Source: Haloferax litoreum
GTDB lineage: Archaea; Halobacteriota; Halobacteria; Halobacteriales; Haloferacaceae
Direction: 5' to 3'
DNA: 64,000 nucleotides
Assembly: GCF_009674605.1 (NCBI RefSeq)
Contig: NZ_WKJO01000001.1
Span: forward strand, 558,001-622,000
Below, piece by piece: positions 1 through 64,000 of this stretch. The notes below the pieces were generated by a model. That model was not told the DNA's origin and did no database searches. It was given only the letters and a program-made list of their open reading frames with translations. Both the position numbers and the translations under genes were made by a program. Numbering within the stretch: position 1 is the stretch's first letter; each line of letters begins with the position of its first letter.

Positions 1-1
1 C

Positions 2-475
2 GTAGAAGAGCCAGACCCAGTCTACTTCACGAGCGACGACCCCGAATTCAATGTCCACCTGCATAACAACGACGCGAAATACAATTTTTCGGAAGCTAGC
101 GCATTCCGATGGACTATCGAAACTAACCCAATGCAAGTCGTCCACACCGGAGAAGTCGAGTTCGGACCCCTGGACCACGGGGAGGAGACAACAGTCACAG
201 TTGGCGGGGATGTACTCGCATACGAAGGACACGGGGTGCTCGGAATCTCAGTCGCCGGTGCTTCCGGGAAAAACGGCTCCGACCGATGGAAACTGAATGC
301 GGGAAGGGAACGCTCGGCTGACCCAGCGTACAGTTTCTCTGTCTGGGACGAATCAGATTATAACGCATCAATCCGACGACCGAAACAAATGCAACTCGCT
401 ATGTTCGGTACGTCGGTCATTTTGATATTCTTCGCACTAATACAAATTCTGCTTGCATTGGGTTTCTTTGGGTAA
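2..475 (+). CDS. C-terminal part of a membrane-anchored protein, truncated by window start
   Basis: The reading frame is open from base 2, so the true start lies outside the window; the first internal ATG is at 131. The visible 157 residues are a hydrophilic, probably beta-rich extracytoplasmic part followed by one hydrophobic segment in the last 25 residues (LAMFGTSVILIFFALIQILL), which suggests a C-terminal membrane anchor. I recognise no family. Base composition is clearly more AT-rich than in the genes after 2080, and the protein is less acidic than its neighbours, which suggests an accessory origin. Confidence 0.6.
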   Translation, partial: VEEPDPVYFTSDDPEFNVHLHNNDAKYNFSEASAFRWTIETNPMQVVHTGEVEFGPLDHGEETTVTVGGDVLAYEGHGVLGISVAGASGKNGSDRWKLNAGRERSADPAYSFSVWDESDYNASIRRPKQMQLAMFGTSVILIFFALIQILLALGFFG

Positions 476-760
476 CACGTAGAAATCAATAGGCATCAGT
501 AAGCGGTTGATTCAGCAGATTTGAATAGGGAATTATCCGACACGACCCGTGAAGGTTGTGGGCTCTTTCGGGCTTGTTGTCGTCTCTTTTACACGGGAAA
601 CTCCCGATTCTGGGATGACTCGATACCTCTTATCAATGCTATCTCCCGACTCGTCAGGCTGAATCAGGGTTCTCCACGCACGAATGCTTTCATTGTAGTT
701 TAATTCGCTTTCCGACAGCGTCGGCTCGTGGTTCTGTTTTGAGACAGCATGGTAGTCGAT
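476..760. other. intergenic, no supported gene
   Basis: A 60-codon frame at 521-703 has no recognisable domain, acidic bias or promoter. I see nothing else in this stretch. Confidence 0.4.
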
Positions 761-961
761 TTACCTCTCCGTTCTCATGTACGCCATCACACTGACACCT
801 ACTGCACCAAGGAAAACGATGGCTGATATCTCCGGAGGGATGCCCACCTGTGACCCTACCGATGCTGACAGATTTGAAATAGTATCTGTGATGAAATTCC
901 AGGCTATTACAATCGCGAGGAATACGGCGATAGCGAGTATTGCTGCGAGGTCGTCTGCCAT
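761..961 (-). CDS. small two-helix membrane protein, unknown function
   Basis: A 66-residue protein beginning MADDLAAILAIAVFLAIVIAW. Two hydrophobic stretches, at about residues 5-22 and 43-61, flank a short polar loop, so it is probably an integral membrane hairpin. The frame extends 28 codons upstream, but that part is basic and unlike a haloarchaeal N-terminus, so the internal ATG at 961 is preferred. No family is recognised. It sits alone in the AT-richer leftmost stretch. Confidence 0.5.
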   Translation of the reverse strand: MADDLAAILAIAVFLAIVIAWNFITDTISNLSASVGSQVGIPPEISAIVFLGAVGVSVMAYMRTER

Positions 962-1463
962 ACAATTGACAATGACGACCGTCTGATTAGTTAATTTTCC
1001 CCACAGTCGGTTGTGAAACTGAAACCGTAGTTGAGTTGTCGACACACTCGTGTCGGCCGTCGAGTCGGGTGTGCGTCGTCGTGGCGTCGTAGCACCAGCA
1101 CTCGTCTTTCTCAGTCACACTTTCTCACCTCGGTTCCACATGGTCGCGCAGTGCCAGCTGCAGAAGTACGCGCTGACGATCTTCTGCGGTGTGTACCCTC
1201 TCTATACAGCACGTCAATGTTACCAATCGGGGAAAATTTCAACAGAACGATGGCCTCGCTGACTCGGGAGCGCAACCACCGATTGAGTACCTGTGCGCGC
1301 CGCGTCGGCCATCAGTAAGGACACGACAGGAGCGGCATCCGTACACCCGTTGGATGGGCCACGCGCGGCAACAGAGGCTCCAAAGTGGCACTCAGTCCGT
1401 AAAACAGAGATAGAAGGCCTGTATCGCCAGATACCACTGGCTCACAAGCGTGTAGAATTTGGA
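962..1463. other. long non-coding or unassigned stretch next to tRNA
   Basis: About 500 bases without a convincing gene. Several overlapping short frames exist on the plus strand between 1031 and 1490, but none shows acidic composition, a domain or a promoter. The right edge is the 3' end of a tRNA gene, the usual position for remnants of integrated elements. Confidence 0.4.
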
Positions 1464-1538
1464 TGGGCCCCATGGGGTTCGAACCCATGACCACCCGGTT
1501 ATGAGCCGAGCGCTCTGACCAGACTGAGCTAGGGGCCC
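1464..1538 (-). tRNA. tRNA with CAT anticodon, probably tRNA-Ile2
   Basis: The cloverleaf is complete. The acceptor GGGCCCC pairs with GGGGCCC, the discriminator is A, the T arm is ATGGG/CCCAT around TTCGAAC, and the anticodon loop is CTCATAA. CAT could be elongator Met or the minor Ile2 tRNA whose C34 is modified to agmatidine. I favour Ile2 because the haloarchaeal elongator tRNA-Met gene is known to carry a long intron and this gene has none, and because initiator tRNA has a different acceptor. CCA is not encoded. Confidence 0.8.
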
Positions 1539-1638
1539 TCGGTCGATTCTTTTCCGGCCGCCCTCTTATGTCTTATCAGAAGCCGTCGCCGTCGAAGTAT
1601 CCGATTCGCACCGCTCGACAGTCGAGTCAGGGAGAACA

Positions 1639-1742
1639 CGCCACCGCCAGGACTCGAACCTGGGACAACCTCGTGTCTGCGGACGGCAGCCGAAACTGCA
1701 ATCCCTAACAGCGAGGTGCTCTACCAACTGAGCTACGGCGGC
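1639..1742 (-). tRNA. tRNA-Asn(GTT) with a 31-nt intron
   Basis: The acceptor GCCGCCG pairs with CGGTGGC (one G-U pair) and the discriminator is G. The anticodon loop CTGTTA-A is split between positions 37 and 38 by a 31-nt intron at 1675-1705. The junction folds as a canonical archaeal bulge-helix-bulge: CUGU (32-35) pairs with GCAG of the intron, with 3-nt bulges UA^g and ac^A on either side, and the intron core forms its own hairpin (gga/tcc, then gcag/ctgc). It differs from the intronless tRNA-Asn at 1871-1943 by only two exon bases. Confidence 0.93.
1675..1705 (-). other. archaeal tRNA intron (bulge-helix-bulge)
   Basis: The 31 nt lie between A37 and A38 of tRNA-Asn. Both predicted cuts fall after the second base of a 3-nt bulge, flanking a 4-bp helix, as expected for the archaeal splicing endonuclease. 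No open frame or C/D guide boxes are seen; the intron is too short for a guide RNA. Confidence 0.9.
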
Positions 1743-1870
1743 TCGTACCCGTACGTATCGAGGGGAGTTTGAAGTGAATTTCGTTTTGGGCGAGCGTCGG
1801 AACTGCGATATCGAACGCACTACACGCGACGAAGAGAGGAGTCACTCGAAGTCGTTGAAGATGAGAGAAG

Positions 1871-1943
1871 CGCCGCCGCCAGGACTCGAACCTGGGACCA
1901 CCTCGTTAACAGCGAGGTGCTCTACCAACTGAGCTACGGCGGC
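1871..1943 (-). tRNA. tRNA-Asn(GTT), intronless copy
   Basis: The acceptor GCCGCCG/CGGCGGC is fully Watson-Crick paired, the anticodon loop is CTGTTAA, and the discriminator is G. Its sequence matches the exons of the intron-containing tRNA-Asn 130 bp away except for two bases, so the pair is a recent duplication with gain or loss of the intron. It is encoded just upstream of, and divergent from, the CCA-adding enzyme. Confidence 0.95.
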
Positions 1944-2079
1944 TTTCGTCTGCAATGCTTCGTATTCGACGTTTCTTGATAGGGCTTTCGTTTTTGCCCG
2001 ACGGCTGGCGGGTGACAGCGTCTCACGCGGCCGCGAGCGCACCGTCACGCTTTCGCCACCCGGCACGGAACTGACGCGC

Positions 2080-3441
2080 ATGACGAACACGGACCTCGAC
2101 GCAGTCGTCGCCGCGGTCCGCGAGCGTATCGACCCCGACGAGGCGGAACGTCGGGCGCTCGCCGATGCGGCGGCGGACTTGGAGTCCCGCGTCCACGACG
2201 CGCTGGCAGACCTGCCCGTGGACGCCGGCGTGCTGCAAGTCGGCAGCACCGCCCGCGGCACGTGGCTCTCCGGCGACCGGGACATCGACCTCTTCGTCCG
2301 GTTTCCAGACGACCTCTCTCGCGAAGAACTGGAAGAATACGGTCTCACTGTCGGTCACGCCGTCCTCCCCGACGGGCACGAAGAGTACGCCGAACATCCC
2401 TACGTCAAAGGCGACTACGAGGGGTTCGACGTCGACCTCGTCCCCTGTTACGACGTTCCCACGGCACCCGACATTCGCTCGGCGGTCGACCGGACGCCGT
2501 TCCACAACGCCTACCTCACCGAACGCCTCGACGACGACCTCGCGGCCGAGGTTCGTGTCTTCAAACGTTTCCTGAAGGGAATCGGAGCCTACGGGAGCGA
2601 CCTCCGGACAGAGGGCTTCTCGGGCTACCTCGCCGAACTCCTCCTCCTCGAATACGGTGGCTTCGAAGCACTGCTGCGTGCCGCAGCCGATTGGAACCCA
2701 CCAGTCGAGTTCGACCCGGAAGACCACGGGACACGAACGTTCTCGGACCCGCTCGTCGTCATCGACCCGACGGACCCAGAACGGAACGTCGCCGCCGTCT
2801 GCTCGGCAGAGAACGTCGCGCGACTCCAGCACTACGCTCGCTGTCTGTTGTCTGACCCGCGTGAGGCCCTCTTTTTCCTCCCCGACCCACCGGCACTCGA
2901 TGCGGACGGCGTCCGGAGTCATCTCGAACGACGTGGCACGACACCGGTCGCTATCGTCTTCGACGCGCCGGGCCTCGTCGACGACCAACTCTACCCGCAA
3001 CTCCGGAAGTCGCTCGACGGCGTCGCAAACGGCCTCGACCGGCGCGGATTCGACGTGTTCCGAAAGGAGACGTTCGCCGACGACGATGCCGTGTTGTTCC
3101 TCGAACTCTCGGTCGCAGAGCGCCCGCGGGTCGAACGACACGACGGACCGCCGGTTCACGTCCGACAGCACGCAGAAGGGTTCTACGACGCGTACGCCGA
3201 CGGCGACGACGACTACGGCCCGTTCCTCGACGGTGACCGGTTCGTCGTCGAACGCGAACGCGAGTTCACGTCGGCGACAGCGTTCCTCACGAGCGACGCA
3301 CTGTTCGACGTTGCACTCGGCAAGCACGTCGAATCGACGGTGCGAGAAGACGGGTACGAGGTTCTCGTTGGCGACGACGTTGCCACCCTCGCCGACGCGT
3401 TCGGTTCGGAGTTAGGTCGTTACTTCGAACCGAGACCCTGA
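2080..3441 (+). CDS. cca: CCA tRNA nucleotidyltransferase (archaeal class I)
   Basis: This enzyme adds or repairs the 3' CCA of tRNAs with CTP and ATP; the tRNA genes here lack encoded CCA. The 453-residue length fits the archaeal class I enzyme. The nucleotidyltransferase signature GSTARGTWLSGDRDIDLF at about residues 51-68 supplies the GS and the DxD metal ligands, with a third acidic residue in FDVDLVPCY near residue 127. The archaeal body and tail follow. The start at 2080 follows a promoter-like gap after the divergent tRNA-Asn gene. The last 22 bases overlap the 3' end of the convergent deacetylase gene. Confidence 0.93.
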   Translation: MTNTDLDAVVAAVRERIDPDEAERRALADAAADLESRVHDALADLPVDAGVLQVGSTARGTWLSGDRDIDLFVRFPDDLSREELEEYGLTVGHAVLPDGHEEYAEHPYVKGDYEGFDVDLVPCYDVPTAPDIRSAVDRTPFHNAYLTERLDDDLAAEVRVFKRFLKGIGAYGSDLRTEGFSGYLAELLLLEYGGFEALLRAAADWNPPVEFDPEDHGTRTFSDPLVVIDPTDPERNVAAVCSAENVARLQHYARCLLSDPREALFFLPDPPALDADGVRSHLERRGTTPVAIVFDAPGLVDDQLYPQLRKSLDGVANGLDRRGFDVFRKETFADDDAVLFLELSVAERPRVERHDGPPVHVRQHAEGFYDAYADGDDDYGPFLDGDRFVVEREREFTSATAFLTSDALFDVALGKHVESTVREDGYEVLVGDDVATLADAFGSELGRYFEPRP

Positions 3442-4433
3442 ACGTTGCGAATCTCGTCTACGAGGTCCACGTTCTTCTGGTCGGGGTCTTCGTCGGGGTC
3501 CATCGCGATTCGGCCGTCGAACGTCTCGTGGACGATTGCGACGCCCTCAGAGAGCGTGTCGAGACCGTACCCGCCTTCGAGGACGAACGCGAGTGCGGTA
3601 TCCGTCTCGTCACACAGGTCGCGAACTCGTTCGGTGAGCATCGCGTACCCTTCCGTCGAGACGCGCATCCGAGAAATTGGGTCGTGTCGGTGGGCGTCGA
3701 ACCCGGCGCTCACGATGAACAGGTCCGGGTCGAACTGTTCGACTGCCGGTTCGATTGCCTCCTCGAACGAGTAGACGTAGTCGGCGTCGCCCGCACCCGC
3801 GCGGAGTGGAACGTTGAGGGTCGTCCCCTCCGCACCGTCGTCGCCGGTCTCTTCGACTTCGCCTGTGCCGGGGTAGAGACCGTCTTCGTGGATGGAGGCG
3901 TAGAACACGTCGTCGCGGTCGTAGAAGATGTCCTGTGTTCCGTTCCCGTGGTGGACGTCCCAGTCGAAGATAGCGACGCGTTCGGCGAGGCCGTCGTCCA
4001 TGACCGCCTGCGCGGCGACGGCGACGTTGTTGAAGAAACAAAACCCCATGGCGTCGTCTTCGACGGCGTGGTGACCCGGCGGGCGACCAAGCGAGAAGGG
4101 TGTGTCGCGGCCATCGTTGCCGTTTAGCGCAGACCGTGCGGCCCACTCTGCGAGTCCCGCAGACGCGAGGGCGGCGACCCAGGACTGTTCGACGGCGACC
4201 GTGTCTGGGTCCCAGTTCCCACCACCGCCGCGACAGAACGACTGGAACTCGTCGACATAGTCCTGGTCGTGGACGGCGGTGACGGTCGATTTCTCGGCAG
4301 GTGCCGCTTCGACGTATTCGACACCGTGGCGCTTGGCGAGTCCGCGGCGGATGGCGCGAAGGCGGTCCGCGGTCTCCGGGTGCCGTGGGCCGGTATCGTG
4401 GTCGAGACACGTCTCGTTGTAGCCGAAGCGCAT
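3420..4433 (-). CDS. hdaI: class I/II-type histone deacetylase family protein
   Basis: A 337-residue zinc-dependent deacetylase or acetylpolyamine amidohydrolase-family protein. It shows RPPGHHAVEDDAMGFCFFNN with the paired catalytic histidines at about residues 120-135, the metal-binding DWDVHHGNGTQ at about 158-168, SAGFDAHRHDP near 241-251, and the late VLEGGYGL. Its ATG overlaps the TAA of the upstream histone gene (TAATG), so the two are translationally coupled. The context suggests an acetylated chromatin or DNA-associated protein as substrate, but archaeal histones lack eukaryotic-type tails, so the substrate is inference. The 3' end overlaps cca. Confidence 0.9.
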   Translation of the reverse strand: MRFGYNETCLDHDTGPRHPETADRLRAIRRGLAKRHGVEYVEAAPAEKSTVTAVHDQDYVDEFQSFCRGGGGNWDPDTVAVEQSWVAALASAGLAEWAARSALNGNDGRDTPFSLGRPPGHHAVEDDAMGFCFFNNVAVAAQAVMDDGLAERVAIFDWDVHHGNGTQDIFYDRDDVFYASIHEDGLYPGTGEVEETGDDGAEGTTLNVPLRAGAGDADYVYSFEEAIEPAVEQFDPDLFIVSAGFDAHRHDPISRMRVSTEGYAMLTERVRDLCDETDTALAFVLEGGYGLDTLSEGVAIVHETFDGRIAMDPDEDPDQKNVDLVDEIRNVQGLGSK

Positions 4434-4864
4434 TATTCGAAGAGGGAGAAGTAGGTCTCGATATCCTCGGCTTGCACCGTTCGGCGGTCGGCGTGGTGTG
4501 CGAGTTTCACCGCGGCGCTCGCCACGTTGTTGGCGTAGTCTTCGAGGATATCGGCCAGTGCGATTCGAGCATCCATGGCGACGCGGTACCGGCCGTCGAT
4601 TTGGAGGCGTGCGATACGGTCGATAGGGGCGACGGGAAGATAGAGGTCGTCTCGGTCGACGACTTGCTGGACGCCGAAGTCTTCGGCCATCAACGTCTTG
4701 CGGCCGTCCGCCGTCGCCCGCTCGGCGGCGTCAATCGCCAACTCGGCGCCGTGGTCCTGAATCCGGCGCGCGAGTTCCTCTGCAGCACCTGCACTCACCC
4801 GGAGGTCACCCGCGTTCTGCCGGATAATCGCGTCTACCGGGGCGAACGGTAGCTCGACACTCAT
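4433..4864 (-). CDS. hstA: archaeal histone, tandem double histone fold
   Basis: A 143-residue chromatin protein with two histone folds fused head to tail. The first begins LPFAPVDAIIRQNAGDLRVS at about residue 4, and the second begins LPVAPIDRIARLQIDGRYRV at about residue 74. Each has the helix-strand-helix pattern ending in T/D-VQAEDI or TLMAEDF. Such fusions are the usual haloarchaeal form and give an obligate pseudodimer. The frame extends 34 codons upstream, but the ATG at 4864 fits the fold start. It is the first gene of a two-gene operon with the deacetylase, and RPA lies upstream on the same strand. Confidence 0.93.
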   Translation of the reverse strand: MSVELPFAPVDAIIRQNAGDLRVSAGAAEELARRIQDHGAELAIDAAERATADGRKTLMAEDFGVQQVVDRDDLYLPVAPIDRIARLQIDGRYRVAMDARIALADILEDYANNVASAAVKLAHHADRRTVQAEDIETYFSLFE

Positions 4865-5026
4865 ACCCACATATCGGGTCCGTCCGGCGTATAATCCTTT
4901 CCGTAGCGGTGTCTTCTGGATTTTATCGTCCGCACAGCTCCAGAGAGTCGCCTGAAATGCCGTCACACGGTTGACAAGGCGTGTGACGGCGTGGGAACCG
5001 CCCGAGCGCGGACCGCGTTCGTCGGC

Positions 5027-6466
5027 TTATCGCTTTGCGCCCGTGTGAACTTCGACCGAGTCCGCGGTGATGCGGCCGTCGGTCTCGGTTCCCTCGACGG
5101 TCACTTCGTCGCCGAGGCCGAGTTCGGCGTCGGTCTCGACCGTCTTCGTCTGTGTTCCGTCGTCGAGGATGACGGGGGTGCCAGCCTGAACGACCGTTCC
5201 GGTGAACTCGACGGGTTCGCCGTCTGCACCGGTGTCAGACGCCCCTGCGGATGCACTGGTCGATTCGGCGGAGCCAGCCGACCCCGAGTCCCCCGAGAAG
5301 GCACCGAGTCCCTGGTCGTTCGTGTTCGCAGACGCGGCGTCGCTTCCGCCGGCGCTGTCCGGAGCATCGTCCATGACCGTGACGGACGAGCGCCATCCGG
5401 CGGATGCTTCGAGGTCCTCTTGCCAACCTTCCTTGATTTGCACGTCTGTGATGACGACGTAGTCGGCGAGGTCCACGTCGGTGTCGGCCTTCTCGCCCCA
5501 GAGTGCGACGCGAATGTCGTCCGTGTCGTCCTTGACGCGAATGTTTCTGACCTGTCCTTGCGACCCGTCGTCGCGGTCGAACGTACGCTTGCCGTCGGCC
5601 TCGATGACGCCGCCTGCGATGTCGACAGTCTGGCCGAGTTCGAGGGCCGCGATGTCCGTCGTCTCGGGGACGTACTCGACGTCTTCGTCGATGACTTCGA
5701 CGGCCCCGCGTGACCCGACGTGGAGTTCGAGCGACCCGTCGCGTTCGCGGACGTAGCCGTCGACGACTTCGACGGACGACCCGACTTCGAGTTCCCCAGC
5801 GAGGTCCGCTCGCTCGTCCCAGAGCGTGACGCGGACGCGACCGGTCGCGTCGCCGAGCGAGAGGTTCGAGACGCGGCCCTCAGAGCCATCGTCGCGGTCG
5901 AACGTTCGAACCTCACCCGTATCGAGGAGTTTCCCTTTGAGGTTCACGTCCGAGAGGCCGAGTGCGAGGTCCTCGACGCGATAGCTATCGAGAATCTGCA
6001 CGTCGACGTCGGCGTCGGGGTCCTCTTCGACCTTGCTGGCACTGACTTCGACGCCGTTGTAGCCGTCTTTCGGTCGTCCGGCGATGCGCAGGACGGTCCC
6101 GACTTCGAGGTTCTCTTCTGCGCCGACGGCCATCTCGTCCCACAGCGAGACGCGGATGCGACCCGTCTCGTCGGCGACTTCGATGTTGAGGACGCGCCCG
6201 TCTTCGTCTTCGCCGTCGCGTTCGAAGGTGCGAACGTCGCCGACGCTGACGACCTTCGCGAGGAACTTCACGTCCTCCATGCCGGGTTCGATGTCGGCGA
6301 TGCCGTTTACCTCCTCGTCGCGGAGTTCGTGGGCGATGAGCATCGCCGCCGTCTCCTCGTCGGCGAGGCCACCCATCTGTTCGACCTTATCTTTGACCGC
6401 GGCCTCGAACTTCTCGAACTCGACGTCGGTATCGAGGTCCTCGTAGACGTCCTCGATGACGCCCAT
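5027..6466 (-). CDS. rpa2: replication protein A-like ssDNA-binding protein
   Basis: A 479-residue single-stranded DNA-binding protein for replication and repair. At least three OB-fold repeats are visible, each with the pattern VRTFxRD(D)GxxGRVxNxxVxDxTGxIRVxLWxE, starting near residues 75, 185 and 290. A Ser/Ala/Gly-rich linker follows (about 375-425), then a short terminal OB-like segment EFTGTVVQAGTPVILDDGTQ. There is no zinc finger, which fits the stand-alone haloarchaeal Rpa2 type rather than the Rpa1/Rpa3 operons. It lies upstream of the histone-deacetylase pair with a 162-bp gap. Confidence 0.92.
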   Translation of the reverse strand: MGVIEDVYEDLDTDVEFEKFEAAVKDKVEQMGGLADEETAAMLIAHELRDEEVNGIADIEPGMEDVKFLAKVVSVGDVRTFERDGEDEDGRVLNIEVADETGRIRVSLWDEMAVGAEENLEVGTVLRIAGRPKDGYNGVEVSASKVEEDPDADVDVQILDSYRVEDLALGLSDVNLKGKLLDTGEVRTFDRDDGSEGRVSNLSLGDATGRVRVTLWDERADLAGELEVGSSVEVVDGYVRERDGSLELHVGSRGAVEVIDEDVEYVPETTDIAALELGQTVDIAGGVIEADGKRTFDRDDGSQGQVRNIRVKDDTDDIRVALWGEKADTDVDLADYVVITDVQIKEGWQEDLEASAGWRSSVTVMDDAPDSAGGSDAASANTNDQGLGAFSGDSGSAGSAESTSASAGASDTGADGEPVEFTGTVVQAGTPVILDDGTQTKTVETDAELGLGDEVTVEGTETDGRITADSVEVHTGAKR

Positions 6467-6703
6467 CAGGCGTCACCTCCCTGTGCAAATCGCGCACGTC
6501 GCGGCAGACCACACGTCGTACTCATTCTATGGACGAACAGGGAAGGCCGGCGCTTAAGCGTTGTTTTCCTCGTGGTTAGGCGCACGTGACGATGGCGCAA
6601 AACGAACGACATAGCGGGGGTGGGTCCGTCTTCGTAGATGAACCTTCGTAGAACAGCGACCGTCGCCGAGGACCCTCGGTGGGGGCGTCGCCGAAGTGGG
6701 TGG
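6467..6703. other. intergenic between rpa2 and lipoprotein gene
   Basis: About 240 bases upstream of rpa2 and downstream of the lipoprotein gene, both on the minus strand. It presumably holds the rpa2 promoter and the lipoprotein terminator. I see no gene. Confidence 0.4.
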
Positions 6704-7204
6704 TTACGTGTTTACTTCGCGGCGGGCGACAGTCCGCCGACCGTTCACGTCGTCGTGGACGACCACGACTTCGCCGGGCAGTTGGAACTTGAACCGAAGT
6801 TCGACCCGGTAGCCGAGTGGGACGAGCGCCTGCGTGCACTCTTCGTCCGGAGCCGTCTCTTCGACCGTCTCGACGACGACTGCGGCAGTGTTCGACTCGG
6901 CGTCGTACTCGACGGCAGCGAGTCGGACGACCGAACACCCACTCGCACCCCAGAGACAGCCTTCGACGCTGATGATACCGTTCTCGATGGCAGGAACGTT
7001 CGCCTTTCCGTCCGCCGGGCACTCGTCGGTGGACACCGGCGCAATCGACTGCCCGGCCAACACCGGTTCGCTCGGTGTCGGCGTCGGTGTCGCAGTCGTC
7101 GTCTCCGTGGTCGGTCGGCCGTCGTCACCCTCGTCGTTGGCGGCGCACCCCGCGAGTGAGGCGCAGAGACTTGCAACACCGGCGAGGATGGAACGTCGAT
7201 TCAC
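6704..7204 (-). CDS. Tat-type lipoprotein, unknown function
   Basis: A 166-residue secreted lipoprotein. From the GTG at 7204 it reads VNRRSILAGVASLCASLAGCAAND, with twin arginine, hydrophobic core and a lipobox ending in Cys, followed by an acidic and Thr/Pro-rich linker (PTTETTTATPTPTPSEP). The mature part has several Cys (DECPADG, EGCLWGASGC, DEECTQAL) that may form disulfides. The frame is open 60 codons further upstream, but that part is basic and would bury the signal peptide. The function is unknown; this is a haloarchaea-style conserved lipoprotein. Confidence 0.75.
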   Translation of the reverse strand: MNRRSILAGVASLCASLAGCAANDEGDDGRPTTETTTATPTPTPSEPVLAGQSIAPVSTDECPADGKANVPAIENGIISVEGCLWGASGCSVVRLAAVEYDAESNTAAVVVETVEETAPDEECTQALVPLGYRVELRFKFQLPGEVVVVHDDVNGRRTVARREVNT

Positions 7205-7348
7205 GAACGGTGGTACACTACCTCGACAAAAAGTCCTTGCGTCGAAACACCCGTGCGAGGGTGGAGTGCAGAGGTCACCCCGCCCCCGGAGAACGTCCGT
7301 GGCTCGTGCCGTGGTCCCGCGGTTCACTGACAGTCCACATCGTAACCG

Positions 7349-7361
7349 TCTTAAGTAACCG
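7349..7361 (+). promoter_or_regulatory. TATA-like promoter of tRNA-Arg
   Basis: The AT-rich GTCTTAAGTAACC lies about 28-40 bases before the mature 5' end of tRNA-Arg, the expected archaeal TATA distance. Confidence 0.5.
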
Positions 7362-7388
7362 TCGAGTACCGAAGAATGCAGCAAGACA

Positions 7389-7461
7389 GTCCTGATAGGG
7401 TAGTGGACTATCCTCCTGGCTTGCGGAGCCAGGGACCGGAGTTCAAATCTCCGTCAGGACG
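7389..7461 (+). tRNA. tRNA-Arg(GCG)
   Basis: The acceptor GTCCTGA pairs with TCAGGAC and the discriminator is G. The anticodon stem CTGGC/GCCAG closes the loop TTGCGGA, giving anticodon GCG for CGC codons. The T arm is CGGAG-TTCAAAT-CTCCG. The gene is followed by partial copies of its own 3' end (see the repeat entry). Confidence 0.93.
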
Positions 7462-7685
7462 TTTTCCTTCCGAACACTAACTTCCGAGAGACCTCCGTGT
7501 CTCTCGGTCTGTTCGGAGTACACGGACTCCAAGGAGAATTGAGCAGGGAGCGACGCGAACAGAGTGAGCAGAGTGACCGAGTTCAAATCTCCGTCAGGAC
7601 ACTCACTGCGTTCGGCCCTGACGTGCTCCACGCTCGCGATGCTCGCGTGGAACTCCGTCAGGACGTTTTCCTTCCGAACACTAAC
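7462..7685 (+). repeat. tRNA-Arg 3'-end copies with GARCNNNGYGA hairpins
   Basis: Two partial copies of the tRNA-Arg 3' end follow the gene. The copy at 7575-7600 matches the T arm and acceptor with one base deleted. The copy at 7653-7685 repeats, base for base, the 33-nt stretch 7449-7481, which covers the tRNA end plus 20 bp of its flank. Between them are hairpins. 7628-7633 CCACGC pairs with 7645-7650 GCGTGG around TCGCGATGCTC. 7592-7598 pairs with 7617-7623 around TCACTGCGTTC. The plus-orientation motif GAACAGAGTGA (7557-7567) has only a weak stem. A separate 9-bp hairpin (CCGAGAGAC/GTCTCTCGG) lies near 7483-7506. No gene is credible here; the minus frame 7443-7832 only translates the repeat. 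Confidence 0.85.
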
Positions 7686-7828
7686 CACAGACAGACTACT
7701 GTCCTCCGCACCGCTCCGGACGCTCGATTCACTCTCTGTTAAACTCACTAGCAGTGTGACTAACCGCACGAAATCACCTCGGTGAGTAGTGCCGTCGCTC
7801 AGCGATGGCGACTCGGAAAAGTTGGGTA

Positions 7829-8050
7829 TCACTCGTCGTCGTACGGGGGTTCAAGCCGCGGGGCGCGTTCGTCGTCGTGTTGGTCGACTGACGACGTGGT
7901 ACGGGAACTCTGTGGGCGGGGTCGAGGGGGCACCTCGGTCCGAGGGGCCGTAGACCATGCTTCGTGGCAGTCAGGACAGTAATTGCCCTTGTACATCCGG
8001 GTGAACGAATAGTTGTCACCACAGCGGATGCAGACCGGTGACTGCGTCAT
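7829..8050 (-). CDS. small zinc-ribbon protein
   Basis: A 73-residue protein beginning MTQSPVCIRCGDNYSFTRMY. CIRC at about residues 7-10 and CPDC at about 26-29 form a four-cysteine zinc ribbon. The remainder is a Pro/Arg/Ser-rich, probably disordered tail ending in acidic residues. The frame is open 16 codons upstream, but the ATG at 8050 places the zinc ribbon normally. It belongs to the abundant class of haloarchaeal small CPxCG-type zinc-finger proteins. The molecular role is unknown. Confidence 0.7.
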   Translation of the reverse strand: MTQSPVCIRCGDNYSFTRMYKGNYCPDCHEAWSTAPRTEVPPRPRPQSSRTTSSVDQHDDERAPRLEPPYDDE

Positions 8051-8345
8051 GGTTCGAAACCTCGGTCGAGGATTTTGTGGGCATTCATGTGCTATCATAC
8101 CTCATATGTCCCCGAGACGCATAAGTATGACCTCAATTTGCAGGGACGTTCCGCGCGCGAGAGACGTTACAGCGGTGCTAACTCAGGATTCGAACAGCGA
8201 GAGGTCCGGACTGGTTCTCGTTCCCGAACCGATGCGGGGGAGCAGTCCACGCTGAAACGCGGCAGATACTGTTGGTGGTTACAGAGTCCCCTCGTCGGGT
8301 CGACAATACAGACGTTTTTACCCGCCAACGGCCGAGACTACCACT

Positions 8346-8963
8346 ATGGACGATTCGCTTCGCGCCGGCGTCGCAATCTACAACGCGGGGGCGTATCGGG
8401 CGGCCCACGGCGCGTGGGAGTCCGTCTGGTTGGGCCTCGAAGACGGAAGCGACGACGAACGGTTTCTCCACGGTCTCATCCAGTTCACCGCCGCCGTCCA
8501 CCACGCCCGAGCGCAGAATTACTCCGGTGCAATAGGGTTGGCCAGCAGTGCTCAGACGTACCTCGATGGCCTCCCGGACGACTACCGCGGCCTCGACATC
8601 GACGGCGTTCGCACTGCCCTGTCACGTCTCGAATCTGACCCCGACATCGTCGTCCGTGACGACCCACCCAGACTCCGTCTCGACGGTCAGGTCGTCACTC
8701 TCGACGACCTCGACTTCGATGGTATCGTCGTCGCCGCCGAGACACTCGCCGAAGAGTTGGAGGGCTACGACGAATCGGTGGTCGAGGACGCAATCGAGTA
8801 CGCTCGGACAGAGGTCTCGAACGGGGCGCAGACGCAGTTCACGGCGATGGTGTTCGACTTCGTGCAAAACGACACACAGCGTGGCCTCGTCTACCAGCGA
8901 ATGACAGAACACGTTCGACTGAAACGACGCCGCGAAGACGACGTCACTGGGTTGTTCGAGTAA
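8346..8963 (+). CDS. DUF309 family protein
   Basis: A 205-residue protein. The N-terminal half has the DUF309 helical core: LRAGVAIYNAGAYRAAHGAWESVW, then FLHGLIQFTAAVHHA. This is a small helical bundle with conserved His and Glu. The C-terminal half, about residues 105-205, is haloarchaea-type and acidic, ending in a basic KRRRED stretch. The biochemical function of the family is unknown. It is convergent with azf, with only 10 bp between the stops. Confidence 0.8.
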   Translation: MDDSLRAGVAIYNAGAYRAAHGAWESVWLGLEDGSDDERFLHGLIQFTAAVHHARAQNYSGAIGLASSAQTYLDGLPDDYRGLDIDGVRTALSRLESDPDIVVRDDPPRLRLDGQVVTLDDLDFDGIVVAAETLAEELEGYDESVVEDAIEYARTEVSNGAQTQFTAMVFDFVQNDTQRGLVYQRMTEHVRLKRRREDDVTGLFE

Positions 8964-8973
8964 GTCGAGCGGT

Positions 8974-9762
8974 TCAGGCTTCGTCCAACGGTTCGCCCTC
9001 GAAGGTGTACTCTGCGGAGTTGTCGACAGGGTCGTAGCCGAGTACCTCGCGGGCGCGGTCGATAGAGTAGTATTTTCGGTCGTTGTCGGAGATGCCGTAG
9101 ACGATTTCGTAGTCGTAGTCGGCTTCCAGACAGCACTCGAAGAGGTGTGCACAGTCGCGGTACGAGAGCCACATCGCCTGTCCGCGTTCGTACTCCCGAG
9201 GTGGGTGGTGTTGCGTGAGGTTGCCGATGCGGACGTTGACGACGGAGATGTCGTGGTGGTCGTGGTAGTACCGGCCGAGTGTCTCACCAGTCGCCTTACT
9301 CACACCGTAGAGGTTGCTCGGACGGGGAAGTTCGTTCCCATCGAGGCGGAACTCGTGGTGCGAACGGTACATGTCCGGCGTCCGGTCTTCGGTCTCGTAC
9401 GCGCCCACGGCGTGGTTCGACGAGGCGAAGGCGAACTTCTCGACGCCCGCGTCGACGGCCGCCCGGTACATCTTCTGCGTCCCGTCGATGTTGTTTCTGA
9501 GTACACTGTCCCACGGTGCCTCTGGACGGGGGTCACCCGCGAGGTGGATGACTGCGTAGGCGCCGTCCATCGCGTTCTTCACGGCAGTTTCGTCCGTGAT
9601 GTCCGCGACGTAGACGTTCGTTCGGTCGACCGACGCTGGAATCTTCTCGTCTGGAAGTGGCTCGCGGTCCAGTAGCCGCCAGTCGTAGGCGTCACCAATG
9701 TGCCCGAGTATCGCCTGGCCGACGCGCCCGCCAGCCCCCGTAAGCAAAACCGGCTGGTCCAT
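8974..9762 (-). CDS. azf: NAD-dependent glucose-6-phosphate dehydrogenase (archaeal zwischenferment)
   Basis: A 262-residue extended short-chain dehydrogenase. From the ATG at 9762 it reads MDQPVLLTGAGGRVGQAILG, a Rossmann GxxGxxG. The active site YGVSK gives the YxxxK pair at about residue 155, preceded by the FASSNHAVG strand with catalytic Ser. Length and sequence match the haloarchaeal enzyme that starts the oxidative pentose phosphate pathway, which is unrelated to bacterial Zwf. A 51-codon upstream extension of the frame is not typical and was dropped. NAD-epimerase paralogs look similar, which limits certainty on substrate. Confidence 0.85.
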   Translation of the reverse strand: MDQPVLLTGAGGRVGQAILGHIGDAYDWRLLDREPLPDEKIPASVDRTNVYVADITDETAVKNAMDGAYAVIHLAGDPRPEAPWDSVLRNNIDGTQKMYRAAVDAGVEKFAFASSNHAVGAYETEDRTPDMYRSHHEFRLDGNELPRPSNLYGVSKATGETLGRYYHDHHDISVVNVRIGNLTQHHPPREYERGQAMWLSYRDCAHLFECCLEADYDYEIVYGISDNDRKYYSIDRAREVLGYDPVDNSAEYTFEGEPLDEA

Positions 9763-9862
9763 TCGGTTCAACGTCCGGCGAGGGAGGCTAAGTAAGGTCC
9801 GGTTCGCGTCTGCGAAGGCATCTAATCGGCGAACTTTAGCCCCGAGCGACATATCTCCGGAC

Positions 9863-10204
9863 ATGGTCACCGACCCACAGACCGCCTGTTTCGAGGCGGG
9901 TATCAAGTTCGGCACGCTCTACCACCAGTTCGCCGGCACGCCGGTCTCACCCGAGAGTGCTCGGAGCCTCGAACAGGCGATGGCGGAGGCCATCGAGAAC
10001 CAACCGTACTGTGAGTCGGTCTCCGTCGATATTCTGGACGACGAACTCGAAGCCGAACTCGCCGACTCGACGGCTGACTACACGGAACTCACGGGGCGGT
10101 TCATGGAAGTCGAGATGCAAATCGAGTACGAAGGCGTCACGGTCCGGACGAAGATGGAGATGGAAGACGGGTACCCGCTGATGAAACTCGTCTCTGTCGA
10201 GTGA
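9863..10204 (+). CDS. mptD: archaeal dihydroneopterin aldolase
   Basis: A 113-residue protein with FEAGIKFGTLYHQFAGTPVS at about residues 9-28, the signature of the archaeal MptD family, unrelated to bacterial FolB. It cleaves 7,8-dihydroneopterin to 6-hydroxymethyl-dihydropterin plus glycolaldehyde on the way to folate or methanopterin-type C1 carriers. The start at 9863 is divergent from azf and only 100 bp away. arfB, which acts in another branch of GTP-derived coenzyme synthesis, lies 570 bp further on. Confidence 0.87.
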   Translation: MVTDPQTACFEAGIKFGTLYHQFAGTPVSPESARSLEQAMAEAIENQPYCESVSVDILDDELEAELADSTADYTELTGRFMEVEMQIEYEGVTVRTKMEMEDGYPLMKLVSVE

Positions 10205-10312
10205 GGGTAGTCGAAGCGGTTCGAGAAATCGGCCACGACCACGACCGAGTCGCACGATTTCACTTTCACTTTCGGGGTCGTTTTTAAACCCCTCCGTGCC
10301 GAACGTGTTGGC

Positions 10313-10756
10313 ATGAGTCAAGCTACCCTCGGCGACGACGAACTGTTCGGAGAGGCGGCGGCGGAAATGCGTGCAGATGTCGAAGAACACCTCGACGAGG
10401 CCCGCGCCGTCCTCCCCGACGCAGACGACGTGTGGAACGCGGACGCTGACAACGTCCTCGGTGTCCTCAACGGCCTCCGGTCGTCCCTGAACGTCGAAGA
10501 CGCTAGCGAACACCTCCGGCAGGCCAAGAAGTGGTTCGTCATCGGCAAACGAGCAGAGGCGTTCGACGACCCGGAGGACCTGGAAGAAGCCATCGCTGAC
10601 CTCGAAGAACTCCTCGAGATGGTCGAAGACGCCCACGAACTCGTCGGCGAACTCACCAACACGATGCCGCAACTCCGTGGCGCACTCGCGGACGCCGCTG
10701 AAGCGGCCGGCGAAGAAGCGGAAGCGGAAGAAGAAGAGGAAGAGGAAGAAGAGTAG
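10313..10756 (+). CDS. DUF5790-type acidic coiled-coil protein
   Basis: A 147-residue, very acidic, mostly helical protein. Residues about 15-125 contain LRQAKKWFVIGKRAEAF and repeated EDLEEAIADLEELLEMVED heptad-like stretches, and the tail is a run of Glu. A T-rich TATA-like element (TCGTTTTTAAACC) lies about 30 bases before the ATG, which suggests a leaderless transcript. It resembles a haloarchaea-only family of unknown function. Confidence 0.7.
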   Translation: MSQATLGDDELFGEAAAEMRADVEEHLDEARAVLPDADDVWNADADNVLGVLNGLRSSLNVEDASEHLRQAKKWFVIGKRAEAFDDPEDLEEAIADLEELLEMVEDAHELVGELTNTMPQLRGALADAAEAAGEEAEAEEEEEEEEE

Positions 10757-10774
10757 CTCGGAGAGACAAGTCCC

Positions 10775-11497
10775 TCACGTGCGGTCACGCGATTCGACCG
10801 CTGCGAGGAGTCTCGCGAGTGCGTCGGCCGCGAGTGACTCCAACTCTTCTCCACGCGCCGCGTCGCCGTCGGCCGGGTCACCGACGACACCGTTTTCGGC
10901 GAATTCGTCCGAGTCGTGCGCGAGATTGACCCCCGAGACCCACTCTCCCCAGCGGTCTGCCGCGCCCTCTCTCGCTTCGTCGATTCGGTCTTCACGGACG
11001 AGTTCGGGATGCGTGTGTCGGAGCAGTGCGGTTTCGAGTGGCCCGCCGTGGCCCATGTCTGTGGAGTGTTCACCGACAGCGTCGAACCACGTGAACGCGA
11101 CGGTGTAGGCGTCGCCCGTCCGCGAGATTCGTCGGCAGACTTCTGCGAGGGCCTCGATGTTACCGCCGTGGCCGTTCACGACGACGACGCGGTCGAATCC
11201 GTGGAACGCGAGCGATTCGATAGTCTCGCGGACGTACGCGCGGAAGGTGTCAGGTGAGACCCACAGCGTTCCGTCGAAGGCGCGGTGTTCCTCGGCGACG
11301 CCGACCGGAATCGTCGGGGCGACGACAACCTCGCCGTCGAACGCCTCGGCACCCGCCTCGGCAATCGAGTCGGCGTTGAGAAAGTCCGTCCCGAGCGGTG
11401 CGTGTGGTCCGTGTTGCTCGGTACTCCCGACGGGGAGGACCGCGAGGTTGGCGTCGAGGTCGGCGACATCGGTCCAGGTGGCCTCAGAGAGTCGCAT
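10775..11497 (-). CDS. arfB: creatininase-family formamide hydrolase ArfB
   Basis: A 240-residue creatininase-fold metal hydrolase. LPVGSTEQHGPHAPLGTDFLNA carries metal ligands Glu, His and Asp at about residues 21-42. VVVNGHGGNIEAL (about 106-118) and DMGHGGPLETALL (about 147-159) complete the active site. In archaea this family includes ArfB, which deformylates the GTP cyclohydrolase III product for riboflavin and F420. mptD nearby supports a coenzyme role, though other creatininase homologues exist. It is convergent with the acidic coiled-coil gene. Confidence 0.8.
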   Translation of the reverse strand: MRLSEATWTDVADLDANLAVLPVGSTEQHGPHAPLGTDFLNADSIAEAGAEAFDGEVVVAPTIPVGVAEEHRAFDGTLWVSPDTFRAYVRETIESLAFHGFDRVVVVNGHGGNIEALAEVCRRISRTGDAYTVAFTWFDAVGEHSTDMGHGGPLETALLRHTHPELVREDRIDEAREGAADRWGEWVSGVNLAHDSDEFAENGVVGDPADGDAARGEELESLAADALARLLAAVESRDRT

Positions 11498-11583
11498 GAC
11501 GGGAGAACGGAGGGGGTGGCCTTAGTGGTAGGCGCTTTCAGCGGGGAGCAGGGGGCGTTGATTCGAGTGGAATCTCGCGTCCG

Positions 11584-13521
11584 TCAGTCGTCGCTGGCGT
11601 CTACTTCGGCCTGCCGGCGCGCGGCGCGTTCGACGAACTCGTCGGGGAGTTGGTCGATTTCCCCCGCCTGAACGCCCCAGAGGTGAGCGTAGAGGCCGTC
11701 TTCGGTCAACAGGTCGTCGTGGGTTCCGCGTTCGACGATACGACCGTCTTCGAGGACGACGATTTGGTCGGCGTCTTTGATGGTCGAGAGGCGGTGCGCG
11801 ATGCTGAACGTGGTTCGGTCGGCAGTGAGCGAATCGAGCGAGCGCTGGATGAGCATCTCCGTCTCGGTGTCCACGTCCGACGTGGCCTCGTCCAAGACGA
11901 GGATTTCGGGGTCTTTGAGGATGGCACGGGCGATAGAGACACGCTGGCGTTGGCCGCCCGAAAGCTTCACCCCGCGTTCGCCGACTTTCGTGTCGTATCC
12001 GTTGGGGAGATTCGAGATGAAGTCGTGGGCCTCGGCGGCTTTCGCGGCCGCGACGATATCCTCGTGGTCGGCGTCGAACGTGCCGTAGGCGATGTTCTCC
12101 TCGACTGTCCCGTAGAACAGGAACGTCTCTTGACTGACGTAGGCGATGGATTCACGCAGACTCGATAGCGCTACGTCACGAACGTCTTGGCCGTCGATAC
12201 TGACACTTCCTTCGTCGGTGTCGTACATCCGCATCAACAACTTGAGGATGGTCGATTTCCCGGCACCGGTCGGGCCGACGAGCGCGAGTGTTTCCCCGCC
12301 GCCGACGTCGAACGAGATGTCTTCGACGATTGGGTCGCCGTCGTCGTAGCCGAACGTCACGTCGTCGTACTCGACGCGGCCCTCGGAGACGACGAGGTCC
12401 GGCGCGTCTTTCTTCTCGGCGAGGCGGGCGGGTTCGTCCATCAGGCCGAAGATGCGCGCACTGGAGGCGTGGGCGCGCTGGTACATGTTGATTATCTGCC
12501 CGAATTGGGCCAGCGGCCAGACGAACTGTTGTGTGAGCAGGATGAACGTGACGAACTCACCGATTTCGAGCGTGCCGGTGAAGGGGCCGGGACCCTCGCC
12601 GTTGATTACCCAGAGGCCACCGACGACGAACGTCAGTGTGAATCCGATGCCGGCGAGGATGCGCAGTGCCGGGAAGAACTTGATTCGAGTGTTGATGGCG
12701 TCCCAGTTGGCGTCGAAGTAATCCATGGAGACGCCATCGACGCGGTCTGATTCGTGGGATTCGGCGTTGAACGTCTTGATGACCTGAATACCGCCGAGGT
12801 TGTTCTCCAATCGAGAGTTGAGTTTGCCGACGGACGAACGCACGTCGGCGTACTTCGGCTGGATGATGTCGACGAACTTCCACGTGAACAGCGCGATGAG
12901 GGGAACCGGAAGCAGGGCGACGAGTGCCAGTTGCCAGTTGTACGAGACGAGGACGACGGCGATGGCGAGGACCATCACGGAGAGACGGAAGAACGAGTTC
13001 ATCCCGTCGTTGAGGAACCGTTCGAGTCGGTTCACGTCGTTCGAGAGGATGGACATCATCTCGCCGGTTTGCTTGTCGGCGAAGAAGTCCATGTTGAGCA
13101 GTTGCATCCGGTCGTACGTGTCGGTCCGGACGGCGTGCTGGATGTTCTGCGCGTAGGAGTTCCATCCCCAATTGCGGAGCCAGTGGAACAGGGCACCGCC
13201 GGTGAAACTGAAGACGATGAGGCCGACGGCGAACATGAACTGGCCGCTTCGCGCCGCGGGAACGAATGGGGCAATCCACGCTTCGGGGAGGACGGGGAAT
13301 CCTGCTGCGAAGGACTTCTCTTGGCGGATGATGGCGTCGATGGCGAGGCCGAGAACGACCGGTGGGACCAAATCCAGCACTCGGGCGGCGATGCTGGCAA
13401 GGACGCCGACGACGAACTGCGAGGTGTTCTCACGCCCGTATTCGGAGAACAGTCGTCGCATCGGGTTGTCGACCCGTTCTCGCTGGTCCTCGAACGGGTC
13501 GTCGTCTGTATCAGGAGGCAC
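11584..13521 (-). CDS. ABC transporter, fused permease and ATPase (exporter type)
   Basis: A 645-residue half-transporter. The N-terminal transmembrane domain (about residues 35-350) has six predicted helices, with the coupling segment DKQTGEMMSILSNDVNRLE. The nucleotide-binding domain follows: GRVEYDDVTFGYDDG, Walker A GPTGAGKST at about 425, Q-loop YVSQETFLF, signature LSGGQRQRVSIARAILKDP, Walker B EILVLDEATSDVDTETE, and H-loop SIAHRLSTI. It should homodimerise as an MsbA/MDR-like exporter of lipids or drugs. The cargo cannot be read from sequence. The gene is monocistronic. Confidence 0.93.
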   Translation of the reverse strand: MPPDTDDDPFEDQRERVDNPMRRLFSEYGRENTSQFVVGVLASIAARVLDLVPPVVLGLAIDAIIRQEKSFAAGFPVLPEAWIAPFVPAARSGQFMFAVGLIVFSFTGGALFHWLRNWGWNSYAQNIQHAVRTDTYDRMQLLNMDFFADKQTGEMMSILSNDVNRLERFLNDGMNSFFRLSVMVLAIAVVLVSYNWQLALVALLPVPLIALFTWKFVDIIQPKYADVRSSVGKLNSRLENNLGGIQVIKTFNAESHESDRVDGVSMDYFDANWDAINTRIKFFPALRILAGIGFTLTFVVGGLWVINGEGPGPFTGTLEIGEFVTFILLTQQFVWPLAQFGQIINMYQRAHASSARIFGLMDEPARLAEKKDAPDLVVSEGRVEYDDVTFGYDDGDPIVEDISFDVGGGETLALVGPTGAGKSTILKLLMRMYDTDEGSVSIDGQDVRDVALSSLRESIAYVSQETFLFYGTVEENIAYGTFDADHEDIVAAAKAAEAHDFISNLPNGYDTKVGERGVKLSGGQRQRVSIARAILKDPEILVLDEATSDVDTETEMLIQRSLDSLTADRTTFSIAHRLSTIKDADQIVVLEDGRIVERGTHDDLLTEDGLYAHLWGVQAGEIDQLPDEFVERAARRQAEVDASDD

Positions 13522-13589
13522 GAAATCGTTTCAGGGCGCGCGCAGGCTAAAGTCCTCGGGTGGGGGAGCCCTCCGCCGGTTTCTGTCGG

Positions 13590-13979
13590 TCAGGCGCCAT
13601 CATCACGGCGCGCCTGCAGCGTCACGATACCCTGTGCAACCGAGAGGATGAAGGTTGCCGCAAGCAGGGCGAGTGAGACGGGCAGTCGGAACTCTGGACG
13701 GCCGACGGCGAGGAAATAGCTGTGCGCGACGACGGCGAACAGACCCGCACCCACGAGGAGGAGTGAGAACTGATAGCCACGTCGCTCTCGCTGGACGAGT
13801 CGACGCAGTCCGTCGAGGAACACGAGGACGACGGCGAGGTTGAGAAGGTTGAACACCTGAATGCCGCCGGGGATGCCGAACAGGGTCCACTCTTCCCAGT
13901 ACGCGGAGTCTATCTCGTGCGTAATCAGCACCGCCACGTTCAGAATGTACAACCGAACCGTCCACCTGTGACTGTCCAT
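13590..13979 (-). CDS. four-helix membrane protein (DUF6713-like)
   Basis: A 129-residue integral membrane protein starting MDSHRWTVRLYILNVAVLITHEIDSAYW. Four hydrophobic segments are evident. The motif HEIDSAYWEEWTLFGIPGG with conserved His, Glu, Asp and Trp is characteristic of a small family of unknown function. The assignment to DUF6713 is from memory. The frame is open 56 codons upstream, but that part is basic and non-hydrophobic. Confidence 0.7.
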   Translation of the reverse strand: MDSHRWTVRLYILNVAVLITHEIDSAYWEEWTLFGIPGGIQVFNLLNLAVVLVFLDGLRRLVQRERRGYQFSLLLVGAGLFAVVAHSYFLAVGRPEFRLPVSLALLAATFILSVAQGIVTLQARRDDGA

Positions 13980-14025
13980 CGTTTGACCACCTGAACGATG
14001 GGGTGCCAGTGAGATGAAGTTGGGG

Positions 14026-14295
14026 TTACAGGAACCGTCCTTCGACTTCGGGGTCGATACCGGCCTCGGAGAGGTCTTGACGGACGCGTTCACGGAGTGG
14101 GTCCGGAACCGTGTCGCGTCCGACTGGGACCGCCGTCTCGCCGTCACCTTTCACTTTCCAGTAGAGGACACAGTTCGACGGTTCGTAGAATTCGATGCTA
14201 TACGCGTCGTCGGCACCGCGGTAGTGGACGCGGGCCGCGAAGTCCTCAGCGAACCACCCTTCGAGGTCGGCCAGCGCATCGACGTATTCGCTCAT
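14026..14295 (-). CDS. conserved haloarchaeal hypothetical protein
   Basis: An 89-residue acidic soluble protein beginning MSEYVDALADLEGWFAEDFAARVHYRG. It looks like a compact alpha/beta fold with the central strand pair YSIEFYEPSNCVLYWKVKG. The upstream continuation of the frame is the antisense of the next gene and was rejected. It lies 41 bp downstream of the DUF192 gene on the same strand, so the two may be cotranscribed. The function is unknown. Confidence 0.7.
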   Translation of the reverse strand: MSEYVDALADLEGWFAEDFAARVHYRGADDAYSIEFYEPSNCVLYWKVKGDGETAVPVGRDTVPDPLRERVRQDLSEAGIDPEVEGRFL

Positions 14296-14336
14296 GGGGT
14301 GACTCTCACAGGCCACGCTTTCGGTCGTTTCGCTTT

Positions 14337-14834
14337 TCAGTCGAGGACGACGCGGTCGCCTTCTTCGATACACGTCTCGTTCGTGTAGCCGTACGGGACT
14401 TCGAGGACGTACTTCCCAGTGCCTCGGTAGCGAGTCAAGTCGGACTCGCTCGTCCCCTCGAGGTCCAATTCGGCGTGGTGAATCTTCGTGATGGTGCCGT
14501 TCTCGGCGACGAAGACGATGTCGAGCGGGAAGGCCATATCGCGCATCACGTAGGCGTAGGTCCCCGGCGAGTCGTGGACGAACCACATCCCCTCGTTCGC
14601 CGCGAGCGACTCGGTGTCGCTCAACCCCGTGAAGCGCTTGGCGTAGGTGTCGGCGACACGGGCATCGACGGTGGCGAGCGTCTCACCCGTCTCGTCGTCG
14701 ACGATGGTCAGCGAGGTTCGCTCGTAGTCGTCGGTCGCCCCCGGTGCGATTGCCGGGTTTGAGAGGTAGACCACGCTGGCGACGACGACGAGCACGGCCG
14801 CGAAGAACACCGCAGTTCGTGCGCGAGAGGTCAT
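14337..14834 (-). CDS. DUF192 family protein, membrane anchored
   Basis: A 165-residue protein with one N-terminal hydrophobic helix (RTAVFFAAVLVVVASVVYLS) that should anchor it outside the cell. The DUF192 beta-barrel follows: RFTGLSDTESLAANEGMWFV, then MRDMAFPLDIVFVAENGTI, ending YVLEVPYGYTNE. The family is widespread and uncharacterised biochemically. Confidence 0.85.
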   Translation of the reverse strand: MTSRARTAVFFAAVLVVVASVVYLSNPAIAPGATDDYERTSLTIVDDETGETLATVDARVADTYAKRFTGLSDTESLAANEGMWFVHDSPGTYAYVMRDMAFPLDIVFVAENGTITKIHHAELDLEGTSESDLTRYRGTGKYVLEVPYGYTNETCIEEGDRVVLD

Positions 14835-14894
14835 TCGTTCGATACAATGGTCGCCGTGAGTCTAAGGGTTCCGGGGAGTCGGTCGAAACAATAA

Positions 14895-14904
14895 CCGTTA
14901 TGAG
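14895..14904 (+). promoter_or_regulatory. TATA-like promoter of tRNA-Val
   Basis: CCGTTATGAG lies about 30 bases before the mature tRNA-Val 5' end. Confidence 0.45.
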
Positions 14905-14929
14905 CGCGAACCGGTTCGGTTGAACTGCA

Positions 14930-15003
14930 GGGCTCGTGGTCTAGTTGGTTATGACGCGGCCTTTACAAGGCTGAGGTCGGTGGTTCGAATCCGCCCGAGC
15001 CCA
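14930..15003 (+). tRNA. tRNA-Val(TAC)
   Basis: The acceptor GGGCTCG pairs with CGAGCCC and the discriminator is A. The anticodon loop TTTACAA gives anticodon TAC for GUA codons. The T arm is GGTGG-TTCGAAT-CCGCC. It is immediately followed by hairpins and partial copies of its own 3' end. Confidence 0.93.
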
Positions 15004-15232
15004 TGTTTCTGCGACGAACGAAGTGAGTCGAGAAACATCACTGAGGGTGGGAGAACCTTGCGGCAACCGAGCGGAGCGAGGTTGACGGAGTGGCTCGAAT
15101 CCGCCCGAGCCCACTTCTGACGACACAACACGACGAGCGGAGCGAGGAGTCTGTGTCGTCTGAGTGGGCGACGAGGATTCGAACCCTACGAGGCGAGCGA
15201 AGCGAGTCTCGGTCCGGTTCGAATCCGCACGA
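15004..15232 (+). repeat. tRNA-Val 3'-end copies with GARCNNNGYGA hairpins
   Basis: Four hairpins share an 11-nt loop class. Loop 15016-15026 GAACGAAGTGA is closed by CGAC/GTCG and TGTTTCT/AGAAACA. Loop 15069-15079 GAGCGGAGCGA is closed by CAACC/GGTTG. Loop 15135-15145 GAGCGGAGCGA lies inside a 9-bp stem, 15119-15127 with 15152-15160. Loop 15195-15205 GAGCGAAGCGA is closed by CGAGGC/GTCTCG. Interleaved are a 23-nt copy of the tRNA 3' end at 15091-15113 (one mismatch), an inverted T-arm piece at 15175-15185 (GGATTCGAACC) and the matching direct piece at 15216-15226. The last two form an outer stem around the fourth hairpin. No gene is credible here. Confidence 0.88.
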
Positions 15233-15297
15233 TGCCTCTCACTCCCCACACCCACCACACGAACCTTTTTAGCCCAAACCGCACCCACTCCCGTCCA

Positions 15298-15693
15298 GTG
15301 ACTCTCACGACTCGCCTCCGCGACAACCCACGGGCGACCCTCGTCGTCCTCGGGTACGCACTCGTCGTCCTCGTCGCCTCGGTGGTCCCGACACCACCGG
15401 GGGGTCTCACACCGAGCGGACCGCTCGGACTCGTCGGACTCGACAAGTGGGTCCACGGGGTCGGATACGCAGTGCTGGGGTTCGGTCTTGCACTCGCCAG
15501 TCGGGCACAGCGGGGGACAGAAATTGGCCACGTTATCGTCGTCGCCAGTGCCTACGGCGCGGGAATCGAACTCGTACAGGCGACGCTTCCGTATCGGTCG
15601 TTCAGCATCGCCGACGCGGGCGCGAACGTTCTCGGAGCGGTACTCGGGGGTCTCCTCTGGTACATCAGCAACAGATTACAAACCGGCAGGTAG
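15298..15693 (+). CDS. VanZ family membrane protein
   Basis: A 131-residue protein from the GTG at 15298. A TATA element (CCTTTTTAG, near 15263-15272) sits about 27 bases upstream, pointing to a leaderless GTG start; the longer ATG frame from 15232 would start inside the tRNA-derived repeat. Four hydrophobic helices and the VanZ motifs LDKWVHGVGYAVLGF and AYGAGIELVQATLPYRSFSIADAGANVLGAVLG are visible. VanZ-fold proteins are small membrane proteins of mostly unknown role. Confidence 0.83.
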   Translation: MTLTTRLRDNPRATLVVLGYALVVLVASVVPTPPGGLTPSGPLGLVGLDKWVHGVGYAVLGFGLALASRAQRGTEIGHVIVVASAYGAGIELVQATLPYRSFSIADAGANVLGAVLGGLLWYISNRLQTGR

Positions 15694-15740
15694 CGTTATC
15701 ATCCCCCCTTGTCTACCACCAGCCGAGAAGTGAGAGGCAC

Positions 15741-16421
15741 ATGGGCACGAAACGACTACTCCGGGCATCTGGGCGGGCTCTCGGACTCGTGGGGGTGGCG
15801 CTCACCGGCGTGTACCTCCTCGCGCTCCGCCCGTGGCACAGGCGCTGGGGAACGACCGACACCGAGGCGACGGGCGCACTTCCGGGCGACGACTTCGTCG
15901 AGGACGCAGACGTAGAGTCGACGCGGGCAATCACCATCGCAGCGCCGTCACGGGCCGTCTGGCCGTGGTTGGTGCAGTTGGGTCAGGGCCGCGGTGGCTT
16001 CTACAGTTACGAACGATTGGAGAGCTTCTTCGGGTTACAGACTCACGACGCCGACCCCACCCAACCGAGTCATCACCATCTCCGCGTCGGCGACGCGATT
16101 CGACTCGGCCCGCTGGGGACGAACGCGCTGACGTTCCGCGTGGCGGTCATCGACCCTGGCCGGTCGCTCGTGTTGAGCGCCCCGGGGTGGGAGACGGGCG
16201 CGAGTCCGGCGACGTGGACGTTCGCGTTGCACGAACTCTCACCGGGTTCGACGAGGCTCGTCGTTCGGTTCCGCGGACGTTCGACGACTCTTCGAGAGCG
16301 TTTGGTCAACCGACTCGTCGTGGAACCCGTGCAATTCGCCATGGAGCGGAAGATGCTCAAGGGCATCCGCAAACGGGCCGAGCGGGCGCGAGCGAGTGCG
16401 ACTGAGGGGCGGCGGCGCTGA
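15741..16421 (+). CDS. SRPBCC/START-like domain protein
   Basis: A 226-residue protein. The N-terminus carries a hydrophobic helix (about residues 11-30, LGLVGVALTGVYLLALRPW), so it is probably membrane-anchored. The rest has an SRPBCC-type helix-grip fold: TRAITIAAPSRAVWPWLVQLGQGRGGFYSYERLESFFGLQ is typical of the family. The C-terminus is basic (KRAERARASATEGRRR). Ligand and function are unknown. It follows the VanZ gene by 47 bp and may share its transcript. Confidence 0.8.
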   Translation: MGTKRLLRASGRALGLVGVALTGVYLLALRPWHRRWGTTDTEATGALPGDDFVEDADVESTRAITIAAPSRAVWPWLVQLGQGRGGFYSYERLESFFGLQTHDADPTQPSHHHLRVGDAIRLGPLGTNALTFRVAVIDPGRSLVLSAPGWETGASPATWTFALHELSPGSTRLVVRFRGRSTTLRERLVNRLVVEPVQFAMERKMLKGIRKRAERARASATEGRRR

Positions 16422-16447
16422 CCCACCGCCGACGGGCGATTCGAAAG

Positions 16448-16470
16448 TCTTTTTCGTCCCCTCCGGCTTC
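16448..16470 (+). promoter_or_regulatory. promoter of tRNA-Phe copy 1
   Basis: TCTTTTTCGTCCCCTCC lies about 20-35 bases before the tRNA. A closely similar element (CGTTTTTTCTCCCCTGC) precedes the second tRNA-Phe at 20282, so the promoter was duplicated with the gene. Confidence 0.55.
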
Positions 16471-16482
16471 GGAAGAGTGCAA

Positions 16483-16556
16483 GCCGCCTTAGCTCAGACT
16501 GGGAGAGCACTCGACTGAAGATCGAGCTGTCCCCGGTTCAAATCCGGGAGGCGGCA
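16483..16556 (+). tRNA. tRNA-Phe(GAA), copy 1
   Basis: The acceptor GCCGCCT pairs with AGGCGGC and the discriminator is A. The anticodon loop CTGAAGA is closed by TCGA/TCGA pairing within ACTCGA...TCGAGC. The sequence is identical over all 74 nt to the tRNA-Phe at 20282-20355. Confidence 0.95.
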
Positions 16557-16640
16557 TTTTCCTGCGAACAACGTGAGCAGTGAAACTGCTCGCGACCGGT
16601 TTGAACCCGGGAGGTGACACTCCTCTGACTCTGCCGAAGA
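16557..16640 (+). repeat. decayed tRNA-Phe 3'-end copy with GARCNNNGYGA hairpin
   Basis: Loop GAACAACGTGA (16566-16576) is closed by CTGC/GCAG, extended by TTTT/GAAA after one mismatch. A second small hairpin GAGCAGT-GAA-ACTGCTC overlaps it. A 19-nt copy of the tRNA T arm and acceptor start follows at 16596-16614, differing by three transitions. It is the shortest and most worn of the four arrays. Confidence 0.75.
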
Positions 16641-16758
16641 GTGTCTTCGATGTGCAATTTTGCGTCCACCGAGATGTGGCTCAACAGCCTCCGAAACTGT
16701 ACTTAATGGGAGCAGAAGCTCTCGTAAGCGACACATAACAATACGTGTTATTTGTCAA

Positions 16759-17982
16759 ATGAGCCTGATGACAGGTCCTTCAGATTCCGACAGCGGACTT
16801 CCGCTTGGTAGACGCTCTGCACTCAAATTGACTGGTGGATTCTTCCTCGCGAGTGCACTCGGCGGACAGGTCGCCGCAAATCAGGGCGACGGTGAGGCGA
16901 CGAAGGTGTACCGCGTGACACAGGGGAGTCGTGAATACGAAATCTCGTTGCTCACGGGTGACACACCCGCCACGGAACTCTACGACCTTCGGATTCCGGA
17001 CCAGTACGGTGGCGACAACGGGGCCACAGACCCTGGGGAGGGTCCATACTACGAGTCGGTTGGGCTCTCGTACCTCTTGGAAGAACAGGAGTCACTGATG
17101 TTCCTCTACGATGGCCCGAACGGAATCAGTCTCGTCGTTCTCCACGGTGGGCCGGGCGACGGCAGTGCTGTCACGTGGCGACTCACGGGCGTCCCCAGCG
17201 GCGCAACGTGGCTCGTGAAAGATGACCTGTACACCTATCCCGACACGGGGGAACAGGCGGTGTCGAACTACGACCGGTGGGACGTAAGCGGAAGCGAACA
17301 CACCATCGACTGGACGTGGGATGGTGGCCGTACGGATGGCGGCGTCCTCGGTTACCTTTCCGGAGAGTTTTCGTTCGCCATCTACCCGGCGTACAACACC
17401 GCCGCCGCGCTCTACGGCGAGTATTTCTCCGGTCTCATCAGCGGGTGGTACGTCCTCACCGGCGGGTGGAACAGTCTGACGCGAGAACCGCTGAACCTCG
17501 AAGAACCGGTCACGATAACCTGTGAGACTGTCGAGGAACCTGAACAGACGCCAGAGACGCCAGACCCGACAGAGACACCCGAAGAAGAGACCCCACAGGA
17601 AGAAGAAGAAAACGAAGAAGACGACGACAAGAGAGACGACCAGAAGAAGGACGAATCTGACTGGAAAGACAAGCGTGACGAGGCCCGTGAGGAGTGGAAA
17701 GAAAAGCGCGACGAGTGGCAAGAGAGCCGAGACGACGGTGACGACGACTGGAAGGAAGAACGCGACGAGGCACGTGAAGAGCGGAAAGAGAAGCGTGAAG
17801 AGTGGCAAGAGAGCCGGGACGAAGAGAAAGAGAGGGACGACGACGAGGATGAAGACGAAGACAAAGACGAGGAGAAAAAAGGGAACGGCAAAGCCAAAGG
17901 CAAGGACAAGGGCAGCGGCAACTCGGGCAAGAAAAAAGGAAAGGGGCGAAGCAAGCGGGGTGACGACGACGATGACGACTGA
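16759..17982 (+). CDS. Tat-secreted protein with long Lys/Glu/Asp/Arg-rich helical tail
   Basis: A 407-residue protein from the ATG at 16759. The N-terminus has a Tat signal (LGRRSALKLTGGFFLASALGG, about residues 16-36). The middle domain (about 45-265) is beta-rich, with aromatic and Gly residues, and has no family I recognise. It is followed by a Pro/Glu/Thr linker and a tail of about 125 residues, almost only K, E, D, R, W and S, with an imperfect repeat around DEAREEWKEKRDEWQESRDD. The tail should form a charged single alpha helix or coiled coil, then ends in Gly/Lys and a poly-Asp tip. Many lysines are unusual for a haloarchaeal secreted protein. Confidence 0.75.
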   Translation: MSLMTGPSDSDSGLPLGRRSALKLTGGFFLASALGGQVAANQGDGEATKVYRVTQGSREYEISLLTGDTPATELYDLRIPDQYGGDNGATDPGEGPYYESVGLSYLLEEQESLMFLYDGPNGISLVVLHGGPGDGSAVTWRLTGVPSGATWLVKDDLYTYPDTGEQAVSNYDRWDVSGSEHTIDWTWDGGRTDGGVLGYLSGEFSFAIYPAYNTAAALYGEYFSGLISGWYVLTGGWNSLTREPLNLEEPVTITCETVEEPEQTPETPDPTETPEEETPQEEEENEEDDDKRDDQKKDESDWKDKRDEAREEWKEKRDEWQESRDDGDDDWKEERDEAREERKEKREEWQESRDEEKERDDDEDEDEDKDEEKKGNGKAKGKDKGSGNSGKKKGKGRSKRGDDDDDD

Positions 17983-18162
17983 TTCGTCCATCAAAACGAC
18001 GCCGGTGGGAAGGCTTCTCCGTCGCTAACTCTCGTGGCAGTTTTTGTGTGCGTGTCGAACCGTGCGGAGACCCAACCGGAGTCTTCTGTCACTGTCGCGG
18101 CAGTTCTCGCTTCGGAAGAACGTTAGTGTCAATTCATTGTCTGTGATGCCGTACCCGAACGT

Positions 18163-18606
18163 ATGGCACACGAAGAAGAGACACACATCGACGCGATACT
18201 GGTACCGACAGACGGAAGCAAGGCAGCGATGCGAGCGGCACGGCAAGCGGTTCGCGTCGCACGAGAAAACGACGCGACGATTCACGTGATGTACGTGATG
18301 GACATGGGCGACGTCGATTACGTGGCCGTTCCGAGCGACATCGCCGAGACCAAAGGCCGACTGACGAAGAAGGGGCGAAAATTCGCAGAGAAGGTCCAAG
18401 CACTCGCCACAGAAGCAAACGTCGAGTGTACCGTCGTCGTTCGGTCTGGAATTCCAGAAGATGAGATAATCGAGTACGCCGACGAAGAGGGCATCGACCT
18501 CATCGTGATGGGAAAACGCGGGCAGCGAGACCCGGACAAACCACTCCTCGGGTCGACGACGAAGCGTGTCGTTGGTCGCACAGACGTGCCGGTTCGCGTC
18601 GTGTAA
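18163..18606 (+). CDS. universal stress protein UspA family
   Basis: A 147-residue cytoplasmic protein with AILVPTDGSKAAMRAARQAV at about residues 11-30 and the ATP-binding signature GKRGQRDPDKPLLGSTTKRV near residues 125-144, which matches Gx2Gx9G(S/T). It therefore belongs to the nucleotide-binding Usp subclass and probably forms a dimer. The start at 18163 follows a purine-rich leader. It sits among stress-type genes (cold-shock pair), but the specific role is unknown. Confidence 0.9.
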   Translation: MAHEEETHIDAILVPTDGSKAAMRAARQAVRVARENDATIHVMYVMDMGDVDYVAVPSDIAETKGRLTKKGRKFAEKVQALATEANVECTVVVRSGIPEDEIIEYADEEGIDLIVMGKRGQRDPDKPLLGSTTKRVVGRTDVPVRVV

Positions 18607-18774
18607 AACTCGATTTGAGTCGTATCTGAACGGTCGCCATCGGACGGTTACGGTAGTTACTGGATCACCCGAACGAGAACAAGACACCGACGAGAGCACG
18701 GTGGTGCACCAATTTCGGTCCTCGTTCCTAGCTTCACAAGACTTATACGTCCGACGTGGTTGAATCCAAAGGCA

Positions 18775-18969
18775 ATGGCGAAAGGTAAAGTTGATTTCTT
18801 CAACGACACTGGCGGTTACGGTTTCATTTCTACTGACGACGCGGACGACGACGTGTTCTTCCACATGGAAGACGTTGGCGGCCCGGACCTCGAAGAGGGT
18901 CAGGAGATCGAATTCGACATCGAACAGGCCCCCAAGGGTCCCCGCGCGACGAACGTCACCCGCCTCTAA
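18775..18969 (+). CDS. cspA: cold-shock domain protein, copy 1
   Basis: A 64-residue single cold-shock OB fold. MAKGKVDFFNDTGGYGFISTDDADDDVFFHMEDV contains the RNP1-like GYGFIS and RNP2-like VFFH nucleic-acid binding motifs. It probably acts as an RNA or ssDNA chaperone. The frame is open five codons upstream, but the twin gene fixes the ATG at 18775. A TATA-like CTTATA lies about 30-35 bases before the start. It is nearly identical to the gene at 19130. Confidence 0.92.
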   Translation: MAKGKVDFFNDTGGYGFISTDDADDDVFFHMEDVGGPDLEEGQEIEFDIEQAPKGPRATNVTRL

Positions 18970-19129
18970 GCAGGTCTTCGTTCACCGCCGGTAACTTCAC
19001 ACACTGACGAACTTTCTTCCGTTTTTCACCCATCGAGAGCGGTGCATGTCGGCGCTAGCTAGTGAATAGTCGGATACGATAGGGGTATGCGGAAGGGTTA
19101 ACCGTCCACAGGGCCGTTGTACAAAGGCA

Positions 19130-19324
19130 ATGGCGAAAGGTAAGGTTGACTTCTTCAACGACACTGGCGGTTACGGTTTCATTTCTACTGACGACGCGGA
19201 CGATGACGTGTTCTTCCACATGGAAGACGTTGGCGGCCCGGACCTCGAAGAGGGTCAGGAAGTAGAGTTCGACATCGAAGACGCCCCCAAGGGCCCGCGC
19301 GCGACGAACGTCAAGCGCCTCTAA
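19130..19324 (+). CDS. cspA: cold-shock domain protein, copy 2
   Basis: A 64-residue cold-shock protein that differs from copy 1 by three residues (I/V, Q/D, T/K, all in the last third). DNA identity starts about nine bases before the ATG (AAAGGCAATGG) and runs through the gene, while the further upstream regions differ. The two copies therefore arose by recent tandem duplication but may have separate promoters. Both RNP motifs are intact. Confidence 0.92.
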   Translation: MAKGKVDFFNDTGGYGFISTDDADDDVFFHMEDVGGPDLEEGQEVEFDIEDAPKGPRATNVKRL

Positions 19325-19506
19325 CTCAGGACTGACTCGTAACCGCAGACGCATCGACTTTTGAGAATTATTTTCTACACACCGAGCGGCCGCACTATCT
19401 CTGCCAAACCAGAATTGCAGACTAACACAATTCTCCATGTCAAACAATGACTCTGAGCAGCCAGAACCTTCATACGTCTCCGCAGTTGTGCATCAAATGA
19501 ACAACA

Positions 19507-20232
19507 ATGACTGCCGAGAGGGAGCGAGAATCCCACCCGAAACCACCCGATTCCCACATCGGTGCGGACCTCTTCGACGAGACGATGGGTCCGGGTTCGT
19601 CGTTCGCCCACCTGTACCGCGGAGAGATACACCGGATGAAGTCCTGGCGAGAGCGACTCGACCGGACGAGCAACTGGGCGATTACGTTGATGGCCGGGAT
19701 CCTCACGTGGTCGTTTTCCGCACAGTCGCACCCGCACTACATCATCTTGCTCGGTCTCGTGACGCTGAGTATCTTCCTCGGAATCGAGTCTCGTCGGTTC
19801 CGTGCGTACGACATCTGGCGGTCCCGCGTTCGGATGTTTCAACAGAACGTGTTCGCGTACGCACTGGACCCAGCGGGCGGCGTCGTCGACGAGAACTGGC
19901 GACAGAAACTGGGTGGTGACTACCGCACGCCGAACATGAAGATACCGTTCGAAGAGGCGGTCGCCCACCGACTCCGGCGGGTATATCTCCCACTGTTCCT
20001 CGTGATGCTCGTCGCGTGGATTATCCAGTTGACGACGTACACGGACCACACGAGTCTCGTCGCCAACGCGGGCATCGGCGGCATTCCCGGCCCCGTGGTC
20101 GTCGCAATCGTGGCAGGATTCTACGCGACCATCGCCGCGATCGCGTTCCGTCCGCGGGACTGGAACGTCAACGGCGAACTCATCCCGAGTGAAGTTACCG
20201 GGTGGGAGCGACCCGAACGCGACGAGGTCTAG
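19507..20232 (+). CDS. DUF2270 family membrane protein
   Basis: A 241-residue protein with about four predicted transmembrane helices: WAITLMAGILTWSFS, YIILLGLVTLSIFLGI, YLPLFLVMLVAWIIQL and GPVVVAIVAGFYATIAAIAF. The segment LGGDYRTPNMKIPFEEAVAHRLRRVYLPLF between the helix pairs is typical of DUF2270. N- and C-termini are charged and probably cytoplasmic. Function unknown. The upstream 180 bases hold no gene. Confidence 0.85.
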   Translation: MTAERERESHPKPPDSHIGADLFDETMGPGSSFAHLYRGEIHRMKSWRERLDRTSNWAITLMAGILTWSFSAQSHPHYIILLGLVTLSIFLGIESRRFRAYDIWRSRVRMFQQNVFAYALDPAGGVVDENWRQKLGGDYRTPNMKIPFEEAVAHRLRRVYLPLFLVMLVAWIIQLTTYTDHTSLVANAGIGGIPGPVVVAIVAGFYATIAAIAFRPRDWNVNGELIPSEVTGWERPERDEV

Positions 20233-20248
20233 CGCGGGAATCCGAAAT

Positions 20249-20268
20249 CGTTTTTTCTCCCCTGCACC
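20249..20268 (+). promoter_or_regulatory. promoter of tRNA-Phe copy 2
   Basis: CGTTTTTTCTCCCCTGC lies 14-33 bases before the tRNA and resembles the element upstream of copy 1. The T run could also serve as a terminator for the DUF2270 gene that ends at 20232. Confidence 0.5.
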
Positions 20269-20281
20269 TCTACCGAGTTGC

Positions 20282-20355
20282 GCCGCCTTAGCTCAGACTG
20301 GGAGAGCACTCGACTGAAGATCGAGCTGTCCCCGGTTCAAATCCGGGAGGCGGCA
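20282..20355 (+). tRNA. tRNA-Phe(GAA), copy 2
   Basis: Identical over 74 nt to the tRNA-Phe at 16483-16556: acceptor GCCGCCT/AGGCGGC, anticodon loop CTGAAGA, discriminator A. Confidence 0.95.
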
Positions 20356-20480
20356 CTTCTGTGATTTCAACCCGACGAGCGACGCGAGTCGCGGTGAAAT
20401 CCAGAATGCGACCCGACCGGATTTGAACCCGAGAAGACGAGCAGAGCGAGTCTTCGCTCGGTTCAAATCCGGGAGGCGGA
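20356..20480 (+). repeat. tRNA-Phe 3'-end copies with GARCNNNGYGA hairpins
   Basis: Hairpin 1 has loop GAGCGACGCGA (20377-20387) closed by CGAC/GTCG and, after a symmetric internal loop, GATTTCA/TGAAATC. Hairpin 2 has loop GAGCAGAGCGA (20439-20449) closed by AAGAC/GTCTT and CGAG/CTCG. It is further enclosed by an inverted T-arm copy (20417-20428) paired with a direct copy (20461-20472). The direct copy belongs to a 21-nt perfect duplicate of the tRNA 3' end at 20459-20479. Minus-strand frames here only translate the repeats. Confidence 0.88.
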
Positions 20481-20585
20481 ACCCGTTCATCTCCTCGAAC
20501 CGGTACAGACGAAAAGAAACCCGAGCGCAAACGCCACCAACGCAGTCGCTCACCAACACAGTCGCCGGAAGAGTAGAGTCCCAGT

Positions 20586-20981
20586 TCAGGCAGTAACGGT
20601 CGATTCCTGCGCGACGTCGCGGGGAGTGACACGTACTTCTAACCCGGACGGCGAGACGGAGACGGTCACGTCGTCGACAGCGCGTTCGTATTCGGCCGTG
20701 TGCTTTCCGGCCCGTGAGATACGGAGTCGCTTCGAGAGGAGACCCGCTTCGGCGAGTGGGTCGAGTTTCCGGTAGGTAGTCGAAAGCGGAAGGTCACACG
20801 ACTCGGCGATTTCGCTCGCAGACAGCGCAGTTCCGTCAGTCGCTTCGAGGATGCACCGGCAGTTTTCGTCGTCGAGTGCGTCGAAGAGGACGTCCATCCG
20901 GTCTTGGTCGTCGACGACGAACTCGTCGGAAGAACTGCGAGTGTGAGAGCGAACGGACGATGGAAGCGATGCCTGACTCAT
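20586..20981 (-). CDS. winged-helix (ArsR-like) transcriptional regulator
   Basis: A 131-residue protein. The winged helix spans about residues 28-90: DVLFDALDDENCRCILEATDGTALSASEIAESCDLPLSTTYRKLDPLAEAGLL, with recognition helix LPLSTTYRKLDPL. The C-terminal strand region (VTVSVSPSGLEVRV) is shared with the regulator at 23060-23446, so the two are paralogues. It is preceded by a TATA box at 21036-21048. The ligand is unknown. Confidence 0.85.
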   Translation of the reverse strand: MSQASLPSSVRSHTRSSSDEFVVDDQDRMDVLFDALDDENCRCILEATDGTALSASEIAESCDLPLSTTYRKLDPLAEAGLLSKRLRISRAGKHTAEYERAVDDVTVSVSPSGLEVRVTPRDVAQESTVTA

Positions 20982-21035
20982 ACTTCAATAGAGTCACCGT
21001 AGGTAGACCAACGGACAACCACGATATCCGGGGAC

Positions 21036-21048
21036 GTTTATATACTCC
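21036..21048 (-). promoter_or_regulatory. TATA box, shared promoter type A
   Basis: On the minus strand this reads GGAGTATATAAAC. It lies 55 bases upstream of the regulator start at 20981. The same 13 bases occur at the same distance before the paralogue at 23446. The leader next to the ATG is also similar (CTATTGAAGTATG versus CTATTGTAGTATG). Confidence 0.75.
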
Positions 21049-21063
21049 CGTCGAACACGGCCG

Positions 21064-21711
21064 CTATCCTTCTTCGAGAACGTCGCCGAGAAGTTTCGTC
21101 TGTGCAGCCGCGAGGTGTTCCGAAAACGTCGATTGACTGATGTCGAGCGCGGCCGCCACTTCGGTCGCGTTCGCGCGTCGCGGACGTTCGAAGTAGCCCA
21201 TCTCGTAGGCGGTCTGGAGGACTTCGAGTTGCCGCGTGGTGAGTTTCCCCCGGTCGACGAAGACGTTGTCTTCGGGTGCGTCACCCGTCGGAGATCTGAC
21301 GAGTCGTTTGATGTCCACCTCGGGGAATCGCTCGCGAAGTTCCCCGATGACGCCCTGGAGTTGTTCGTAGTCTGCCGCGTGGAAGACGAGGGTCAGCGTC
21401 CCACGCTGTGTGAAGTAGCGGTCGATTGGACACCCGAACTCGCCGAGACACTCGCACGGACAGTTCACGCCCCCATCGTGAGAGATTCGAAAGAGGTGCT
21501 TGTTCCCGTACGAGAAGATGGGCTCGAGCGCGATATCTTCGGGTGTGTCCTCGGTGTCGACGACGAACTCGGTGACACTCACAGACTCGGGCGTCGGTGC
21601 GACACTCGTCGAGACGGAGTTGACGACTGACTCCGTCGAGTAGGCAATCGACGCGATTTGACAGACGGACGGCGAGTCGAATTCGACGGTTGCGCGAATC
21701 CCAGCAGACAT
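21064..21711 (-). CDS. Bat-type HTH_10 transcriptional regulator
   Basis: A 215-residue protein. The N-terminal part (about residues 1-150) is a haloarchaeal sensory or dimerisation region with an unusual Cys cluster, NCPCECLGEFGCPIDRYF at about 83-100, that could bind metal or sense redox. The C-terminal HTH_10 domain follows: LTTRQLEVLQTAYEMGYFERPRRANATEVAAALDISQSTFSEHLAAAQTKLL. This is the DNA-binding domain of bacterio-opsin activator-like regulators. It lies between the first regulator and the FMN-type protein on the same strand. Confidence 0.85.
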   Translation of the reverse strand: MSAGIRATVEFDSPSVCQIASIAYSTESVVNSVSTSVAPTPESVSVTEFVVDTEDTPEDIALEPIFSYGNKHLFRISHDGGVNCPCECLGEFGCPIDRYFTQRGTLTLVFHAADYEQLQGVIGELRERFPEVDIKRLVRSPTGDAPEDNVFVDRGKLTTRQLEVLQTAYEMGYFERPRRANATEVAAALDISQSTFSEHLAAAQTKLLGDVLEEG

Positions 21712-21816
21712 CGGTATGTTACTCGATTTGGCGCGGTGTGATTTCGACCGAGGAGGTGGTCGTCGATGGCGTCCGCAGTCGGTGTTCGAAAGCAGGTTCA
21801 GCGCCGAGACGACCGT

Positions 21817-22278
21817 TCATGCGGCGTCCTCTTCGGGGTCGACGCGGACTTCCCGCCCGCCAAGGTTGTCCGGGTCGAGTTCGAAGAGTTGGATGTCGAG
21901 GTCACGCTTCGTCTCGCCCCAAATCTCGAACAGCGGTCGTTTGGCTTTCCCGTACTGCACGATTCGTTCGACCGTCATCTCGCTCGGGTCGACCCGTTCG
22001 AGGTCGCCCTCCGCGATGACGCTCCGGTAGATTTTACCGTTCGATTCGTGGACGACGAGGCGAGCGCGCGGGGAGGAGGTGAGGAACTGACGTTTTTCGC
22101 TTTCTGGCGTCGAGACGAGTCGGACGTAGAACTGGCCACCGTCGGGGTCGTAGCCGTAGGAGATGGGGATTGCATAGGGTTCATCGTCCTTCGCGAGCGA
22201 CAACACACCCGTCTCGTGGCGCGCCAGGACCTCCGCGATGTCGTCAAACGAGAGGTCGGTCTGTTGGTCCAGAGACAT
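21817..22278 (-). CDS. pyridoxamine 5'-phosphate oxidase-like FMN-binding protein
   Basis: A 153-residue split-barrel protein: EVLARHETGVLSLAKDDEPYAIPISYGYDPDGGQFYVRL, then ESEKRQFLTSSPRARLVVHE. The fold commonly binds FMN or F420. A paralogue lies at 25800-26255 with the same GVLSLA...YGIPLSFGYD core. The enzymatic reaction cannot be read from sequence. Confidence 0.82.
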   Translation of the reverse strand: MSLDQQTDLSFDDIAEVLARHETGVLSLAKDDEPYAIPISYGYDPDGGQFYVRLVSTPESEKRQFLTSSPRARLVVHESNGKIYRSVIAEGDLERVDPSEMTVERIVQYGKAKRPLFEIWGETKRDLDIQLFELDPDNLGGREVRVDPEEDAA

Positions 22279-22430
22279 TGGTTCGTATGCCCAGACTCGC
22301 GGGGGACGTAATCATTGTTACTTCTCGCATCGTGGCCGGACTGGACGCAGATATCACCGGCCAGACGGCCTGTATCGTTCGGAAACAACTTCGAGACGGC
22401 CAGAACGGGGAACAGAAGCAGGACGACGGG

Positions 22431-22577
22431 TCAGGCGTGAGAGAACGACTGGTCGGAGACGGACGACCCACAGATGACACACCCGTTGTCGATGAGTGCG
22501 TCACGCATGGGAGCGTTGACCACCATAGACTCCGCACACTCCGGGCAGACGAAGGTGTAGTCTCTCGTGTCGGTCAT
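22431..22577 (-). CDS. 48-residue zinc-ribbon protein, paralogue of 22684-22848
   Basis: From the ATG at 22577 it reads MTDTRDYTFVCPECAESMVV, then a helix MRDALIDNG, then CVIC. CPEC and CVIC form a four-Cys zinc site. The spacing and the shared pattern FxCPxCxExxxVNxxMRxAL match the second zinc ribbon 250 bp away. The longer upstream frame is basic and not credible. The function is probably a protein-interaction or small regulatory role, but that is inference. Confidence 0.75.
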   Translation of the reverse strand: MTDTRDYTFVCPECAESMVVNAPMRDALIDNGCVICGSSVSDQSFSHA

Positions 22578-22683
22578 CGTTATTGATAGTAGAGATAGCA
22601 CTCGTATATGTAGCCTACTGTTTCGGAAACAGACCGATACGAGACGACAGTAAAGAGAAGAGAGAGACCCGAGAGAGCGATGT

Positions 22684-22848
22684 TCAACGCGACGACAGTG
22701 AAGAGAACGCAGTCTCTGTAACCGCCGACGTACAGACTGGGCACCCGCGTTCGAGGAGTGCCTCACGCATCCCGTCGTTGACTTCGAACTGTTCGCTACA
22801 CTGTGGACATTCGAACTCGAACTCGTCTGCCGTTGTTCCAGCCATCAT
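22684..22848 (-). CDS. 54-residue zinc-ribbon protein in regulator operon
   Basis: Begins MMAGTTADEFEFECPQCSEQ, with CPQC and CPVC around the helix NDGMREALLERG. Its ATG at 22848 overlaps the TAA of the preceding small gene (TAATG), so it is translationally coupled to it. A second ATG directly follows the first. It is the third gene in the operon led by the winged-helix regulator at 23446. Confidence 0.75.
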   Translation of the reverse strand: MMAGTTADEFEFECPQCSEQFEVNDGMREALLERGCPVCTSAVTETAFSSLSSR

Positions 22849-23054
22849 TAGTCTACCTCTGGGGATTCGAGTGCGTCTTCCATTCCGGTCTCGAGGACTG
22901 TCGACGCGATGTCCTCCATCATCTCGATATCTTCTGTTCGGAGTTCGGTGACGACGCTCGCGACGGCGTCTTGGAGTTCGGTCAGCGTCGTCTGGCCGGT
23001 GAGTTCGACGAACAACTCTCCGAAGTCTCGTCCGGAGGGGCGTTGGACGGACAT
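22848..23054 (-). CDS. 68-residue helical acidic protein in regulator operon
   Basis: MSVQRPSGRDFGELFVELTG begins a short acidic helical protein, with TTLTELQDAVASVVTELRTEDIEMMEDIASTVLETGMEDAL predicted as two helices. No family is recognised. It starts 5 bp after the regulator stop and its own stop overlaps the zinc-ribbon start, so the three genes form a tight operon. Presumably it partners one of them. Confidence 0.7.
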   Translation of the reverse strand: MSVQRPSGRDFGELFVELTGQTTLTELQDAVASVVTELRTEDIEMMEDIASTVLETGMEDALESPEVD

Positions 23055-23059
23055 CGCCC

Positions 23060-23446
23060 TCAGCGCTCCTTCGTCTCTTCGCCGCCGTCAGTCGCGACCT
23101 GTCGGAAGTCCACCGACACGCCGGAGTCACCGAACGAGAACGAGAGCGTGTCGAAGCGCGTCGAGAACTCTCGTGGGTGGTGGGCCGACGTCTGGATTCG
23201 ACGCCCCTCGTCGAGGAGCGATGCCTCGGAGAGTTGGCTGAGTTTGCGGTAGACGCTCGACAGAGGGATGTCGCACACCTCGGCGCACTCCTGTGCGGTC
23301 CGGGGGGCGTCGTCACACGCGGCGAGGATACGTCGGTTGTCGTCGTCGCTGAGAGCAGAGAGGACGACGGACGTGTCGGCGACGTCCTGGTGCTGCGAGT
23401 CGAAGCCTCCAATCCCATTTGCGGCGAGTGTCGTGGACGAGTTCAT
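23060..23446 (-). CDS. winged-helix (ArsR-like) regulator, first gene of operon
   Basis: A 128-residue paralogue of the regulator at 20586. The domain SVVLSALSDDDNRRILAACDDAPRTAQECAEVCDIPLSSVYRKLSQLSEASLLDEG has recognition helix IPLSSVYRKL. The same C-terminal beta segment (LSFSFGDSGVSVDFRQV) follows. It leads an operon with a 68-residue helical protein and a zinc ribbon, and its promoter matches that of the paralogue in sequence and spacing. Confidence 0.85.
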   Translation of the reverse strand: MNSSTTLAANGIGGFDSQHQDVADTSVVLSALSDDDNRRILAACDDAPRTAQECAEVCDIPLSSVYRKLSQLSEASLLDEGRRIQTSAHHPREFSTRFDTLSFSFGDSGVSVDFRQVATDGGEETKER

Positions 23447-23500
23447 ACTACAATAGACGGACGGTATCCGGAGGTATCCAGCACCGCGCTATCTGGGGTG

Positions 23501-23513
23501 GTTTATATACTCC
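23501..23513 (-). promoter_or_regulatory. TATA box, shared promoter type A
   Basis: GGAGTATATAAAC on the minus strand, 55 bases upstream of the start at 23446. Identical in sequence and spacing to the element at 21036-21048. Confidence 0.75.
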
Positions 23514-23553
23514 TCGTAGACAGTCCGTCTGGCGCGTCGCACCCTCGCCCCGA

Positions 23554-24408
23554 CTATGGGCCGTCGTCGCCGTCTTCGAGTCGTTCCAGTCGATGCCGGA
23601 CCGCAGTGTTCGCCGTCGGTGCGAGGATGAAGTGGCCCGCACCCATCGAGAGACTGTTGAGATACCACCGAACTGCGCGTTTGATGGGGCCGTATCGGCC
23701 ATCGGTGAGGACGACTGCACCACGCCACGCGTTCCGTCGCCCTTCGCGTAGCGTCAGGAACGAGAGCGTCTCGTCGAGTCGGCCGAGTGAGTCGTCGATG
23801 TCGGCCACGCCGTCGGCGTAGCGCGCGGCGATGAGGTCCTGTTCGTCGTCGACGAGACTGCGCAAGACGTGATTGATACGTCTGTGGTCGGCGTACTTGC
23901 GTCGTCTGTCGGGGTCGATACCGACTTCCGAGAGTGCCAACGCCAGGTCGTAGTTCACGTGTGCGTTGATGCCGAGGAGAACGTCCTGTGTCACGAGGGC
24001 GTCACCACGGAGCGACGTTTCGAACGAGAGACGCCACGGGTCGGGTACCTCGTCGAACACGCCACGCTCGAACGCGTGGAACGCCCGCCGGTAGTGGTCG
24101 GCGAAGGTGACGAGGTACTCGGCGACCCACGCCGGGTCGTCGAACGTGTCGTGCGCGAGTCCATCGTGGACTTCGGCGGTCACGCGGGCGTAGATAGTCA
24201 AGAACGCGGCGCGGCGGTCTTCACGCTCGTAGAGCAGTGCTTCGAGGGCCGACAGTCGTTCGTGCGCGTCGGCGACGTCGCGAAATGGTCTCTCGACGAG
24301 ATCGAGAATCGCCGGTGACGGGTCGGGACGAACAGCGGACAGTGACGGGTTCGGCGTTCGCACTGCCGTCGCGAGTTTCCGTCCTTCGTCGAGCGTCATC
24401 CGGCGCAT
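23554..24408 (-). CDS. DUF5995-like helical protein
   Basis: A 284-residue, mostly helical soluble protein. DVAD, HERLSALEALLYEREDRRAAFLTIYARVTAEV and the segment LLGINAHVNYDLALALSEVG are typical of DUF5995, with His and Asp residues that could bind metal. Two starts are close together, at 24408 (MRRMTL) and 24399; the sequence does not decide between them. No neighbour clarifies the role. Confidence 0.72.
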   Translation of the reverse strand: MRRMTLDEGRKLATAVRTPNPSLSAVRPDPSPAILDLVERPFRDVADAHERLSALEALLYEREDRRAAFLTIYARVTAEVHDGLAHDTFDDPAWVAEYLVTFADHYRRAFHAFERGVFDEVPDPWRLSFETSLRGDALVTQDVLLGINAHVNYDLALALSEVGIDPDRRRKYADHRRINHVLRSLVDDEQDLIAARYADGVADIDDSLGRLDETLSFLTLREGRRNAWRGAVVLTDGRYGPIKRAVRWYLNSLSMGAGHFILAPTANTAVRHRLERLEDGDDGP

Positions 24409-24517
24409 TCGATAGTGTACGGATACGCCCGGATACTGGATAACGATACCGTCAGTGAGAGAGTCCGGGTGTGGGGAGTGTCGTCTGAAGTCGAATCAGC
24501 AGCGAACAGTCCCCGTC

Positions 24518-25777
24518 TCACCCGCGTCCGCCGGCTAACTTCGCTGCGCCGGGGTGTCGCCGAAGTCGCCACATAGCGAGCGTCCCAACCGCAGGCCCGA
24601 GTGCAAGTGGGGCGAACGCCCACTGCCATCCTACGATGTCGGCAACGATGGGCGTGAGTTGAATCGAGACGACGGTCAGCAAGAACCCGAAGGCCGTCTG
24701 GAGTGTGAGCGCCGTGCCCAGATAACTCGGGTCTGCAAGTTCGGAGACTGCCGCGGAGAACTGCGCCGAGTCGGCGACGATAGCGAACCCCCATCCGAGG
24801 ACGAAGGGGACGACGACGAGCGGTGACGCACCGAAGACGAGACCCGCGAGGAGGCTTGCGATGCCGCTCACGACCATACTCGCGGCGGTAACGGTCGTTC
24901 GGCCCCAGAGGTCGGCGGCACGTCCGGCGACGAGCGCTCCGACACCACCGATGGCGATGGCTCCGAACGCGGTCAACGCGGCGGCTTCTGGGGTCGCAAG
25001 TGGATGGTCGGAGGCGTCGTACGCGAGCGTGAGGAACAGCGGAAGCCACGTCCAGACGGCGTAGAGTTCCCACATGTGGCCGAAGTACCCCGTGTTAGCG
25101 AGGAGCGTCGGTGGGTCACGGAGTATGCGTCGAACCGCCGCGGGGTCGAAGGGGGCCGCCGGTGATTGGTACGGCCCGGGACGCACCCACAGGACGGTGA
25201 GAGCACCGACCGTCGCCAGTGCCGCTGCACCGAGGAGAACGAGTCGTGGACGGTCGATACCGCCGACGGCCCGGAGTAAGTGGGGGAGTGCGGACCCGAC
25301 AGTGAGCGCACCGATGAGCGTCCCGATAGCCAGCCCTCGTTCTTCGCGGAACCATCCCGCGACGAGTTTCATCCCCGGTGGGTAGACGCCTGCGAGCGCG
25401 ACACCCGTGAGAAATCTAAGTCCGAGTGCGACAGACGCTGACTGGACGACGGTGCCGAGCGTCACCGTCGCAGCAGCGCCGACGAGCGCAGACCCAGCAA
25501 GGAGGTAGCGTGGGGGAACGAGGTCAGAGAGCGTGAGGACGGCAGACGCGAGTGCGCCGACGACGAACCCGAGTTGGACCGCAGTCGTCAACCACGCCGC
25601 CTGTTCGAGTGAAAGCCCCCACGCCACGGCGAGTTGTGGGGCGACGGCGCTGGCGCTGAACCACAGCGACATCGCGAACAACTCGGACACGGCGATGATT
25701 CCGAGAACCCGCCACTTCGAGCGCTTCACTGGTGAACCGACGAAAGAGGAGATAACAGAGGAATCGCGCCCGTGCAT
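24518..25777 (-). CDS. major facilitator superfamily transporter
   Basis: A 419-residue permease with 12 predicted helices, starting MHGRDSSVISSFVG. AVSELFAMSLWFSASAVAPQL forms helix 1, and GLRFLTGVALAGVYPPGMKLVAGWFREERGLAIGTLIGALTVG contains the loop 2-3-like motif region. VAGRAADLWGRTTVTAASM between helices 8 and 9 is the repeated MFS motif. The substrate is unknown. The 98 upstream codons of the frame belong to the antisense of the next gene. Confidence 0.88.
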   Translation of the reverse strand: MHGRDSSVISSFVGSPVKRSKWRVLGIIAVSELFAMSLWFSASAVAPQLAVAWGLSLEQAAWLTTAVQLGFVVGALASAVLTLSDLVPPRYLLAGSALVGAAATVTLGTVVQSASVALGLRFLTGVALAGVYPPGMKLVAGWFREERGLAIGTLIGALTVGSALPHLLRAVGGIDRPRLVLLGAAALATVGALTVLWVRPGPYQSPAAPFDPAAVRRILRDPPTLLANTGYFGHMWELYAVWTWLPLFLTLAYDASDHPLATPEAAALTAFGAIAIGGVGALVAGRAADLWGRTTVTAASMVVSGIASLLAGLVFGASPLVVVPFVLGWGFAIVADSAQFSAAVSELADPSYLGTALTLQTAFGFLLTVVSIQLTPIVADIVGWQWAFAPLALGPAVGTLAMWRLRRHPGAAKLAGGRG

Positions 25778-25799
25778 TCGAGTCGCGCAGACGCGATGG

Positions 25800-26255
25800 T
25801 CACGCACCGCTTCGCTGGAGGCCAGAGCGGTGGTCGATGCGGAGTTCCCACCCGAGCATATCCTGCATGGGTTCGGTCTCCGAGAAGAGACTCGGGTACC
25901 ACGCGTTGTCGGCGAGGACATCGTTGACGCGTGACCACTCGTCGTCTGCGATTGGGTGCAGTTCGCCTTCGACGACGACGCTCTTCCACTCGTAGCGCGA
26001 CGGGCAGTCCCAGACAGTGAAACTCGCCCGAGACGTTTGCTCTGCGAAGTCGACCTTCCGCGACGTTTCACCGGGTCGGAGGAAGACGAAGTAGAGCCGA
26101 TTCATCTCGGCGTCGTACCCGAACGAGAGCGGAATCCCGTACGCGACGCTATCGTCAGCGAGAGAGAGGACGCCGACGCCGCGTTCTACGAGCAGTTGGT
26201 CGATTTCGTCGGCGGACATCCCGACTCGGTTGCTTTCGGGGTATTCAGGGGCCAT
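25800..26255 (-). CDS. pyridoxamine 5'-phosphate oxidase-like FMN-binding protein
   Basis: A 151-residue split-barrel protein. GVGVLSLADDSVAYGIPLSFGYDAEMNRLYFVFLRPGETSRKVDF is the flavin-binding region. The start at 26255 is preferred over 26270, because a TATA-like CTTATGC lies 24-30 bases before 26255, as in leaderless haloarchaeal genes. It is divergent from nucS and paralogous to 21817-22278. Confidence 0.82.
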   Translation of the reverse strand: MAPEYPESNRVGMSADEIDQLLVERGVGVLSLADDSVAYGIPLSFGYDAEMNRLYFVFLRPGETSRKVDFAEQTSRASFTVWDCPSRYEWKSVVVEGELHPIADDEWSRVNDVLADNAWYPSLFSETEPMQDMLGWELRIDHRSGLQRSGA

Positions 26256-26326
26256 GGTAAATATACGCATGGAGAGGGCATAAGCGTGCCAGCAGACCGG
26301 AATATCCCGAATACGACGCGGGGCTT

Positions 26327-27196
26327 ATGTCCGGTGACCCCGAATCGCGGGGCGACACCCGGATGACGGTGAACACACTCCACCGGCCGACGCACCGCGA
26401 CGCCCTCGTCCACCTCGAAGCGGCCTTCGAGCGCGAGGACATGATTACCGTGTTCGGACGGTGTACCGTGGACTACGATGGCCGCGCGACGAGCGAACTC
26501 GGCCCCGGTGACCGACTGGTGATTCTGAAACCCGACGGCTCCATCCTCGTCCACACCGACGAGAAGCGAACGCCCGTCAACTGGCAACCGCCGGGGTGTA
26601 CCCACACCGCCAGCATCCGCGACGGACGCCTCCGTCTCCGAAGTAGCAGGTCGAACCCGGACGAACGACTCGACGTGCACTTCGAACGGGTCGACCAGTG
26701 TTCTGCCTACGGGGTGAACGACCGAAGCGATTTGGAACTCACCGGGAGTGAAGAGGACTTGCGACAGCACATCCTCGCGAACCCGTCGATTCTCGAGTCC
26801 GGTTTCGAACCCCTCGAAACCGAGCGACAGAGCGACGCGGGACCAATCGACATCTTCGGCGAAGATGCGGACGGGGTACCCGTCGTCGTGGAGTTGAAGC
26901 GACGGCGGGTCGGCCCCTCTGCGGCGAGTCAACTCCGCCGGTACGTGGACGCCCTCCACCGGGAGTTCGGCGACGACGAACCGGTCCGTGGCATCCTCGT
27001 CGCGCCGTCGATTACCGACAGAGCAGCAGACTTACTCGACCGGGAAGGCCTCGAATTCGTCGCTCTCGACCCGGAGACGGGCGCGCCACCAGTCGATGAC
27101 GACTCTGCCGAGGACGACGGGGAGAAAGACGAGAACAGCGGAGAAAGCGATACCAGCGGAGCAAGCGAGAGCGACGACCCGGCGGTAGACGAGTAA
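26327..27196 (+). CDS. nucS: mismatch endonuclease NucS (EndoMS)
   Basis: A 289-residue nuclease of non-canonical mismatch repair. The N-terminal beta domain (about residues 20-120) binds DNA, with GPGDRLVILKPDGSILVHTDEKRTPVNWQPPG. The C-terminal RecB-like domain has SDAGPIDIFGEDADGVPVVVELKRRR (about 167-192), carrying the Asp and ExK catalytic residues, then SQLRRYVDAL. The tail is acidic. It probably works with PCNA, as in other archaea. It ends directly against the stop of the convergent amidotransferase gene. Confidence 0.93.
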   Translation: MSGDPESRGDTRMTVNTLHRPTHRDALVHLEAAFEREDMITVFGRCTVDYDGRATSELGPGDRLVILKPDGSILVHTDEKRTPVNWQPPGCTHTASIRDGRLRLRSSRSNPDERLDVHFERVDQCSAYGVNDRSDLELTGSEEDLRQHILANPSILESGFEPLETERQSDAGPIDIFGEDADGVPVVVELKRRRVGPSAASQLRRYVDALHREFGDDEPVRGILVAPSITDRAADLLDREGLEFVALDPETGAPPVDDDSAEDDGEKDENSGESDTSGASESDDPAVDE

Positions 27197-27847
27197 TCAG
27201 TCGAGACCCGCGAGCGACGCGAAGTTCTCCACTGTCTTCGCGGCCGTCACGTCGTCGAAATCGTTGTGGTCCTCCTCGTCCGGCCACCCGAAGTCGTCGG
27301 TGATGCGGTCGAGTAGCGTCCCGGTGAACTCAGGGTGGTACTGGACTGTCCAGACGGGCGCAGACTCGTGGCGCGTGGCGAGGTGGTCGTAGTAGTCGGC
27401 CGAGGCAATCGTCTCCATCCGGTCGCCGGGCGAGACGACGTAGTCGCCGTGGACCATCGGAATCTTGCCTGAGACGCCCTCGAAAACCGGGTCGTCGTCG
27501 AGTTCGACCTCGACGATACCGCGTTTCTGGTGGCCCGCATCGACGGTCCCACCGAGTGCGTCGTTGACGAGTTGGTGGCCGAAGCAGACGCCGAGCGTCG
27601 GAATCTCGCGTGCGACGAGTTCGCGGACGAGTCGGCGACCATCGGCTATCCACGGACGCTCGTCGGCCTCGTAGACGCCCGCGGTACTCCCGGTGACGAT
27701 GACGGCATCGACGTCCGAGAGCGTCGGGAGACCGTCGCCGGGGAGTGAGTGAACAACCCCGTCGCGGCCGTCGAGTGCGAGGTCGGCGAGTGCGTCGGTG
27801 AAGTACGACGGTCCGTCAGAGACCATCGTATCGCAGACGAGCAACAT
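27197..27847 (-). CDS. class I glutamine amidotransferase (GMP synthase subunit A-like)
   Basis: A 216-residue single-domain glutaminase. The nucleophile lies in IPTLGVCFGHQLVNDALGG near residue 88, and the catalytic pair in TVQYHPEFTG near residue 172. It releases ammonia from glutamine for a partner synthetase or acts on a gamma-glutamyl bond. The C-terminus differs from classical GuaA-A, and no ATP-pyrophosphatase partner is nearby, so the acceptor is unknown. Confidence 0.82.
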   Translation of the reverse strand: MLLVCDTMVSDGPSYFTDALADLALDGRDGVVHSLPGDGLPTLSDVDAVIVTGSTAGVYEADERPWIADGRRLVRELVAREIPTLGVCFGHQLVNDALGGTVDAGHQKRGIVEVELDDDPVFEGVSGKIPMVHGDYVVSPGDRMETIASADYYDHLATRHESAPVWTVQYHPEFTGTLLDRITDDFGWPDEEDHNDFDDVTAAKTVENFASLAGLD

Positions 27848-28016
27848 CGTCTACGTCGATGTGAAGATATCTGATAAGACTGTTCATCGGTATCGAGGGG
27901 CACGCGAGTTCGGCATCCGGCGACGCCAGTCGTGTGAGTCGCTCACACGGCCCGTTGGCTGAATGAAGCTTCGAAGCGTTTTTAGCCCGCCTGACCCTTC
28001 GGTTTCACAAGTAACC

Positions 28017-28547
28017 ATGTCAGACAAACCCGCCTCTATGTACCGGGAAATCAAGAACCCGGCGTACACGCGACGCGAGTACATCACGGGAATTCCCGGT
28101 TCCAAGATCGCACAGCACAACATGGGCGACCTGCAGGCGGACCCCGAGGACTACCCTGTCCAGATCTCCCTGAAGGTCGAAGAGGACGTCCAGATTCGCC
28201 ACGGTTCGCTCGAATCCGCGCGCCTCTCCGCCAACCGTCTCATGCTCAAGAACGCTGGCGAGAAGCAGTACAAGATGATCCTGCGCAAGTTCCCGCACCA
28301 CGTCATCCGCGAGAACAAGCAGGCGACCGGTGCAGGTGCAGACCGTGTCTCTGACGGAATGCGCCAGTCGTTCGGGAAGGTCGTCGGCACCGCCGCACGC
28401 ATCCCCAAGGGCGAGACGGTCTTTACCATCTACTGCGACGTCGAGGACGCGGAAATCGCGAAGGACGCCTTCCGCCGTGCCTACAACAAGATGTCGCCGC
28501 CGTGCCGCATCGTGGTCGACCGCGGCGAAGAACTGCTCGTCGCGTAA
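28017..28547 (+). CDS. rpl10e: large ribosomal subunit protein L10e (uL16)
   Basis: A 176-residue ribosomal protein with [31 protein letters not shown] at the start, [26 protein letters not shown] in the middle, and the [17 protein letters not shown] loop, all diagnostic of archaeal L10e. It belongs to the 50S subunit near the peptidyl-transferase and A-site. A TTTTTAG promoter element lies 30-40 bases upstream of the ATG. The 18-codon upstream extension of the frame covers that promoter and was dropped. Confidence 0.96.
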
Positions 28548-28608
28548 CGTCGCACGTCAGTTCGCGCGAACCACCTCACTTTTGCACCAGCGACACTCCA
28601 CGTAGCGT

Positions 28609-29481
28609 ATGCTTCGGTTGGCGGTGACGACCAGTAGCGAGACGTTCGAGCGAATGCGCGACCCGCTCGCCGCACGTGGCATCGACGTCGAGCACCTCCG
28701 CGCCAAACAGTTCGCCCTCGACCTGTCGACGCCGCCGACCGACGAGTTCGACGTAGGATTCGTCTATCCCTCGCGAACGATGGAAGGTGGCGTCGTCGCC
28801 GCACGCCACGACATTCCGTGGGTGAACACACGCGATGATGTTCTCACGTCGCGGAACAAGGCGGGTGTCGTCGCAGCGCTCTCGCGGGCGGACATCCCAG
28901 TCATCGAGAGCGTCTACGTCTCGAATCCGACTGACGACGCAGCACTCATGGACGCCGTCGAGCAGGCGGGCCTCGACTACCCAGTCGTCGTCAAGCCGAA
29001 CTCGACGACTCGCGGCGTCGGTATCGCGAAGGCGCACGACCCGGATTCACTGTCGGGTCTCGTCGACCACCTGAACCTCGTCCACGACTACCGGGCGACC
29101 GGCGATAAGTCCTATCTCGTCCAAGAGTGGCTCCCTGACGCGCGTGACTACCGGGCGATGGTCGTCGACGGAACTGTCGTCGGTGCGGTCGAACGACGCC
29201 TCTCCGACCGCGCACGGGCGGACGGGCGATGGAAACACAACGTCCACCGCGGGGCCGACGCAGTCGGTGTCGACCTGCCGGACCGACACCGACGTATCGC
29301 CGAAACCGTGGCCGACGAACTCGGCATCCGCTACCTCGGCGTGGACCTCCTCGAATCGAACGGGCGGGTCGTCGTCTCGGAGACGAACGCCCGCCCGACC
29401 ATCGACGACGACGCGAAGTACGACGACGACTTCTTCGACAGACTGGCAGCGCTGGTCGAACGGGTCGCGAAAAACTCGTAA
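28609..29481 (+). CDS. RimK-family ATP-grasp ligase
   Basis: A 290-residue ATP-grasp enzyme. VVVKPNSTTRGVGIAKA (about 126-142) gives the ATP-binding lysine and Gly-rich loop, LVQEWLPDARDYRAMVVDG (about 168-186) follows, and LLESNGRVVVSETNARPTID ends the metal site near 245-266. The family joins glutamate or another amino acid to a protein C-terminus or small molecule. It follows rpl10e by 61 bp, a suggestive context because RimK modifies a ribosomal protein in bacteria, but the substrate here is unknown. Confidence 0.85.
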   Translation: MLRLAVTTSSETFERMRDPLAARGIDVEHLRAKQFALDLSTPPTDEFDVGFVYPSRTMEGGVVAARHDIPWVNTRDDVLTSRNKAGVVAALSRADIPVIESVYVSNPTDDAALMDAVEQAGLDYPVVVKPNSTTRGVGIAKAHDPDSLSGLVDHLNLVHDYRATGDKSYLVQEWLPDARDYRAMVVDGTVVGAVERRLSDRARADGRWKHNVHRGADAVGVDLPDRHRRIAETVADELGIRYLGVDLLESNGRVVVSETNARPTIDDDAKYDDDFFDRLAALVERVAKNS

Positions 29482-29502
29482 CGCTGCCGTCTCGGTCGCC
29501 GG

Positions 29503-29865
29503 TTACTCGACGTCGATGGCGGCAGAATCCTCAGCGCGGTCGAACGTGACTTGCAGGACGCCGTTGTTGAAGGTGGCCTTCGCGGAGTGTTCGTCGACGC
29601 GTGCCGGGAGGCGGATACGTTCGTCGAACTCGCGGCGGTCACCGGCGGCGCTGATAGTCAGCGTCTCTCCATCGCACTTGAGGTCGATAGCGTCTTTGTC
29701 GACGCCTGGAAGGTCCGCGACGAGTCGGAGTGTAGAACCCTCATCGTACACGTCGATGTGGGTTTCGGAGGCGAATCCAGCGTCTCCTCCGGTCATGTCG
29801 TTCATCATCCGTTCGATTTCATCGAAGATGTTGTCGAACGGGTCGTCGCGGTCGTCTCTGACCAT
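29503..29865 (-). CDS. hsp20: Hsp20/alpha-crystallin small heat-shock protein
   Basis: A 120-residue chaperone. From the ATG at 29865 it reads MVRDDRDDPFDNIFDEIERM. The alpha-crystallin domain spans about residues 35-118, with LVADLPGVDKDAIDLKCDGETLTISA and the A-x-x-x-n-GVL motif FNNGVLQVTF. It holds unfolding proteins in oligomers. A third gene family member in this window; the other two are at 61189 and 61751. Confidence 0.9.
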   Translation of the reverse strand: MVRDDRDDPFDNIFDEIERMMNDMTGGDAGFASETHIDVYDEGSTLRLVADLPGVDKDAIDLKCDGETLTISAAGDRREFDERIRLPARVDEHSAKATFNNGVLQVTFDRAEDSAAIDVE

Positions 29866-30120
29866 GGGGGCCGCTATGAAATCGGAGGATAAAACGTTTC
29901 TGCCTGTGACAGTCATCTGGCAGTGAATCGGCATGATTTGGCCGTGAGAACCCTTCTACACGCTGACTCTCGGTCTGGCAGTCGTGGTGTATGTATGACT
30001 GATTGTGAGCGTTTCTGAAGTGTTTTTGATTGGTGATGAAAGGTAACGTTCGATTCAATCGGATTTACCGAAACAGATATACTGTTGGCTGAGGGATATT
30101 CATGTGGATACTACTCGAAC

Positions 30121-31173
30121 ATGAGTGAAAAATCCTACCTCAGCGCGGGCGAGAACGTGGACGAGTCGGACGTGGTGCGGGTGGCACTCAACGGATTCGG
30201 CCGAATCGGTCGGAACATCTTCCGTGCCGTCCTCGACAATCCCAAGGCCGAACTGGTCGCCATCAACGACGTCATGGACTTCGACGACATGGCGTATCTG
30301 GCGAAGTACGACTCCGTCATGGGTCGCCTCGACGGCGTCGAACGCGACGGTGACGCCCTGACCATCGAAGGGACGTCGGTCGGACTGTACAACGTCCAGT
30401 CCCCGGCAGAACTGCCGTGGGGCGAACTCGACGTCGACGTGGCACTCGAGTGTACGGGTATCTTCCGGACGAAGGAAGACGCCTCGGCCCACCTTGACGC
30501 GGGCGCGGACAAAGTCGTCATCTCCGCACCGCCGAAGGGCGACGAACCGGTCAAGCAAATCGTCTACGGTGTCAACCACGACGAGTACGAGGGCGAAGAC
30601 ATCGTCTCGAACGCCTCCTGTACGACGAACTCCGTCACGCCAGTGGCGAAAGTCCTCGACGACGAGTTCGGCATCGAGAACGGCCTCCTGACGACGGTTC
30701 ACGCCTACACGGGAAGCCAGAACCTCATCGACGGCCCCCACTCGAAACAGCGCCGTGGCCGCGCCGCCGCCGAGAACATCGTCCCGACGACGACGGGTGC
30801 CGCACAGGCGACGACCGATATTTTGCCCCAACTCGACGGCAAACTCGACGGGATGGCGATTCGCGTCCCCGTCGTCAACGGGTCGCTCACCGAACTCGTC
30901 GTTCGACTCGAAGACAAGCCGTCTGTCGACGAAATCAACGACGCCTTCCGCGCCGCTGCCGACTCCGGACCGCTGGCGGGCGTCCTCGGCTACACCGACG
31001 ACGAAGTCACGTCGCGTGACATCCTCGGCCTGCCGTTCTCCAGCACCGTCGACCTCAACACGACGAATCAGGTCAACGACGGCGGCCTCTACAAGATTCT
31101 GACGTGGTACGACAACGAGTACGGGTTCTCCAACCGGATGCTCGACGTCGCACACTTCATCACGCACCAGTAA
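30121..31173 (+). CDS. gapA: glyceraldehyde-3-phosphate dehydrogenase, bacterial type (GapA)
   Basis: A 350-residue phosphorylating GAPDH. ALNGFGRIGRNIFRAV (about 32-47) is the NAD-binding Rossmann start, SNASCTTNSVTPV (about 172-184) holds the catalytic Cys, and HAYTGSQNLIDGP plus the RRGRAAAENIVPTTTGAA loop follow. In Haloferax this bacterial-type enzyme serves glycolysis, while the archaeal type at 35477 serves gluconeogenesis. The start is at the MSEKSYL ATG rather than 12 codons upstream, because the longer N-terminus overlaps promoter-like sequence. Confidence 0.94.
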   Translation: MSEKSYLSAGENVDESDVVRVALNGFGRIGRNIFRAVLDNPKAELVAINDVMDFDDMAYLAKYDSVMGRLDGVERDGDALTIEGTSVGLYNVQSPAELPWGELDVDVALECTGIFRTKEDASAHLDAGADKVVISAPPKGDEPVKQIVYGVNHDEYEGEDIVSNASCTTNSVTPVAKVLDDEFGIENGLLTTVHAYTGSQNLIDGPHSKQRRGRAAAENIVPTTTGAAQATTDILPQLDGKLDGMAIRVPVVNGSLTELVVRLEDKPSVDEINDAFRAAADSGPLAGVLGYTDDEVTSRDILGLPFSSTVDLNTTNQVNDGGLYKILTWYDNEYGFSNRMLDVAHFITHQ

Positions 31174-31273
31174 TCGCGCCTCGTCTCCACGTCCGCCGCA
31201 CCATCGGTGGGCTGACCTCCTGTTCGTGCAGACGGCCAGCGCAAAGTCGATACCGGAGGCGCGTGAGTCTCAA

Positions 31274-31849
31274 ATGATGCGCCGTCGACAACTCCTCACC
31301 ACGCTGGCTGCGACAGTCGTCCCCCTTACCGGGTGTGCTGCGCCGACCACATCCTCACCGACACCACTTTCTGACCCCGAAACGGGAGAAATGCGGGGCC
31401 AGCCGTCCCTCGTCTACCGCCGCGACGACGAGCGTCTCGTCGAGTTCAGCGCCACCACAGTCGATACCGCGGACGACGCGTCTCTTGGCGACGTGGCTCC
31501 GTTCACTGTCCACGTCGGACGAGGCGACCGACTGGCGTTCGACTCGGTCCGGTACGCGTTCACGACGAGTTCTCCCGACATGCATCCCAACCTGTACGTG
31601 CGGAAACCGGGGACGACCGAGTTTCCGCCGTTCACGTTCGTCGAGGACGGACACAGCAACGCGGCGGTTCTCCGAATCGACGAGTTCGGCGAGGCCGAGT
31701 TTTCCCAGTTCCCACTGCATTTTCTCTTGCCGGACGACGAGTTGCCGACGGAACTCACGGTGGGAGCCCGAATCGTCGTGGCCGAACGCGACGGTGGCCG
31801 TCGATACGTCGCCGAGCCGACAGTGACGCTGGAACTCACCGAACAGTGA
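31274..31849 (+). CDS. Tat-type lipoprotein, unknown function
   Basis: A 191-residue protein starting MMRRRQLLTTLAATVVPLTGC, with twin arginines, a short hydrophobic stretch and the lipobox LTGC, followed by a Thr/Ser/Pro linker. The mature domain is beta-rich and ends in VEPTVTL-like strands (RYVAEPTVTLELTEQ). A domain of this type would be lipid-anchored outside the cell. No family is recognised. It lies between gapA and pgk on the same strand. Confidence 0.75.
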   Translation: MMRRRQLLTTLAATVVPLTGCAAPTTSSPTPLSDPETGEMRGQPSLVYRRDDERLVEFSATTVDTADDASLGDVAPFTVHVGRGDRLAFDSVRYAFTTSSPDMHPNLYVRKPGTTEFPPFTFVEDGHSNAAVLRIDEFGEAEFSQFPLHFLLPDDELPTELTVGARIVVAERDGGRRYVAEPTVTLELTEQ

Positions 31850-31906
31850 GGCGGTTCTCGCTCGTTTTGCCCACGACTAAGTGACTCGCCACCCTTCCCT
31901 CGCGTG

Positions 31907-33115
31907 ATGACGTTCAAGACCCTCGACGACCTCGAACCCGAACAGCGCGTCCTCGTCCGTCTCGACCTCAACTCCCCCGTCGAAGACGGCGAAGTACAGG
32001 ACAATCGTCGGTTCGACCGCCACGCGACGACGGTGAAGGAACTCGCCGAGCGTGGGGACAAAGTCATCTTGATGGCTCACCAGGGTCGCCCCGGCGGCGA
32101 CGACTTCGTCTCGCTCGAACAGCACGCCGCCATCCTCGCCGACCACGTCGGCCGCGACGTGCAGTTCGTCGCCGACACCTACGGCGACGAGGCCATCGAC
32201 GCCATCGAATCGCTCGACGCGGGCGAGATTCTTCTCCTCGAAAACACACGCATGTGCGACGAGGAACTCCCCGAAGAAGACCCTGAAGTCAAAGCAGATA
32301 CCGAGTTCGTCCAGACGCTCGCGCCGCACTTCGACGCGTACATCAACGACGCCTACTCGGCGGCCCACCGGTCGCACGCCTCGCTCGTCGGGTTCGCGCT
32401 CGAACTACCCGCGTACGCCGGGCGCGTCATGGAGTCCGAGTACGAGGCGAACTCGTCTATCGCCACCCGCGAGTTCGACGGACAGGTCACGATGGTCGTC
32501 GGCGGCACGAAAGCGACCGACGTCATCGACGTGATGAACAACCTCGGCGACAAAGTCGACCAGTTCTTGCTCGGCGGCATCGCCGGTGAACTGTTCCTCC
32601 GCGCCGCCGGCAACGACGTCGGATTCGACCTCGACGGCATGGATTTCTTCGACGACCAGTGGGAGGCCAACCGCGAGACTATCGAGTCCCTGCTCGACGA
32701 ACGCGGCGACCAAATCAAACTCGCCGTGGACCTCGCGTACGAAGACGAGAACGACGAACGCGGTGAGATTGCCGTCGCCAACATCACGGAGAAAGACCGC
32801 CCGTACCTCGACGTCGGGTCGATGACCGTCGACGAGTACGACCCCATCATCCGCGACTCGGAGGCCGTCTTCGTGAAGGGCGCACTCGGCCTGTTCGAAG
32901 ACGAACGCTTCGCCGTCGGCACCGTCGGCGTCCTTCAGGCCATCTCGGAGACCGATTGCTTCTCCGTCGTCGGCGGCGGTGACACCTCTCGAGCCATCGA
33001 GATGTACGGCATGGACGAGGCCGACTTCGGCCACGTCTCTATCGCGGGCGGCGCGTACATCCGCGCCCTGACCGGTGCGCCACTCGCAGGCGTCGAAGTG
33101 CTGAAGCAGGACTGA
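31907..33115 (+). CDS. pgk: phosphoglycerate kinase
   Basis: A 402-residue kinase that interconverts 1,3-bisphosphoglycerate plus ADP and 3-phosphoglycerate plus ATP. RVLVRLDLNSPVEDGEVQDNRRFDRH (substrate site), LMAHQGRPGGD and NDAYSAAHRSHASLVG are diagnostic. The C-terminal domain has VFVKGALGLFE and SVVGGGDTSRAIEMYG. The ATG at 31907 is preferred over the GTG just before it. Both GAPDH types lie within 5 kb, making this the triose-phosphate core of the window. Confidence 0.95.
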   Translation: MTFKTLDDLEPEQRVLVRLDLNSPVEDGEVQDNRRFDRHATTVKELAERGDKVILMAHQGRPGGDDFVSLEQHAAILADHVGRDVQFVADTYGDEAIDAIESLDAGEILLLENTRMCDEELPEEDPEVKADTEFVQTLAPHFDAYINDAYSAAHRSHASLVGFALELPAYAGRVMESEYEANSSIATREFDGQVTMVVGGTKATDVIDVMNNLGDKVDQFLLGGIAGELFLRAAGNDVGFDLDGMDFFDDQWEANRETIESLLDERGDQIKLAVDLAYEDENDERGEIAVANITEKDRPYLDVGSMTVDEYDPIIRDSEAVFVKGALGLFEDERFAVGTVGVLQAISETDCFSVVGGGDTSRAIEMYGMDEADFGHVSIAGGAYIRALTGAPLAGVEVLKQD

Positions 33116-33138
33116 GTCGGCGCGTAGCCCCCGAGCGC

Positions 33139-33149
33139 CGCTTTTTTCG
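33139..33149 (+). terminator. T-rich terminator after pgk
   Basis: CGCTTTTTTCGC lies 25-35 bases past the pgk stop, the kind of oligo-T tract that ends archaeal transcripts. No stable hairpin is required. Confidence 0.4.
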
Positions 33150-33246
33150 CAGTCGTCCCACCCCGAGCGAGGGACGCGCACCAAACGCCACGCGTCGGCG
33201 TGATAGTACACAAACAATAATGAGGGGCGGTCTTGAGCACCGTACT

Positions 33247-34434
33247 ATGCAGGACGCGTACATCGTGGACGCCGTGCGGACGCCCTTCGGGAAGCGAAAC
33301 GGGTCGTTCAGCGGCGTCCACCCGCAGGACCTCGCGGCGAAACCGCTGCTCGCGCTGGAAGAGCGGGTCGGGTTCACGGGCAGCGAAGACCCGGAAGACG
33401 TCATCTACGGATGCGTCACGCCCATCGGCGAACAGGGGATGAACATCGGGCGACTGGCACCGATGGTCGCCGGGTGGGGCGACGACATTCCGGGAGTCCA
33501 ACTCAATCGGATGTGTGGGTCCGGCCAGCAGGCTATCAACTTCGCGGCGGGCCAAATCAGAGGCGAGATGCACGACGTTCTCGTCGCCGGCGGCGTCGAA
33601 CATATGACGCGCGTCCCGATGGCGTCGGACTCTGCCGTCGACCGATTGACGTTCGCGGACCCGGCGAACGTCTCTGCGACCTACTTCGACCACTACGACG
33701 AACTCACGTCGCAGGGAGAAGGTGCCGAGCGAATCGCCGAACAGTGGGGCCTCTCGCGAGACGACGTGGACCAGATTGCAGTCGACTCACAGTCACGGTG
33801 GGGACGCGCCGTCGAGGCAGGAAAGTACGACGGACAGGTCGTCCCAGTCGAAGTCGACGGCGACAGCGACGGCGGGACACGCGTCGTCGAGCAAGACGAA
33901 CACCCGCGCCCGGAGACGGACGTGGAGACGCTTGGAAAACTCCCGCTCGCGTTCCGCGACGAGGGCGAAGGCGTCATCCATCCCGGGAACGCCTCCGGTA
34001 TCGTCGACGGCGCGGCGGCGACGCTCGTCGCATCCGGCGACGCCTGCGAGGAGTACGGATGGGAGCCGAAAGCGCGAATCGTCGACACCCACGTCGTCGG
34101 CGTCGACCCGAAAACGATGCTCACGGGACCGATACCGGCGACGAACGAGATACTCGACGAAAACGGGTTAGATATCGACGACATCGACCGATTCGAGGTG
34201 AACGAAGCGTTCGCGTCGGTCATCGGCGCATGGCTTGACGAAACCGGTGCAGAGTGGGAGAAGACGAACGTCTGGGGCGGGGCCATCGCACACGGGCATC
34301 CGCTCGGCGCGACGGGGGCGGCACTCCTCGGCAAACTTCCGTATCAACTCGAAGAGTGCGGCGGGCGGTACGGCCTGTGTACGATGTGTATCGGGTTCGG
34401 ACAGGGAATCGCGACGCTGGTCGAACGCGTCTGA
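33247..34434 (+). CDS. acetyl-CoA C-acyltransferase (thiolase II)
   Basis: A 395-residue thiolase starting MQDAYIVDAVRTPFGK. The acylated Cys lies in VQLNRMCGSGQQAINFAAGQI near residue 90. NEAFASV, GGAIAHGHPLGATGAALLG (catalytic His) and CTMCIGFGQGIATL (second Cys) complete the active site. It acts in beta-oxidation or in the condensation direction. No other beta-oxidation gene is adjacent, so direction is not settled. Confidence 0.92.
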   Translation: MQDAYIVDAVRTPFGKRNGSFSGVHPQDLAAKPLLALEERVGFTGSEDPEDVIYGCVTPIGEQGMNIGRLAPMVAGWGDDIPGVQLNRMCGSGQQAINFAAGQIRGEMHDVLVAGGVEHMTRVPMASDSAVDRLTFADPANVSATYFDHYDELTSQGEGAERIAEQWGLSRDDVDQIAVDSQSRWGRAVEAGKYDGQVVPVEVDGDSDGGTRVVEQDEHPRPETDVETLGKLPLAFRDEGEGVIHPGNASGIVDGAAATLVASGDACEEYGWEPKARIVDTHVVGVDPKTMLTGPIPATNEILDENGLDIDDIDRFEVNEAFASVIGAWLDETGAEWEKTNVWGGAIAHGHPLGATGAALLGKLPYQLEECGGRYGLCTMCIGFGQGIATLVERV

Positions 34435-34472
34435 CGGACACCACTCGTACTATCGAGACGTGTCACCGACGA

Positions 34473-34754
34473 TTATCGGGTCGCTGCTCTCCCCGCCGCG
34501 AAGAGGCCGGCAGCACCCTGCACGAGGAAGACGACGCCGACTGCGAAGACCAAGAGCGTGAAGAGTGCGCCGAGGGCATCGTTGTTCGGAAAGGCACCCG
34601 ACGAGCGAATCGCGAGAGTCCGGGCCGCGTTGAACACCGAAATTCCGACGAGTATAGCCCCGACAAAGACACTTCCTCTATCTCCAGTTGCGAGGACGAG
34701 CATCACTGAATCGGACGATTTCGGTGTGTCGTCGGCGTGTTCGTCGTCGGTCAC
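34473..34754 (-). CDS. small two-helix membrane protein
   Basis: A 93-residue protein with an acidic N-terminus (MTDDEHADDTPKSSD). Two hydrophobic helices follow at about residues 29-48 (SVFVGAILVGISVFNAAR) and 61-88 (LGALFTLLVFAVGVVFLVQGAAGL). No family is recognised. It is convergent with the thiolase gene. Confidence 0.65.
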   Translation of the reverse strand: MTDDEHADDTPKSSDSVMLVLATGDRGSVFVGAILVGISVFNAARTLAIRSSGAFPNNDALGALFTLLVFAVGVVFLVQGAAGLFAAGRAATR

Positions 34755-34861
34755 GAGTCGGCCTCCAGTTCATCGGTCTGCAGGTACATAGACACGACAG
34801 CGAGCGCCCGCGGCATAAGTGTCGGCCAACGTTGAAACCCGATGCCGACGAAGTGTCAGTT

Positions 34862-35350
34862 ATGAAACTCGGTGTCGTCTCCGATACGCACGACAACCTC
34901 GACTACGTCGAGGCGGCGGTAGCACACTTCGAAGCAGAAGACGTGGACGTGGTCGTCCACTGCGGGGACATCGTCTCGCCCTTCTCGGCCACGCCGTTCG
35001 ACGCGGACTTCGAGTTCCACGCAGTCCGCGGCAACAACGACGGCGAGTGGAAACTCCGGGGCATCGTCCAGTCGATTGGTACCTACCACGACGACTTCGC
35101 CCACCTGACACTCGATGGACAGGAGATAGCCGTCTACCACGGAACCGAATCGGGTCTCGTCGACGCCCTCATCGAATCAGGGGACTACGACTACGTCCTC
35201 CGCGGCCACACCCACGAAAAGACGCTCGAATATCACGGCAAGACGACGCACATCAACCCCGGTGGACTGCCGATTCCGGGGGCGGACGAATCGTTCCACG
35301 TCGCCGTCGTAGACTTGGGAACTGGAAACGTCTCGTTCGAGACGCTGTAG
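34862..35350 (+). CDS. YfcE/MJ0936-type metallophosphoesterase
   Basis: A 162-residue calcineurin-like phosphodiesterase. KLGVVSDTHDNL (metal-binding DxH), VHCGDIVSP (GD), VRGNNDGEW (GNND) and RGHTHEKT (GHTH) are the complete metal-site motifs in order. It is a stand-alone small family member; the natural substrate is unknown. The ATG at 34862 begins directly at the first strand. Confidence 0.9.
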   Translation: MKLGVVSDTHDNLDYVEAAVAHFEAEDVDVVVHCGDIVSPFSATPFDADFEFHAVRGNNDGEWKLRGIVQSIGTYHDDFAHLTLDGQEIAVYHGTESGLVDALIESGDYDYVLRGHTHEKTLEYHGKTTHINPGGLPIPGADESFHVAVVDLGTGNVSFETL

Positions 35351-35476
35351 TCGAATCGGCCGACAGACACGCTCGACAGAACGTGTAAGGGATGCTCTCA
35401 CACGGGTCGAGGAGAGACGAGAGGGAGTGGGTGGTCGAAATACGTGAGAAGGGTGGCTGAACAGACGATTCGCCGA

Positions 35477-36544
35477 TTAGTCGTCGGCGAACTCCGCGCG
35501 CGCCTGTTCAGAGAATCCAGAAGGGTCGCCGGAGATGCCGACGCCGAGTTTGCGGTCGGTGAGTTCCATGCTCGTCTTCTGGTCTTCGAGTTCGAACATC
35601 GCGCGAATCGCGTCGACGTTCTCGGGAATCACGTCGGACTCCTGGTGGATGGCCTGGAAGAGGTAGAGGTCACGGCCGTTCACGCCGATGGACTCGCCCC
35701 AGACACAGTTCTCCCAGAGGTCACCGCGCGGGCGTTCTGCGTCGAGTGCGAGGTCCTTGAGTTTGCCCGCGCCGTCGATGCCGAGGCCCTCCGGGATGAC
35801 GTAGATGCGGTCTTCACCTTCGAGCAGTTGGCGGACGTGCGCACCCGTCACGTCGTCTTCGAGCGTGACGTTGAGGGCGTGGACGTGCATCAGGGTCGCC
35901 GGCACCTTCAGGCCGAGCGTGTCGATTTCGAGGTCGGGGAAGATGGTCTTCACGTCGGGGCCGTGGTGCGAGGGCACCTTGATTGGGTTCGGCAGAATGT
36001 CGTTGATGGGGCCGCGAGAGTTCTGGCCCGGGTCGCCGCCACGGCGGACGAGCGTCGCGCGAACTTTCTCGACACCGTACTCCTCTTCGAGGGGCGCGAT
36101 GATGCGCGAGAGACCGGTCGTGTTACACGAGACGACGCGGACGTAGTCGGCGTCGCGTGCCGCGGCGTAGTTCGACCGTGCGTTGAAACTGACGTCGGCG
36201 ACGTCGGCGTCCTCGCCACCCTGGAAGATGGCGGGCGTGTGGTGGGTCTCGTACAGTTCTCGGTTCTTCGCACCGATGCCCGAGGGCGTACAGTCGACGA
36301 TGACGTCTGCCTCGGCGACGAGTTCGTCTACCTCGCCAGCGAGTTCGATGCCAGCCTCGGCGAACAGTGGTGCCCGCTCGGGAATGGCGGCGTACATCGG
36401 GTACCCGCGTTTGACGGCAGTGTGCGCTTCGAAGTTGGGTTGCGTCTTGGCTACGCCGATAATCTCCATGTCGGGTTGCGCCTCGACCGCGTCGGCGACG
36501 CGCTTTCCGATTGTACCGTAGCCGTTGACACCCACTCGTATCAT
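35477..36544 (-). CDS. gapB: glyceraldehyde-3-phosphate dehydrogenase, archaeal type (type II, GapB)
   Basis: A 355-residue archaeal phosphorylating [22 protein letters not shown] is the Rossmann start. The catalytic Cys lies in [14 protein letters not shown] near residue 140, and [21 protein letters not shown] follows. This class is unrelated in detail to the bacterial type at 30121 and has been assigned to gluconeogenesis in Haloferax. It is on the opposite strand to gapA and pgk, so it is under separate control. Confidence 0.93.
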
Positions 36545-36745
36545 GGTATGAGAGACGACCGTAGGCGACCATAGTTATTTCGATGGTTAATGGCCAGAAA
36601 TTAACTACGAGGCGAGTGAGTCGCTGGATTACCTCCGAGACGAGTGAAGTTACGACCGGCACGATGGTCGGGGAGACGAACCAGAGAACCGGCCGGGGGC
36701 GGCCAGATGGGAACGCCTAACCCGGCAGGTATCGCAGGGTGTCAC

Positions 36746-37705
36746 ATGACGACGGACGACTCCGACCTCCGCGCCGCCAGCGAGACGGCAGTCCACCAGT
36801 GTCTCGACCTCCAGCCCGACGAATCCCTCCTCGTCGTCACCGACGACAAACGCCAGCGCATCGGCGAGGCGCTCTACGAGGTTGCGTGCGACGTGACGGA
36901 CGATGCATCCATCATCCGATACCCACCGGGGAACCAGCACGGCGAAGAACCGCCGGCACCCGTCGCCGCGGCGATGGCCGAAGCCGACGCCTTCCTCGCG
37001 CCGACGACGAAGAGCCTCAGCCACACTCGCGCCCGCGGCACCGCCTGTGACGCCGGTGCTCGCGGAGCGACGCTTCCGGGAATCACCGAAGACGTGTTCC
37101 TCACCGGCCTCGACGCCGACTACGACCTCATCTACGACCACAGCAAGGCGATGCTCGACGCCGTCGGCGACGCCGACGAAGTCCGCGTCACCACCGAGAA
37201 GGGGACGGACATCACGTTCGTCCGCGGTGACCGCGAATGGCTCGCCGACACGGGCGACATCTCTGACTCAGGCTCGTTCTCCAATCTCCCCGCGGGCGAA
37301 ATCTTCCTCAGCCCCGAGTCCGCCACGGGCACCTACGTCGTCGACGGGACGATGATGCCCCACGGCCTCCTCGACGAGGGCCAAGACCTCCGCTTCGAAG
37401 TCGAAGACGGCTATGTCACCGAGATTTCGGACGACGACATCCGCGAACAGGTCGAAGCTGCCGCCGAAGAAGTCGGCCAAGACGCCTTCAACCTCGCCGA
37501 AATCGGCATCGGTACCAACGTCGGTGTGACCGAACTCGTTGGCTCAGTCCTCCTCGACGAGAAGGCCGCCGGCACGGTCCACATCGCCATCGGCGACGAC
37601 GCGGGCATCGGCGGCGACACCGACGCCCCACTCCACCTCGACGGTATCATCCGTGACCCGACAGTGTACGCCGACGGCGAGGAAGTCGACCTGCCACAAC
37701 CGTAG
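36746..37705 (+). CDS. aminopeptidase-like protein (M29-type)
   Basis: A 319-residue protein from the ATG at 36746. The N-terminal region VTDDKRQRIGEALYEVACDVTDDASIIRYPPGNQHGEEPP and the following TKSLSHTRARGTACDAGARGATLPGI resemble the leucyl-aminopeptidase M29-like family. The C-terminal part has NLAEIGIGTN and the late GTVHIAIGDDAGIGGDTDAPLHLDGII. Metal ligands cannot be assigned with certainty by eye. It is acidic and soluble, probably cytoplasmic. Confidence 0.75.
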   Translation: MTTDDSDLRAASETAVHQCLDLQPDESLLVVTDDKRQRIGEALYEVACDVTDDASIIRYPPGNQHGEEPPAPVAAAMAEADAFLAPTTKSLSHTRARGTACDAGARGATLPGITEDVFLTGLDADYDLIYDHSKAMLDAVGDADEVRVTTEKGTDITFVRGDREWLADTGDISDSGSFSNLPAGEIFLSPESATGTYVVDGTMMPHGLLDEGQDLRFEVEDGYVTEISDDDIREQVEAAAEEVGQDAFNLAEIGIGTNVGVTELVGSVLLDEKAAGTVHIAIGDDAGIGGDTDAPLHLDGIIRDPTVYADGEEVDLPQP

Positions 37706-37733
37706 AACGGTCCGCCACCCACTGGTTTTCGAC

Positions 37734-39008
37734 TCACTGACCGAGACAGCGACCACCGAATGCGAACCCACAGGATTCGAAACACAGCAGTTCGCCCCTC
37801 CCGAGTGCGAGATAGGCCGCGCCATCGACGACGGCCAGCCCAGCGGTGTCCGGTGACCCCAGAATTCGCCCGGACCCTCGGTTCCTCCCAGTCGACCGGT
37901 CGAGGGCGTAGAGATAGTTCGGCGACGCCGGTTCGTTCGTCCGTTCGGCGACGACGTACACGTTCGGCCCCGCGACCACTGGCGTCCAACTGAGTGAGAC
38001 GACCGGCGTCGGGCCGAACGACCAGACGGGTTCACCGGTGTCGAGTCGTCTCGCGACGAGCATCCTCTCGGTGACGTAGTAGACGAGTCCCCCCGCGACG
38101 GCGAGTCCTGACTCGGCCCGTCTGCTCGCCGGTTCCAGCCAGAGAAGTTCGAACGTTCGACGGTCGATAGCCGCGATAGATTCTGGGTCGCCGGCGAGTG
38201 GGACGAGTATCGTGTCGCCTGCGATGGTCACAGGCCCACCGACAGGGAGCGAGAGGGACCACTCCTGTGCCCCGGTTCTGATATCCAGTGCGACGAGTCC
38301 CGAGTCGCCGTCGAAGAACGGGACGTAGACCCTCCCCTCGCTGGCAGAGAGTGTCCACGGAACCTTTCGAGCGTTGAACCCTGCACGCCACCGTGGCCGG
38401 CCGTTTTCGGCGTCGACGGCGACGATACCCGATGGTGGCGTTCGGTCGCCGAACGTCGCCGTCACGGCCATTCCATCGGAGACTATCGGAGGTGCGACGA
38501 CCGGATACGACTGCTCAGTCGTGGGGACGGGATGGGTCCACGACAGGTCACCGTCGGTCGTCAGCACGTGCAGTCCCTCGAACGTTCGAACGTAGAGTCG
38601 TCTATTGGCGACGACGAGCGAGTCGTGGTGATACGCAATCTGGTCGAAGGAGGCCACCGAGACGGTGGTCTGCCAGATTTCCCCACCCGTTGCGACGTCG
38701 AACGCGGAGACGACCGACTCGTGTTCGCCGTCTTGCCCGCCGCGCGTGTGCAGGTAGTAGACTCGCTCGTCGCCGACGACTGGCGTACTCGTCGGGTAGG
38801 CGTCGAACACGTCCGCACGCCACGCGACGGCGAGATTTCCTGTCGGGCCGGTTACCGGTGAAAAACCGGTTCGCGCGTCGTCGAATCCGCGCCGCGACCA
38901 CGTCCCCTCGTAGGTTGGGTGGTCGCCCCCGGAGACACACCCGGTGGTCGCCGAGAGTGCAGAGACGCCCACAGCGGCGAGGAACTGGCGACGGGTGGGA
39001 CTGACCAC
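37734..39008 (-). CDS. Tat lipoprotein with PQQ-type beta-propeller
   Basis: A 424-residue exported protein. SPTRRQFLAAVGVSALSATTGC is a Tat signal ending in a lipobox. The mature part has repeated PQQ-like blades: GDERVYYLHTRGG, VSAFDVATGGEIWQTTV, VVANRRLYVRTFEGLHVLTTDGDLSWTHPV, LVALDIRTGAQEWSLSL and LYALDRSTGRNRGSGR. It is likely an eight-blade scaffold or redox-less WD-like propeller. No cofactor or catalytic residues are evident. Confidence 0.83.
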   Translation of the reverse strand: MVSPTRRQFLAAVGVSALSATTGCVSGGDHPTYEGTWSRRGFDDARTGFSPVTGPTGNLAVAWRADVFDAYPTSTPVVGDERVYYLHTRGGQDGEHESVVSAFDVATGGEIWQTTVSVASFDQIAYHHDSLVVANRRLYVRTFEGLHVLTTDGDLSWTHPVPTTEQSYPVVAPPIVSDGMAVTATFGDRTPPSGIVAVDAENGRPRWRAGFNARKVPWTLSASEGRVYVPFFDGDSGLVALDIRTGAQEWSLSLPVGGPVTIAGDTILVPLAGDPESIAAIDRRTFELLWLEPASRRAESGLAVAGGLVYYVTERMLVARRLDTGEPVWSFGPTPVVSLSWTPVVAGPNVYVVAERTNEPASPNYLYALDRSTGRNRGSGRILGSPDTAGLAVVDGAAYLALGRGELLCFESCGFAFGGRCLGQ

Positions 39009-39138
39009 GACAGAGAAGTAGGTCGTCCACCGGCAAAAGCGTCAGTCGTGGGTTCGCTGATACTCACACCTCGGCACCGACTCCCACGCGGACGAGGAGA
39101 AAGGCGGCTTTTTACGGCCTGACAGGCTAGCGGCCTGC

Positions 39139-39795
39139 ATGAGCCTACCCGACGCCGGCGAACGCGTCCCTCTCCCCTGTCCGTCGTGTTCGCCCGACGA
39201 ACCCACCGTCCACGAGGTACTGAAACCCGGCGGTCACTCGACCGTCCGCTGTACCGAGTGCGGTCAGGTCCACAAAGAGAAAGTAGAGATTCCCGACGAA
39301 ATCGACATGGACGTCGTCGTCTCGCAAGACGGGTCGTCCGTCTCGACCACCGTCTCCGCGCCCAAAGAGGCGGACATCGCCCTCGGCGAAGAGTTCATCG
39401 TCGACACCCCCGAAGCGATTCAACTCGTCCGCATCACGGGCATCGAAGTCGGACCCGACGAACGCGTCGAAGAAGCACTCGTCGAGGACGTACAGACGGT
39501 CTGGACCCGCGTCGTCGACAACGTCGCGGTGAACGTCACCGTCCATCCGAAAGACGGCAAGCGCGAGGACACGCGCAGTATCACCGTCAACGTGCCCGGT
39601 GACTACGAGTTCGTCGTCGGTGAGACCGAGTCGTTCGGTGACGAAGAGGTCAAAATCGAAGGCCTCGTCGTCCGCGCCGACGCCCCAGAGTACCGCCACG
39701 GCAAACTCGACCACCCCGGAGACATGGTCTACGCGAAGGACGCGAAGCGCGTCTACGCCCGCGACCAGACCTCCACGGCGTGGTCTGCCTGGTAA
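39139..39795 (+). CDS. HVO_0476-family zinc-finger protein
   Basis: A 218-residue protein. The N-terminal zinc ribbon is LPCPSCSPDE and VRCTECGQVHKEKV, giving two CxxC pairs at about residues 14-17 and 38-41. A beta-rich domain follows (DVVVSQDGSSVSTTV, then LGEEFIVDTPEAIQLVRITGIEVG), shared by archaeal proteins named after a Haloferax volcanii gene. The role may involve RNA or translation, but is not established. Confidence 0.85.
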   Translation: MSLPDAGERVPLPCPSCSPDEPTVHEVLKPGGHSTVRCTECGQVHKEKVEIPDEIDMDVVVSQDGSSVSTTVSAPKEADIALGEEFIVDTPEAIQLVRITGIEVGPDERVEEALVEDVQTVWTRVVDNVAVNVTVHPKDGKREDTRSITVNVPGDYEFVVGETESFGDEEVKIEGLVVRADAPEYRHGKLDHPGDMVYAKDAKRVYARDQTSTAWSAW

Positions 39796-39897
39796 GGCGA
39801 CAGACGACGCTCCGCCATCCCGGTACTCACCGCACACCACTCCTCATCTCACCCCGCACGGAACGACTTTTTCTCTCCCGACCCCGTCGGTTCGGAC

Positions 39898-40836
39898 ATG
39901 CCGACGCGCGACCGGTCGCAGTCTTCCGTCGAATCACTCGCACTCCTCTGGGCCGCCCGCGAGAGCGGCGTCATCGACGCACTCACGACCAACGCGGGGA
40001 CCGCCGAGGCCGTCGCCGAGAGTGCCGGCATCGACCTTCGAGCGGCGCGAATTACCGTCGAAGCGCTCGCTTCGATGGGGTTCATCAAACGCGTGGGCGA
40101 CGAGTACGAGATAACGAATCGGGCACTCGGATTCCTCGCGAAGCGCGACGTTCGGTCTATCGGCCGCCTCCCGCACGCACTCGACTACGTCTCGCTGTAC
40201 ACCGACCTCCCGCAGACGATGGCGACCGGTGACGCGCCCGACTTCCCCGACGAGTGGGTTCGAAATCGACTCGGCGCGCACGACGCCACCGACGAGTCAG
40301 TGGTCCGTGCCTGTGTGACCGCGGCAGTCCGTGAGGAACCCGATGCGACCCGTGTTCTCGACCTCGCGGGCACGTCGGGCGTCTTCGCTCGCGAGTTCGT
40401 CGAACGCGGGTACGACGTGACGTTCGTCGAGGACGCCGAGACGGTCGACGTGGTCCGACCGTTGCTCTCGCGGGCAGGCGTGAACGTCGTCGCGGGAGAC
40501 CCTACCAATCCGCCCGTCAGTGGTTTCGACCTCGTTTTCGTGGGCGACGCGTTCGCGGGACGAGATGCAAAAGAGGCAGTCCTGCTGGTCGAAGGAGCAT
40601 ACGACGCCCTCGAATCCGGGGGGACTGCCGTGTTCGTGGACACACTCCACGGGCAATGTTCGACGGAAGCGACGACGAGGCGCGCAGTCGATGCGCTGGC
40701 ACTCGGTCGCGGTGACCTGTACGACGAGGCGACGGTCCGGTCGTGGGTCGATTCGGCGGGATTCGACCGGCAGATGTCCCAAGACGTTCCCGGAACCGAC
40801 TTGCAGGCGATTGTCGCCGAACGTGCGGTTGATTAG
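39898..40836 (+). CDS. SAM-dependent methyltransferase with N-terminal winged helix
   Basis: A 312-residue protein. The N-terminal dimerisation and winged-helix region spans about 10-85 (LALLWAARESGVIDAL, SAGIDLRAARITVEALASMGFIKRV). The SAM-binding Rossmann core starts with VLDLAGTSGVFAREFVERGYDVTFVED at about 150-180. This is the layout of the plant-type O-methyltransferase family. The acceptor is unknown. It lies 21 bp upstream of pcm and could be cotranscribed with it. Confidence 0.82.
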   Translation: MPTRDRSQSSVESLALLWAARESGVIDALTTNAGTAEAVAESAGIDLRAARITVEALASMGFIKRVGDEYEITNRALGFLAKRDVRSIGRLPHALDYVSLYTDLPQTMATGDAPDFPDEWVRNRLGAHDATDESVVRACVTAAVREEPDATRVLDLAGTSGVFAREFVERGYDVTFVEDAETVDVVRPLLSRAGVNVVAGDPTNPPVSGFDLVFVGDAFAGRDAKEAVLLVEGAYDALESGGTAVFVDTLHGQCSTEATTRRAVDALALGRGDLYDEATVRSWVDSAGFDRQMSQDVPGTDLQAIVAERAVD

Positions 40837-40857
40837 TGACCACCACCGAACGCTGGT

Positions 40858-41592
40858 ATGGACAACTCGGTGCTGCGCCACGACATGGTCGACGGGTTGG
40901 CGGAGCGACTCGACCCGTTGCCCGAGTCCGTCGACGTCGCCATGCGCAGCGTCCCGCGACACGAGTTCGTCACGGACGGGCCGTATCAAAACCGCCCGAC
41001 CGAACACCGAAAGACGAATACGACGATTCTCTCTCCGACGACAGTCGCCCGCTTACTGTCGGCACTCGCCGTCGAACCGGACGACGACGTACTTGTCGTC
41101 GGTGCCGGCGTCGGATATACCGCCGCCGTCCTCGCCGAAATCGTCGGTGACTCGAACGTTCACGCCGTGGACATCACCCGAACACTCGTCTACGAGGCCC
41201 GACAGAACCTCCAGCGTGCCGGGTACGAAGGCGTCCTCGTGGACTGCCGCGACGGCGCGGACGGACTCCCCGAGTACGCGCCGTTCGACCGCATCCTCGT
41301 CGAAGCCTCGGCGGTCAACCCGCCGCGCCGTCTCCTCGCGCAACTCGACGACGACGGGCGACTCGTCATGCCGAGAGGCGTCGGCGAACAGGCCCTCGTC
41401 GCCATCGAAGACGGCGACGTAGCCAAGAAGTTCGGCCCGATAGCATTTAAACCGTTACTCGTCGACGGCGAACAGACCGGGAGTATCGTCCGAAACCGAA
41501 CGAAGCGCGAAGACCCCGAGTACGAAGGCCGCGGGTGGCACGCCGGACACGGGTGGGAACAAGACTGGATTGACTGGGGAGCGCACCGTTAG
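40858..41592 (+). CDS. pcm: protein-L-isoaspartate O-methyltransferase
   Basis: A 244-residue repair methyltransferase for isoaspartyl residues. TILSPTTVARLLSAL leads into the SAM motif VLVVGAGVGYTAAVLAEIVG (about 79-98), and FDRILVEASAVNPPRRLLAQLDDDGRLVMPRG matches the later family motifs. The usual SQP-substrate loop near residue 55 is altered (TILSPTT), which is common in haloarchaeal homologues. Confidence 0.88.
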   Translation: MDNSVLRHDMVDGLAERLDPLPESVDVAMRSVPRHEFVTDGPYQNRPTEHRKTNTTILSPTTVARLLSALAVEPDDDVLVVGAGVGYTAAVLAEIVGDSNVHAVDITRTLVYEARQNLQRAGYEGVLVDCRDGADGLPEYAPFDRILVEASAVNPPRRLLAQLDDDGRLVMPRGVGEQALVAIEDGDVAKKFGPIAFKPLLVDGEQTGSIVRNRTKREDPEYEGRGWHAGHGWEQDWIDWGAHR

Positions 41593-41712
41593 CCGTCGAT
41601 TCTCGACAGAATCGAGCCAGTCGAATCGCTGATACTCACGATTCCTGAGTACCGAGAAGCGTGTGCAAGAGATATGGTAGTGGGTAACATATCAATGCGT
41701 GGTGAACCACTC

Positions 41713-41988
41713 ATGGAAAAGAACGTCGGCGGATACGACCGCATCGCTCGATTCATCGTCGGACCAGTCCTCATCATCGTCGGCGCAGCAGCGCTCGCCG
41801 GATTCCTGACGATTGCAACAGGCACACTCGGACTCGTCGTCGCAGGTGTCGCACTCCTCGTCGGAGCAGTGCTGACGACGACTGCGGTGACACAGAAGTG
41901 CCCGCTCAACAACGCACTCGGCTTCAACACCTACAAAGGTGCAACGAAGACCGAACCAGAAACCTCGGGCAAAGCCCGGGTACAGTAA
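41713..41988 (+). CDS. DUF2892 (YgaP-like) membrane protein
   Basis: A 91-residue protein. MEKNVGGYDRIARFIVGPVLIIVGAAAL begins the family, followed by a second helix LVVAGVALLVGAVLTTTAV and the conserved TQKCPLNNALGFNT with its Cys-Pro. Two transmembrane helices are predicted. The start 13 codons in from the first frame ATG (41674) is preferred because the family begins at MEKN. Confidence 0.8.
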   Translation: MEKNVGGYDRIARFIVGPVLIIVGAAALAGFLTIATGTLGLVVAGVALLVGAVLTTTAVTQKCPLNNALGFNTYKGATKTEPETSGKARVQ

Positions 41989-42003
41989 TCTTTTCTTCGG
42001 CCG

Positions 42004-43107
42004 TCAGGTCTTGAGACCGCTGCCCGTCAGCGGAACGACTACGTCGTCGTCTTCGTCGATGACGCCCGAGATGCGCAGTTCACGGAGCGCGGCGGGTGCG
42101 ACGGCGCAGGTTGGTTCGGTGTAGAACCCGTGTCGGTGGAGTCTGTCGAGTTCGTCTTCGACTGCGTCGGCCGAGAGTGCGATAGCGTCGCCGTCAGTCG
42201 CGTCGAGTGCCTCGTGAATCTCCGACTCGCGGACGGGGTCGAGAATCTGGATACCGTCTGCCACGTCGTTCGTCTCGGTAGGGGTTCGGTGGCGAGCCTC
42301 CGCGATTGGGGCGTAGCCAGCGGCCTGTGCACCGTAGAGACGCGGCACGCTGTCTATCCAGCCTGCGTCGTACAGAGCTTGGAAGCCTCGGTAGGCCCCG
42401 AGGAAGAGCGTCCCGTGTCCGAGCGGTGTGACGACGGCGTCGGGTGCACTCCAGTCTCGCTGTGCGGCGAGTTCGTAGGCGAACGTCGCCGTCCCCGCGA
42501 AGAACGCCGGGTTCCAGGCGTGACTCGCGTACCACGCGTCGTTCGCTTCGACGGCCTCGACGCAGGCGTCGGTCACGTCCTGTCTGTCACCTTCGATGCG
42601 GACGGGTTTCGCGCCGGCGCGTTCGATAGCACGGAGTTTCGAGGGCTTCACCGACGCCGGAACGTAGATTTCGGCGTCGATACCGGCGCGTGCGGCGTAT
42701 GTCGCGATGGCGGCACCGGCGTTTCCTGAAGAGTCTTCGACGACGCGGTCCACGTCCAGTTCGTGCGCCAGTGAGAGCGTCGTCGTCGCCCCGCGGTCTT
42801 TGAACGACCCGGTCGGGAAGACGTACTCCAGTTTGAACGAGGCGTCCCACTCGGGTGCCTCGACGAGGGGAGTCATTCCTTCTCCGAGCGTTGCGTGCGG
42901 GGCGGTCGGGAGGAAGTCGTCGAACGCCCAGAGGCCACGGCGGAAGTCGAGTCCGGCGTCTTCGGGCGTCGTGGCCGAGGGAACGAAGTCGGCCGCGAAG
43001 TCGAGCGGTTCGCCACAGGAGCACCGCCAGCGCCACTGGTCGAAGGTCGACCCACAGTCGGGACATTCGAGACGGAGGTGAGACGGGAGAGGGTTGCTCG
43101 TTGTCAT
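42004..43107 (-). CDS. thrC: threonine synthase
   Basis: A 367-residue PLP enzyme converting O-phosphohomoserine to threonine. The N-terminal zinc ribbon is LECPDCGSTFDQWRWRCSCGE. The PLP lysine lies in FPTGSFKDRGATTTLS near residue 103, and DSSGNAGAAIATYAARAG follows. The C-terminus has LPLTGSGLKT-type sequence (VVPLTGSGLKT). It is the precursor step for the threonine deaminase encoded at 47581. A cysteate or cystathionine synthase role is less likely because of the zinc ribbon. Confidence 0.9.
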   Translation of the reverse strand: MTTSNPLPSHLRLECPDCGSTFDQWRWRCSCGEPLDFAADFVPSATTPEDAGLDFRRGLWAFDDFLPTAPHATLGEGMTPLVEAPEWDASFKLEYVFPTGSFKDRGATTTLSLAHELDVDRVVEDSSGNAGAAIATYAARAGIDAEIYVPASVKPSKLRAIERAGAKPVRIEGDRQDVTDACVEAVEANDAWYASHAWNPAFFAGTATFAYELAAQRDWSAPDAVVTPLGHGTLFLGAYRGFQALYDAGWIDSVPRLYGAQAAGYAPIAEARHRTPTETNDVADGIQILDPVRESEIHEALDATDGDAIALSADAVEDELDRLHRHGFYTEPTCAVAPAALRELRISGVIDEDDDVVVPLTGSGLKT

Positions 43108-43113
43108 CGTCAG

Positions 43114-44070
43114 TTAGTACGTGTCGATGTCGATGCCGACCGAACAGACGTATTCGCCGCTGGCGACCTGTGGCAGTCGCCGGGTGCGCCAGAAGATACC
43201 GGCGTGGTCGGCGGTGACACGGGCTTTGAGTTGGCCGAACACGTCGGTGACTTCGAAGAGCACGTCGCCCGACGAGACTTTCTCGCCGAGGTCACGCTTG
43301 AAGCGGACGAGACCACCGGCGGGCGACCCGTACTGGTCGAATCCGCGGGCGCGAGTCTGCGCTTGGAGTTCGACGTCGCCGTCGACGAACCCGTATCCGC
43401 GCAAGACGTTGTGGACGCCTTCGACGCCCTTGCGGATGCTCTCTTCGTCCCACCCGACACAGCCCCCGAGTTCGGGGTCGATAGTCGGGATGCCGGCGTC
43501 TGGCCCGGCACGGGCGAGTTGGCCATCGGGCCCCTTCTGGTCGAGGACGTAGCCACACCCGAAGGTCTTGGCGAGACGGAGACACTTGGCGTGCATCCGG
43601 TGGTGACGGCCACAGCGGACCCGAACCTCGTCTATCATCCGACTGGTCGACCCCTGATGGAGGTCCAAGATGAGGTCGGCGCGCCGCGCGGCCTGAAACG
43701 TCGTGGCCGCGATGCGTTCCGACGAGGTACCTCGCTCGTCGCCGGGGTACGCACGGTTCATCTTCGTGTCGTCGATGGGGTTGCGGTGCTGGGCGACCTG
43801 AAACGCGTGGTAGTTGACGATGCCGACGACGAGAATCGCGCCGGAGAGTTCCGCAGGGTCGATTTGCGGGACGACGCGTTGGATGACGCCGACGCCGTTG
43901 AGTTCGTCCCCGTCCGAGGCGGCCTGCATGTAGAGCGTCTTCCCGGACGACGCGCCGTTGATGACGGCAACAGGCAGGCCGACGGACCCGCCGTCGCGCG
44001 ATTCACCCACCTCCAAGCGGCCCACGTCCATCTCCCCGGGGGCCGCACTCGCCGTTCCCAAGGTAATCAT
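43114..44070 (-). CDS. succinylglutamate desuccinylase/aspartoacylase family hydrolase
   Basis: A 318-residue M14-type zinc hydrolase. GLPVAVINGASSGKTLYMQAASDGDELNG is the N-terminal metal region (the typical GxHGDE is altered to ASDGDE). DTKMNRAYPGD is the RxxxPG motif. LILDLHQGS contains the His ligand. The C-terminal beta domain starts near residue 230. It removes an acyl group from an N-acyl amino acid or similar compound. The gap to thrC is 6 bp, so they form an operon. Confidence 0.85.
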   Translation of the reverse strand: MITLGTASAAPGEMDVGRLEVGESRDGGSVGLPVAVINGASSGKTLYMQAASDGDELNGVGVIQRVVPQIDPAELSGAILVVGIVNYHAFQVAQHRNPIDDTKMNRAYPGDERGTSSERIAATTFQAARRADLILDLHQGSTSRMIDEVRVRCGRHHRMHAKCLRLAKTFGCGYVLDQKGPDGQLARAGPDAGIPTIDPELGGCVGWDEESIRKGVEGVHNVLRGYGFVDGDVELQAQTRARGFDQYGSPAGGLVRFKRDLGEKVSSGDVLFEVTDVFGQLKARVTADHAGIFWRTRRLPQVASGEYVCSVGIDIDTY

Positions 44071-44195
44071 ATCGCGAAACTCGGACCCACCTCCCTTTAG
44101 GGGTTCGGTCCGGCGAGTATCGCCACGTCTCCGGTGGGTGGTCGAGGCGTCGAAAAAGCGGTGTCGCTTTGGTCACCCGGTCGTAACTGGCGAGT

Positions 44196-44486
44196 GTGAC
44201 AGACGACGTTCCCGAACGACCGCCTGCTGCCGGTCTCGTCCAGGCGCTCGACCTGCCGCGAAACGCCGCTATCGGCGCTGCCGTCGGTCTCGGACTCGCC
44301 GTCGTGGCCTACCTGTTCCGCGTGCTGGAACTGTTCGGGCCATTCGCGGGCACGCGCGAGTATCCCGTTCTTGGGCCGGAAGGCTGGTTTCTCATCCTCG
44401 CGTTCGTGCTCGCGTCGGCGACGGCACTCCTCGTGGCGACAGTGCTGACGCTCGTGTCGGCGTATCGGTTGAGTAAGACGCTCTGA
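44196..44486 (+). CDS. small two-helix membrane protein
   Basis: A 96-residue protein from a GTG start at 44196. Two hydrophobic segments occur at about residues 22-42 (NAAIGAAVGLGLAVVAYLF) and 62-90 (WFLILAFVLASATALLVATVLTLVSAY). A conserved GPEGW precedes helix 2. It looks haloarchaea-specific; no function is known. Its stop is adjacent to that of the convergent PhoU/TrkA-C gene. Confidence 0.7.
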   Translation: MTDDVPERPPAAGLVQALDLPRNAAIGAAVGLGLAVVAYLFRVLELFGPFAGTREYPVLGPEGWFLILAFVLASATALLVATVLTLVSAYRLSKTL

Positions 44487-45695
44487 TTACTCGTCGAACT
44501 CGCGTTCGTCGCCGACGAGTTCGCCGAGTCGTTCGGCCCCCGCGCGCGTCCCCTTTGCGATTATCAGGTCACGGCCGTGGAGTCGCGTGGTCGGCCCCGG
44601 CGAGACGACCCACTCGTTGTTGCCGGCGCGGCGAACCGCGATGACGCGCATGCCAGTTTCGGTCTTGACACGCCGGTCACCCAGCGTCGAGTCTGCGAGG
44701 ACACTCCCGGGCGCGACGCGCAGGCGGATGATGACCTCGTCGGACTCTTTGACTGCCGCGGCGACGACGGGGTGTGCGTCGATGCCGCGGAGGACACCCT
44801 CGGCGATTTCGAGGGCCGCGTCGCTTATCATCTCCGTCGCGCTGGCGAGTTGGACGAGGCCACGGAGGGAGACGGGGTCTTCGACGCGACTCGCTGCGCG
44901 GAGTGTCCACGCCTCGAAACGCGACTTTAGTGCGTCGACCTCCGCTTCGAGTTCTTCGACTTCTTCGGCGACACCTTCGCTGTCGAAGAGGACGGCACCG
45001 TACGCGAGGTCGACGGCGAGTTCGCTCATGTCCTTCATCAGGACGATGGAGTCGACGGCGCGTTCGAGGTCTTCGATGGTCGGTTCTTCGACCTCGGGTG
45101 GGTCGTACGGCGCTCCCGTCGCCGCCTCGTGGACGGTTCGAAGACCCTCGTCGCGGCCGCGGAGGAGGAGTACGTCGTCCGCGCGGAGGGTGGTCTCGTG
45201 GTCCGGGTTGGTCACCCACTCCCCCGCGCGGTGGATGGCGACGACTCGGACGCCCGTCTCCGTCTCCATGTTGATGTCGCCGAGTGACCGGCCGACGTAG
45301 GGAGAGTCCGGCGTGAGTTCACAGCGAATCGTCGTCTCGACGGCCTCGGGGAGGGCGGCGCGGATGGCGTCGGGGAGGCCGATATCTTCGATGACGACCT
45401 TCGCGATGTCGCCTGCGGCGTCCGAAATCTTCTCCGCAGCGCCGACGACACCGAGGACGGGTGCCAGTTCTTCTGCGTCCTCGGGACTCCGGGCGGCCAT
45501 CATCAGACTCATGCGCGCTTGCAGTTGCAGGATGTCCATCCGCTCTTCGAGGTCCAGCACCTCGACTGCGAGTTCGTCGTTCGCGTGGAGGACAGACGAG
45601 TACGAGAGGTCGATGAGTAACTCCGCCGTATCTTTCATCTCTGCGAGTACGGCCTTCACACTCACAGGCTCGTACTCGACGTCCTCCGGGTTCAT
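44487..45695 (-). CDS. tandem PhoU-like/TrkA-C regulatory protein
   Basis: A 402-residue soluble protein built from an internal duplication. Each half has a PhoU-like helical hairpin (VKAVLAEMKDTAELLIDLSYSSVL, and later LMKDMSELAVDLAYGAVLF) followed by a TrkA-C/RCK-C domain (DSPYVGRSLGDINMETETGVRVVAIHRAGEW, and VLADSTLGDRRVKTETGMRVIAVRRAGNNEW). RCK-C domains bind ligands that gate cation transport. No channel or transporter subunit is adjacent, so it probably controls one in trans. The start at 45695 (MNPEDVEYE) is preferred over 45749. Confidence 0.85.
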   Translation of the reverse strand: MNPEDVEYEPVSVKAVLAEMKDTAELLIDLSYSSVLHANDELAVEVLDLEERMDILQLQARMSLMMAARSPEDAEELAPVLGVVGAAEKISDAAGDIAKVVIEDIGLPDAIRAALPEAVETTIRCELTPDSPYVGRSLGDINMETETGVRVVAIHRAGEWVTNPDHETTLRADDVLLLRGRDEGLRTVHEAATGAPYDPPEVEEPTIEDLERAVDSIVLMKDMSELAVDLAYGAVLFDSEGVAEEVEELEAEVDALKSRFEAWTLRAASRVEDPVSLRGLVQLASATEMISDAALEIAEGVLRGIDAHPVVAAAVKESDEVIIRLRVAPGSVLADSTLGDRRVKTETGMRVIAVRRAGNNEWVVSPGPTTRLHGRDLIIAKGTRAGAERLGELVGDEREFDE

Positions 45696-46013
45696 GCGCC
45701 CGCCTTCACGACGTGACGGGAAAAGACTTGCCAGGAATATCGGTGCCACCGTTTCTCGACTAGTCCTACGTCGTCATCACATATGACATGGGCGGGCGAC
45801 CGAGTTGCGCGCCACACAGAGACACGCCCGCAACTGGTGATGAGACAACCCCATATAATAAGGGAATAAATTTCGACAACTGTCGAGAGCCCGTTTAGTC
45901 AGTTTGTGTGTCCAGAATCGCACGACAGCGCTCGTATCGTATGTGTATGCCGGTCGATAACATATGCAGGGAAACGATAACGCTTTTTTGATATGGTAAG
46001 CAACGTTCTGGGT
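45696..46013. other. intergenic with divergent promoters
   Basis: AT-rich block ATATAATAAGGGAATAAA near 45853-45870 and CTTTTTTGATATGG near 45981-45995 are promoter-like. The second lies about 25-30 bases before the citrate synthase start at 46014. No gene is seen. Confidence 0.45.
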
Positions 46014-47153
46014 ATGTCAGGCGAACTGAAGCGGGGGCTGGAAGGTGTGCTGGTCACCGAGTCGGAGCTCAGCTTTATCGACGGCGACGCTGGACAACTC
46101 ATCTACCGCGGCTACGACATCGATGACCTCGCACGCGACGCGAGTTACGAGGAAGTGCTGTATCTCCTCTGGCACGGGAAACTTCCGAATAGTGAGGAAC
46201 TCGACGCGTTCTCCACAGAACTCGCGGCGCACCGCGACCTGAACGATGGAGTTCTCGACGTTGCGCGCGAACTCGCCGAGCAGGACGAGTCGCCCATGGC
46301 GGCACTCCGAACGCTCGTCTCGGCGATGTCGGCGTACGACGAGGACGCAGACTTCGAGGACGTGACCAACCGTGAGGTCAACCTCGAGAAGGCGAAGCGC
46401 ATCACCGCGAAGATGCCGTCGGTCCTCGCCGCCTACGCACGATTCCGACGCGGCGACGACTACGTCGCTCCGAGCGACGACCTGGACCACGCAGCGAACT
46501 TCCTCTACATGCTCAACGGTGAGGAACCGAACGACGTTCTCGCCGAGACGTTCGACATGGCCCTCGTCCTGCACGCGGACCACGGGCTGAACGCCTCGAC
46601 GTTCTCCGCGATGGTGACCGCGTCTACCCTCTCGGACATGTACAGTGCAGTGACCTCGGCAGTGGGCACGCTCTCGGGGTCGCTCCACGGTGGCGCGAAC
46701 GCGAACGTCATGCGGATGCTGAAAGACGTCGACGACAGCGACATGGACCCCACGCAGTGGGTCAAAGACGCGCTCGAACGCGGCGAACGCGTCGCCGGGT
46801 TCGGCCACCGCGTCTACAACGTCAAGGACCCCCGCGCGAAGATTCTCGGCGAGAAGTCCGAGGCACTCGGCGAGGCCGCCGGCGACATGAAGTGGTACGA
46901 GATGTCGGTCGCCATCGAGGAGTACATCGGTGAGGAGAAGGGTCTCGCACCCAACGTCGACTTCTACTCCGCGTCGACGTACTACCAGATGGGCATCCCC
47001 ATCGACCTCTACACCCCCATCTTCGCCGTCTCGCGCGCCGGCGGGTGGATTGCACACATCCTCGAACAGTACGACGACAACCGTCTCATCCGGCCGCGTG
47101 CTCGCTACGTCGGCGAGAAGGACCTCGAGTTCCCCGCGCTGGACGACCGGTAG
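46014..47153 (+). CDS. citZ: citrate synthase
   Basis: A 379-residue enzyme condensing oxaloacetate and acetyl-CoA. MSGELKRGLEGVLVTESELSFIDGDAGQLIYRGYDI is the family N-terminus. ADHGLNASTFSAM and SLHGGANANVM supply catalytic histidines near residues 190 and 224, and VAGFGHRVYNVKDPRAKIL the third, with Asp in NVDFYSASTYYQMGIP. The ATG seven codons into the frame is used because a T-rich promoter is 25-30 bases upstream. A 2-methylcitrate synthase activity is possible but not indicated by neighbours. Confidence 0.93.
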   Translation: MSGELKRGLEGVLVTESELSFIDGDAGQLIYRGYDIDDLARDASYEEVLYLLWHGKLPNSEELDAFSTELAAHRDLNDGVLDVARELAEQDESPMAALRTLVSAMSAYDEDADFEDVTNREVNLEKAKRITAKMPSVLAAYARFRRGDDYVAPSDDLDHAANFLYMLNGEEPNDVLAETFDMALVLHADHGLNASTFSAMVTASTLSDMYSAVTSAVGTLSGSLHGGANANVMRMLKDVDDSDMDPTQWVKDALERGERVAGFGHRVYNVKDPRAKILGEKSEALGEAAGDMKWYEMSVAIEEYIGEEKGLAPNVDFYSASTYYQMGIPIDLYTPIFAVSRAGGWIAHILEQYDDNRLIRPRARYVGEKDLEFPALDDR

Positions 47154-47580
47154 AGACGACACGGGCACGGGTTCTTTTTGAGTCGCTGACGAGCGGTGCG
47201 TCTATCGTGTGATTTCCGTGAGGCAATGGTACGTGAGTCACCACTGTCCACTCCTGTCACAACTCTATCACGAGTGTCGCACACGAGTTGTTGTCCAATT
47301 ATCACATCAACGAATTAGCACTGAGACGACACCTGAATGACGAGCGTCATACGCCGAACTCAGGTCGCCGCAGTCTTGCGGTTTCACTTTCACCGCGGGT
47401 GGGGGACGTTTATATACATAGGGCGCAGAAACACAGTTGCACGTCACACGCGTGCATTCCCCCTTTCCCCCACATTCTGTTCGACGAGCGACGGCGCTCG
47501 ACGGCCATGTGAGTTGACAACACGCCGGTGATTGGAGACTATCCCGAACGATTAAACACGAATGGCGGCGATTCGTGACC
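47154..47580. other. long intergenic region with unassigned promoter
   Basis: About 430 bases between citZ and ilvA. A T-tract (GTTCTTTTTGAG) at 47169-47180 may terminate citZ. The ilvA TATA (GATTAAACAC) lies near 47550. No frame longer than 75 codons looks real. The remaining sequence holds the promoter at 47408. Confidence 0.5.
47405..47418 (+). promoter_or_regulatory. strong TATA box with no assigned gene
   Basis: GGACGTTTATATACATAG is among the best TATA matches in the window. A start site would fall near 47435, about 145 bases upstream of ilvA. The transcript could be an ilvA leader or a small RNA. Confidence 0.5.
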
Positions 47581-48792
47581 ATGCTCTCTCTTTCCGACGT
47601 TCGAGACGCCCGCGAGCGTGTCGAAGCGGTTGCTCGACGAACACCGCTCGATTACTCGCACACGTTCTCAGATATGACAGGTGCCGAGGTTCACCTGAAA
47701 CTAGAGAACTTCCAACGGACGGGGTCGTTCAAGATTCGCGGCGCGATGAACCGCATCACGACGCTGTCGGAAGACGAACAACGCGCGGGCGTGGTCACGG
47801 CCAGCGCCGGCAACCACGCACAGGGTGTGGCACTCGCGGCGACACGGGCGGGTGTCGACTCGAAAATCGTGATGCCGGAGTACGCACCCATCACGAAGGT
47901 AAAAGCGACAGAGCGCTACGGCGGCGACGTCGTCCTCTACGGTGCGGACTACGACGAGGCGCAGGCGAAAGCACACGAAATCGAGGAGGCAGAGGACCGA
48001 ACCTACGTCCACGCCTTCGACGACGAGTACGTGATGGCCGGACAGGGAACGATTGGCCTCGAAATCGCCGAGGACTGCCCTGACCTCGATACGGTCGTCG
48101 TCCCCATCGGTGGCGGTGGCCTCATCTCCGGCATCGCGACGGCCATCAAAGAGCAATACCCCGACGTTCGCGTCGTCGGCGTGCAGGCGGAACAGGCCTC
48201 CAGTGCCGCAGATTCGCTCGACAAGGGGTCGGTACAAGAAATCGACGAGGCTGACACCATCGCCGACGGTATCGCAGTCCGACGAATGGGGGACAAGACG
48301 TTCGACGTCATCCAAGAGCGCGTCGACGAAGTCGTCACCGTCTCAGACGAGGAGATTGCCGTCGCACTCATGTACCTGCTCGAACGCTCGAAGACGCTCG
48401 TCGAAGGTGCAGGCGCGGTGGCGCTGGCGGCACTCATCTTCGAGAAGTTCGACTTCGAAGCGGACGAGGTCATCGTCCCGGCGCTGTGCGGTGGCAACAT
48501 CGACATGAACACACTGACCACCGTGGTGATGCGCGGCCTCGTCGAGACAGGTCGGTACCTCAAGATTCGCACCGAACTCAAAGACCGACCGGGGTCACTC
48601 GAGCAACTCATCCAGATTATTGCCGACAAGAAAGCGAATATCTACGCGGTTCGGCACGACCGAACCTCGCGAAAGATTGCGTTGAACGCCACAGAGGTCG
48701 AAATCGACCTCGAGATGCGCGGCCCAGAACACGTCGATACACTCCTCACTGCGCTCCGTGGAGAGGGGTACGAAGTCGAAGTCCTCGACTGA
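47581..48792 (+). CDS. ilvA: threonine ammonia-lyase (threonine deaminase)
   Basis: A 403-residue PLP enzyme converting threonine to 2-oxobutanoate for isoleucine synthesis. The PLP lysine lies in LENFQRTGSFKIRGAMNRI near residue 50, SAGNHAQGVA follows, and the Gly-rich phosphate cup is VPIGGGGLISGIA. A C-terminal ACT-type domain (YLKIRTELKDRPGSLEQLIQIIADKKANI) suggests allosteric control. The ATG at 47581 is used rather than the GTG at 47575. Its enamine by-products are substrates for RidA, encoded 4 kb downstream. Confidence 0.92.
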   Translation: MLSLSDVRDARERVEAVARRTPLDYSHTFSDMTGAEVHLKLENFQRTGSFKIRGAMNRITTLSEDEQRAGVVTASAGNHAQGVALAATRAGVDSKIVMPEYAPITKVKATERYGGDVVLYGADYDEAQAKAHEIEEAEDRTYVHAFDDEYVMAGQGTIGLEIAEDCPDLDTVVVPIGGGGLISGIATAIKEQYPDVRVVGVQAEQASSAADSLDKGSVQEIDEADTIADGIAVRRMGDKTFDVIQERVDEVVTVSDEEIAVALMYLLERSKTLVEGAGAVALAALIFEKFDFEADEVIVPALCGGNIDMNTLTTVVMRGLVETGRYLKIRTELKDRPGSLEQLIQIIADKKANIYAVRHDRTSRKIALNATEVEIDLEMRGPEHVDTLLTALRGEGYEVEVLD

Positions 48793-48985
48793 GTCGGAGA
48801 TACCCGACAAAACCGAACATTCCAAAAGAGCGAATATACAGAATTCGAGTGTTTAACCCGGGGTACGATGGTTTTCAGCTCGTGGGAAACGGCGTGAGCA
48901 TTGACTACCCACAGTTCTTAGGTTCTTTTTGAGGCTCTGTCGGCACCTGCCGTCCGTCTCACCACGCTCAGACACCTCCCACACT

Positions 48986-50407
48986 ATGCTCGACCCAGTC
49001 ATAGCCAGCCGACTTCAATTCGCGCTCACCACCATCGTCCACATCATCTTCCCCGTGATGAGTATGGGTCTCGCGCCGTTTCTCATCTACTTCACGTGGA
49101 AGGACATTCGGTCGGACGACCCGGTGTACGAACAGTTGCGTCGTTTTTGGACCAAGATATTCGCCGTCTCGTTCGTCGTCGGGACGGTGACAGGCATCGT
49201 CCTCGAATTCGAGTTCGGGACGAACTTTGCAGCGTTCTCGACGGCCGCCGGCGAGTTGTTCGGCGGGCCGTTGGCCACCGAGGGGATGATGGCGTTCATG
49301 CTCGAAGCGACCTTCCTCGGTGTGTTCGTCTTCGGCCGCGAGAAAGTCTCAGACTCCCTCTACATGGTGTCAGCCGTCGCCGTCGGCCTCGGAACGTGGC
49401 TCTCGGCAGTCTGGATTCTCGTCGCCAACTCGTGGATGCAGACGCCACGCGGGTTCGAACTCGCGCAGGAAGGCGGACAACTCGTCGTCCTGCTCGTCGA
49501 CCCAATCGCCGCCTACGCCAACCCGCGGTTCCCGTGGATGTTCGTCCACATGCAGAACGCGGCAGTTCTCTCTGTCGCCTTGTTCATGGCCGGCGTCGCG
49601 GCGTATCACATCTGGCGTCGCGGTATCGGCGACGACGACGACAGAGAGGCGGCCCGCTTCTGGCGGAAGACGCTAAAAGTCGCCATCGTCGTCCTCCTCG
49701 TCACCGCACCGTTGCAGGCGATTCACGGGGACGCCTACGGGCGCCACGTCTACGAGACACAACCGCAGAAGTTCGCGGCCATGGAGGCAGTCTGGGAGAC
49801 GGATAGCTACGTCCCCGAGTACATCTTCGCCATCCCGACCAGCCTCGACCAGATTACCGACCCACGCGCCAAGGAACTGTTCGGCATCGGGATTCCCGGT
49901 GGCGCATCGTGGTTAGCCAGCGGCGGCGACCCACAGGCCGAGATTACGGGGCTAAACGAATTCGAGACGGAGGCACCACCCGTCGCCATCGTCTTCTGGT
50001 CGTTCCGCCTCATGGTCGCCGCGGGGTTCTGGTTCATCCTGCTCGCCTTCTGGGCCGGATACCGGTGGTTGACCGGCGACTTGTACGACGACGACCTGTT
50101 GCACAAGGCGTTCGTCGGGTCGTCGCTCCTCGGCATCTTCGCCGTCGAAGTCGGGTGGATTGTCACCGAAGTCGGGCGGCAACCGTGGGTCATCCAGGGT
50201 ATCTTGAAGACGCAAGACGGCGTCTCGCCGGGGCTGACCGGACTCGAAGCGACCATCACACTCGTCGGGTTCGCACTGGTGTACACTGGACTCTTGGCCC
50301 TCTACACCTACGTCGTCCGGCGCATCATCCGCGAGGGCCCACCGAGTATCGACAGCATCGAGACTGCTGACTCGCCCGCACCGAAGGGGGTGACTGGCGA
50401 TGACTGA
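48986..50407 (+). CDS. cydA: cytochrome bd ubiquinol oxidase subunit I
   Basis: A 473-residue membrane subunit. MLDPVIASRLQFALTTIVHIIFPVMSMG places the high-spin heme ligand at His19, with about nine helices. GREKVSDSLYMVSAVAVGLGTWLSAVWILVANSWMQTPRG is the conserved quinol region with GTxxSAxWI. WMFVHMQNAAVL holds a further heme His. The Q-loop segment is short, as in many archaea. Couples quinol oxidation to oxygen reduction. The stop overlaps the cydB start by 8 bases. Confidence 0.93.
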   Translation: MLDPVIASRLQFALTTIVHIIFPVMSMGLAPFLIYFTWKDIRSDDPVYEQLRRFWTKIFAVSFVVGTVTGIVLEFEFGTNFAAFSTAAGELFGGPLATEGMMAFMLEATFLGVFVFGREKVSDSLYMVSAVAVGLGTWLSAVWILVANSWMQTPRGFELAQEGGQLVVLLVDPIAAYANPRFPWMFVHMQNAAVLSVALFMAGVAAYHIWRRGIGDDDDREAARFWRKTLKVAIVVLLVTAPLQAIHGDAYGRHVYETQPQKFAAMEAVWETDSYVPEYIFAIPTSLDQITDPRAKELFGIGIPGGASWLASGGDPQAEITGLNEFETEAPPVAIVFWSFRLMVAAGFWFILLAFWAGYRWLTGDLYDDDLLHKAFVGSSLLGIFAVEVGWIVTEVGRQPWVIQGILKTQDGVSPGLTGLEATITLVGFALVYTGLLALYTYVVRRIIREGPPSIDSIETADSPAPKGVTGDD

Positions 50408-51398
50408 CTACGGACCCTTCGCGACCGAACCGCTGTTCGGTCTCCCGCTTCAGGACCTGTGGTTCGGGCTGGTGTTCTTCATCCTCGCCATGTTCCTGTT
50501 CCTCGACGGGTTCGACTTCGGTGTCGGCGCGTTGTTCGCCACCCGCGACGACGACGACGAACGCGAGACGCTCTTCGCCGCTATCGGGCCGTTCTGGGAC
50601 GGCAACGAGGTGTGGTTGGTCGTCTTTGGCGGAGCTCTCTTCGCGGCGTTCCCCGCAGTGTACGCCAATCTGTTCAGCCGTCACTACCTGCTCATGTTCG
50701 CCATCCTCGGGGCACTCATCGTCCGCGGCCTCGCCCCGGAGATGTACGAACAGCGCCACGACGAGACGTGGCAGACGTGGTGGGGACGGGCATTCGTCGT
50801 CGGGAGCGTGAGTGCGCCGTTCTTCCTCGGTCTCTTCGCCGCCCATTGGCTCCTCGGTATCGAGTCACTGGTGTCGCTACCGGGTGTCGTCGTCGCCCTC
50901 GCCGTCGTCGCACTCACCATCGTCGCCGGCGTCGGGTTCCTCGGTCTGAAGACGCGCGGTGAACTCCAGCGCGACATTGCTTCGTACGGGCCGAAGGCAA
51001 TCACTGCCTACCTCGCCCTCGTCGTCGTCGCGCTCGGATACCTCGTCGTGATGCGTCCTGACCTCGGTGTCCTCGCACCGATTCCGCTCGCACTCGTCGT
51101 CGTCACACTCCTCGCTGCCGGAGGATACGTGGTCGCGCTCCGTCGCGAACACTACACACTCGCGTTCGGGGCCGTCCCCGTCCTCGTGTTCGCCTTCGTC
51201 GGCCTCGTCGCAGCGCTGTTGTTCCCGATGATAGACCCCGCCGCGGGACTCTCCGTCTCGGACGCCATCGTCTCGGTACTCCCACTGAACATCATGACCG
51301 TCGCGACGGCACTGCTGTTGCCACTGGTGTTCGCCTACTTTGGCATCCTCTACTCGACGTTCAGCGGCCCCATCGACGCAGGTGAATCGTACTCCTGA
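50400..51398 (+). CDS. cydB: cytochrome bd ubiquinol oxidase subunit II
   Basis: A 332-residue membrane subunit with eight or nine helices. LQDLWFGLVFFILAMFLFLDGFDFGVGALFA is the family N-terminus, and GPFWDGNEVWLVVFGGALFAAFP is its signature. It shares an overlapping junction with cydA, so translation is coupled. CydX-like small subunits may exist, and the 68-codon gene at 51422 is a candidate. Confidence 0.93.
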   Translation: MTDYGPFATEPLFGLPLQDLWFGLVFFILAMFLFLDGFDFGVGALFATRDDDDERETLFAAIGPFWDGNEVWLVVFGGALFAAFPAVYANLFSRHYLLMFAILGALIVRGLAPEMYEQRHDETWQTWWGRAFVVGSVSAPFFLGLFAAHWLLGIESLVSLPGVVVALAVVALTIVAGVGFLGLKTRGELQRDIASYGPKAITAYLALVVVALGYLVVMRPDLGVLAPIPLALVVVTLLAAGGYVVALRREHYTLAFGAVPVLVFAFVGLVAALLFPMIDPAAGLSVSDAIVSVLPLNIMTVATALLLPLVFAYFGILYSTFSGPIDAGESYS

Positions 51399-51421
51399 AC
51401 ACACACTCCACACCAGAACCC

Positions 51422-51628
51422 ATGGTCACACTCCCCAACACCAAACCAACCGTCGAATCGCTCACCAGTCCCCTCACGCTCCTCGGCCTCGTCATGGTCG
51501 TCGTCAGCATCGCCGTCGCCGCCCTCGCGCTAAGCGACGGTGACGTCGTCACTGCACTCGGGATGGGATTACTGCTCGTCTCGGGAGTCCTCGCCACCGG
51601 AATCGGACTCTCCGGAGAGTCAGTCTAA
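51422..51628 (+). CDS. small membrane protein downstream of cydAB
   Basis: A 68-residue protein with two hydrophobic helices at about residues 19-38 (LTLLGLVMVVVSIAVAALAL) and 45-63 (ALGMGLLLVSGVLATGIGL). It follows cydB by 23 bp on the same strand, so it is probably cotranscribed and could be an oxidase accessory subunit. It is larger than bacterial CydX and not homologous to it by eye. Confidence 0.65.
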   Translation: MVTLPNTKPTVESLTSPLTLLGLVMVVVSIAVAALALSDGDVVTALGMGLLLVSGVLATGIGLSGESV

Positions 51629-51686
51629 CGCCCGACTGCGCCGCCATTCCCACCTATTTTATCACGCCGTGGCGAAATCTGCCGGT

Positions 51687-52073
51687 ATGAAGCGCGTCAT
51701 CGAGACGGACGAAGCGCCGGCAGCAGTCGGTGCGTACAGTCAAGCGACGACGAACGGTTCGCTCCTCTACACGGCCGGGCAGATTCCCCTGACGCCGGAC
51801 GGCGAACTCCTCGACGACGAAGACATCGCCACGCAGACCAAGCAGTCGCTCGACAACGTGATGGCCATCCTCGACGAGGCGGGCGCGGACGCCGGCGACG
51901 TGCTGAAGACGACAGTCTTCCTCGCCGACATCGACGACTTCTCGGAGATGAACGAGACGTACGCGACGTACTTCGACGACCAACCGCCGGCCCGGTCTGC
52001 CGTCGAAGTCGGCAACTTGCCGAAGGGCGTCGGCGTCGAAATCGAGGCCGTCGCCATCGTCGACGAGGAGTGA
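51687..52073 (+). CDS. ridA: RidA family reactive intermediate deaminase
   Basis: A 128-residue enamine/imine hydrolase. KRVIETDEAPAAVGAYSQATTNGSLLYTAGQIPLTPDGEL, then DVLKTTVFLADIDDFSEMNETYATYF and PPARSAVEVGNLPKGVGVEIEAVAI are the full family signature, with the conserved Arg in PARSAVEV. It hydrolyses the 2-aminocrotonate and 2-aminoacrylate released by enzymes such as threonine deaminase (47581). Forms a trimer in known family members. Confidence 0.93.
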   Translation: MKRVIETDEAPAAVGAYSQATTNGSLLYTAGQIPLTPDGELLDDEDIATQTKQSLDNVMAILDEAGADAGDVLKTTVFLADIDDFSEMNETYATYFDDQPPARSAVEVGNLPKGVGVEIEAVAIVDEE

Positions 52074-52276
52074 ACCGCCGAACCCGGTCCGCCCTCGCGT
52101 GGGGCGCGGTGAGTCTCCTCCTCGTGGGCGTCCTCGCACAGACTGCGACCCTCCTTGGCCTCGGTATCGAGGCGTCGTTCGGGGCCGTGGCAGCGGTTGC
52201 CATCGTCTCCGGAATCGTCGTCGCGTCTGTGACATACGTCATCGAGCCACGACTCGAACGGAAAGGAAGGGCTTAA
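52070..52276 (+). CDS. small two-helix membrane protein coupled to ridA
   Basis: A 68-residue protein starting with a GTG that overlaps the ridA stop (GTGA at 52070). Two helices: ALAWGAVSLLLVGVLAQTATLL and ASFGAVAAVAIVSGIVVASVTYV. The C-terminus is basic (EPRLERKGRA). The overlap points to translational coupling with ridA. No family is recognised. The tRNA-Ser promoter overlaps its stop. Confidence 0.65.
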   Translation: MNRRTRSALAWGAVSLLLVGVLAQTATLLGLGIEASFGAVAAVAIVSGIVVASVTYVIEPRLERKGRA

Positions 52277-52281
52277 ATTAG
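52270..52281 (+). promoter_or_regulatory. TATA-like promoter of tRNA-Ser
   Basis: GGCTTAAATTAG lies about 30-40 bases before the tRNA-Ser 5' end and overlaps the 3' end of the small membrane gene. Confidence 0.5.
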
Positions 52282-52309
52282 TCAGGCGGAAACGTTGCGG
52301 TGTAAGCCA

Positions 52310-52390
52310 GCCAGGATGGCCGAGCGGTAAGGCGCACGCCTGGAAAGCGTGTTCCCTCTGGGATCGGGGGTTCAAATCCCTCTCCTGGCG
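52310..52390 (+). tRNA. tRNA-Ser(GGA)
   Basis: A class II tRNA of 81 nt. The acceptor GCCAGGA pairs with TCCTGGC and the discriminator is G. The anticodon stem CACGC/GCGTG closes loop CTGGAAA, giving anticodon GGA. It has a long variable arm, and the T arm is GGGGG-TTCAAAT-CCCTC. Unlike the Arg, Val and Phe genes in the window, it has no partial 3'-end copies downstream. Confidence 0.93.
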
Positions 52391-52702
52391 CTTCTCTGAA
52401 AACAACACCCTGAGCGATGCGTCTTGACGCTTCTTCCGAAGTCAGCCCAAGTCGAACCAGACCTGCACTCACCCTATTTTCCAGAATCCCATGACATTCG
52501 GCCCCAAACGTCGACAGTCTCGTGACTGTTCCCAGTGGCAGAGAACGGCGAATAAGTATATTGTGACACGGGCACAATAACAGCCTACAACACAGTTATT
52601 GGCCGACAGGATGCGTCGTTTCGAGTTCCGACAGCGATGCGTCCCGTCTCAGTACCGCCTCCAAAACATTCATCACCATGCGACTCAATACCACGTTTGA
52701 CA
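52391..52702. other. intergenic, contains promoter-like inverted repeat
   Basis: About 310 bases without a gene. An AATAAGTATA box at 52551-52560 is directly followed by the inverted repeat ATTGTG-N7-CACAAT (52560-52578), a candidate operator overlapping a promoter. ACAGTC-TCGT-GACTGT (near 52514-52529) is a second small palindrome. Either could control the 56-codon gene at 52703. Confidence 0.45.
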
Positions 52703-52873
52703 ATGCCTGACACCAAAAGCGGCCGTGAGAAGAAGGGCCTCAACAAGCGGACCCAGCTTACCGAACGGCTGTACGAGCAAGAATTAGAGGTGTTAGACGG
52801 TGAAGACGACGAGCCCTCGCTCGACGACATCTCCGGGGAGTTCATCGCGGACGAGCTTCCAGACGAAAACTGA
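52703..52873 (+). CDS. 56-residue acidic protein, unknown function
   Basis: MPDTKSGREKKGLNKRTQLT begins a small protein with a basic first half and a very acidic second half (EVLDGEDDEPSLDDISGEFI). It looks like a haloarchaea-specific conserved small protein and may bind nucleic acid or protein. The internal ATG at 52703 is used because the upstream 22 codons are non-conserved in style. Confidence 0.6.
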   Translation: MPDTKSGREKKGLNKRTQLTERLYEQELEVLDGEDDEPSLDDISGEFIADELPDEN

Positions 52874-52939
52874 CGCGCGAGGCCAGTCTCGGCTCTCTGG
52901 CCACTCCCATTTTTATCGACGCACTCGTAACCTTCGAGT

Positions 52940-53332
52940 GTGCCACACCGTGCGAACTACGCGACCATATTTATCGGGTCGCACCTCCACCCGGACGACG
53001 ACGCACTAAATCTCGACTGGGCAGACGACGTCGGCGACGAGACGGACGTCTTCGAGTTCGACGTACCGACCGATGACCCTCGAGAGGCGTATCTGGGGAT
53101 TCAGGCGTTCGACGTCGGTGACTACGGTCACGAGATTTACATCAACGGCGAACCACTCTCCGGGTTCGATATTCCACCGAGAGATGGCTGGCAATACTGG
53201 GTCGACACCATCGTCGGTGCCGACCTCGTCGGCGGGACGAACACTATCCAAGTCGTGCGCGACCAGTCGAGCGACGACGCCCTCGCCGTCGGAACCGTAA
53301 CAATCCACTGGAAAGAGCCGGTCGACGAATAG
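52940..53332 (+). CDS. conserved beta-rich hypothetical protein
   Basis: A 130-residue acidic protein from the GTG at 52940. The pattern YATIFIGSHLHPDDDALNLDWADDV, then EAYLGIQAFDVGDYGHEIYINGEPLSGFDIPP and GTNTIQVVRDQSSDDALAVGTVTIHWKEP indicates a beta sandwich that may resemble carbohydrate-binding or jelly-roll folds. No signal peptide is visible, so it is cytoplasmic. No function known. Confidence 0.7.
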   Translation: MPHRANYATIFIGSHLHPDDDALNLDWADDVGDETDVFEFDVPTDDPREAYLGIQAFDVGDYGHEIYINGEPLSGFDIPPRDGWQYWVDTIVGADLVGGTNTIQVVRDQSSDDALAVGTVTIHWKEPVDE

Positions 53333-53479
53333 TATATAAATCGAGGATAATCGTACCAGATTGTGCCATGCGTTGTCGTCCCACATAGTGTCCCGAAACC
53401 ACTGTGAGGGCGGTACTGTCTCTCGATTACGTGCGTTGCGCGTTCCGATCGAAGAATTCGACGCGCGAACCGCCGGCGT

Positions 53480-53492
53480 AGCTTTTATATAG
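53480..53492 (+). promoter_or_regulatory. thermosome promoter
   Basis: GCTTTTATATAGA is a strong TATA box about 26-38 bases before the thermosome ATG. CGAAGAATTCGACGCGCGAA just upstream contains CGAA repeats of the type linked to heat-inducible haloarchaeal chaperonin promoters; that link is from memory. Confidence 0.65.
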
Positions 53493-53517
53493 AATCACAA
53501 ACAATCAGCGGGTGTCT

Positions 53518-55191
53518 ATGAGCCAGCGAATGCAACAGGGTCAGCCGATGATCATTCTCGGTGAAGACTCCCAGCGCGTCAAAGACCGCGACGCGCAGGC
53601 GTACAACATCCGCGCTGCACGAGCGGTCGCAGAAGCAGTACGCTCCACACTCGGTCCGAAGGGGATGGACAAGATGCTCGTCGATTCGATGGGTGACGTC
53701 ACCATCACGAACGACGGTGTCACCATCCTCAAGGAGATGGACATCGACAACCCGACGGCCGAGATGATCGTCGAAGTCGCCGAGACGCAGGAAGACGAAG
53801 CAGGCGACGGCACGACGACGGCAGTCGCTATCGCGGGTGAACTCCTGAAGAACGCCGAGGACCTCCTCGAACAGGACATCCACCCGACGGCCATCATCCG
53901 CGGCTTCAACCTCGCCTCCGAGAAGGCACGCGAGGAAATCGACGACATCGCAGAGCGCGTCGAACCCGACGACGAGGAACTCCTGAAGAAGGTCGCCGAA
54001 ACCTCGATGACCGGCAAGAGCTCCGAACTCAACAAAGAGCTTCTCGCGGACCTCATCGTCCGCGCGGTCAAGCAGGTCACCGTCGAAGCCGACGACGGTT
54101 CCTACGTCGTCGACCTCGAGAACATCTCCATCGAGACGCAGACCGGTCGCTCCGCGTCCGAGTCTGAACTCCTCACCGGCGCAGTCATCGACAAGGACCC
54201 CGTCCACGACGACATGCCGGTCCAGTTCGACGAGGCCAACGTCCTCCTCCTCAACGAACCCGTCGAAGTCGAAGAGACCGACATCGACACGAACGTCTCC
54301 ATCGAGAGCCCCGACCAGCTTCAGAAGTTCCTCGACCAAGAAGAGGCGCAACTGAAGAAGAAGGTCGACCAAATCGTCGACTCCGGCGCTGACGTGGTCT
54401 TCTGCCAGAAGGGCATCGACGACCTCGCCCAGCACTTCCTCGCCAAGAAGGGCATCCTCGCCGTCCGTCGCACGAAGAAGTCCGACGTCAAGTTCCTCAA
54501 GAACATCACGGGCGCGTCCATCGTCTCGGACCTCGACTCCATCGAGTCCGCCGACCTCGGCACGGCCTCCATCCGCCGTGACGACGACGACGAACTGTTC
54601 TACGTCGAAGGTATCGGCGACGACGTCCACGGCGTCACGCTCCTCCTCCGAGGCTCGACCGACCACGTCGTCGACGAACTCGAACGCGGCGTCCAGGACG
54701 CCCTCGACGTCGTCGCTTCGACGGTCGCCGACGGCCGCGTTCTCGCCGGCGGCGGTGCCATCGAAGTCGAACTCGCCTCGCGCCTCCGCGACTACGCGGA
54801 CTCCGTCTCCGGCCGCGAGCAACTCGCCGTCGAGGCGTTCGCCGACGCGCTCGAACTCGTCCCGCGCGTCCTCGCCGAGAACGCTGGTCTCGACTCCATC
54901 GACACGCTCGTCGACCTCCGTTCTGCCCACGAGAACGGTGAGGTCCGCGCCGGCCTGAACGTCTTCACTGGCGAAGTCGAAGACGCGTTCGAAGCTGGCG
55001 TCGTCGAGACGGCCCACGCCAAGGAGCAGGCTATCGCCTCCGCCTCCGAAGCCGCGAACCTCGTCCTCAAGATTGACGACATCATCGCGGCCGGTGACCT
55101 CTCTACCGGCGGCAACGACGACGACGAAGGCGGCGCACCCGGCGGCATGGGTGGCATGGGCGGTATGGGCGGCATGGGCGGCGCGATGTGA
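53518..55191 (+). CDS. cct: thermosome subunit (group II chaperonin)
   Basis: A 557-residue ATP-driven folding chaperonin. [27 protein letters not shown] and [17 protein letters not shown] (about 87-103) are nucleotide-binding signatures, and [13 protein letters not shown] is the late conserved motif. The C-terminal tail is GGMGGM repeats, the usual inward-pointing tail. It should assemble as a double ring with other subunits encoded elsewhere. The ATG at 53518 is used; the GTG two codons earlier is less likely. The paralogue (cct1/2/3) cannot be chosen by eye. Confidence 0.93.
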
Positions 55192-55429
55192 AGTTAGGCT
55201 AACGCCCGATACACCCACCCCCACACCGACCCCCTGCACCGCACGACAGACCGATTCTTTTTCGACAGGCGTCACTGACCCGAGTAGCCACTGCACCGGT
55301 CGCCGTGACACGGTGTGTCAACCAGTCACTCCCAAAACAAGTTGGACGATTCTCTCACTTTCAAAGTAAGAGTTGGAGTTGTGTACAGAAATAGAACGAA
55401 CTAAGTAGGTAGTACGGGAAGGTGCCTCC
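55192..55429. other. intergenic with 15-bp palindrome
   Basis: TGACAC-GGT-GTGTCA at 55306-55320 is a perfect dyad about 110 bases before the alanine dehydrogenase gene and is a candidate operator. No gene is seen in the stretch. Confidence 0.4.
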
Positions 55430-56428
55430 ATGCGCAAGACGCTGCTACTGAACAAAGACGACGTCCACGAGAACGTCCAGATGCCGGAACTCATCTCGGC
55501 TATCGAGGACGCGTTCGCCGCCTACGAGTCGGGCGACGCGCAGATGCCGCCGAAGTCCTACATCGACCTGCCGCAGTACAACGGTGACTTCCGGTCGATG
55601 CCCGCCTATCTCGACGCGGGTGACTGGGACGCAGCAGGCATCAAGTGGGTCAACGTCCACCCCGACAACGGCGACAAATTCGACCTTCCCACCGTCATGG
55701 GGACCATGATTTACTCCGACCCCGAGAACGCGTTCCCCCTCGCACTTCTCGACGGCACGGAACTGACGATGCTCCGCACGGGTGCGGCCGCCGCCGTCGC
55801 CACCGACTACCTCGCCGTCGAAGACGCCTCGTCGATGGGTATCATCGGCGCTGGTGTCCAGTCGTACACGCAACTTCGCGCAATCAGCGAGGTCCGCGAC
55901 ATCGAGGAAGTCGTCATCTCCGACCTCGACGAAGAACGCGTCGCCGACTTCATCGACGCCTTCGAGGGCGAGTTCGACATCCGCGCAGGGTCCATCGAGG
56001 AGGCCGCCCAGTGTGACGTTCTCTCGACGGTCACGCCGGTCGAATCGCCCATCGTCCCCCGCGACGCCGTCGGCGACAACACCCACATCAACGCGATGGG
56101 TGCCGACGCAGAAGGCAAGCACGAACTCGCCGACGAGGTGCTTCTGGACGCGAAACTCGTCATCGACGACCACGCCCAGACGACCCACTCCGGCGAAATC
56201 AACGTCCCGTACCACGAGGGCGTCCTCTCCGACGACGACATCTACGGCGCAATCGGCGAAATCGTCGTGGGAAGCAAAGACGGCCGAACCGAAGACGACG
56301 GCATCACCGTCTTCGACTCGACCGGACTCGCGATTCAGGACGTCGCGGCCGCACACGTCGCCTACGAACACGCTATCGAGAACGACAACGGCTACGCCTT
56401 CGACCTGCTCGGCCTCGCCGACGAGTAA
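55430..56428 (+). CDS. ala: alanine dehydrogenase (ornithine cyclodeaminase/mu-crystallin family)
   Basis: A 332-residue NAD-dependent enzyme. MPPKSYIDLPQYNGDFRSMPAY and AAGIKWVNVHPDNG near residue 65-78 hold the substrate lysine, and the Rossmann motif is MGIIGAGVQSYTQLRAI (about 134-150), followed by INAMGADAEGKHELADEVL. It interconverts alanine and pyruvate plus ammonia in the archaeal AlaDH type. An ornithine cyclodeaminase or other imine reductase role cannot be excluded. Confidence 0.87.
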   Translation: MRKTLLLNKDDVHENVQMPELISAIEDAFAAYESGDAQMPPKSYIDLPQYNGDFRSMPAYLDAGDWDAAGIKWVNVHPDNGDKFDLPTVMGTMIYSDPENAFPLALLDGTELTMLRTGAAAAVATDYLAVEDASSMGIIGAGVQSYTQLRAISEVRDIEEVVISDLDEERVADFIDAFEGEFDIRAGSIEEAAQCDVLSTVTPVESPIVPRDAVGDNTHINAMGADAEGKHELADEVLLDAKLVIDDHAQTTHSGEINVPYHEGVLSDDDIYGAIGEIVVGSKDGRTEDDGITVFDSTGLAIQDVAAAHVAYEHAIENDNGYAFDLLGLADE

Positions 56429-56468
56429 CTCGCCGTCGAACCCACTCTCTAGCGTTTCTTCTCTTTCT

Positions 56469-56690
56469 TCACGTTTCCCCGGACCCGCGCTGTGCCGCGA
56501 GGTAATCGAACAGTTTGGAGAACACGTACACGATGACGATGAAGGGAAGGAGGGGCACCATCAGGACGACGAGGATGAGAAACATCGTCCACCCGATAGA
56601 GTCCATCTCCATGTCGGGACGCGTACTCGACCCCGGTGTGACTGTTCGGTAGGCCTTCTCCGGGAGGGACAGGGATTCCTCTTCGCTCAT
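56469..56690 (-). CDS. small membrane protein, one helix
   Basis: A 73-residue protein, hydrophilic at first (MSEEESLSLPEKAYRTVTPG). One or two hydrophobic helices follow in WTMFLILVVLMVPLLPFIVIVYVFSKLFDYLA, then a short tail. It resembles haloarchaea-only small membrane proteins (DUF7535-like, from memory). It is convergent with the alanine dehydrogenase gene. Confidence 0.68.
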   Translation of the reverse strand: MSEEESLSLPEKAYRTVTPGSSTRPDMEMDSIGWTMFLILVVLMVPLLPFIVIVYVFSKLFDYLAAQRGSGET

Positions 56691-56733
56691 GGATTCCTGT
56701 ACGTTGGCCGAGAGGATAAGATGACCGGCGGTC

Positions 56734-56868
56734 TCACCGATGACGGTACTTCGCTCGCTCTATGACTTCACCACACTCGCGACACTCGTAGCGTCGTCTG
56801 TCTTCGAGGTCAGTCCGCTTTTCGTCGTCTGCCCGGTACATCTCCGCGCCACACGAGTCACAGAGCAT
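56734..56868 (-). CDS. 44-residue zinc-ribbon protein
   Basis: Read directly from the minus strand: MLCDSCGAEMYRADDEKRTD is the start, followed by a basic stretch, CREC and EVIERAKYRHR before a TGA. CDSC and CREC form a four-Cys zinc site with 25 residues between them. A TATA-like ATTTACATAAT lies about 27-38 bases before the ATG. It lies in the gap between a small membrane gene and leuS. It belongs to the small haloarchaeal zinc-finger class, function unknown. Confidence 0.7.
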   Translation of the reverse strand: MLCDSCGAEMYRADDEKRTDLEDRRRYECRECGEVIERAKYRHR

Positions 56869-56999
56869 GTCTTAATTATCACGCATGATTATGTAAATCT
56901 AGGGTCGAATCGTCTTTTTCTCCACTTTCGGGGCGGGAGCGTCGCTCTCTCTGTGTGGCTATCAGCGAAGAAAATCAGCAGCCGACGGTTCGACTGTCG

Positions 57000-59876
57000 T
57001 TATTCGAGGTGGACCGCGGGGCGGAACGGAATCGCCTTCGACGCGCGGTCGGCCGGGTCGACGATGTCGTCGTCGTCTTCGACGTACACCTCGACGTCGG
57101 CGTCGAACTCGCGGGCGAGGAAGTCGGCCGCACGCTCGTAGGTCGTCGCCTCGTCGAGTTCGAGTTGGGCGTGGAGCGTCGTCTCGTCCTGTCCACGCGT
57201 CTGACTCACGAGGTCCTGGACGAGGTCGTTGACGGCGTTGCCCTTCTCGCGCAGGTCGGGGTCCTGCATGACCTGACCCATGATAGCACCGACGTTGTCA
57301 CCCTGGTCGACGACCGTCTCGAACACGTCGCGCTTCCAGTCGGCAGCGACGTAGACACGGAGCGTCTCGGGGTCAGAGTCGGTCACGTCGATGATGTCAC
57401 GGATGTCTTCGGTCAGGCGTTCGACCTGCCGTTCTTCGAGTTCGACCGTCTCGTCGTCGAACTCGGTGTCCGGTTCTGGCCAGGGTGCGTCTTCGGCCGG
57501 CGTGCCGGTCAACTGCTCGTGGAGTTCGTTCGTCATGAACGGGACGAACGGTGCGAGCAGGCGCAGGCGCGTCTCGAGGACGGTTCGGAGCGTCCACTTG
57601 GCGGCCGGGCGGTCGAAGTCGGTCCGGCGACGGTACCAGCGCAGGTCCTCTTCGAAGTTGTAGAAGGCGGCCTGACTGGCAGAGCGCGTCTCGGACTCGT
57701 CCATGGCGTCAGTCACGTCACGGACGGTGTCCTGAAGCTTCGACAGGAGCCATCGGTCGATAGTCTCCAGTTCGGGCCGGTCTTCCGGACCGGGGTCGGC
57801 GATAATCTCCTGTGCACGGTTCCAGAACCGTTCGAGTTGGTTGTGGACCGACCCGACCAGGTCGTCGCGCCAGTCGTAGTCCTGCCACGGTTCGGCGGAG
57901 TTGAGCAGGAAGAAGCGGACGGTGTCGGCACCGTACTCGCTGATTGCCTCGCCGGGGAGGACGACGTGGCCCTTCGAGGACGACATCTTCTCTCCTTCGA
58001 GGAGGCCCATTCCCATGATGACGATGCCCTGTGGCCACTGGGCTTGGTCGAACAGTTCGCCGTGGTGGAACTGGTAGAACGTCAGGTGGTTCGTGATGAG
58101 GTCGTTCGCGGAGAATCGGTAGTCCACGGGGTACCAGTAGTCCCACTCGTCGCGCAGTTCGAGGGCGCGTTCGTCGGCCTCGTCGGCCGCCTCAGGACCG
58201 TAGAACAGCGTGTCGAAGAAGTCCTGCGTGAGTTCCTCCGTCGGGATATCTTGCAGGCGGTGAGCGATGGTGTAGTACGCCATGTAGATGGTCGAGTCCG
58301 ACAGGGGCTCGATGACGAACTGGTCGTCCCACGGCAGGCGCGTCCCGAGGCCGTAGTTCCGGATGCAGGGCCACCCGTTCAGCCAGTCGATGGTGTGGTG
58401 GTACTCGTCGCGGGTGTTGTCGGGGATGGCGTCCAAGCCGTCGGCCACGTCGTGGGCGAGTTGCTTCCAGTCCGGGTCGTCGTACGACAGGAACCACGTG
58501 TCCTGTTCGGCGACGACGACGTCGCCGCCACAGCGACAGACGACTTCCTCGGAGAACTCCTGCATCACGTCGAACTGGCCGGCGTCGATGCCGTCGGCCT
58601 TGTAGTCGTCGCGGACCTCCTCGACGATTGCACCGGCGTAGTCGCCGTAGAACTCCTTCAGGCGACCGGCGTGGAACTCCTTGTTGTAGAGGTCCTTCGT
58701 CGCTTTCTCCAGTGCGGGGTCGTCGGACGACTCGATGCCAGCGTTCTCGACGGCCGACTTCGCGGGAATCTCGCCGTACTCGTCGTCCTCGGAGTCGATG
58801 TCGAGGATTGGAATCGGCTCGATTGCGTCAACGTCGGCGGGGTCGATACCGAACGATTCGAGGTAGTCGGTGTCGGCTTTCGCCTCTTGCAGTGCGACGT
58901 AGTCGTCGGGGCTGTGTGCCGGGACGGACATGACGACGCCCGTCGCGTTGTCGGCGTCGACGAATCCGGCCGGGAGGACGGGAACTTCGTCGCCAGTGAC
59001 GGGATTCTCGACGAACTGGCCGACCAGTTCGGAGCCTTCGACGGTCTCCAGAATCTCGACGTCGTGTGCCTGATACTCCAGTTTCGCGGCGGCGTACTCG
59101 GAGACGAACCACGTCTCGCCTTCCACGTCGGCGACGACGTAGGTCGCTTCGGGGTCGATGTAGGCGTTCGTCACGCCGTGGACCGTCTCGGGGCGCAGCG
59201 TCGCCATCGGGACGACGACGGACTCGCCGTCGCGTTCCCAGCCGAAGCGGACGAGCGTGTACTCTTGGAACTCCGCTTCTTCCCCTTCGAGCAGGTCGTG
59301 CGTCGTAACCGGCTGTTCTTCGTTCGTACAGAACTTGACGGGGTGGAGTCCCTTCTCCAGACGGCCACGTTCGCGGAGCGTCCGGTACTGCCACTCGATG
59401 AACTTCGAGTAGCGTTCGTCGTTGGTCGTGAACTCACGACGCCAGTCGACGGAGAGTCCGAGCGACTGCATCCCCTTCTTGTAGTGCTCTTCGATGAAGT
59501 AGCGTGCCCACCCCATCGGCGTCTCCAGGTCAGAGAGCGTGTCTTCGGAGACGTTGTAGGTGTCCTTCAGGACAGACAGTTGCTTCTCTTCGCCCTTTTT
59601 CAGTCGCTCGACGGCACCGATAATCGGCGTGCCGGTGACGTGCCAGGCGATGGGGAACAAGACGTTGTCGCCTTGCTGGCGTCGATAGCGAGCGTACACG
59701 TCCGGGACCGTGTAGGTTCGTGCGTGCCCGATGTGCATCCCACCACTCGGGTACGGATACGGAACCGTGACGAACGTCGCGTCGTCGGCGTCTGCGTCCG
59801 GGTCGGCCTCGTATCGGCCGGACTCGGACCAGCGCTCTCGCCAACGCGCTTCGAGTTCCTGCGGGTCGTAGTCCAT
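57000..59876 (-). CDS. leuS: leucyl-tRNA synthetase
   Basis: A 958-residue class I synthetase. The HIGH signature is GGMHIGHARTYTVPDVYARY near residues 46-65. The CP1 editing domain follows (TLRPETVHGVTNAYIDPEA, MSVPAHSPDDYVALQEA), and KMSKS is EGEKMSSSKGHVVLPGEAI near residue 636. The C-terminal anticodon-binding region and archaeal tail end at IPFRPAVHLE. Charges tRNA-Leu and edits mischarged norvaline and isoleucine. A long frame on the opposite strand (56955-59903) is only its GC-rich shadow. Confidence 0.96.
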   Translation of the reverse strand: MDYDPQELEARWRERWSESGRYEADPDADADDATFVTVPYPYPSGGMHIGHARTYTVPDVYARYRRQQGDNVLFPIAWHVTGTPIIGAVERLKKGEEKQLSVLKDTYNVSEDTLSDLETPMGWARYFIEEHYKKGMQSLGLSVDWRREFTTNDERYSKFIEWQYRTLRERGRLEKGLHPVKFCTNEEQPVTTHDLLEGEEAEFQEYTLVRFGWERDGESVVVPMATLRPETVHGVTNAYIDPEATYVVADVEGETWFVSEYAAAKLEYQAHDVEILETVEGSELVGQFVENPVTGDEVPVLPAGFVDADNATGVVMSVPAHSPDDYVALQEAKADTDYLESFGIDPADVDAIEPIPILDIDSEDDEYGEIPAKSAVENAGIESSDDPALEKATKDLYNKEFHAGRLKEFYGDYAGAIVEEVRDDYKADGIDAGQFDVMQEFSEEVVCRCGGDVVVAEQDTWFLSYDDPDWKQLAHDVADGLDAIPDNTRDEYHHTIDWLNGWPCIRNYGLGTRLPWDDQFVIEPLSDSTIYMAYYTIAHRLQDIPTEELTQDFFDTLFYGPEAADEADERALELRDEWDYWYPVDYRFSANDLITNHLTFYQFHHGELFDQAQWPQGIVIMGMGLLEGEKMSSSKGHVVLPGEAISEYGADTVRFFLLNSAEPWQDYDWRDDLVGSVHNQLERFWNRAQEIIADPGPEDRPELETIDRWLLSKLQDTVRDVTDAMDESETRSASQAAFYNFEEDLRWYRRRTDFDRPAAKWTLRTVLETRLRLLAPFVPFMTNELHEQLTGTPAEDAPWPEPDTEFDDETVELEERQVERLTEDIRDIIDVTDSDPETLRVYVAADWKRDVFETVVDQGDNVGAIMGQVMQDPDLREKGNAVNDLVQDLVSQTRGQDETTLHAQLELDEATTYERAADFLAREFDADVEVYVEDDDDIVDPADRASKAIPFRPAVHLE

Positions 59877-60065
59877 ATCCGTGGTAGTGGCACGCCGACC
59901 TAAAATAACTCCTATACTCGACTTGCCCAGGTGTCAGGTCGAACGGCGTTCGACCGCTGTTAGACTGTCGCCGAGACGAACTAACGTCGGGTGGTCCCGT
60001 TGTGACGTACTCGAAGACGTATCACACGAAGAGTATTCACCCCTGCGAGAGAGTACCGAGACGAC

Positions 60066-61121
60066 ATGCACGTCGACCAGTCTCGTTTCTGGGTGACAAG
60101 CGCCGTCGACGTCGCCCGAAATCACGTCGACAGTCCGGTACTCGCGTCGATACTCGCCATCGGGTGGCTCCCGATTGCACTCTCGATAGTGGCGATAGAC
60201 ACGTCAGAGGCAACGGTACTCTTCGTCGTTGCGCAGACGCTCGCGGCCCTGATGGTCGTGTTCGGTCCATTCGACGTCTGGTATTACTATCGACGGTTAC
60301 TGCCCGCGTTCTTCGAGAACGTCGACGATATCGTCGAACCGGGACAAGACGACGAGTTGCGGGCGTTGGCTGAGAAGTACGACCGGTTCTTCACCCAGCG
60401 TTGGTGGGCAATCACGCTGCCGTGGACGCTTCTCGTCGTCCTCGTCTTCTTCGCTTCTGAGGGACACATCGCCAACCAAGGGATAACCAGCCCAGTCGAG
60501 TACACGGCGTACTTCGGATTCTTCGTCTACTGGGGACTCTTCTCTGGGCTCGGCTTCCACGGTGGCCTGTTGACGGTCCGTCTCATCAAGGAATTTTCCG
60601 AAGAAATCGACCTCGAAATCGACCCGCTCTATCCGGACGGATTGGGTGGTCTCAGTCTCGTCGGACAATTCGCAATCCGGACGACGCTCATCCTCTCGAC
60701 CGGGTCGCTCGCGATGCCGCTGTCGTTCGAACTCGCGAGTCAGATTGGACTCGCCGAAGCAGTCTATCTCGGCGTCGGCCTGTACGTCGTCCTCATCGCA
60801 CTCGTGTTCATATACCCGACGTACAAGGTGAATCGTCGCGCACAGCGACTTCGAGAGGACGTTCTCGAAGAGTACCGAACGAAGATTCGGCGTCTCGAAG
60901 CAGAGTTAGCGAAACTCGAAGCGGCGGGTCGCCCCGGCGCATCGCTCGAAGAATCACACTCCCTCTACCTGGAAATCGACCGAACGAGACAAGAGTTCAG
61001 AGATTTTCGTGACGTGCAGCTATATCCGCTGTCGGTCAGCATCCTCATTCAGCTGTTGAGTTCGCTTTTCCTCCCGGTACTGTTCATCATCTTCGACATC
61101 TACCTCTCACGGCTCATTTGA
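60066..61121 (+). CDS. membrane protein with cytoplasmic coiled coil, unknown function
   Basis: A 351-residue protein with about seven predicted helices, including SILAIGWLPIALSIVAI, FVVAQTLAALMVVFGPF, WAITLPWTLLVVLVFFA, YFGFFVYWGLFSGLGFHGG, YLGVGLYVVLIALVFIYP and a last one LSVSILIQLLSSLFLPVLFIIFDIY. A coiled coil (RLREDVLEEYRTKIRRLEAELAKLEAA, about 260-290) lies between the last two helices. No family is recognised. The layout suggests a sensor or scaffold rather than a transporter. Confidence 0.72.
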   Translation: MHVDQSRFWVTSAVDVARNHVDSPVLASILAIGWLPIALSIVAIDTSEATVLFVVAQTLAALMVVFGPFDVWYYYRRLLPAFFENVDDIVEPGQDDELRALAEKYDRFFTQRWWAITLPWTLLVVLVFFASEGHIANQGITSPVEYTAYFGFFVYWGLFSGLGFHGGLLTVRLIKEFSEEIDLEIDPLYPDGLGGLSLVGQFAIRTTLILSTGSLAMPLSFELASQIGLAEAVYLGVGLYVVLIALVFIYPTYKVNRRAQRLREDVLEEYRTKIRRLEAELAKLEAAGRPGASLEESHSLYLEIDRTRQEFRDFRDVQLYPLSVSILIQLLSSLFLPVLFIIFDIYLSRLI

Positions 61122-61188
61122 ACGAATCACCGTCGGTTGTGAGCGAAGGTTCGGAACAGGAAAAATGCAGACACGTTGAGCCAGAGAC

Positions 61189-61635
61189 TCAGTCGATGTC
61201 GATGCGATGCGAGTCGTCGGGGGTCACGTCCATCTTGGGGAGCGTGATGGTGAGGACGCCGTTGCGGTAGGAGGCAGAGGTGTTCTCTTCGTCCACCATC
61301 TCCGGGAGGCGAACCGTGCGGCGGGCGGACTGCTGGCGGCGTTCACGGCGGATGTATTCGCCCTCACCGCGTTCTTCTGTCACGTCGCGCTTGGCCTCGA
61401 TGGTCAGCGTCTGGTTAGCGATAGAGAGGGAGATGTCGTCCTTTTCGTAGCCCGGGAGGTCCGCAGAGAGGACGAGTTTGTCCTCGTCGTCCGAGATATC
61501 GACGGCCATGTCGTACATACGGGACGAGGGCATCATGCCCGAACGGTCGAACTGGTGGCCCATCTCGTCGAATTGGCGAGAGAGTCGTTCGAACAGTTCT
61601 TCGATGTCTTCGAATGGGTTGGTTCGGCGCATCAT
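61189..61635 (-). CDS. hsp20: Hsp20/alpha-crystallin small heat-shock protein
   Basis: A 148-residue chaperone. From the ATG at 61635 it reads MMRRTNPFEDIEELFERLSRQF. The alpha-crystallin domain (about 55-140) has LSADLPGYEKDDISLSIANQTLTIEA and SASYRNGVLTITLPK, with the I-x-I tail HRIDID. A GGTGA ribosome-binding site lies 7 bases before the double ATG, which favours this start over 61665. It is in tandem with another hsp20 116 bp away. Confidence 0.88.
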   Translation of the reverse strand: MMRRTNPFEDIEELFERLSRQFDEMGHQFDRSGMMPSSRMYDMAVDISDDEDKLVLSADLPGYEKDDISLSIANQTLTIEAKRDVTEERGEGEYIRRERRQQSARRTVRLPEMVDEENTSASYRNGVLTITLPKMDVTPDDSHRIDID

Positions 61636-61750
61636 CGGTATTTCACCGAGGGATAGAGACGCCATCTGAGGAGATAATCGTTTCCGGAACTGGAATAGCA
61701 AATAGCACGCGCTGAGACCGCAGACAACAGTATTCGAAAAATGAGCTCCG

Positions 61751-62161
61751 TTATTCGATGTCGATGCTCTGCGAATCGTCCGCGTCCGGTTCCGCCTTCG
61801 GCAACGTGATGGTGAGCACGCCGTTGCGGTACGTGGCAGACACCGCTTCACGCTCGATTTCGGCAGGGAGCGTGACCGACCGAGACACCGAGCGGTGACT
61901 GCGCTCTCGTCGGACGTAGTTCTCTTCTTCTGCTTCGGCGGACGTCTCGTGTTCGGCGGCGATGGAGAGTTGTCGGCCGCGGACACTCACGTCGAGGTCG
62001 TCTTTCTCGAATCCGGGCAGGTCGGCGACGACTTCGATGACGTCGTCGGACTCGACGACGTCGAGTGAGATGTCTTGGAATCGCGCGAGGCCAGAGTCCT
62101 CGAAGGACCGGCCCATTCGGTCGAACAGGTCTTCAATCTCGTCGAATGGATTTCGTTGCAT
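61751..62161 (-). CDS. hsp20: Hsp20/alpha-crystallin small heat-shock protein
   Basis: A 136-residue chaperone. MQRNPFDEIEDLFDRMGRSF begins it, DLPGFEKDDLDVSVRGRQLSIAAEHET is the core, and SATYRNGVLTITLPK the conserved late motif, with tail QSIDIE. The start parallels that of the neighbouring hsp20 (NPFxxIExLF). The pair arose by tandem duplication but has diverged well beyond the core. Confidence 0.9.
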   Translation of the reverse strand: MQRNPFDEIEDLFDRMGRSFEDSGLARFQDISLDVVESDDVIEVVADLPGFEKDDLDVSVRGRQLSIAAEHETSAEAEEENYVRRERSHRSVSRSVTLPAEIEREAVSATYRNGVLTITLPKAEPDADDSQSIDIE

Positions 62162-62245
62162 ACGTCTCACAGTTCGTCAGCGACGGCAATGAAAGATGTG
62201 CCCGTCCTCACACGTTGGGAGTGAGGGCGCGTTCGGTATCGACCG

Positions 62246-63052
62246 TCAGTACAGGACGTGCCGTGTGTCGTACGACCCGAGGACGCGGACCCACCCGTTT
62301 CGGGCGATACCTTCCACGTCGTCGAGTGCCCCTTGCATCCGTTCTTCGTAGAGTCCCGCGTCGGCGTCGATGTGGAAGAGGTAGTCACCGAGACGGTTCC
62401 CACTCGGACGCGACTCGATGCGCGAGAGGTTGATGTCACGTTCGGCGAACGCTTCGAGCAGTTCGAGGAGGAGACCGGGGTAGTTCGCGTTCGGATAGAC
62501 GACGAGTGACGTTTTTCCGCCGGCGTCCGAGCGTGCGGACTCGGGGGCGACGACGAGGAAGCGCGTGGCGTTCGAGGAACGGTCTTGGATGTCCTCGGCG
62601 ATTATCTCTAAATCGTCACCCGCATTGTCCGGGTGCCCGATACCCGCCACAGACGGGTCGGCGCGGGCGCGTTCGACGCCGCGAGCGGTACTGGCAACCG
62701 CTTCGAGCGTCACGTCGGGGTAGTTTTCGTCGAGGTACGTTCGACACTGGGCGAGTGCCTGCGAGTGACTGGCCACGATGTCGAAGTCGTCGCTCTGGGC
62801 CAAGAGCGCGTGTCGAATCGGCGTGACAATCTCTTGGACGACGCTGACGTTCGAGTTGGCGACGGCGTCGAGACTCTCCGTGACGCTCCCTTCGATACTG
62901 TTCTCGATGGGGACGACGCCACGTTCGAACGACCCGTCGGCGACGGCATCGACGATAGAGGTGACCGATTCTCGGAAGGCGACGTCGTCCGCGACGGCGC
63001 GGGCGGCGCGATGAGAGTAGGTGCCCGCCGGGCCGAGGGTGACTGCCTGCAT
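62246..63052 (-). CDS. pheA: prephenate dehydratase
   Basis: A 267-residue stand-alone dehydratase that makes phenylpyruvate from prephenate for phenylalanine. MQAVTLGPAGTYSHRAARAV begins it, GVVPIENSIEGSVTESLDAV is the conserved central motif, NATRFLVVAPES contains the catalytic Thr-Arg, and a C-terminal ACT domain (KTSLVVYPNANYPGLLLELLEAFAERDINLSRIESRP) gives feedback control. No chorismate mutase domain is fused. The start at 63052 is preferred over 63079. Confidence 0.93.
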   Translation of the reverse strand: MQAVTLGPAGTYSHRAARAVADDVAFRESVTSIVDAVADGSFERGVVPIENSIEGSVTESLDAVANSNVSVVQEIVTPIRHALLAQSDDFDIVASHSQALAQCRTYLDENYPDVTLEAVASTARGVERARADPSVAGIGHPDNAGDDLEIIAEDIQDRSSNATRFLVVAPESARSDAGGKTSLVVYPNANYPGLLLELLEAFAERDINLSRIESRPSGNRLGDYLFHIDADAGLYEERMQGALDDVEGIARNGWVRVLGSYDTRHVLY

Positions 63053-63134
63053 GACGCTCCCTTCACGCAGGGACGACAAAAGGGCGTCGGGGGTGGCAGA
63101 TTCGACCGATGGGCCACAGAGAAGCAGATGCGAC

Positions 63135-63794
63135 CTACCGGTCGGCGCAGAACTCGACGAAGTTTCGGAGGATAGTCAGTCCGGTCTCACCGGACTTCTC
63201 GGGGTGGAACTGGGTCCCGAAGACCGTTCCCTCCTCGTTGGCGACGACGGCCGGGAACTCCACGCCGTAGTCGGTAGTTGCGACGATAGCATCCTCGTCG
63301 TCCGGGTCGGCGTAGTAGGAGTGGACGAAGTAGGCGTACTCGCCGTCGACACCCTCGACGAGTGGGTGGTCACGCTGGACGTTCAGTTCGTTCCACCCCA
63401 TGTGCGGCACCTTCTGGCCCTCGTCGAAGCGGACGTTTCGTCCGGGGATGAAGTCGAGGCCCTCGACTTCGCCCTCGCCCGCGTGGTCTGCTTCTTCGGA
63501 CGAAGTGAGCAACATCTGCATCCCGAGACAGATACCGAATATCGGCGTCCCTGCGTCGGCGGCCTCTGCGAGCGGTTCGCGGAACGGCCCCGCGTTCTCC
63601 ATCCCTTCGGAGAAGGCACCGACACCGGGGAGGACGATTCCGTCTGCGTCTTCGAAGTCGGCCGGGTCGTCAGAGATGACGACGTTCGCACCCGCGCGTT
63701 CGAGGCCGCGCATGGCGCTCCGGAGGTTGCCGAGACCGTAGTCGACCATCACCACGTCGGCGAGCGTCTCCTCAGACGCCTGTGTCGTGCTCAT
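63135..63794 (-). CDS. hisH: imidazole glycerol phosphate synthase subunit HisH
   Basis: A 219-residue glutaminase subunit. VVMVDYGLGNLRSAMRGLERAGANV starts the fold at about residue 14, the nucleophile lies in PIFGICLGMQMLL near residue 88, and FGTQFHPEKSGETGLTIL holds the catalytic His-Glu. Ammonia is passed to HisF for imidazole glycerol phosphate in histidine synthesis. hisF is not in the window, as usual for scattered archaeal his genes. It is 82 bp upstream of pheA on the same strand. Confidence 0.94.
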   Translation of the reverse strand: MSTTQASEETLADVVMVDYGLGNLRSAMRGLERAGANVVISDDPADFEDADGIVLPGVGAFSEGMENAGPFREPLAEAADAGTPIFGICLGMQMLLTSSEEADHAGEGEVEGLDFIPGRNVRFDEGQKVPHMGWNELNVQRDHPLVEGVDGEYAYFVHSYYADPDDEDAIVATTDYGVEFPAVVANEEGTVFGTQFHPEKSGETGLTILRNFVEFCADR

Positions 63795-63979
63795 ACTCTC
63801 TCTTCGAAGAGGGTGGGCAAGTGAGTTTCCGTCTCGGCGACCGTCGCGAAATTGGAGAATCGACAGACAGTTCTATGTTTTCTTCGGGAGACCGCAATAG
63901 AATATTGGATTTACGGATGGATACGTAGAAAAAATAGGAAGACTTAACCTCAATCTGTCTGAGTTTCAGACTGGAATAC
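63795..63979. other. AT-rich intergenic region at window end
   Basis: About 185 bases, clearly more AT-rich than the genes before it. Contains the hisH promoter on one side and AT-rich elements such as AATAGAATATTGG and AGACTTAACC on the other. No full gene is seen. Confidence 0.4.
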
Positions 63980-64000
63980 ATGTCCTCTCGACGGAATTTC
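63980..64000 (+). CDS. possible start of a Tat-secreted protein, cut by window end
   Basis: ATG followed by six sense codons reads MSSRRNF, a twin-arginine start, and runs off the window. A TTAACC element lies about 30 bases upstream. Too short to identify. Confidence 0.25.

Follow-up and report, generated by a model that had tools for sequence, protein, structure and literature searches.

IS608 carries a 5' guide that pairs with a cleavage site 3' of a hairpin, and in integrons attC hairpins are set out in arrays. Cis-mobilisable elements, the REP/BIME palindromes with RAYT and the d(GCGNAGC) DNA mini-hairpins, which are extra-stable, are further systems with which small structured DNA can be compared. 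PATEs are short and non-coding, have a palindrome near each end and, in the accessible part of their description, are said to make no target duplication (PMC3119063). Archaeal integrases favour tRNA 3' ends, of which SNJ2 uses a very short one, as stated in the accessible part of the source (PMC8371274).

The window analysed here is a 64,000-nt stretch of Haloferax litoreum (contig NZ_WKJO01000001.1 of assembly GCF_009674605.1, the 'own genome' below). Sequence comparisons presented here suggest that hairpins in the tails of haloarchaeal tRNA genes are widespread, tiny and look like mobile DNA, in units that are apparently undescribed: the initial annotation knew of no account of such a system, and literature searches, made mostly without subscription papers, likewise found none. 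The units resemble PATEs and IS200/IS605-type elements in being short and non-coding with palindromes close to both ends, but their final segment repeats the tRNA 3' end (seen at tRNA-Thr), so that they are not duplication-free, and, unlike PATEs, they are concentrated behind tRNAs. As in IS608, a complement (here of the T-loop) can pair with its target (the T-loop). The terminal inverted repeats of DDE-type MITEs are absent, the unit at tRNA-Thr, the one site read in this way, beginning with CTTTCTACCG and ending with GCGAGTGA. Integron attC arrays share the exchangeable, hairpin-bounded units at a fixed anchor, although the present units are gene-less and their anchor is a tRNA gene; REP/BIME elements share small imperfect palindromes under structural constraint, but have another tip, and the present hairpins are tRNA-tied rather than dispersed in the samples examined. 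Tips such as GCGAAGC recall the d(GCGNAGC) mini-hairpins, here within longer stems with tandem GA/GA. Finally, tyrosine-integrase att sites of the SNJ2 type, as far as the accessible part of their description goes (PMC8371274), share a duplicated tRNA 3' end with limits near -14 to -22, given as a direct repeat at the insertion, and, with cis-mobilisable elements, tandem accretion; in contrast to att elements, the present units are ~100 bp, lack integrase and cargo, have hairpins common across isotypes and, by their GA-tip pattern, find no match in viral contigs.

Organization of the hairpin arrays

Features in the window are as follows.

7389..7461, + strand: tRNA-Arg(gcg), anchor of array 1 (Rfam match)
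7548..7576, + strand: three GARCNNNGYGA tips that overlap one another, all lacking a perfect stem of at least 4 bp
7579..7600, + strand: direct copy of the tRNA-Arg 3' end, 22/22 nt
7627..7651, - strand: 7-bp hairpin, GA tip on the antisense strand
7653..7696, + strand: second tRNA-Arg copy, from tRNA position ~61 into the trailer, 91% over 44 nt
14930..15003, + strand: tRNA-Val(tac), anchor of array 2 (Rfam match)
15012..15030, + strand: left hairpin of unit 1, tRNA-Val array
15064..15084, + strand: right hairpin of unit 1, tRNA-Val array
15090..15113, + strand: direct copy of the tRNA-Val 3' end, 96%
15116..15163, + strand: left hairpin of unit 2, tRNA-Val array; 12-nt arms, 92% complementary
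15176..15225, + strand: right hairpin of unit 2, tRNA-Val array; T-loop complement, GA tip, T-loop
15214..15237, + strand: distal, degenerate copy of the tRNA-Val 3' end, 75%
16483..16556, + strand: tRNA-Phe(gaa) copy 1 (Rfam match)
16562..16580, + strand: left hairpin behind tRNA-Phe copy 1
16595..16619, + strand: T-loop complement fused to a remnant of the tRNA-Phe 3' end, without right hairpin (by reading)
20282..20356, + strand: tRNA-Phe(gaa) copy 2 (Rfam match ends at 20355)
20357..20406, + strand: left hairpin of tRNA-Phe copy 2, GA tip at 20377-20387, arms ttctgtgatttca / tgaaatccagaa (by reading)
20417..20472, + strand: right hairpin of tRNA-Phe copy 2; 13-nt T-arm complement, 6-bp stem, T-arm
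20459..20482, + strand: direct copy of the tRNA-Phe 3' end, 96%

The units inspected have palindromes near both ends and no coding capacity. A typical unit is ~100 bp long and runs from a left hairpin through a spacer to a right hairpin and a copy of the recipient tRNA 3' end. In a full unit no more than about 20 nt separate the tRNA from the start of the left hairpin, and the outer arms of the right hairpin are the T-loop (tRNA positions ~52-61) and its complement. We also assembled 192 tails, of which 93 came from 80 of 120 loci fetched for their GA-tip match and the others are mutually related; 53/134 tips in this set start at most 20 nt from the tRNA.

Behind 20 of the 52 tRNAs of the own genome, and at most 320 bp away, there is a copy (at least 13/14) of that tRNA's own last 14 nt, three of the 20 being whole-tRNA tandem copies; a control in which the ends were swapped between tRNAs gave a mean of 0.05. 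The left limits of the direct copies are mostly -22, -16 and -14; of 13 positions, 10.55 agree with the copy's own tRNA and 5.69 with other tRNAs. Beyond the T-loop, the complement arm tracks its own tRNA only weakly (T-stem 3.29/5 against 2.51 for other tRNAs; acceptor part 2.11/7 against 2.04), and we therefore dropped the notion that the tRNA 3' end is repeated in full as an inverted copy; such a copy is upheld for the T-loop and a portion of the T-stem alone. This larger structure, in which T-loop complements and repeated 3' ends of the adjoining tRNA are interspersed with the hairpins, had been missed in the initial annotation.

Individual hairpins of the window recur elsewhere. The left hairpin of unit 2 (15116..15163) has a similar counterpart behind tRNA-Val(cac) of a Natronorubrum megaplasmid, the right one (15176..15225) shares 94% identity across 52 nt with a hairpin that follows tRNA-Arg(tct), and the stretch at the 16562 hairpin is found, 30/30 nt, behind a tRNA-Tyr (G000:C1:468009). 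The fusion at 16595..16619 is possibly a deletion scar. Within 20357..20406 there is a perfect 4-bp stem at 20373-20391, and the right hairpin 20417..20472 has its GA tip at 20439-20449.

Association with tRNA genes

The window contains 41 matches to GARCNNNGYGA where 22.9 would be expected, and 0 of 100 shuffles reached this number. The copies listed in the initial annotation behind four tRNAs are all present, but the bare 11-mer is not restricted to tRNA tails: 13/41 lie at most 250 bp after these tRNAs, the rest being scattered (one, at 1606, directly behind an interrupted tRNA-Asn copy), and the whole genome has 2110 copies, compared with 1287 of the reversed pattern. The statement that nearly all stems are perfect was too strong, since six of the ten have a perfect stem of at least 4 bp, the stem at 15195 by reading includes one G-T, and 7548, 7557, 7603 and 15135 lack such a stem.

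All six 11-mers in the window that are closed by at least four perfect pairs lie no more than 200 bp downstream of a tRNA. Over 515 kb (the window, flanks of ~5 kb on both sides of the remaining listed tRNAs and an 80 kb control) the same holds for 13/16 such hairpins (P ~5e-20, assuming random hits on 2% of the sequence), with 3/16 away from tRNAs; this is the opposite of an equal density away from tRNA genes, the outcome on which the proposal was to have been abandoned. In at least 120 named haloarchaeal loci, 114 of 125 hairpins among the matches listed begin less than 600 bp past a tRNA 3' end, and 113 of these 114 share the strand of the tRNA. The 11 others among these matches comprise one with a tRNA detected by Rfam alone, three behind inserted DNA (two with a tRNA 3'-end piece directly upstream) and seven at the ends of loci without a tRNA. 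The sole match in the own genome without a listed tRNA sits behind an intron-bearing tRNA, probably tRNA-Trp.

The many background copies of the bare 11-mer could be taken to indicate chance or a composition effect of a GC-rich genome, to which we give practically no credence. It is refuted by the enrichment at tRNAs of stem-closed copies together with the reversed-pattern control of the T-loop inverted-repeat scan, which gave zero among the matches listed; moreover, tips in the tails, which include pattern-picked loci, number 134 against a single-base shuffle mean of 0.15.

Structure of the hairpin tips

Covariation of motif positions 3 and 9, first noticed in ten copies, extends to the 192-tail set, where R-Y pairing is found in 109/117 (Fisher p 5e-23), and to the own genome alone (15/15). 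Among hairpins with a double mismatch, GA/GA accounts for 9/19 in the own tails and 0/21 in the 80 kb control, for 14/17 in relatives and for 52/65 at loci picked by pattern. This specific retention of GA/GA, with covarying stems, supports the earlier suggestion of selection on structure.

tRNA T-arms are natural hairpins and quasi-palindrome correction can imitate covariation, so that the palindromes might be envisaged as neutral products of template switching at tRNA genes, arising with neither structural selection nor an enzyme. We consider this very improbable: correction would remove GA/GA, yet it is retained, and in the sample the GA-tip version of the T-loop inverted repeat is restricted to Halobacteria (27/33, against 0/163 in other Halobacteriota).

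Three-base loops in the 192-tail set are GNA in 55/80 cases against 9.6% in the background, in keeping with the likeness to DNA mini-hairpins proposed at the outset, which is weaker in the own genome (4/9). Four-base GNNA loops are GNYA in 15/15; GNRA, which RNA favours and which would be expected in 70%, does not occur (p 1e-8; the sequences are related and not independent). The preference of GNA and GNYA over GNRA hints at a folded DNA strand.

This bears on whether the hairpins are instead RNA-level elements, i.e. tRNA 3'-trailer hairpins for transcript ending, processing or sRNAs, their turnover reflecting drift and gene conversion. Such a role, which we regard as unlikely though it is the strongest competitor, would suit the location of 113/114 hairpins on the tRNA sense strand, the closeness of many tips to the tRNA, and the fact that tandem GA mismatches and covarying stems make good RNA structure too. 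In Haloferax mediterranei, RNA-seq-verified sRNAs are described from intergenic regions adjoining tRNAs (accessible part of PMC5852579), and for Haloferax volcanii the accessible part of PMC7237163 gives hairpins upstream of 503 RNA 3' ends and one coding-region hairpin that terminated 59% of transcripts in a test. Besides the loop preference, however, G-U is not clearly in excess of A-C in the stems (G-T 44 and A-C 30 of 1869 cells, counted in families of at least six sequences that carry a GA-like tip; interior 4 and 5), counts that do not tell RNA from DNA, and tRNA is the one Rfam family that matches at 7300-20600. Moreover, hairpin number and type differ between the own genome and the relative G261 despite flanks that are 87-95% identical, which would be odd if the RNA were needed. 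A K-turn was set aside, as by eye the three-base bulge beside the GA pairs is absent.

Probable spread between tRNA genes

One 40-nt cassette (at most three mismatches) occurs at 27 places in 13 of 15 Haloferax genomes, 25 of them preceded by a tRNA at a distance of less than 330 nt, and these tRNAs are of 10 kinds. By reading, 19/27 lead directly into a tail of the upstream tRNA's type, 3/27 continue into a short or diverged tail and 5/27 into another hairpin or other sequence. Within the own genome, tRNA-Met and tRNA-Asp tails have 39/39 nt in common, and tRNA-Met and tRNA-Ser tails 43/44 nt. At tRNA-Thr the own genome has no unit, whereas the relatives G040 and G189 have 105 and 103 bp more, the flanks being 89% identical upstream over 400 bp and 86% and 76% downstream; the unit-sized difference is placed precisely at the 3' end of the tRNA, and the unit terminates in a copy of that end. 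This contrast could equally reflect gain in the two relatives or precise loss in the own lineage. Additionally, reading of 15 Haloferax genomes (relatives picked by synteny with the window) indicates that left and right hairpins are exchanged at tRNA-Val and tRNA-Phe. The mobile miniature element put forward in the initial annotation thus gains support from a single cassette that recurs at 10 kinds of tRNA and from the filled and unfilled tRNA-Thr sites.

Attachment-site scars, whether left behind by viruses or integrative elements that once made use of the tRNA 3' end or representing cis-mobilisable elements reduced to their attL/attR arms, would account for the direct tRNA 3'-end copies and their left limits. 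In two genomes (G154 and G243), in Haloferax marinum and in Halorubrum rubrum, other DNA does lie upstream of a unit and terminates in a fragment of a tRNA 3' end, as for tRNA-integrated elements. In all four cases, however, the element does not include the unit, which is found beyond it on the chromosomal side and is therefore not one of its arms. Two scans of IMG/VR with exact patterns, in a collection whose haloarchaeal coverage is uncertain, gave 0 contigs with the GA-tip pattern; the Val array has no phage match beyond one at E 0.2, its search yielding one megaplasmid that bears its own tRNA-Val; and none of the 14 PF00589 (integrase) matches in the own genome is within 4 kb of a listed tRNA. 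Since scars would also leave unexplained the kept GA tip and the one cassette at 10 kinds of tRNA, we think this origin decidedly improbable, more so than a role in RNA.

Distribution

The T-loop inverted-repeat pattern is present in 330 of 391 Halobacteria genomes. A looser scan of IMG/VR returned at least 120 stretches, of which those with GC of at least 0.5 or a GA tip were inspected. One among the matches listed (L090) is a tRNA-Glu locus with a unit; L169 and L186 are not units, and the other inspected loci looked like chance.

Possible mechanism and implications

Taken at sequence level, the hairpins would be non-autonomous cassettes aimed at tRNA 3' ends, a reading to which we assign a probability of about 0.58. 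The folded tip may be a single-stranded DNA hairpin with a GNA loop and tandem sheared G-A pairs, which a recombinase or HUH-type enzyme could recognize in trans; alternatively, the T-loop identity common to tRNA genes might let the cassettes spread through recombination or template switching. Horizontal exchange and homologous recombination between tRNA tails could be part of the turnover. More tentatively, and with considerable doubt, we suggest a class-wide system in which gene-less ssDNA hairpin cassettes land at the universal tRNA T-loop, an enzyme in trans folds and inserts them and the tail is rebuilt, any tRNA accepting any cassette, so that arrays grow as a gene-free analogue of the integron.

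If the cassette reading is true, most haloarchaea, including Haloferax, carry at their tRNA genes a hairpin set for which no description was found, consisting of very small mobile units that target a near-universal sequence and providing a natural case of folded GNA/tandem-GA tips apparently under selection. It would bear on the evolution of tRNA genes, on the use of tRNA ends by integrative elements and on the annotation of tRNA-flanking 'small RNAs'. As to the junction with the recipient, some tail copies carry GTTCACAATC, which is in no tRNA gene of the 192-tail set, and the recipient-specific part may therefore begin within the T-loop.

Results

Sequence comparison shows that small hairpin units stand exactly at the 3′ ends of tRNA genes in Haloferax litoreum and its relatives, spread across isotypes and with the hairpin form kept. 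Across the 320 nt downstream of 52 H. litoreum tRNAs, the units (single or in tandem, and in many cases incomplete) follow one order from the tRNA: a left hairpin close by, a spacer, a right hairpin with the T-loop complement and the T-loop as its outer arms, and a copy of the same tRNA's 3′ end. The left limits of these tail copies, counted from the tRNA end, are mostly −20 to −24, −16 and −13/−14. A copy of the last 14 nt with at least 13/14 matches lies within 320 bp downstream of 20 of the 52 tRNAs, against 0.05 on average with swapped ends; three of the 20 stem from whole-tRNA tandem copies. Direct tail copies agree with the tRNA they follow at 10.55 of 13 positions, against 5.69 with other tRNAs, and the complement arm resembles the own tRNA in the T-loop, weakly in the T-stem and not beyond. 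Since GTTCACAATC is present in eight copies, on four tRNA types, among 192 pooled tails (partly from loci picked by the motif considered below) and is absent from every tRNA gene in this set, the T-loop may partly travel with the cassette. In H. litoreum a second type of tail copy, beginning at −14, is seen behind tRNA-Ala(ggc), Gly(ccc) and Arg(cct); it is preceded by hairpins with a GA tip on the antisense strand, the sense strand reading CTCGCTTCGCTCG or close to it.

The initial annotation had tied the 11-mer GARCNNNGYGA (the GA tip) to tRNA tails. All copies that it named were recovered in the window; the association holds for the form closed by at least four perfect pairs and fails for the bare 11-mer, which is also common elsewhere (41 in the window, 22.9 expected; 2110 across the genome, the reversed pattern giving 1287). 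A tRNA precedes each of the six stem-closed copies in the window by no more than 200 bp. The expected concentration at tRNAs was borne out over 515 kb (the window, about 5 kb per side of the other listed tRNAs, one flank being shorter at a contig end, and 80 kb from elsewhere), with 13 of 16 copies at most 200 bp downstream and 3 of 16 elsewhere.

Motif positions 3 and 9 indeed covary, as had been proposed, being paired in 109 of 117 hairpins overall and in 15/15 of those of H. litoreum; these and the following structure counts are drawn from related sequences, so that p values serve as a guide at most. Hairpins with a 2×2 internal site were also surveyed openly. Their double mismatch was GA/GA in 9 of 19 cases from H. 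litoreum tails and in 14 of 17 from the Val/Phe tails of relatives; loci chosen by the GA-tip pattern gave 52 of 65, and an 80 kb control 0 of 21. Three-base loops were GNA in 55 of 80 cases (background 9.6%) or, by group in a slightly different count, in 4/9 from H. litoreum, 18/26 from relatives and 37/48 from named loci. Four-base GNNA loops were GNYA in 15 of 15, though GNRA forms 70% of background GNNA.

The T-loop inverted-repeat pattern was found in 330 of 391 Halobacteria genomes, and the reversed control had no match in any listed row of that scan. Its GA-tip version was present in 27 of 33 Halobacteria genomes and absent from all of 163 other Halobacteriota genomes; the sole H. litoreum match to it with no listed tRNA sits behind a long-intron tRNA, probably tRNA-Trp. 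Scanning 84,980 prokaryote genomes gave at least 120 matching stretches, and all 120 listed are haloarchaeal. These listed stretches hold 125 hairpins. For 114 of them a tRNA 3′ end is found less than 600 bp upstream, the tRNAs being of 15 amino-acid types, and 113 of the 114 lie on the tRNA strand. The other 11 comprise one with an upstream tRNA found by Rfam only (L306), three behind inserted DNA (L314 and L320, described below, and L295, by reading with tRNA-Ala 1.8 kb upstream) and seven at the ends of loci within which there is no tRNA. The GA-tip pattern had no match in IMG/VR; the hairpin array behind tRNA-Val(tac) at 14930–15003 of the window (the Val array) had no convincing match to phage records and matches one plasmid, there also behind tRNA-Val.

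Around conserved tRNA genes the units turn over. Read side by side, 15 Haloferax genomes keep tRNA-Val and tRNA-Phe, but the hairpins behind these genes vary in number, order and type, left and right hairpins recombining; the nearest relative, G261, is 87–95% identical to H. litoreum around the Val/Phe genes, yet its Val array differs. Within H. litoreum, one right hairpin is common to the Met and Asp tails (39/39 nt) and Ser (43/44). The Arg and Val tails share another right hairpin at 94% over 52 nt, and those of Phe and Tyr a left hairpin (30/30 nt). One 40-nt cassette (at most 3 mismatches) occurs at 27 places in 13 of the 15 Haloferax genomes, with a tRNA upstream at 25, of 10 kinds, and the remaining two places, in G154 and G243, described below; by reading, it passes directly into the same tRNA type's tail at 19, into a short or diverged tail at 3, and into another hairpin or sequence at 5.

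At tRNA-Thr(cgt), H. litoreum has no unit and the flank follows directly, whereas the site is longer by 105 bp in G040 and by 103 bp in G189, two relatives. The extra DNA begins precisely where the tRNA stops and closes with a slightly altered copy of the tRNA 3′ end; its right hairpin is the same in both relatives, its left hairpin is not. Identity to H. litoreum is 89% over 400 bp upstream, and 86% (85 nt) and 76% (75 nt) downstream. Gain in G040/G189 and loss in the H. litoreum lineage would fit this difference equally well.

Discussion

Considering how such units might move, an integrase next door is disfavoured, because the 14 integrase matches in the genome all lie more than 4 kb away from the listed tRNAs. 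In apparently tRNA-integrated elements the unit is outside the element. In L346/L347 (from G154 and G243) a unit with the 40-nt cassette lies beyond other DNA that closes with the 3′-terminal 13 nt of tRNA-Thr; by reading, inserted DNA is followed by the last 13 nt of tRNA-Gln and then a unit in Haloferax marinum (L320), and by the 3′ half of tRNA-Gly and then a unit in Halorubrum rubrum (L314). These four cases look like the outcome of integrative elements inserting into the tRNA and displacing the unit outward. Just before the window, G000:C1:528063-552183 holds five integrase matches within 25 kb, one under the family cut-off, and is likely an integration hot spot adjoining the window.

We suggest that the hairpin functions as a folded strand of DNA, which would be moved by a trans-acting enzyme or by recombination at the common T-loop. 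Stable loops of DNA include GNA and GNNA with a closing C-G pair, the stable RNA counterpart being GNRA. Wobble counts in the stems do not separate DNA from RNA, and the Val array folded as DNA gives z scores of −3.2 on the tRNA strand and −2.3 on the other, a small gap. An RNA role is possible: in H. volcanii transcripts can be ended by hairpins (PMC7237163), and in H. mediterranei several RNA-seq-verified intergenic sRNAs adjoin tRNA genes (e.g. HM16_V, HM18_V, HM27_V and HM43_V; PMC5852579, table 2) and could correspond to hairpin units.

Returning to mobile DNA, the systems with which we compared the units include integron, REP, IS608 and cis-mobilisable elements. PATEs share the end palindromes and, unlike the units, are said to leave the target unduplicated (PMC3119063); att sites share the tail duplication and differ in having no such hairpins (PMC8371274). 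Since no description of tRNA-tail hairpin units was found in the literature searched, we file them as a variant of small non-autonomous mobile repeats, new as far as that literature goes.

One further tRNA-like feature was seen in the window:

1639–1742 (−), second tRNA-Asn copy, about 104 nt, scoring as tRNA in the RF00005 search

A default ARAGORN run lists tRNA-Asn at 1870–1943 and not this copy, which has an extra stretch near the anticodon and is possibly an intron-bearing or interrupted duplicate.

Follow-up and report, generated by a model that had tools for sequence, protein, structure and literature searches.

Hairpin units stacked behind tRNA genes of Haloferax litoreum and other Halobacteria look like miniature tRNA-targeting mobile elements

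Several described systems resemble the short hairpin units that are the subject of this work. The SNJ2-type integrative elements (pleolipoviruses and their relatives), like the units, target and duplicate tRNA 3' ends, are flanked by a direct repeat of the tRNA 3' end and are present or absent at the same tRNA in related genomes, and two of them in the genome studied here use the same 22-nt block as the units, with an adjoining hairpin. Unlike these elements, the units carry neither a gene nor a tyrosine integrase, measure about 100 bp, are stacked at a third of the tRNAs and have an I1-core consensus (see below) that is absent from the virus attPs. The rtT/tyrT tandem repeats of Escherichia coli (Rfam RF00391) also follow a tRNA gene, and every repeat contains a short copy of its 3' end. 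The rtT model scores 17.7 bits here against a cut-off of 45, and the units differ from rtT in being of many kinds, at many tRNAs, and in having paired hairpins with an inverted T-arm. Integron cassettes (attC/attI) are alike in outline, namely in polar insertion at a fixed site, with the newest cassette nearest to that site, and in a strand-biased fold; moreover, the units possess an attC-like hairpin which pairs two copies of the site (I1, an inverted T-arm piece, with D, a direct copy of the tRNA 3' end, over tRNA positions 52-63) and rebuilds a double-stranded site from one strand. Nevertheless, the units have no ORF and their attachment site is a tRNA gene; membership is not claimed. Haloarchaeal MITEs and small mobile repeats (SMR-A/B and PATEs in Haloquadratum, PMC3119063) are short, non-coding, mobile and dependent on an enzyme acting in trans, as the present units would be, but they are not described as tRNA-targeted or as bearing a tRNA 3'-end copy. 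Finally, 'partial tRNAs' adjacent to full copies have been remarked upon in Haloferax gibbonsii LR2-5, the passages concerned giving no account of hairpin units, inverted T-arms, arrays or their spread (PMC7921747). This remark is the nearest that the open literature comes to describing hairpin arrays behind tRNAs (subscription papers and supplements lay outside the search), and the arrays are provisionally considered novel.

The window, a stretch of 64,000 nucleotides from Haloferax litoreum (G000:C1:558001-622000, G000 being the window's own genome), contains such an array behind a tRNA-Val(TAC) gene (Table 1). The last 24 nt of this tRNA recur as a direct copy with one mismatch at 15090-15113, in agreement with the earlier note, which had pointed to a copy ending at 15113; the chance expectation of this match is about 2e-10 per 200 nt, and besides it and 15214-15237 (18/24) no site in the 64 kb exceeds 16/24 matches to the tRNA-Val end. 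The inverted and direct T-arm pieces of the distal part (15175-15185 and 15216-15226) were likewise correctly located and are exact matches, and the pattern of inverted plus direct T-arm appeared in 0/100 shuffles of the window. Chance repeats as the origin of the copies are ruled out by these shuffles, by the permuted 3' ends described below and by the expectation given above. Four hairpins fold in the order that had been claimed (z = -3.7); what did not stand is their treatment as separate elements, because a single hairpin, H2, has the inverted T-arm piece as one arm and the direct piece as the other. The array thus consists of two units of one plan, not of four independent hairpins, each unit running from an H1 hairpin through the inverted T-arm piece I1 and a core hairpin to the direct copy D, with I1 and D pairing to form H2. 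The inverted arm of unit 1 is degenerate, and a less decayed form of it, GGGCRGTCGAACC, is found in G004 and G006. Units of the same design stand in the window behind tRNA-Arg(GCG) and both tRNA-Phe genes (7389-7601, 16483-16619 and 20282-20482), where the direct copies match at 22, 19 and 23 of 24 positions.

Table 1. Features of the array behind tRNA-Val(TAC), in window positions
Feature	Position	Strand	Basis or occurrence elsewhere
tRNA-Val(TAC), host gene	14930..15003	+	ARAGORN; Rfam RF00005, 65.7 bits
D0, tRNA positions 52-73, segment that gets duplicated	14982..15003	+	edge profile, 148 units
Unit 1 H1 hairpin (type a), tandem-GA loop CGAACGAAGTGAG	15004..15037	+	fold; same module in G006, G013, G007
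Unit 1 I1, degenerate inverted T-arm GGGTGGGAGAACC	15045..15057	-	position and pairing with D1
Unit 1 core hairpin (type alpha)	15058..15091	+	fold; common to G001, G004, G006, G008, G010, G013
D1, direct copy of tRNA 3' end, one mismatch, closes unit 1	15092..15113	+	
Unit 2 H1 hairpin (type d)	15114..15168	+	fold; immediately follows tRNA-Val in other genera and in another family
Unit 2 I1, exact inverted T-arm	15175..15185	-	
Unit 2 core hairpin (type gamma)	15186..15215	+	also in tRNA-Arg(TCT), Arg(CCT) and Leu(TAG) units
D2, oldest copy (18/24 over 15214-15237), with a decayed acceptor part and an intact T-arm	15216..15237	+	

When all tRNA loci of the genome were gathered as stretches, 17 of the 50 tRNAs were found to have a copy of their own 3' end, defined as at least 18 matches to the last 24 nt, no more than 190 nt downstream and outside a neighbouring tRNA, against a mean of 1.05 and a maximum of 4 in a control in which the 3' ends were permuted among tRNAs; the tRNA-Val of the window, which entered via another locus, was counted separately from this tally. 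Ordinary tandem tRNA duplication was eliminated as a source, copies belonging to a neighbouring full tRNA having been taken out before counting. The median distance from tRNA to copy is 96 nt, the H1-I1-core part measures about 62-184 nt, and no unit is coding. Across 148 units with a good copy, identity, with positions counted from the tRNA end, stays at 0.95-1.00 between -22 and -2 and falls to background on either side, so that the duplicated block corresponds to tRNA positions 52-73, from the T-stem to the discriminator. I1 repeats positions 52-63 in inverted orientation and pairs with D over them; where tRNAs vary, it agrees with the host tRNA better than with others.

The units are spread over a whole order. 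A simple H2 pattern finds at least 119 stretches in species genomes, nearly all of them Halobacteria, and all 77 of the named haloarchaeal loci for which tRNA context is available have the unit behind the very tRNA whose end it carries, the loci outside H. litoreum having been picked partly by the unit pattern itself. An alignment of 45 H2 hairpins gives the consensus GGATTYGAATCAGGGAGC - hairpin - GCGACCGTGGTTCRAATCC, with an invariant tandem G.A, and a covariance model of I1-core-D built from it detects units in 29 of 33 Halobacteriales genomes and gives no match in 164 other Halobacteriota genomes. Two of the four Halobacteriales genomes without a unit at threshold show weak matches only, and one of the four (G019) has a congeneric species with 20 matches. 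Among the 26 matches listed for H. litoreum, 24 lie 35-270 nt behind a tRNA, one lies behind an intron-bearing tRNA-Trp and one belongs to a unit displaced by an integrated element. No Rfam family except tRNA reached its gathering score, and virus contigs scanned for the unit pattern returned just a tRNA-Glu unit (L091) and unrelated bacterial sequences, with no halovirus attP showing the pattern. In G095 (L295 6320-6480), a 13-nt tRNA-Arg-like 3' end is followed by H1, I1-core-D and a further H1. An integrase gene is about 0.5 kb away, and no tRNA was found within the 46 kb on that side. Bifidobacterium genomes (L120, L123) and similar viral contigs (L092, L095-L098, L101-L103) contain near-perfect tRNA T-arm palindromes with variable loops, nearly all without an adjoining tRNA gene and with a layout unrelated to that of the haloarchaeal units.

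The earlier note had read the array as repeated insertion of hairpin units at the tRNA 3' end and had proposed a comparison of orthologous tRNA-Val loci, an identical array in all relatives being the outcome that would speak against it. Instead, sites with one, two and three units exist among relatives, and both number and order vary. The sequence behind D1 of the window aligns with DNA at or right behind tRNA-Val in G012, G002, G021, G016 and G037 (92, 81, 83, 78 and 76% identity), starting at offset 0 from the tRNA end in the first four and near it in the last; G021 and G016 represent other genera and G037 another family. Since the distal unit adjoins the tRNA in these distant genomes, that arrangement is ancestral, and unit 1, the single 110-bp unit ending in a tRNA 3'-end copy that separates the two in H. 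litoreum, was added in front, which supports the insertion reading. The orders of the Haloferax tRNA-Val units, named by their H1 hairpins, are a-c-b (G006), b-c-d (G004), c-a (G007), a-b-d (G013), c-b (G010), a-d (G000), c-d (G008) and d (G012); unit d is last wherever it occurs together with a, b or c, the orders of which are mutually contradictory, and in G002 d comes first and an additional unit, of another type, stands behind it. Both M1-M2 and M2-M1 occur in the Met arrays, unit number varies at the Leu, Gln and His loci, and similar variation is seen at Met and Lys. The acceptor segment is perfect in 82% of non-terminal copies vs 58% of last copies (p = 0.001), and modules are exchanged between loci, core modules being shared across isotypes in a ratio of 118:38 vs 73:89 for H1 modules (p = 3e-8), although such p-values are optimistic, the genomes and species being related and not independent. 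Cores are bounded on both sides by near-universal T-loops and H1 by the isotype-specific acceptor, so wider sharing of cores is as expected from T-loop recombination; as a sign of it, the comparison of modules is suggestive only, cores being also shorter and more conserved. An AT-rich insertion cuts the second tRNA-Val unit of G007 inside its H1 hairpin (L010/L273). At tRNA-Arg(TCT) of other Haloferax (L268, L271), an array of a different kind is made of short tandem repeats of acceptor strand plus T-run (CCGTCGCGCTCTTTTG...).

From these observations we infer that units were inserted by an enzyme, as opposed to arising by recombination between short repeats. The latter account, in which no dedicated enzyme takes part, holds that units are gained, lost and reordered through replication slippage, template switching and homologous recombination between copies of the T-arm, among them alleles from other strains, at a site rendered prone to rearrangement by its hairpins and by tRNA transcription. 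The contiguous repeats of 22-24 nt suit it, yet the copy edges are identical for different tRNAs and no new unit is a tandem duplicate of the one beside it. It would also accommodate the short acceptor-plus-terminator repeats at tRNA-Arg(TCT) and one core inverted between its two T-arms (L170), as well as the tRNA-Val of G009/G010 (L023, L008), where the T-loop variant GACTCC is common to the tRNA and to the direct and inverted copies; the last case points to gene conversion or concerted turnover across orientations and means that copies can evolve in concert, which blurs insertion ages. On the other hand, the isotypes between which cores move have just about 10 bp in common at the T-loop, a very short stretch for homologous recombination, and the unit plan and core consensus hold throughout the order and not outside it. 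Such an account is, on this balance, rather unlikely.

A second question is whether the units act primarily as RNA. H2 folds better on the tRNA-coding strand in 150/167 units (RNA parameters), and a single-mismatch strand test is clear for H2 (G.T 87 vs A.C 19) and gives no clear strand signal for H1. Around the invariant tandem G.A of the core, the flanking pairs covary (36 double-change cells vs 9 in shuffles), and covariation in H2 is seen outside the tRNA-derived part. If the units were primarily functional RNAs or terminators, their hairpins, transcribed behind the tRNA, would aid termination or 3'-end processing or regulate tRNA maturation, array growth being secondary, and strand preference, invariance and covariation, together with the T-rich stretch that begins many units, are in keeping with this. 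However, strand bias is equally expected of a single-stranded DNA recombination site, and bias and covariation fit RNA and single-stranded DNA alike; moreover, the copied acceptor strand lies outside the hairpin and is nevertheless 97% identical, about two thirds of tRNAs have no recognisable unit, as have 4/33 Halobacteriales genomes at threshold, and unit number and order differ between close relatives. A primary role of this kind is regarded as unlikely.

The explanation that we favour, with moderate confidence, starts from the observed anatomy, sharp duplication edges, presence/absence and permutation of units, displacement of the ancestral unit, module exchange and order-wide spread, and reads the arrays as stacks of attP-like cassettes that lack ORFs and enter site-specifically at the T-loop/3' end, probably through SNJ2-type tyrosine integrases acting in trans. 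A unit would travel as a circle in which a copy of the tRNA 3' end (positions 52-73) stands between a left arm, formed by I1 and the core hairpin, and a right arm, the H1 hairpin. The unit would enter the tRNA gene by recombination at the T-loop/3' end, the copy that comes with it would rebuild a complete tRNA, and the former tRNA end, along with any older units, would be pushed downstream; the newest unit would thus adjoin the tRNA and the older copies would decay. Against this model it must be stressed that no unit encodes an enzyme, that a 110-bp circle is very small for double-stranded DNA and that 23-bp direct repeats would permit precise loss of a unit by ordinary recombination.

That an SNJ2-type tRNA-directed tyrosine integrase acts in trans is a reasoned guess, suggested by two tyrosine-integrase elements of H. 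litoreum which duplicate the same 22-nt block as the units. The first, of about 7 kb, lies at tRNA-Pro(CGG) (L294 139-7209, G000:C1:1366138-1373208; copy 21/22) and carries an SNJ2-type integrase, a BAT/HTH_10 protein and a DUF7344 protein; an older hairpin unit stands right behind its copy, the element having inserted in front. The second, of about 20 kb, lies at tRNA-Val(CAC), with the 3'-end copy at G000:C1:1635908 (L300 2909), the tRNA at 1655947 and an SNJ2-type integrase adjoining the copy. The two integrases are 47% identical to each other, and that of the Pro element, the sole one searched, is 42% identical to the SNJ2 integrase and 39-43% identical, over at least 97% of its length, to those of SNJ2, HHPV4, HRPV9 and related viruses. 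A strong hairpin stands beside the copy in both elements (z -4.5 and -2.8). Where annotated, virus attPs of this family of integrases mostly have a shared core of about 13 nt, and arm hairpins at z <= -2 are found in 5/16 arms vs 9% of background (p = 0.02), clearly in SNJ2, HRPV9 and the two H. litoreum elements and not in all members; LSV-48N has a longer shared block with a partial inverted copy to its left, its arms not being significant by z-score. The I1-core consensus of the units is absent from the virus attP arms, and beside plasmid-borne SNJ2-type integrases no tRNA end from the tRNA set was found. SNJ2-type integrases are reported to be restricted to Halobacteria (PMC8371274), a range that the units parallel. 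Co-occurrence with integrases was set aside as evidence, PF00589 integrases being present in all 14 genomes tested, with or without units, which makes it uninformative.

A different enzymology, distinctly doubtful, would be an integron-like cellular system in which a haloarchaeal tyrosine recombinase captures ORF-less cassettes next to the tRNA as single-stranded DNA hairpins, shuffling then taking place at T-loops; the tRNA gene would serve as attI, and I1-core-D would rebuild a double-stranded T-loop site from one strand. At tRNA-Leu(TAG) of G003, an element of about 10 kb with a tyrosine integrase and a large restriction-modification-like protein (L272 484-10387) has displaced an older unit behind it. 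The units were also considered as displaced attR ends of long elements, a candidate rejected on inspection of tRNA-Val in G007 (L273/L274) and of this tRNA-Leu, where the shared block is much longer (54 nt) and there is no unit-like arm. A further reading, in which every unit is a scar left when a full-size element lost its body and attL and attR became fused, is highly improbable, for although full-size elements are seen to insert at the same site and displace arrays downstream (L294, L272), independent deletions would have had to produce one and the same H1-I1-core layout at many tRNAs without leaving any genes behind, and the full-size elements examined lack the I1-core consensus at attR.

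Taken as cassettes inserted in trans, the units behind about a third of the H. litoreum tRNAs, and throughout the order, look like an unrecognised class of miniature tRNA-targeting mobile elements. If this is true, they would be, to our knowledge, the smallest site-specific integrative elements, and a whole archaeal order would harbour a pool of mobile units of about 100 bp on essential genes to which they do no harm. The units would then constitute a ledger of past insertion order and explain the 'partial tRNAs' of haloarchaeal annotations, and Haloferax would offer a genetically tractable host in which tRNA-targeted recombination can be studied.
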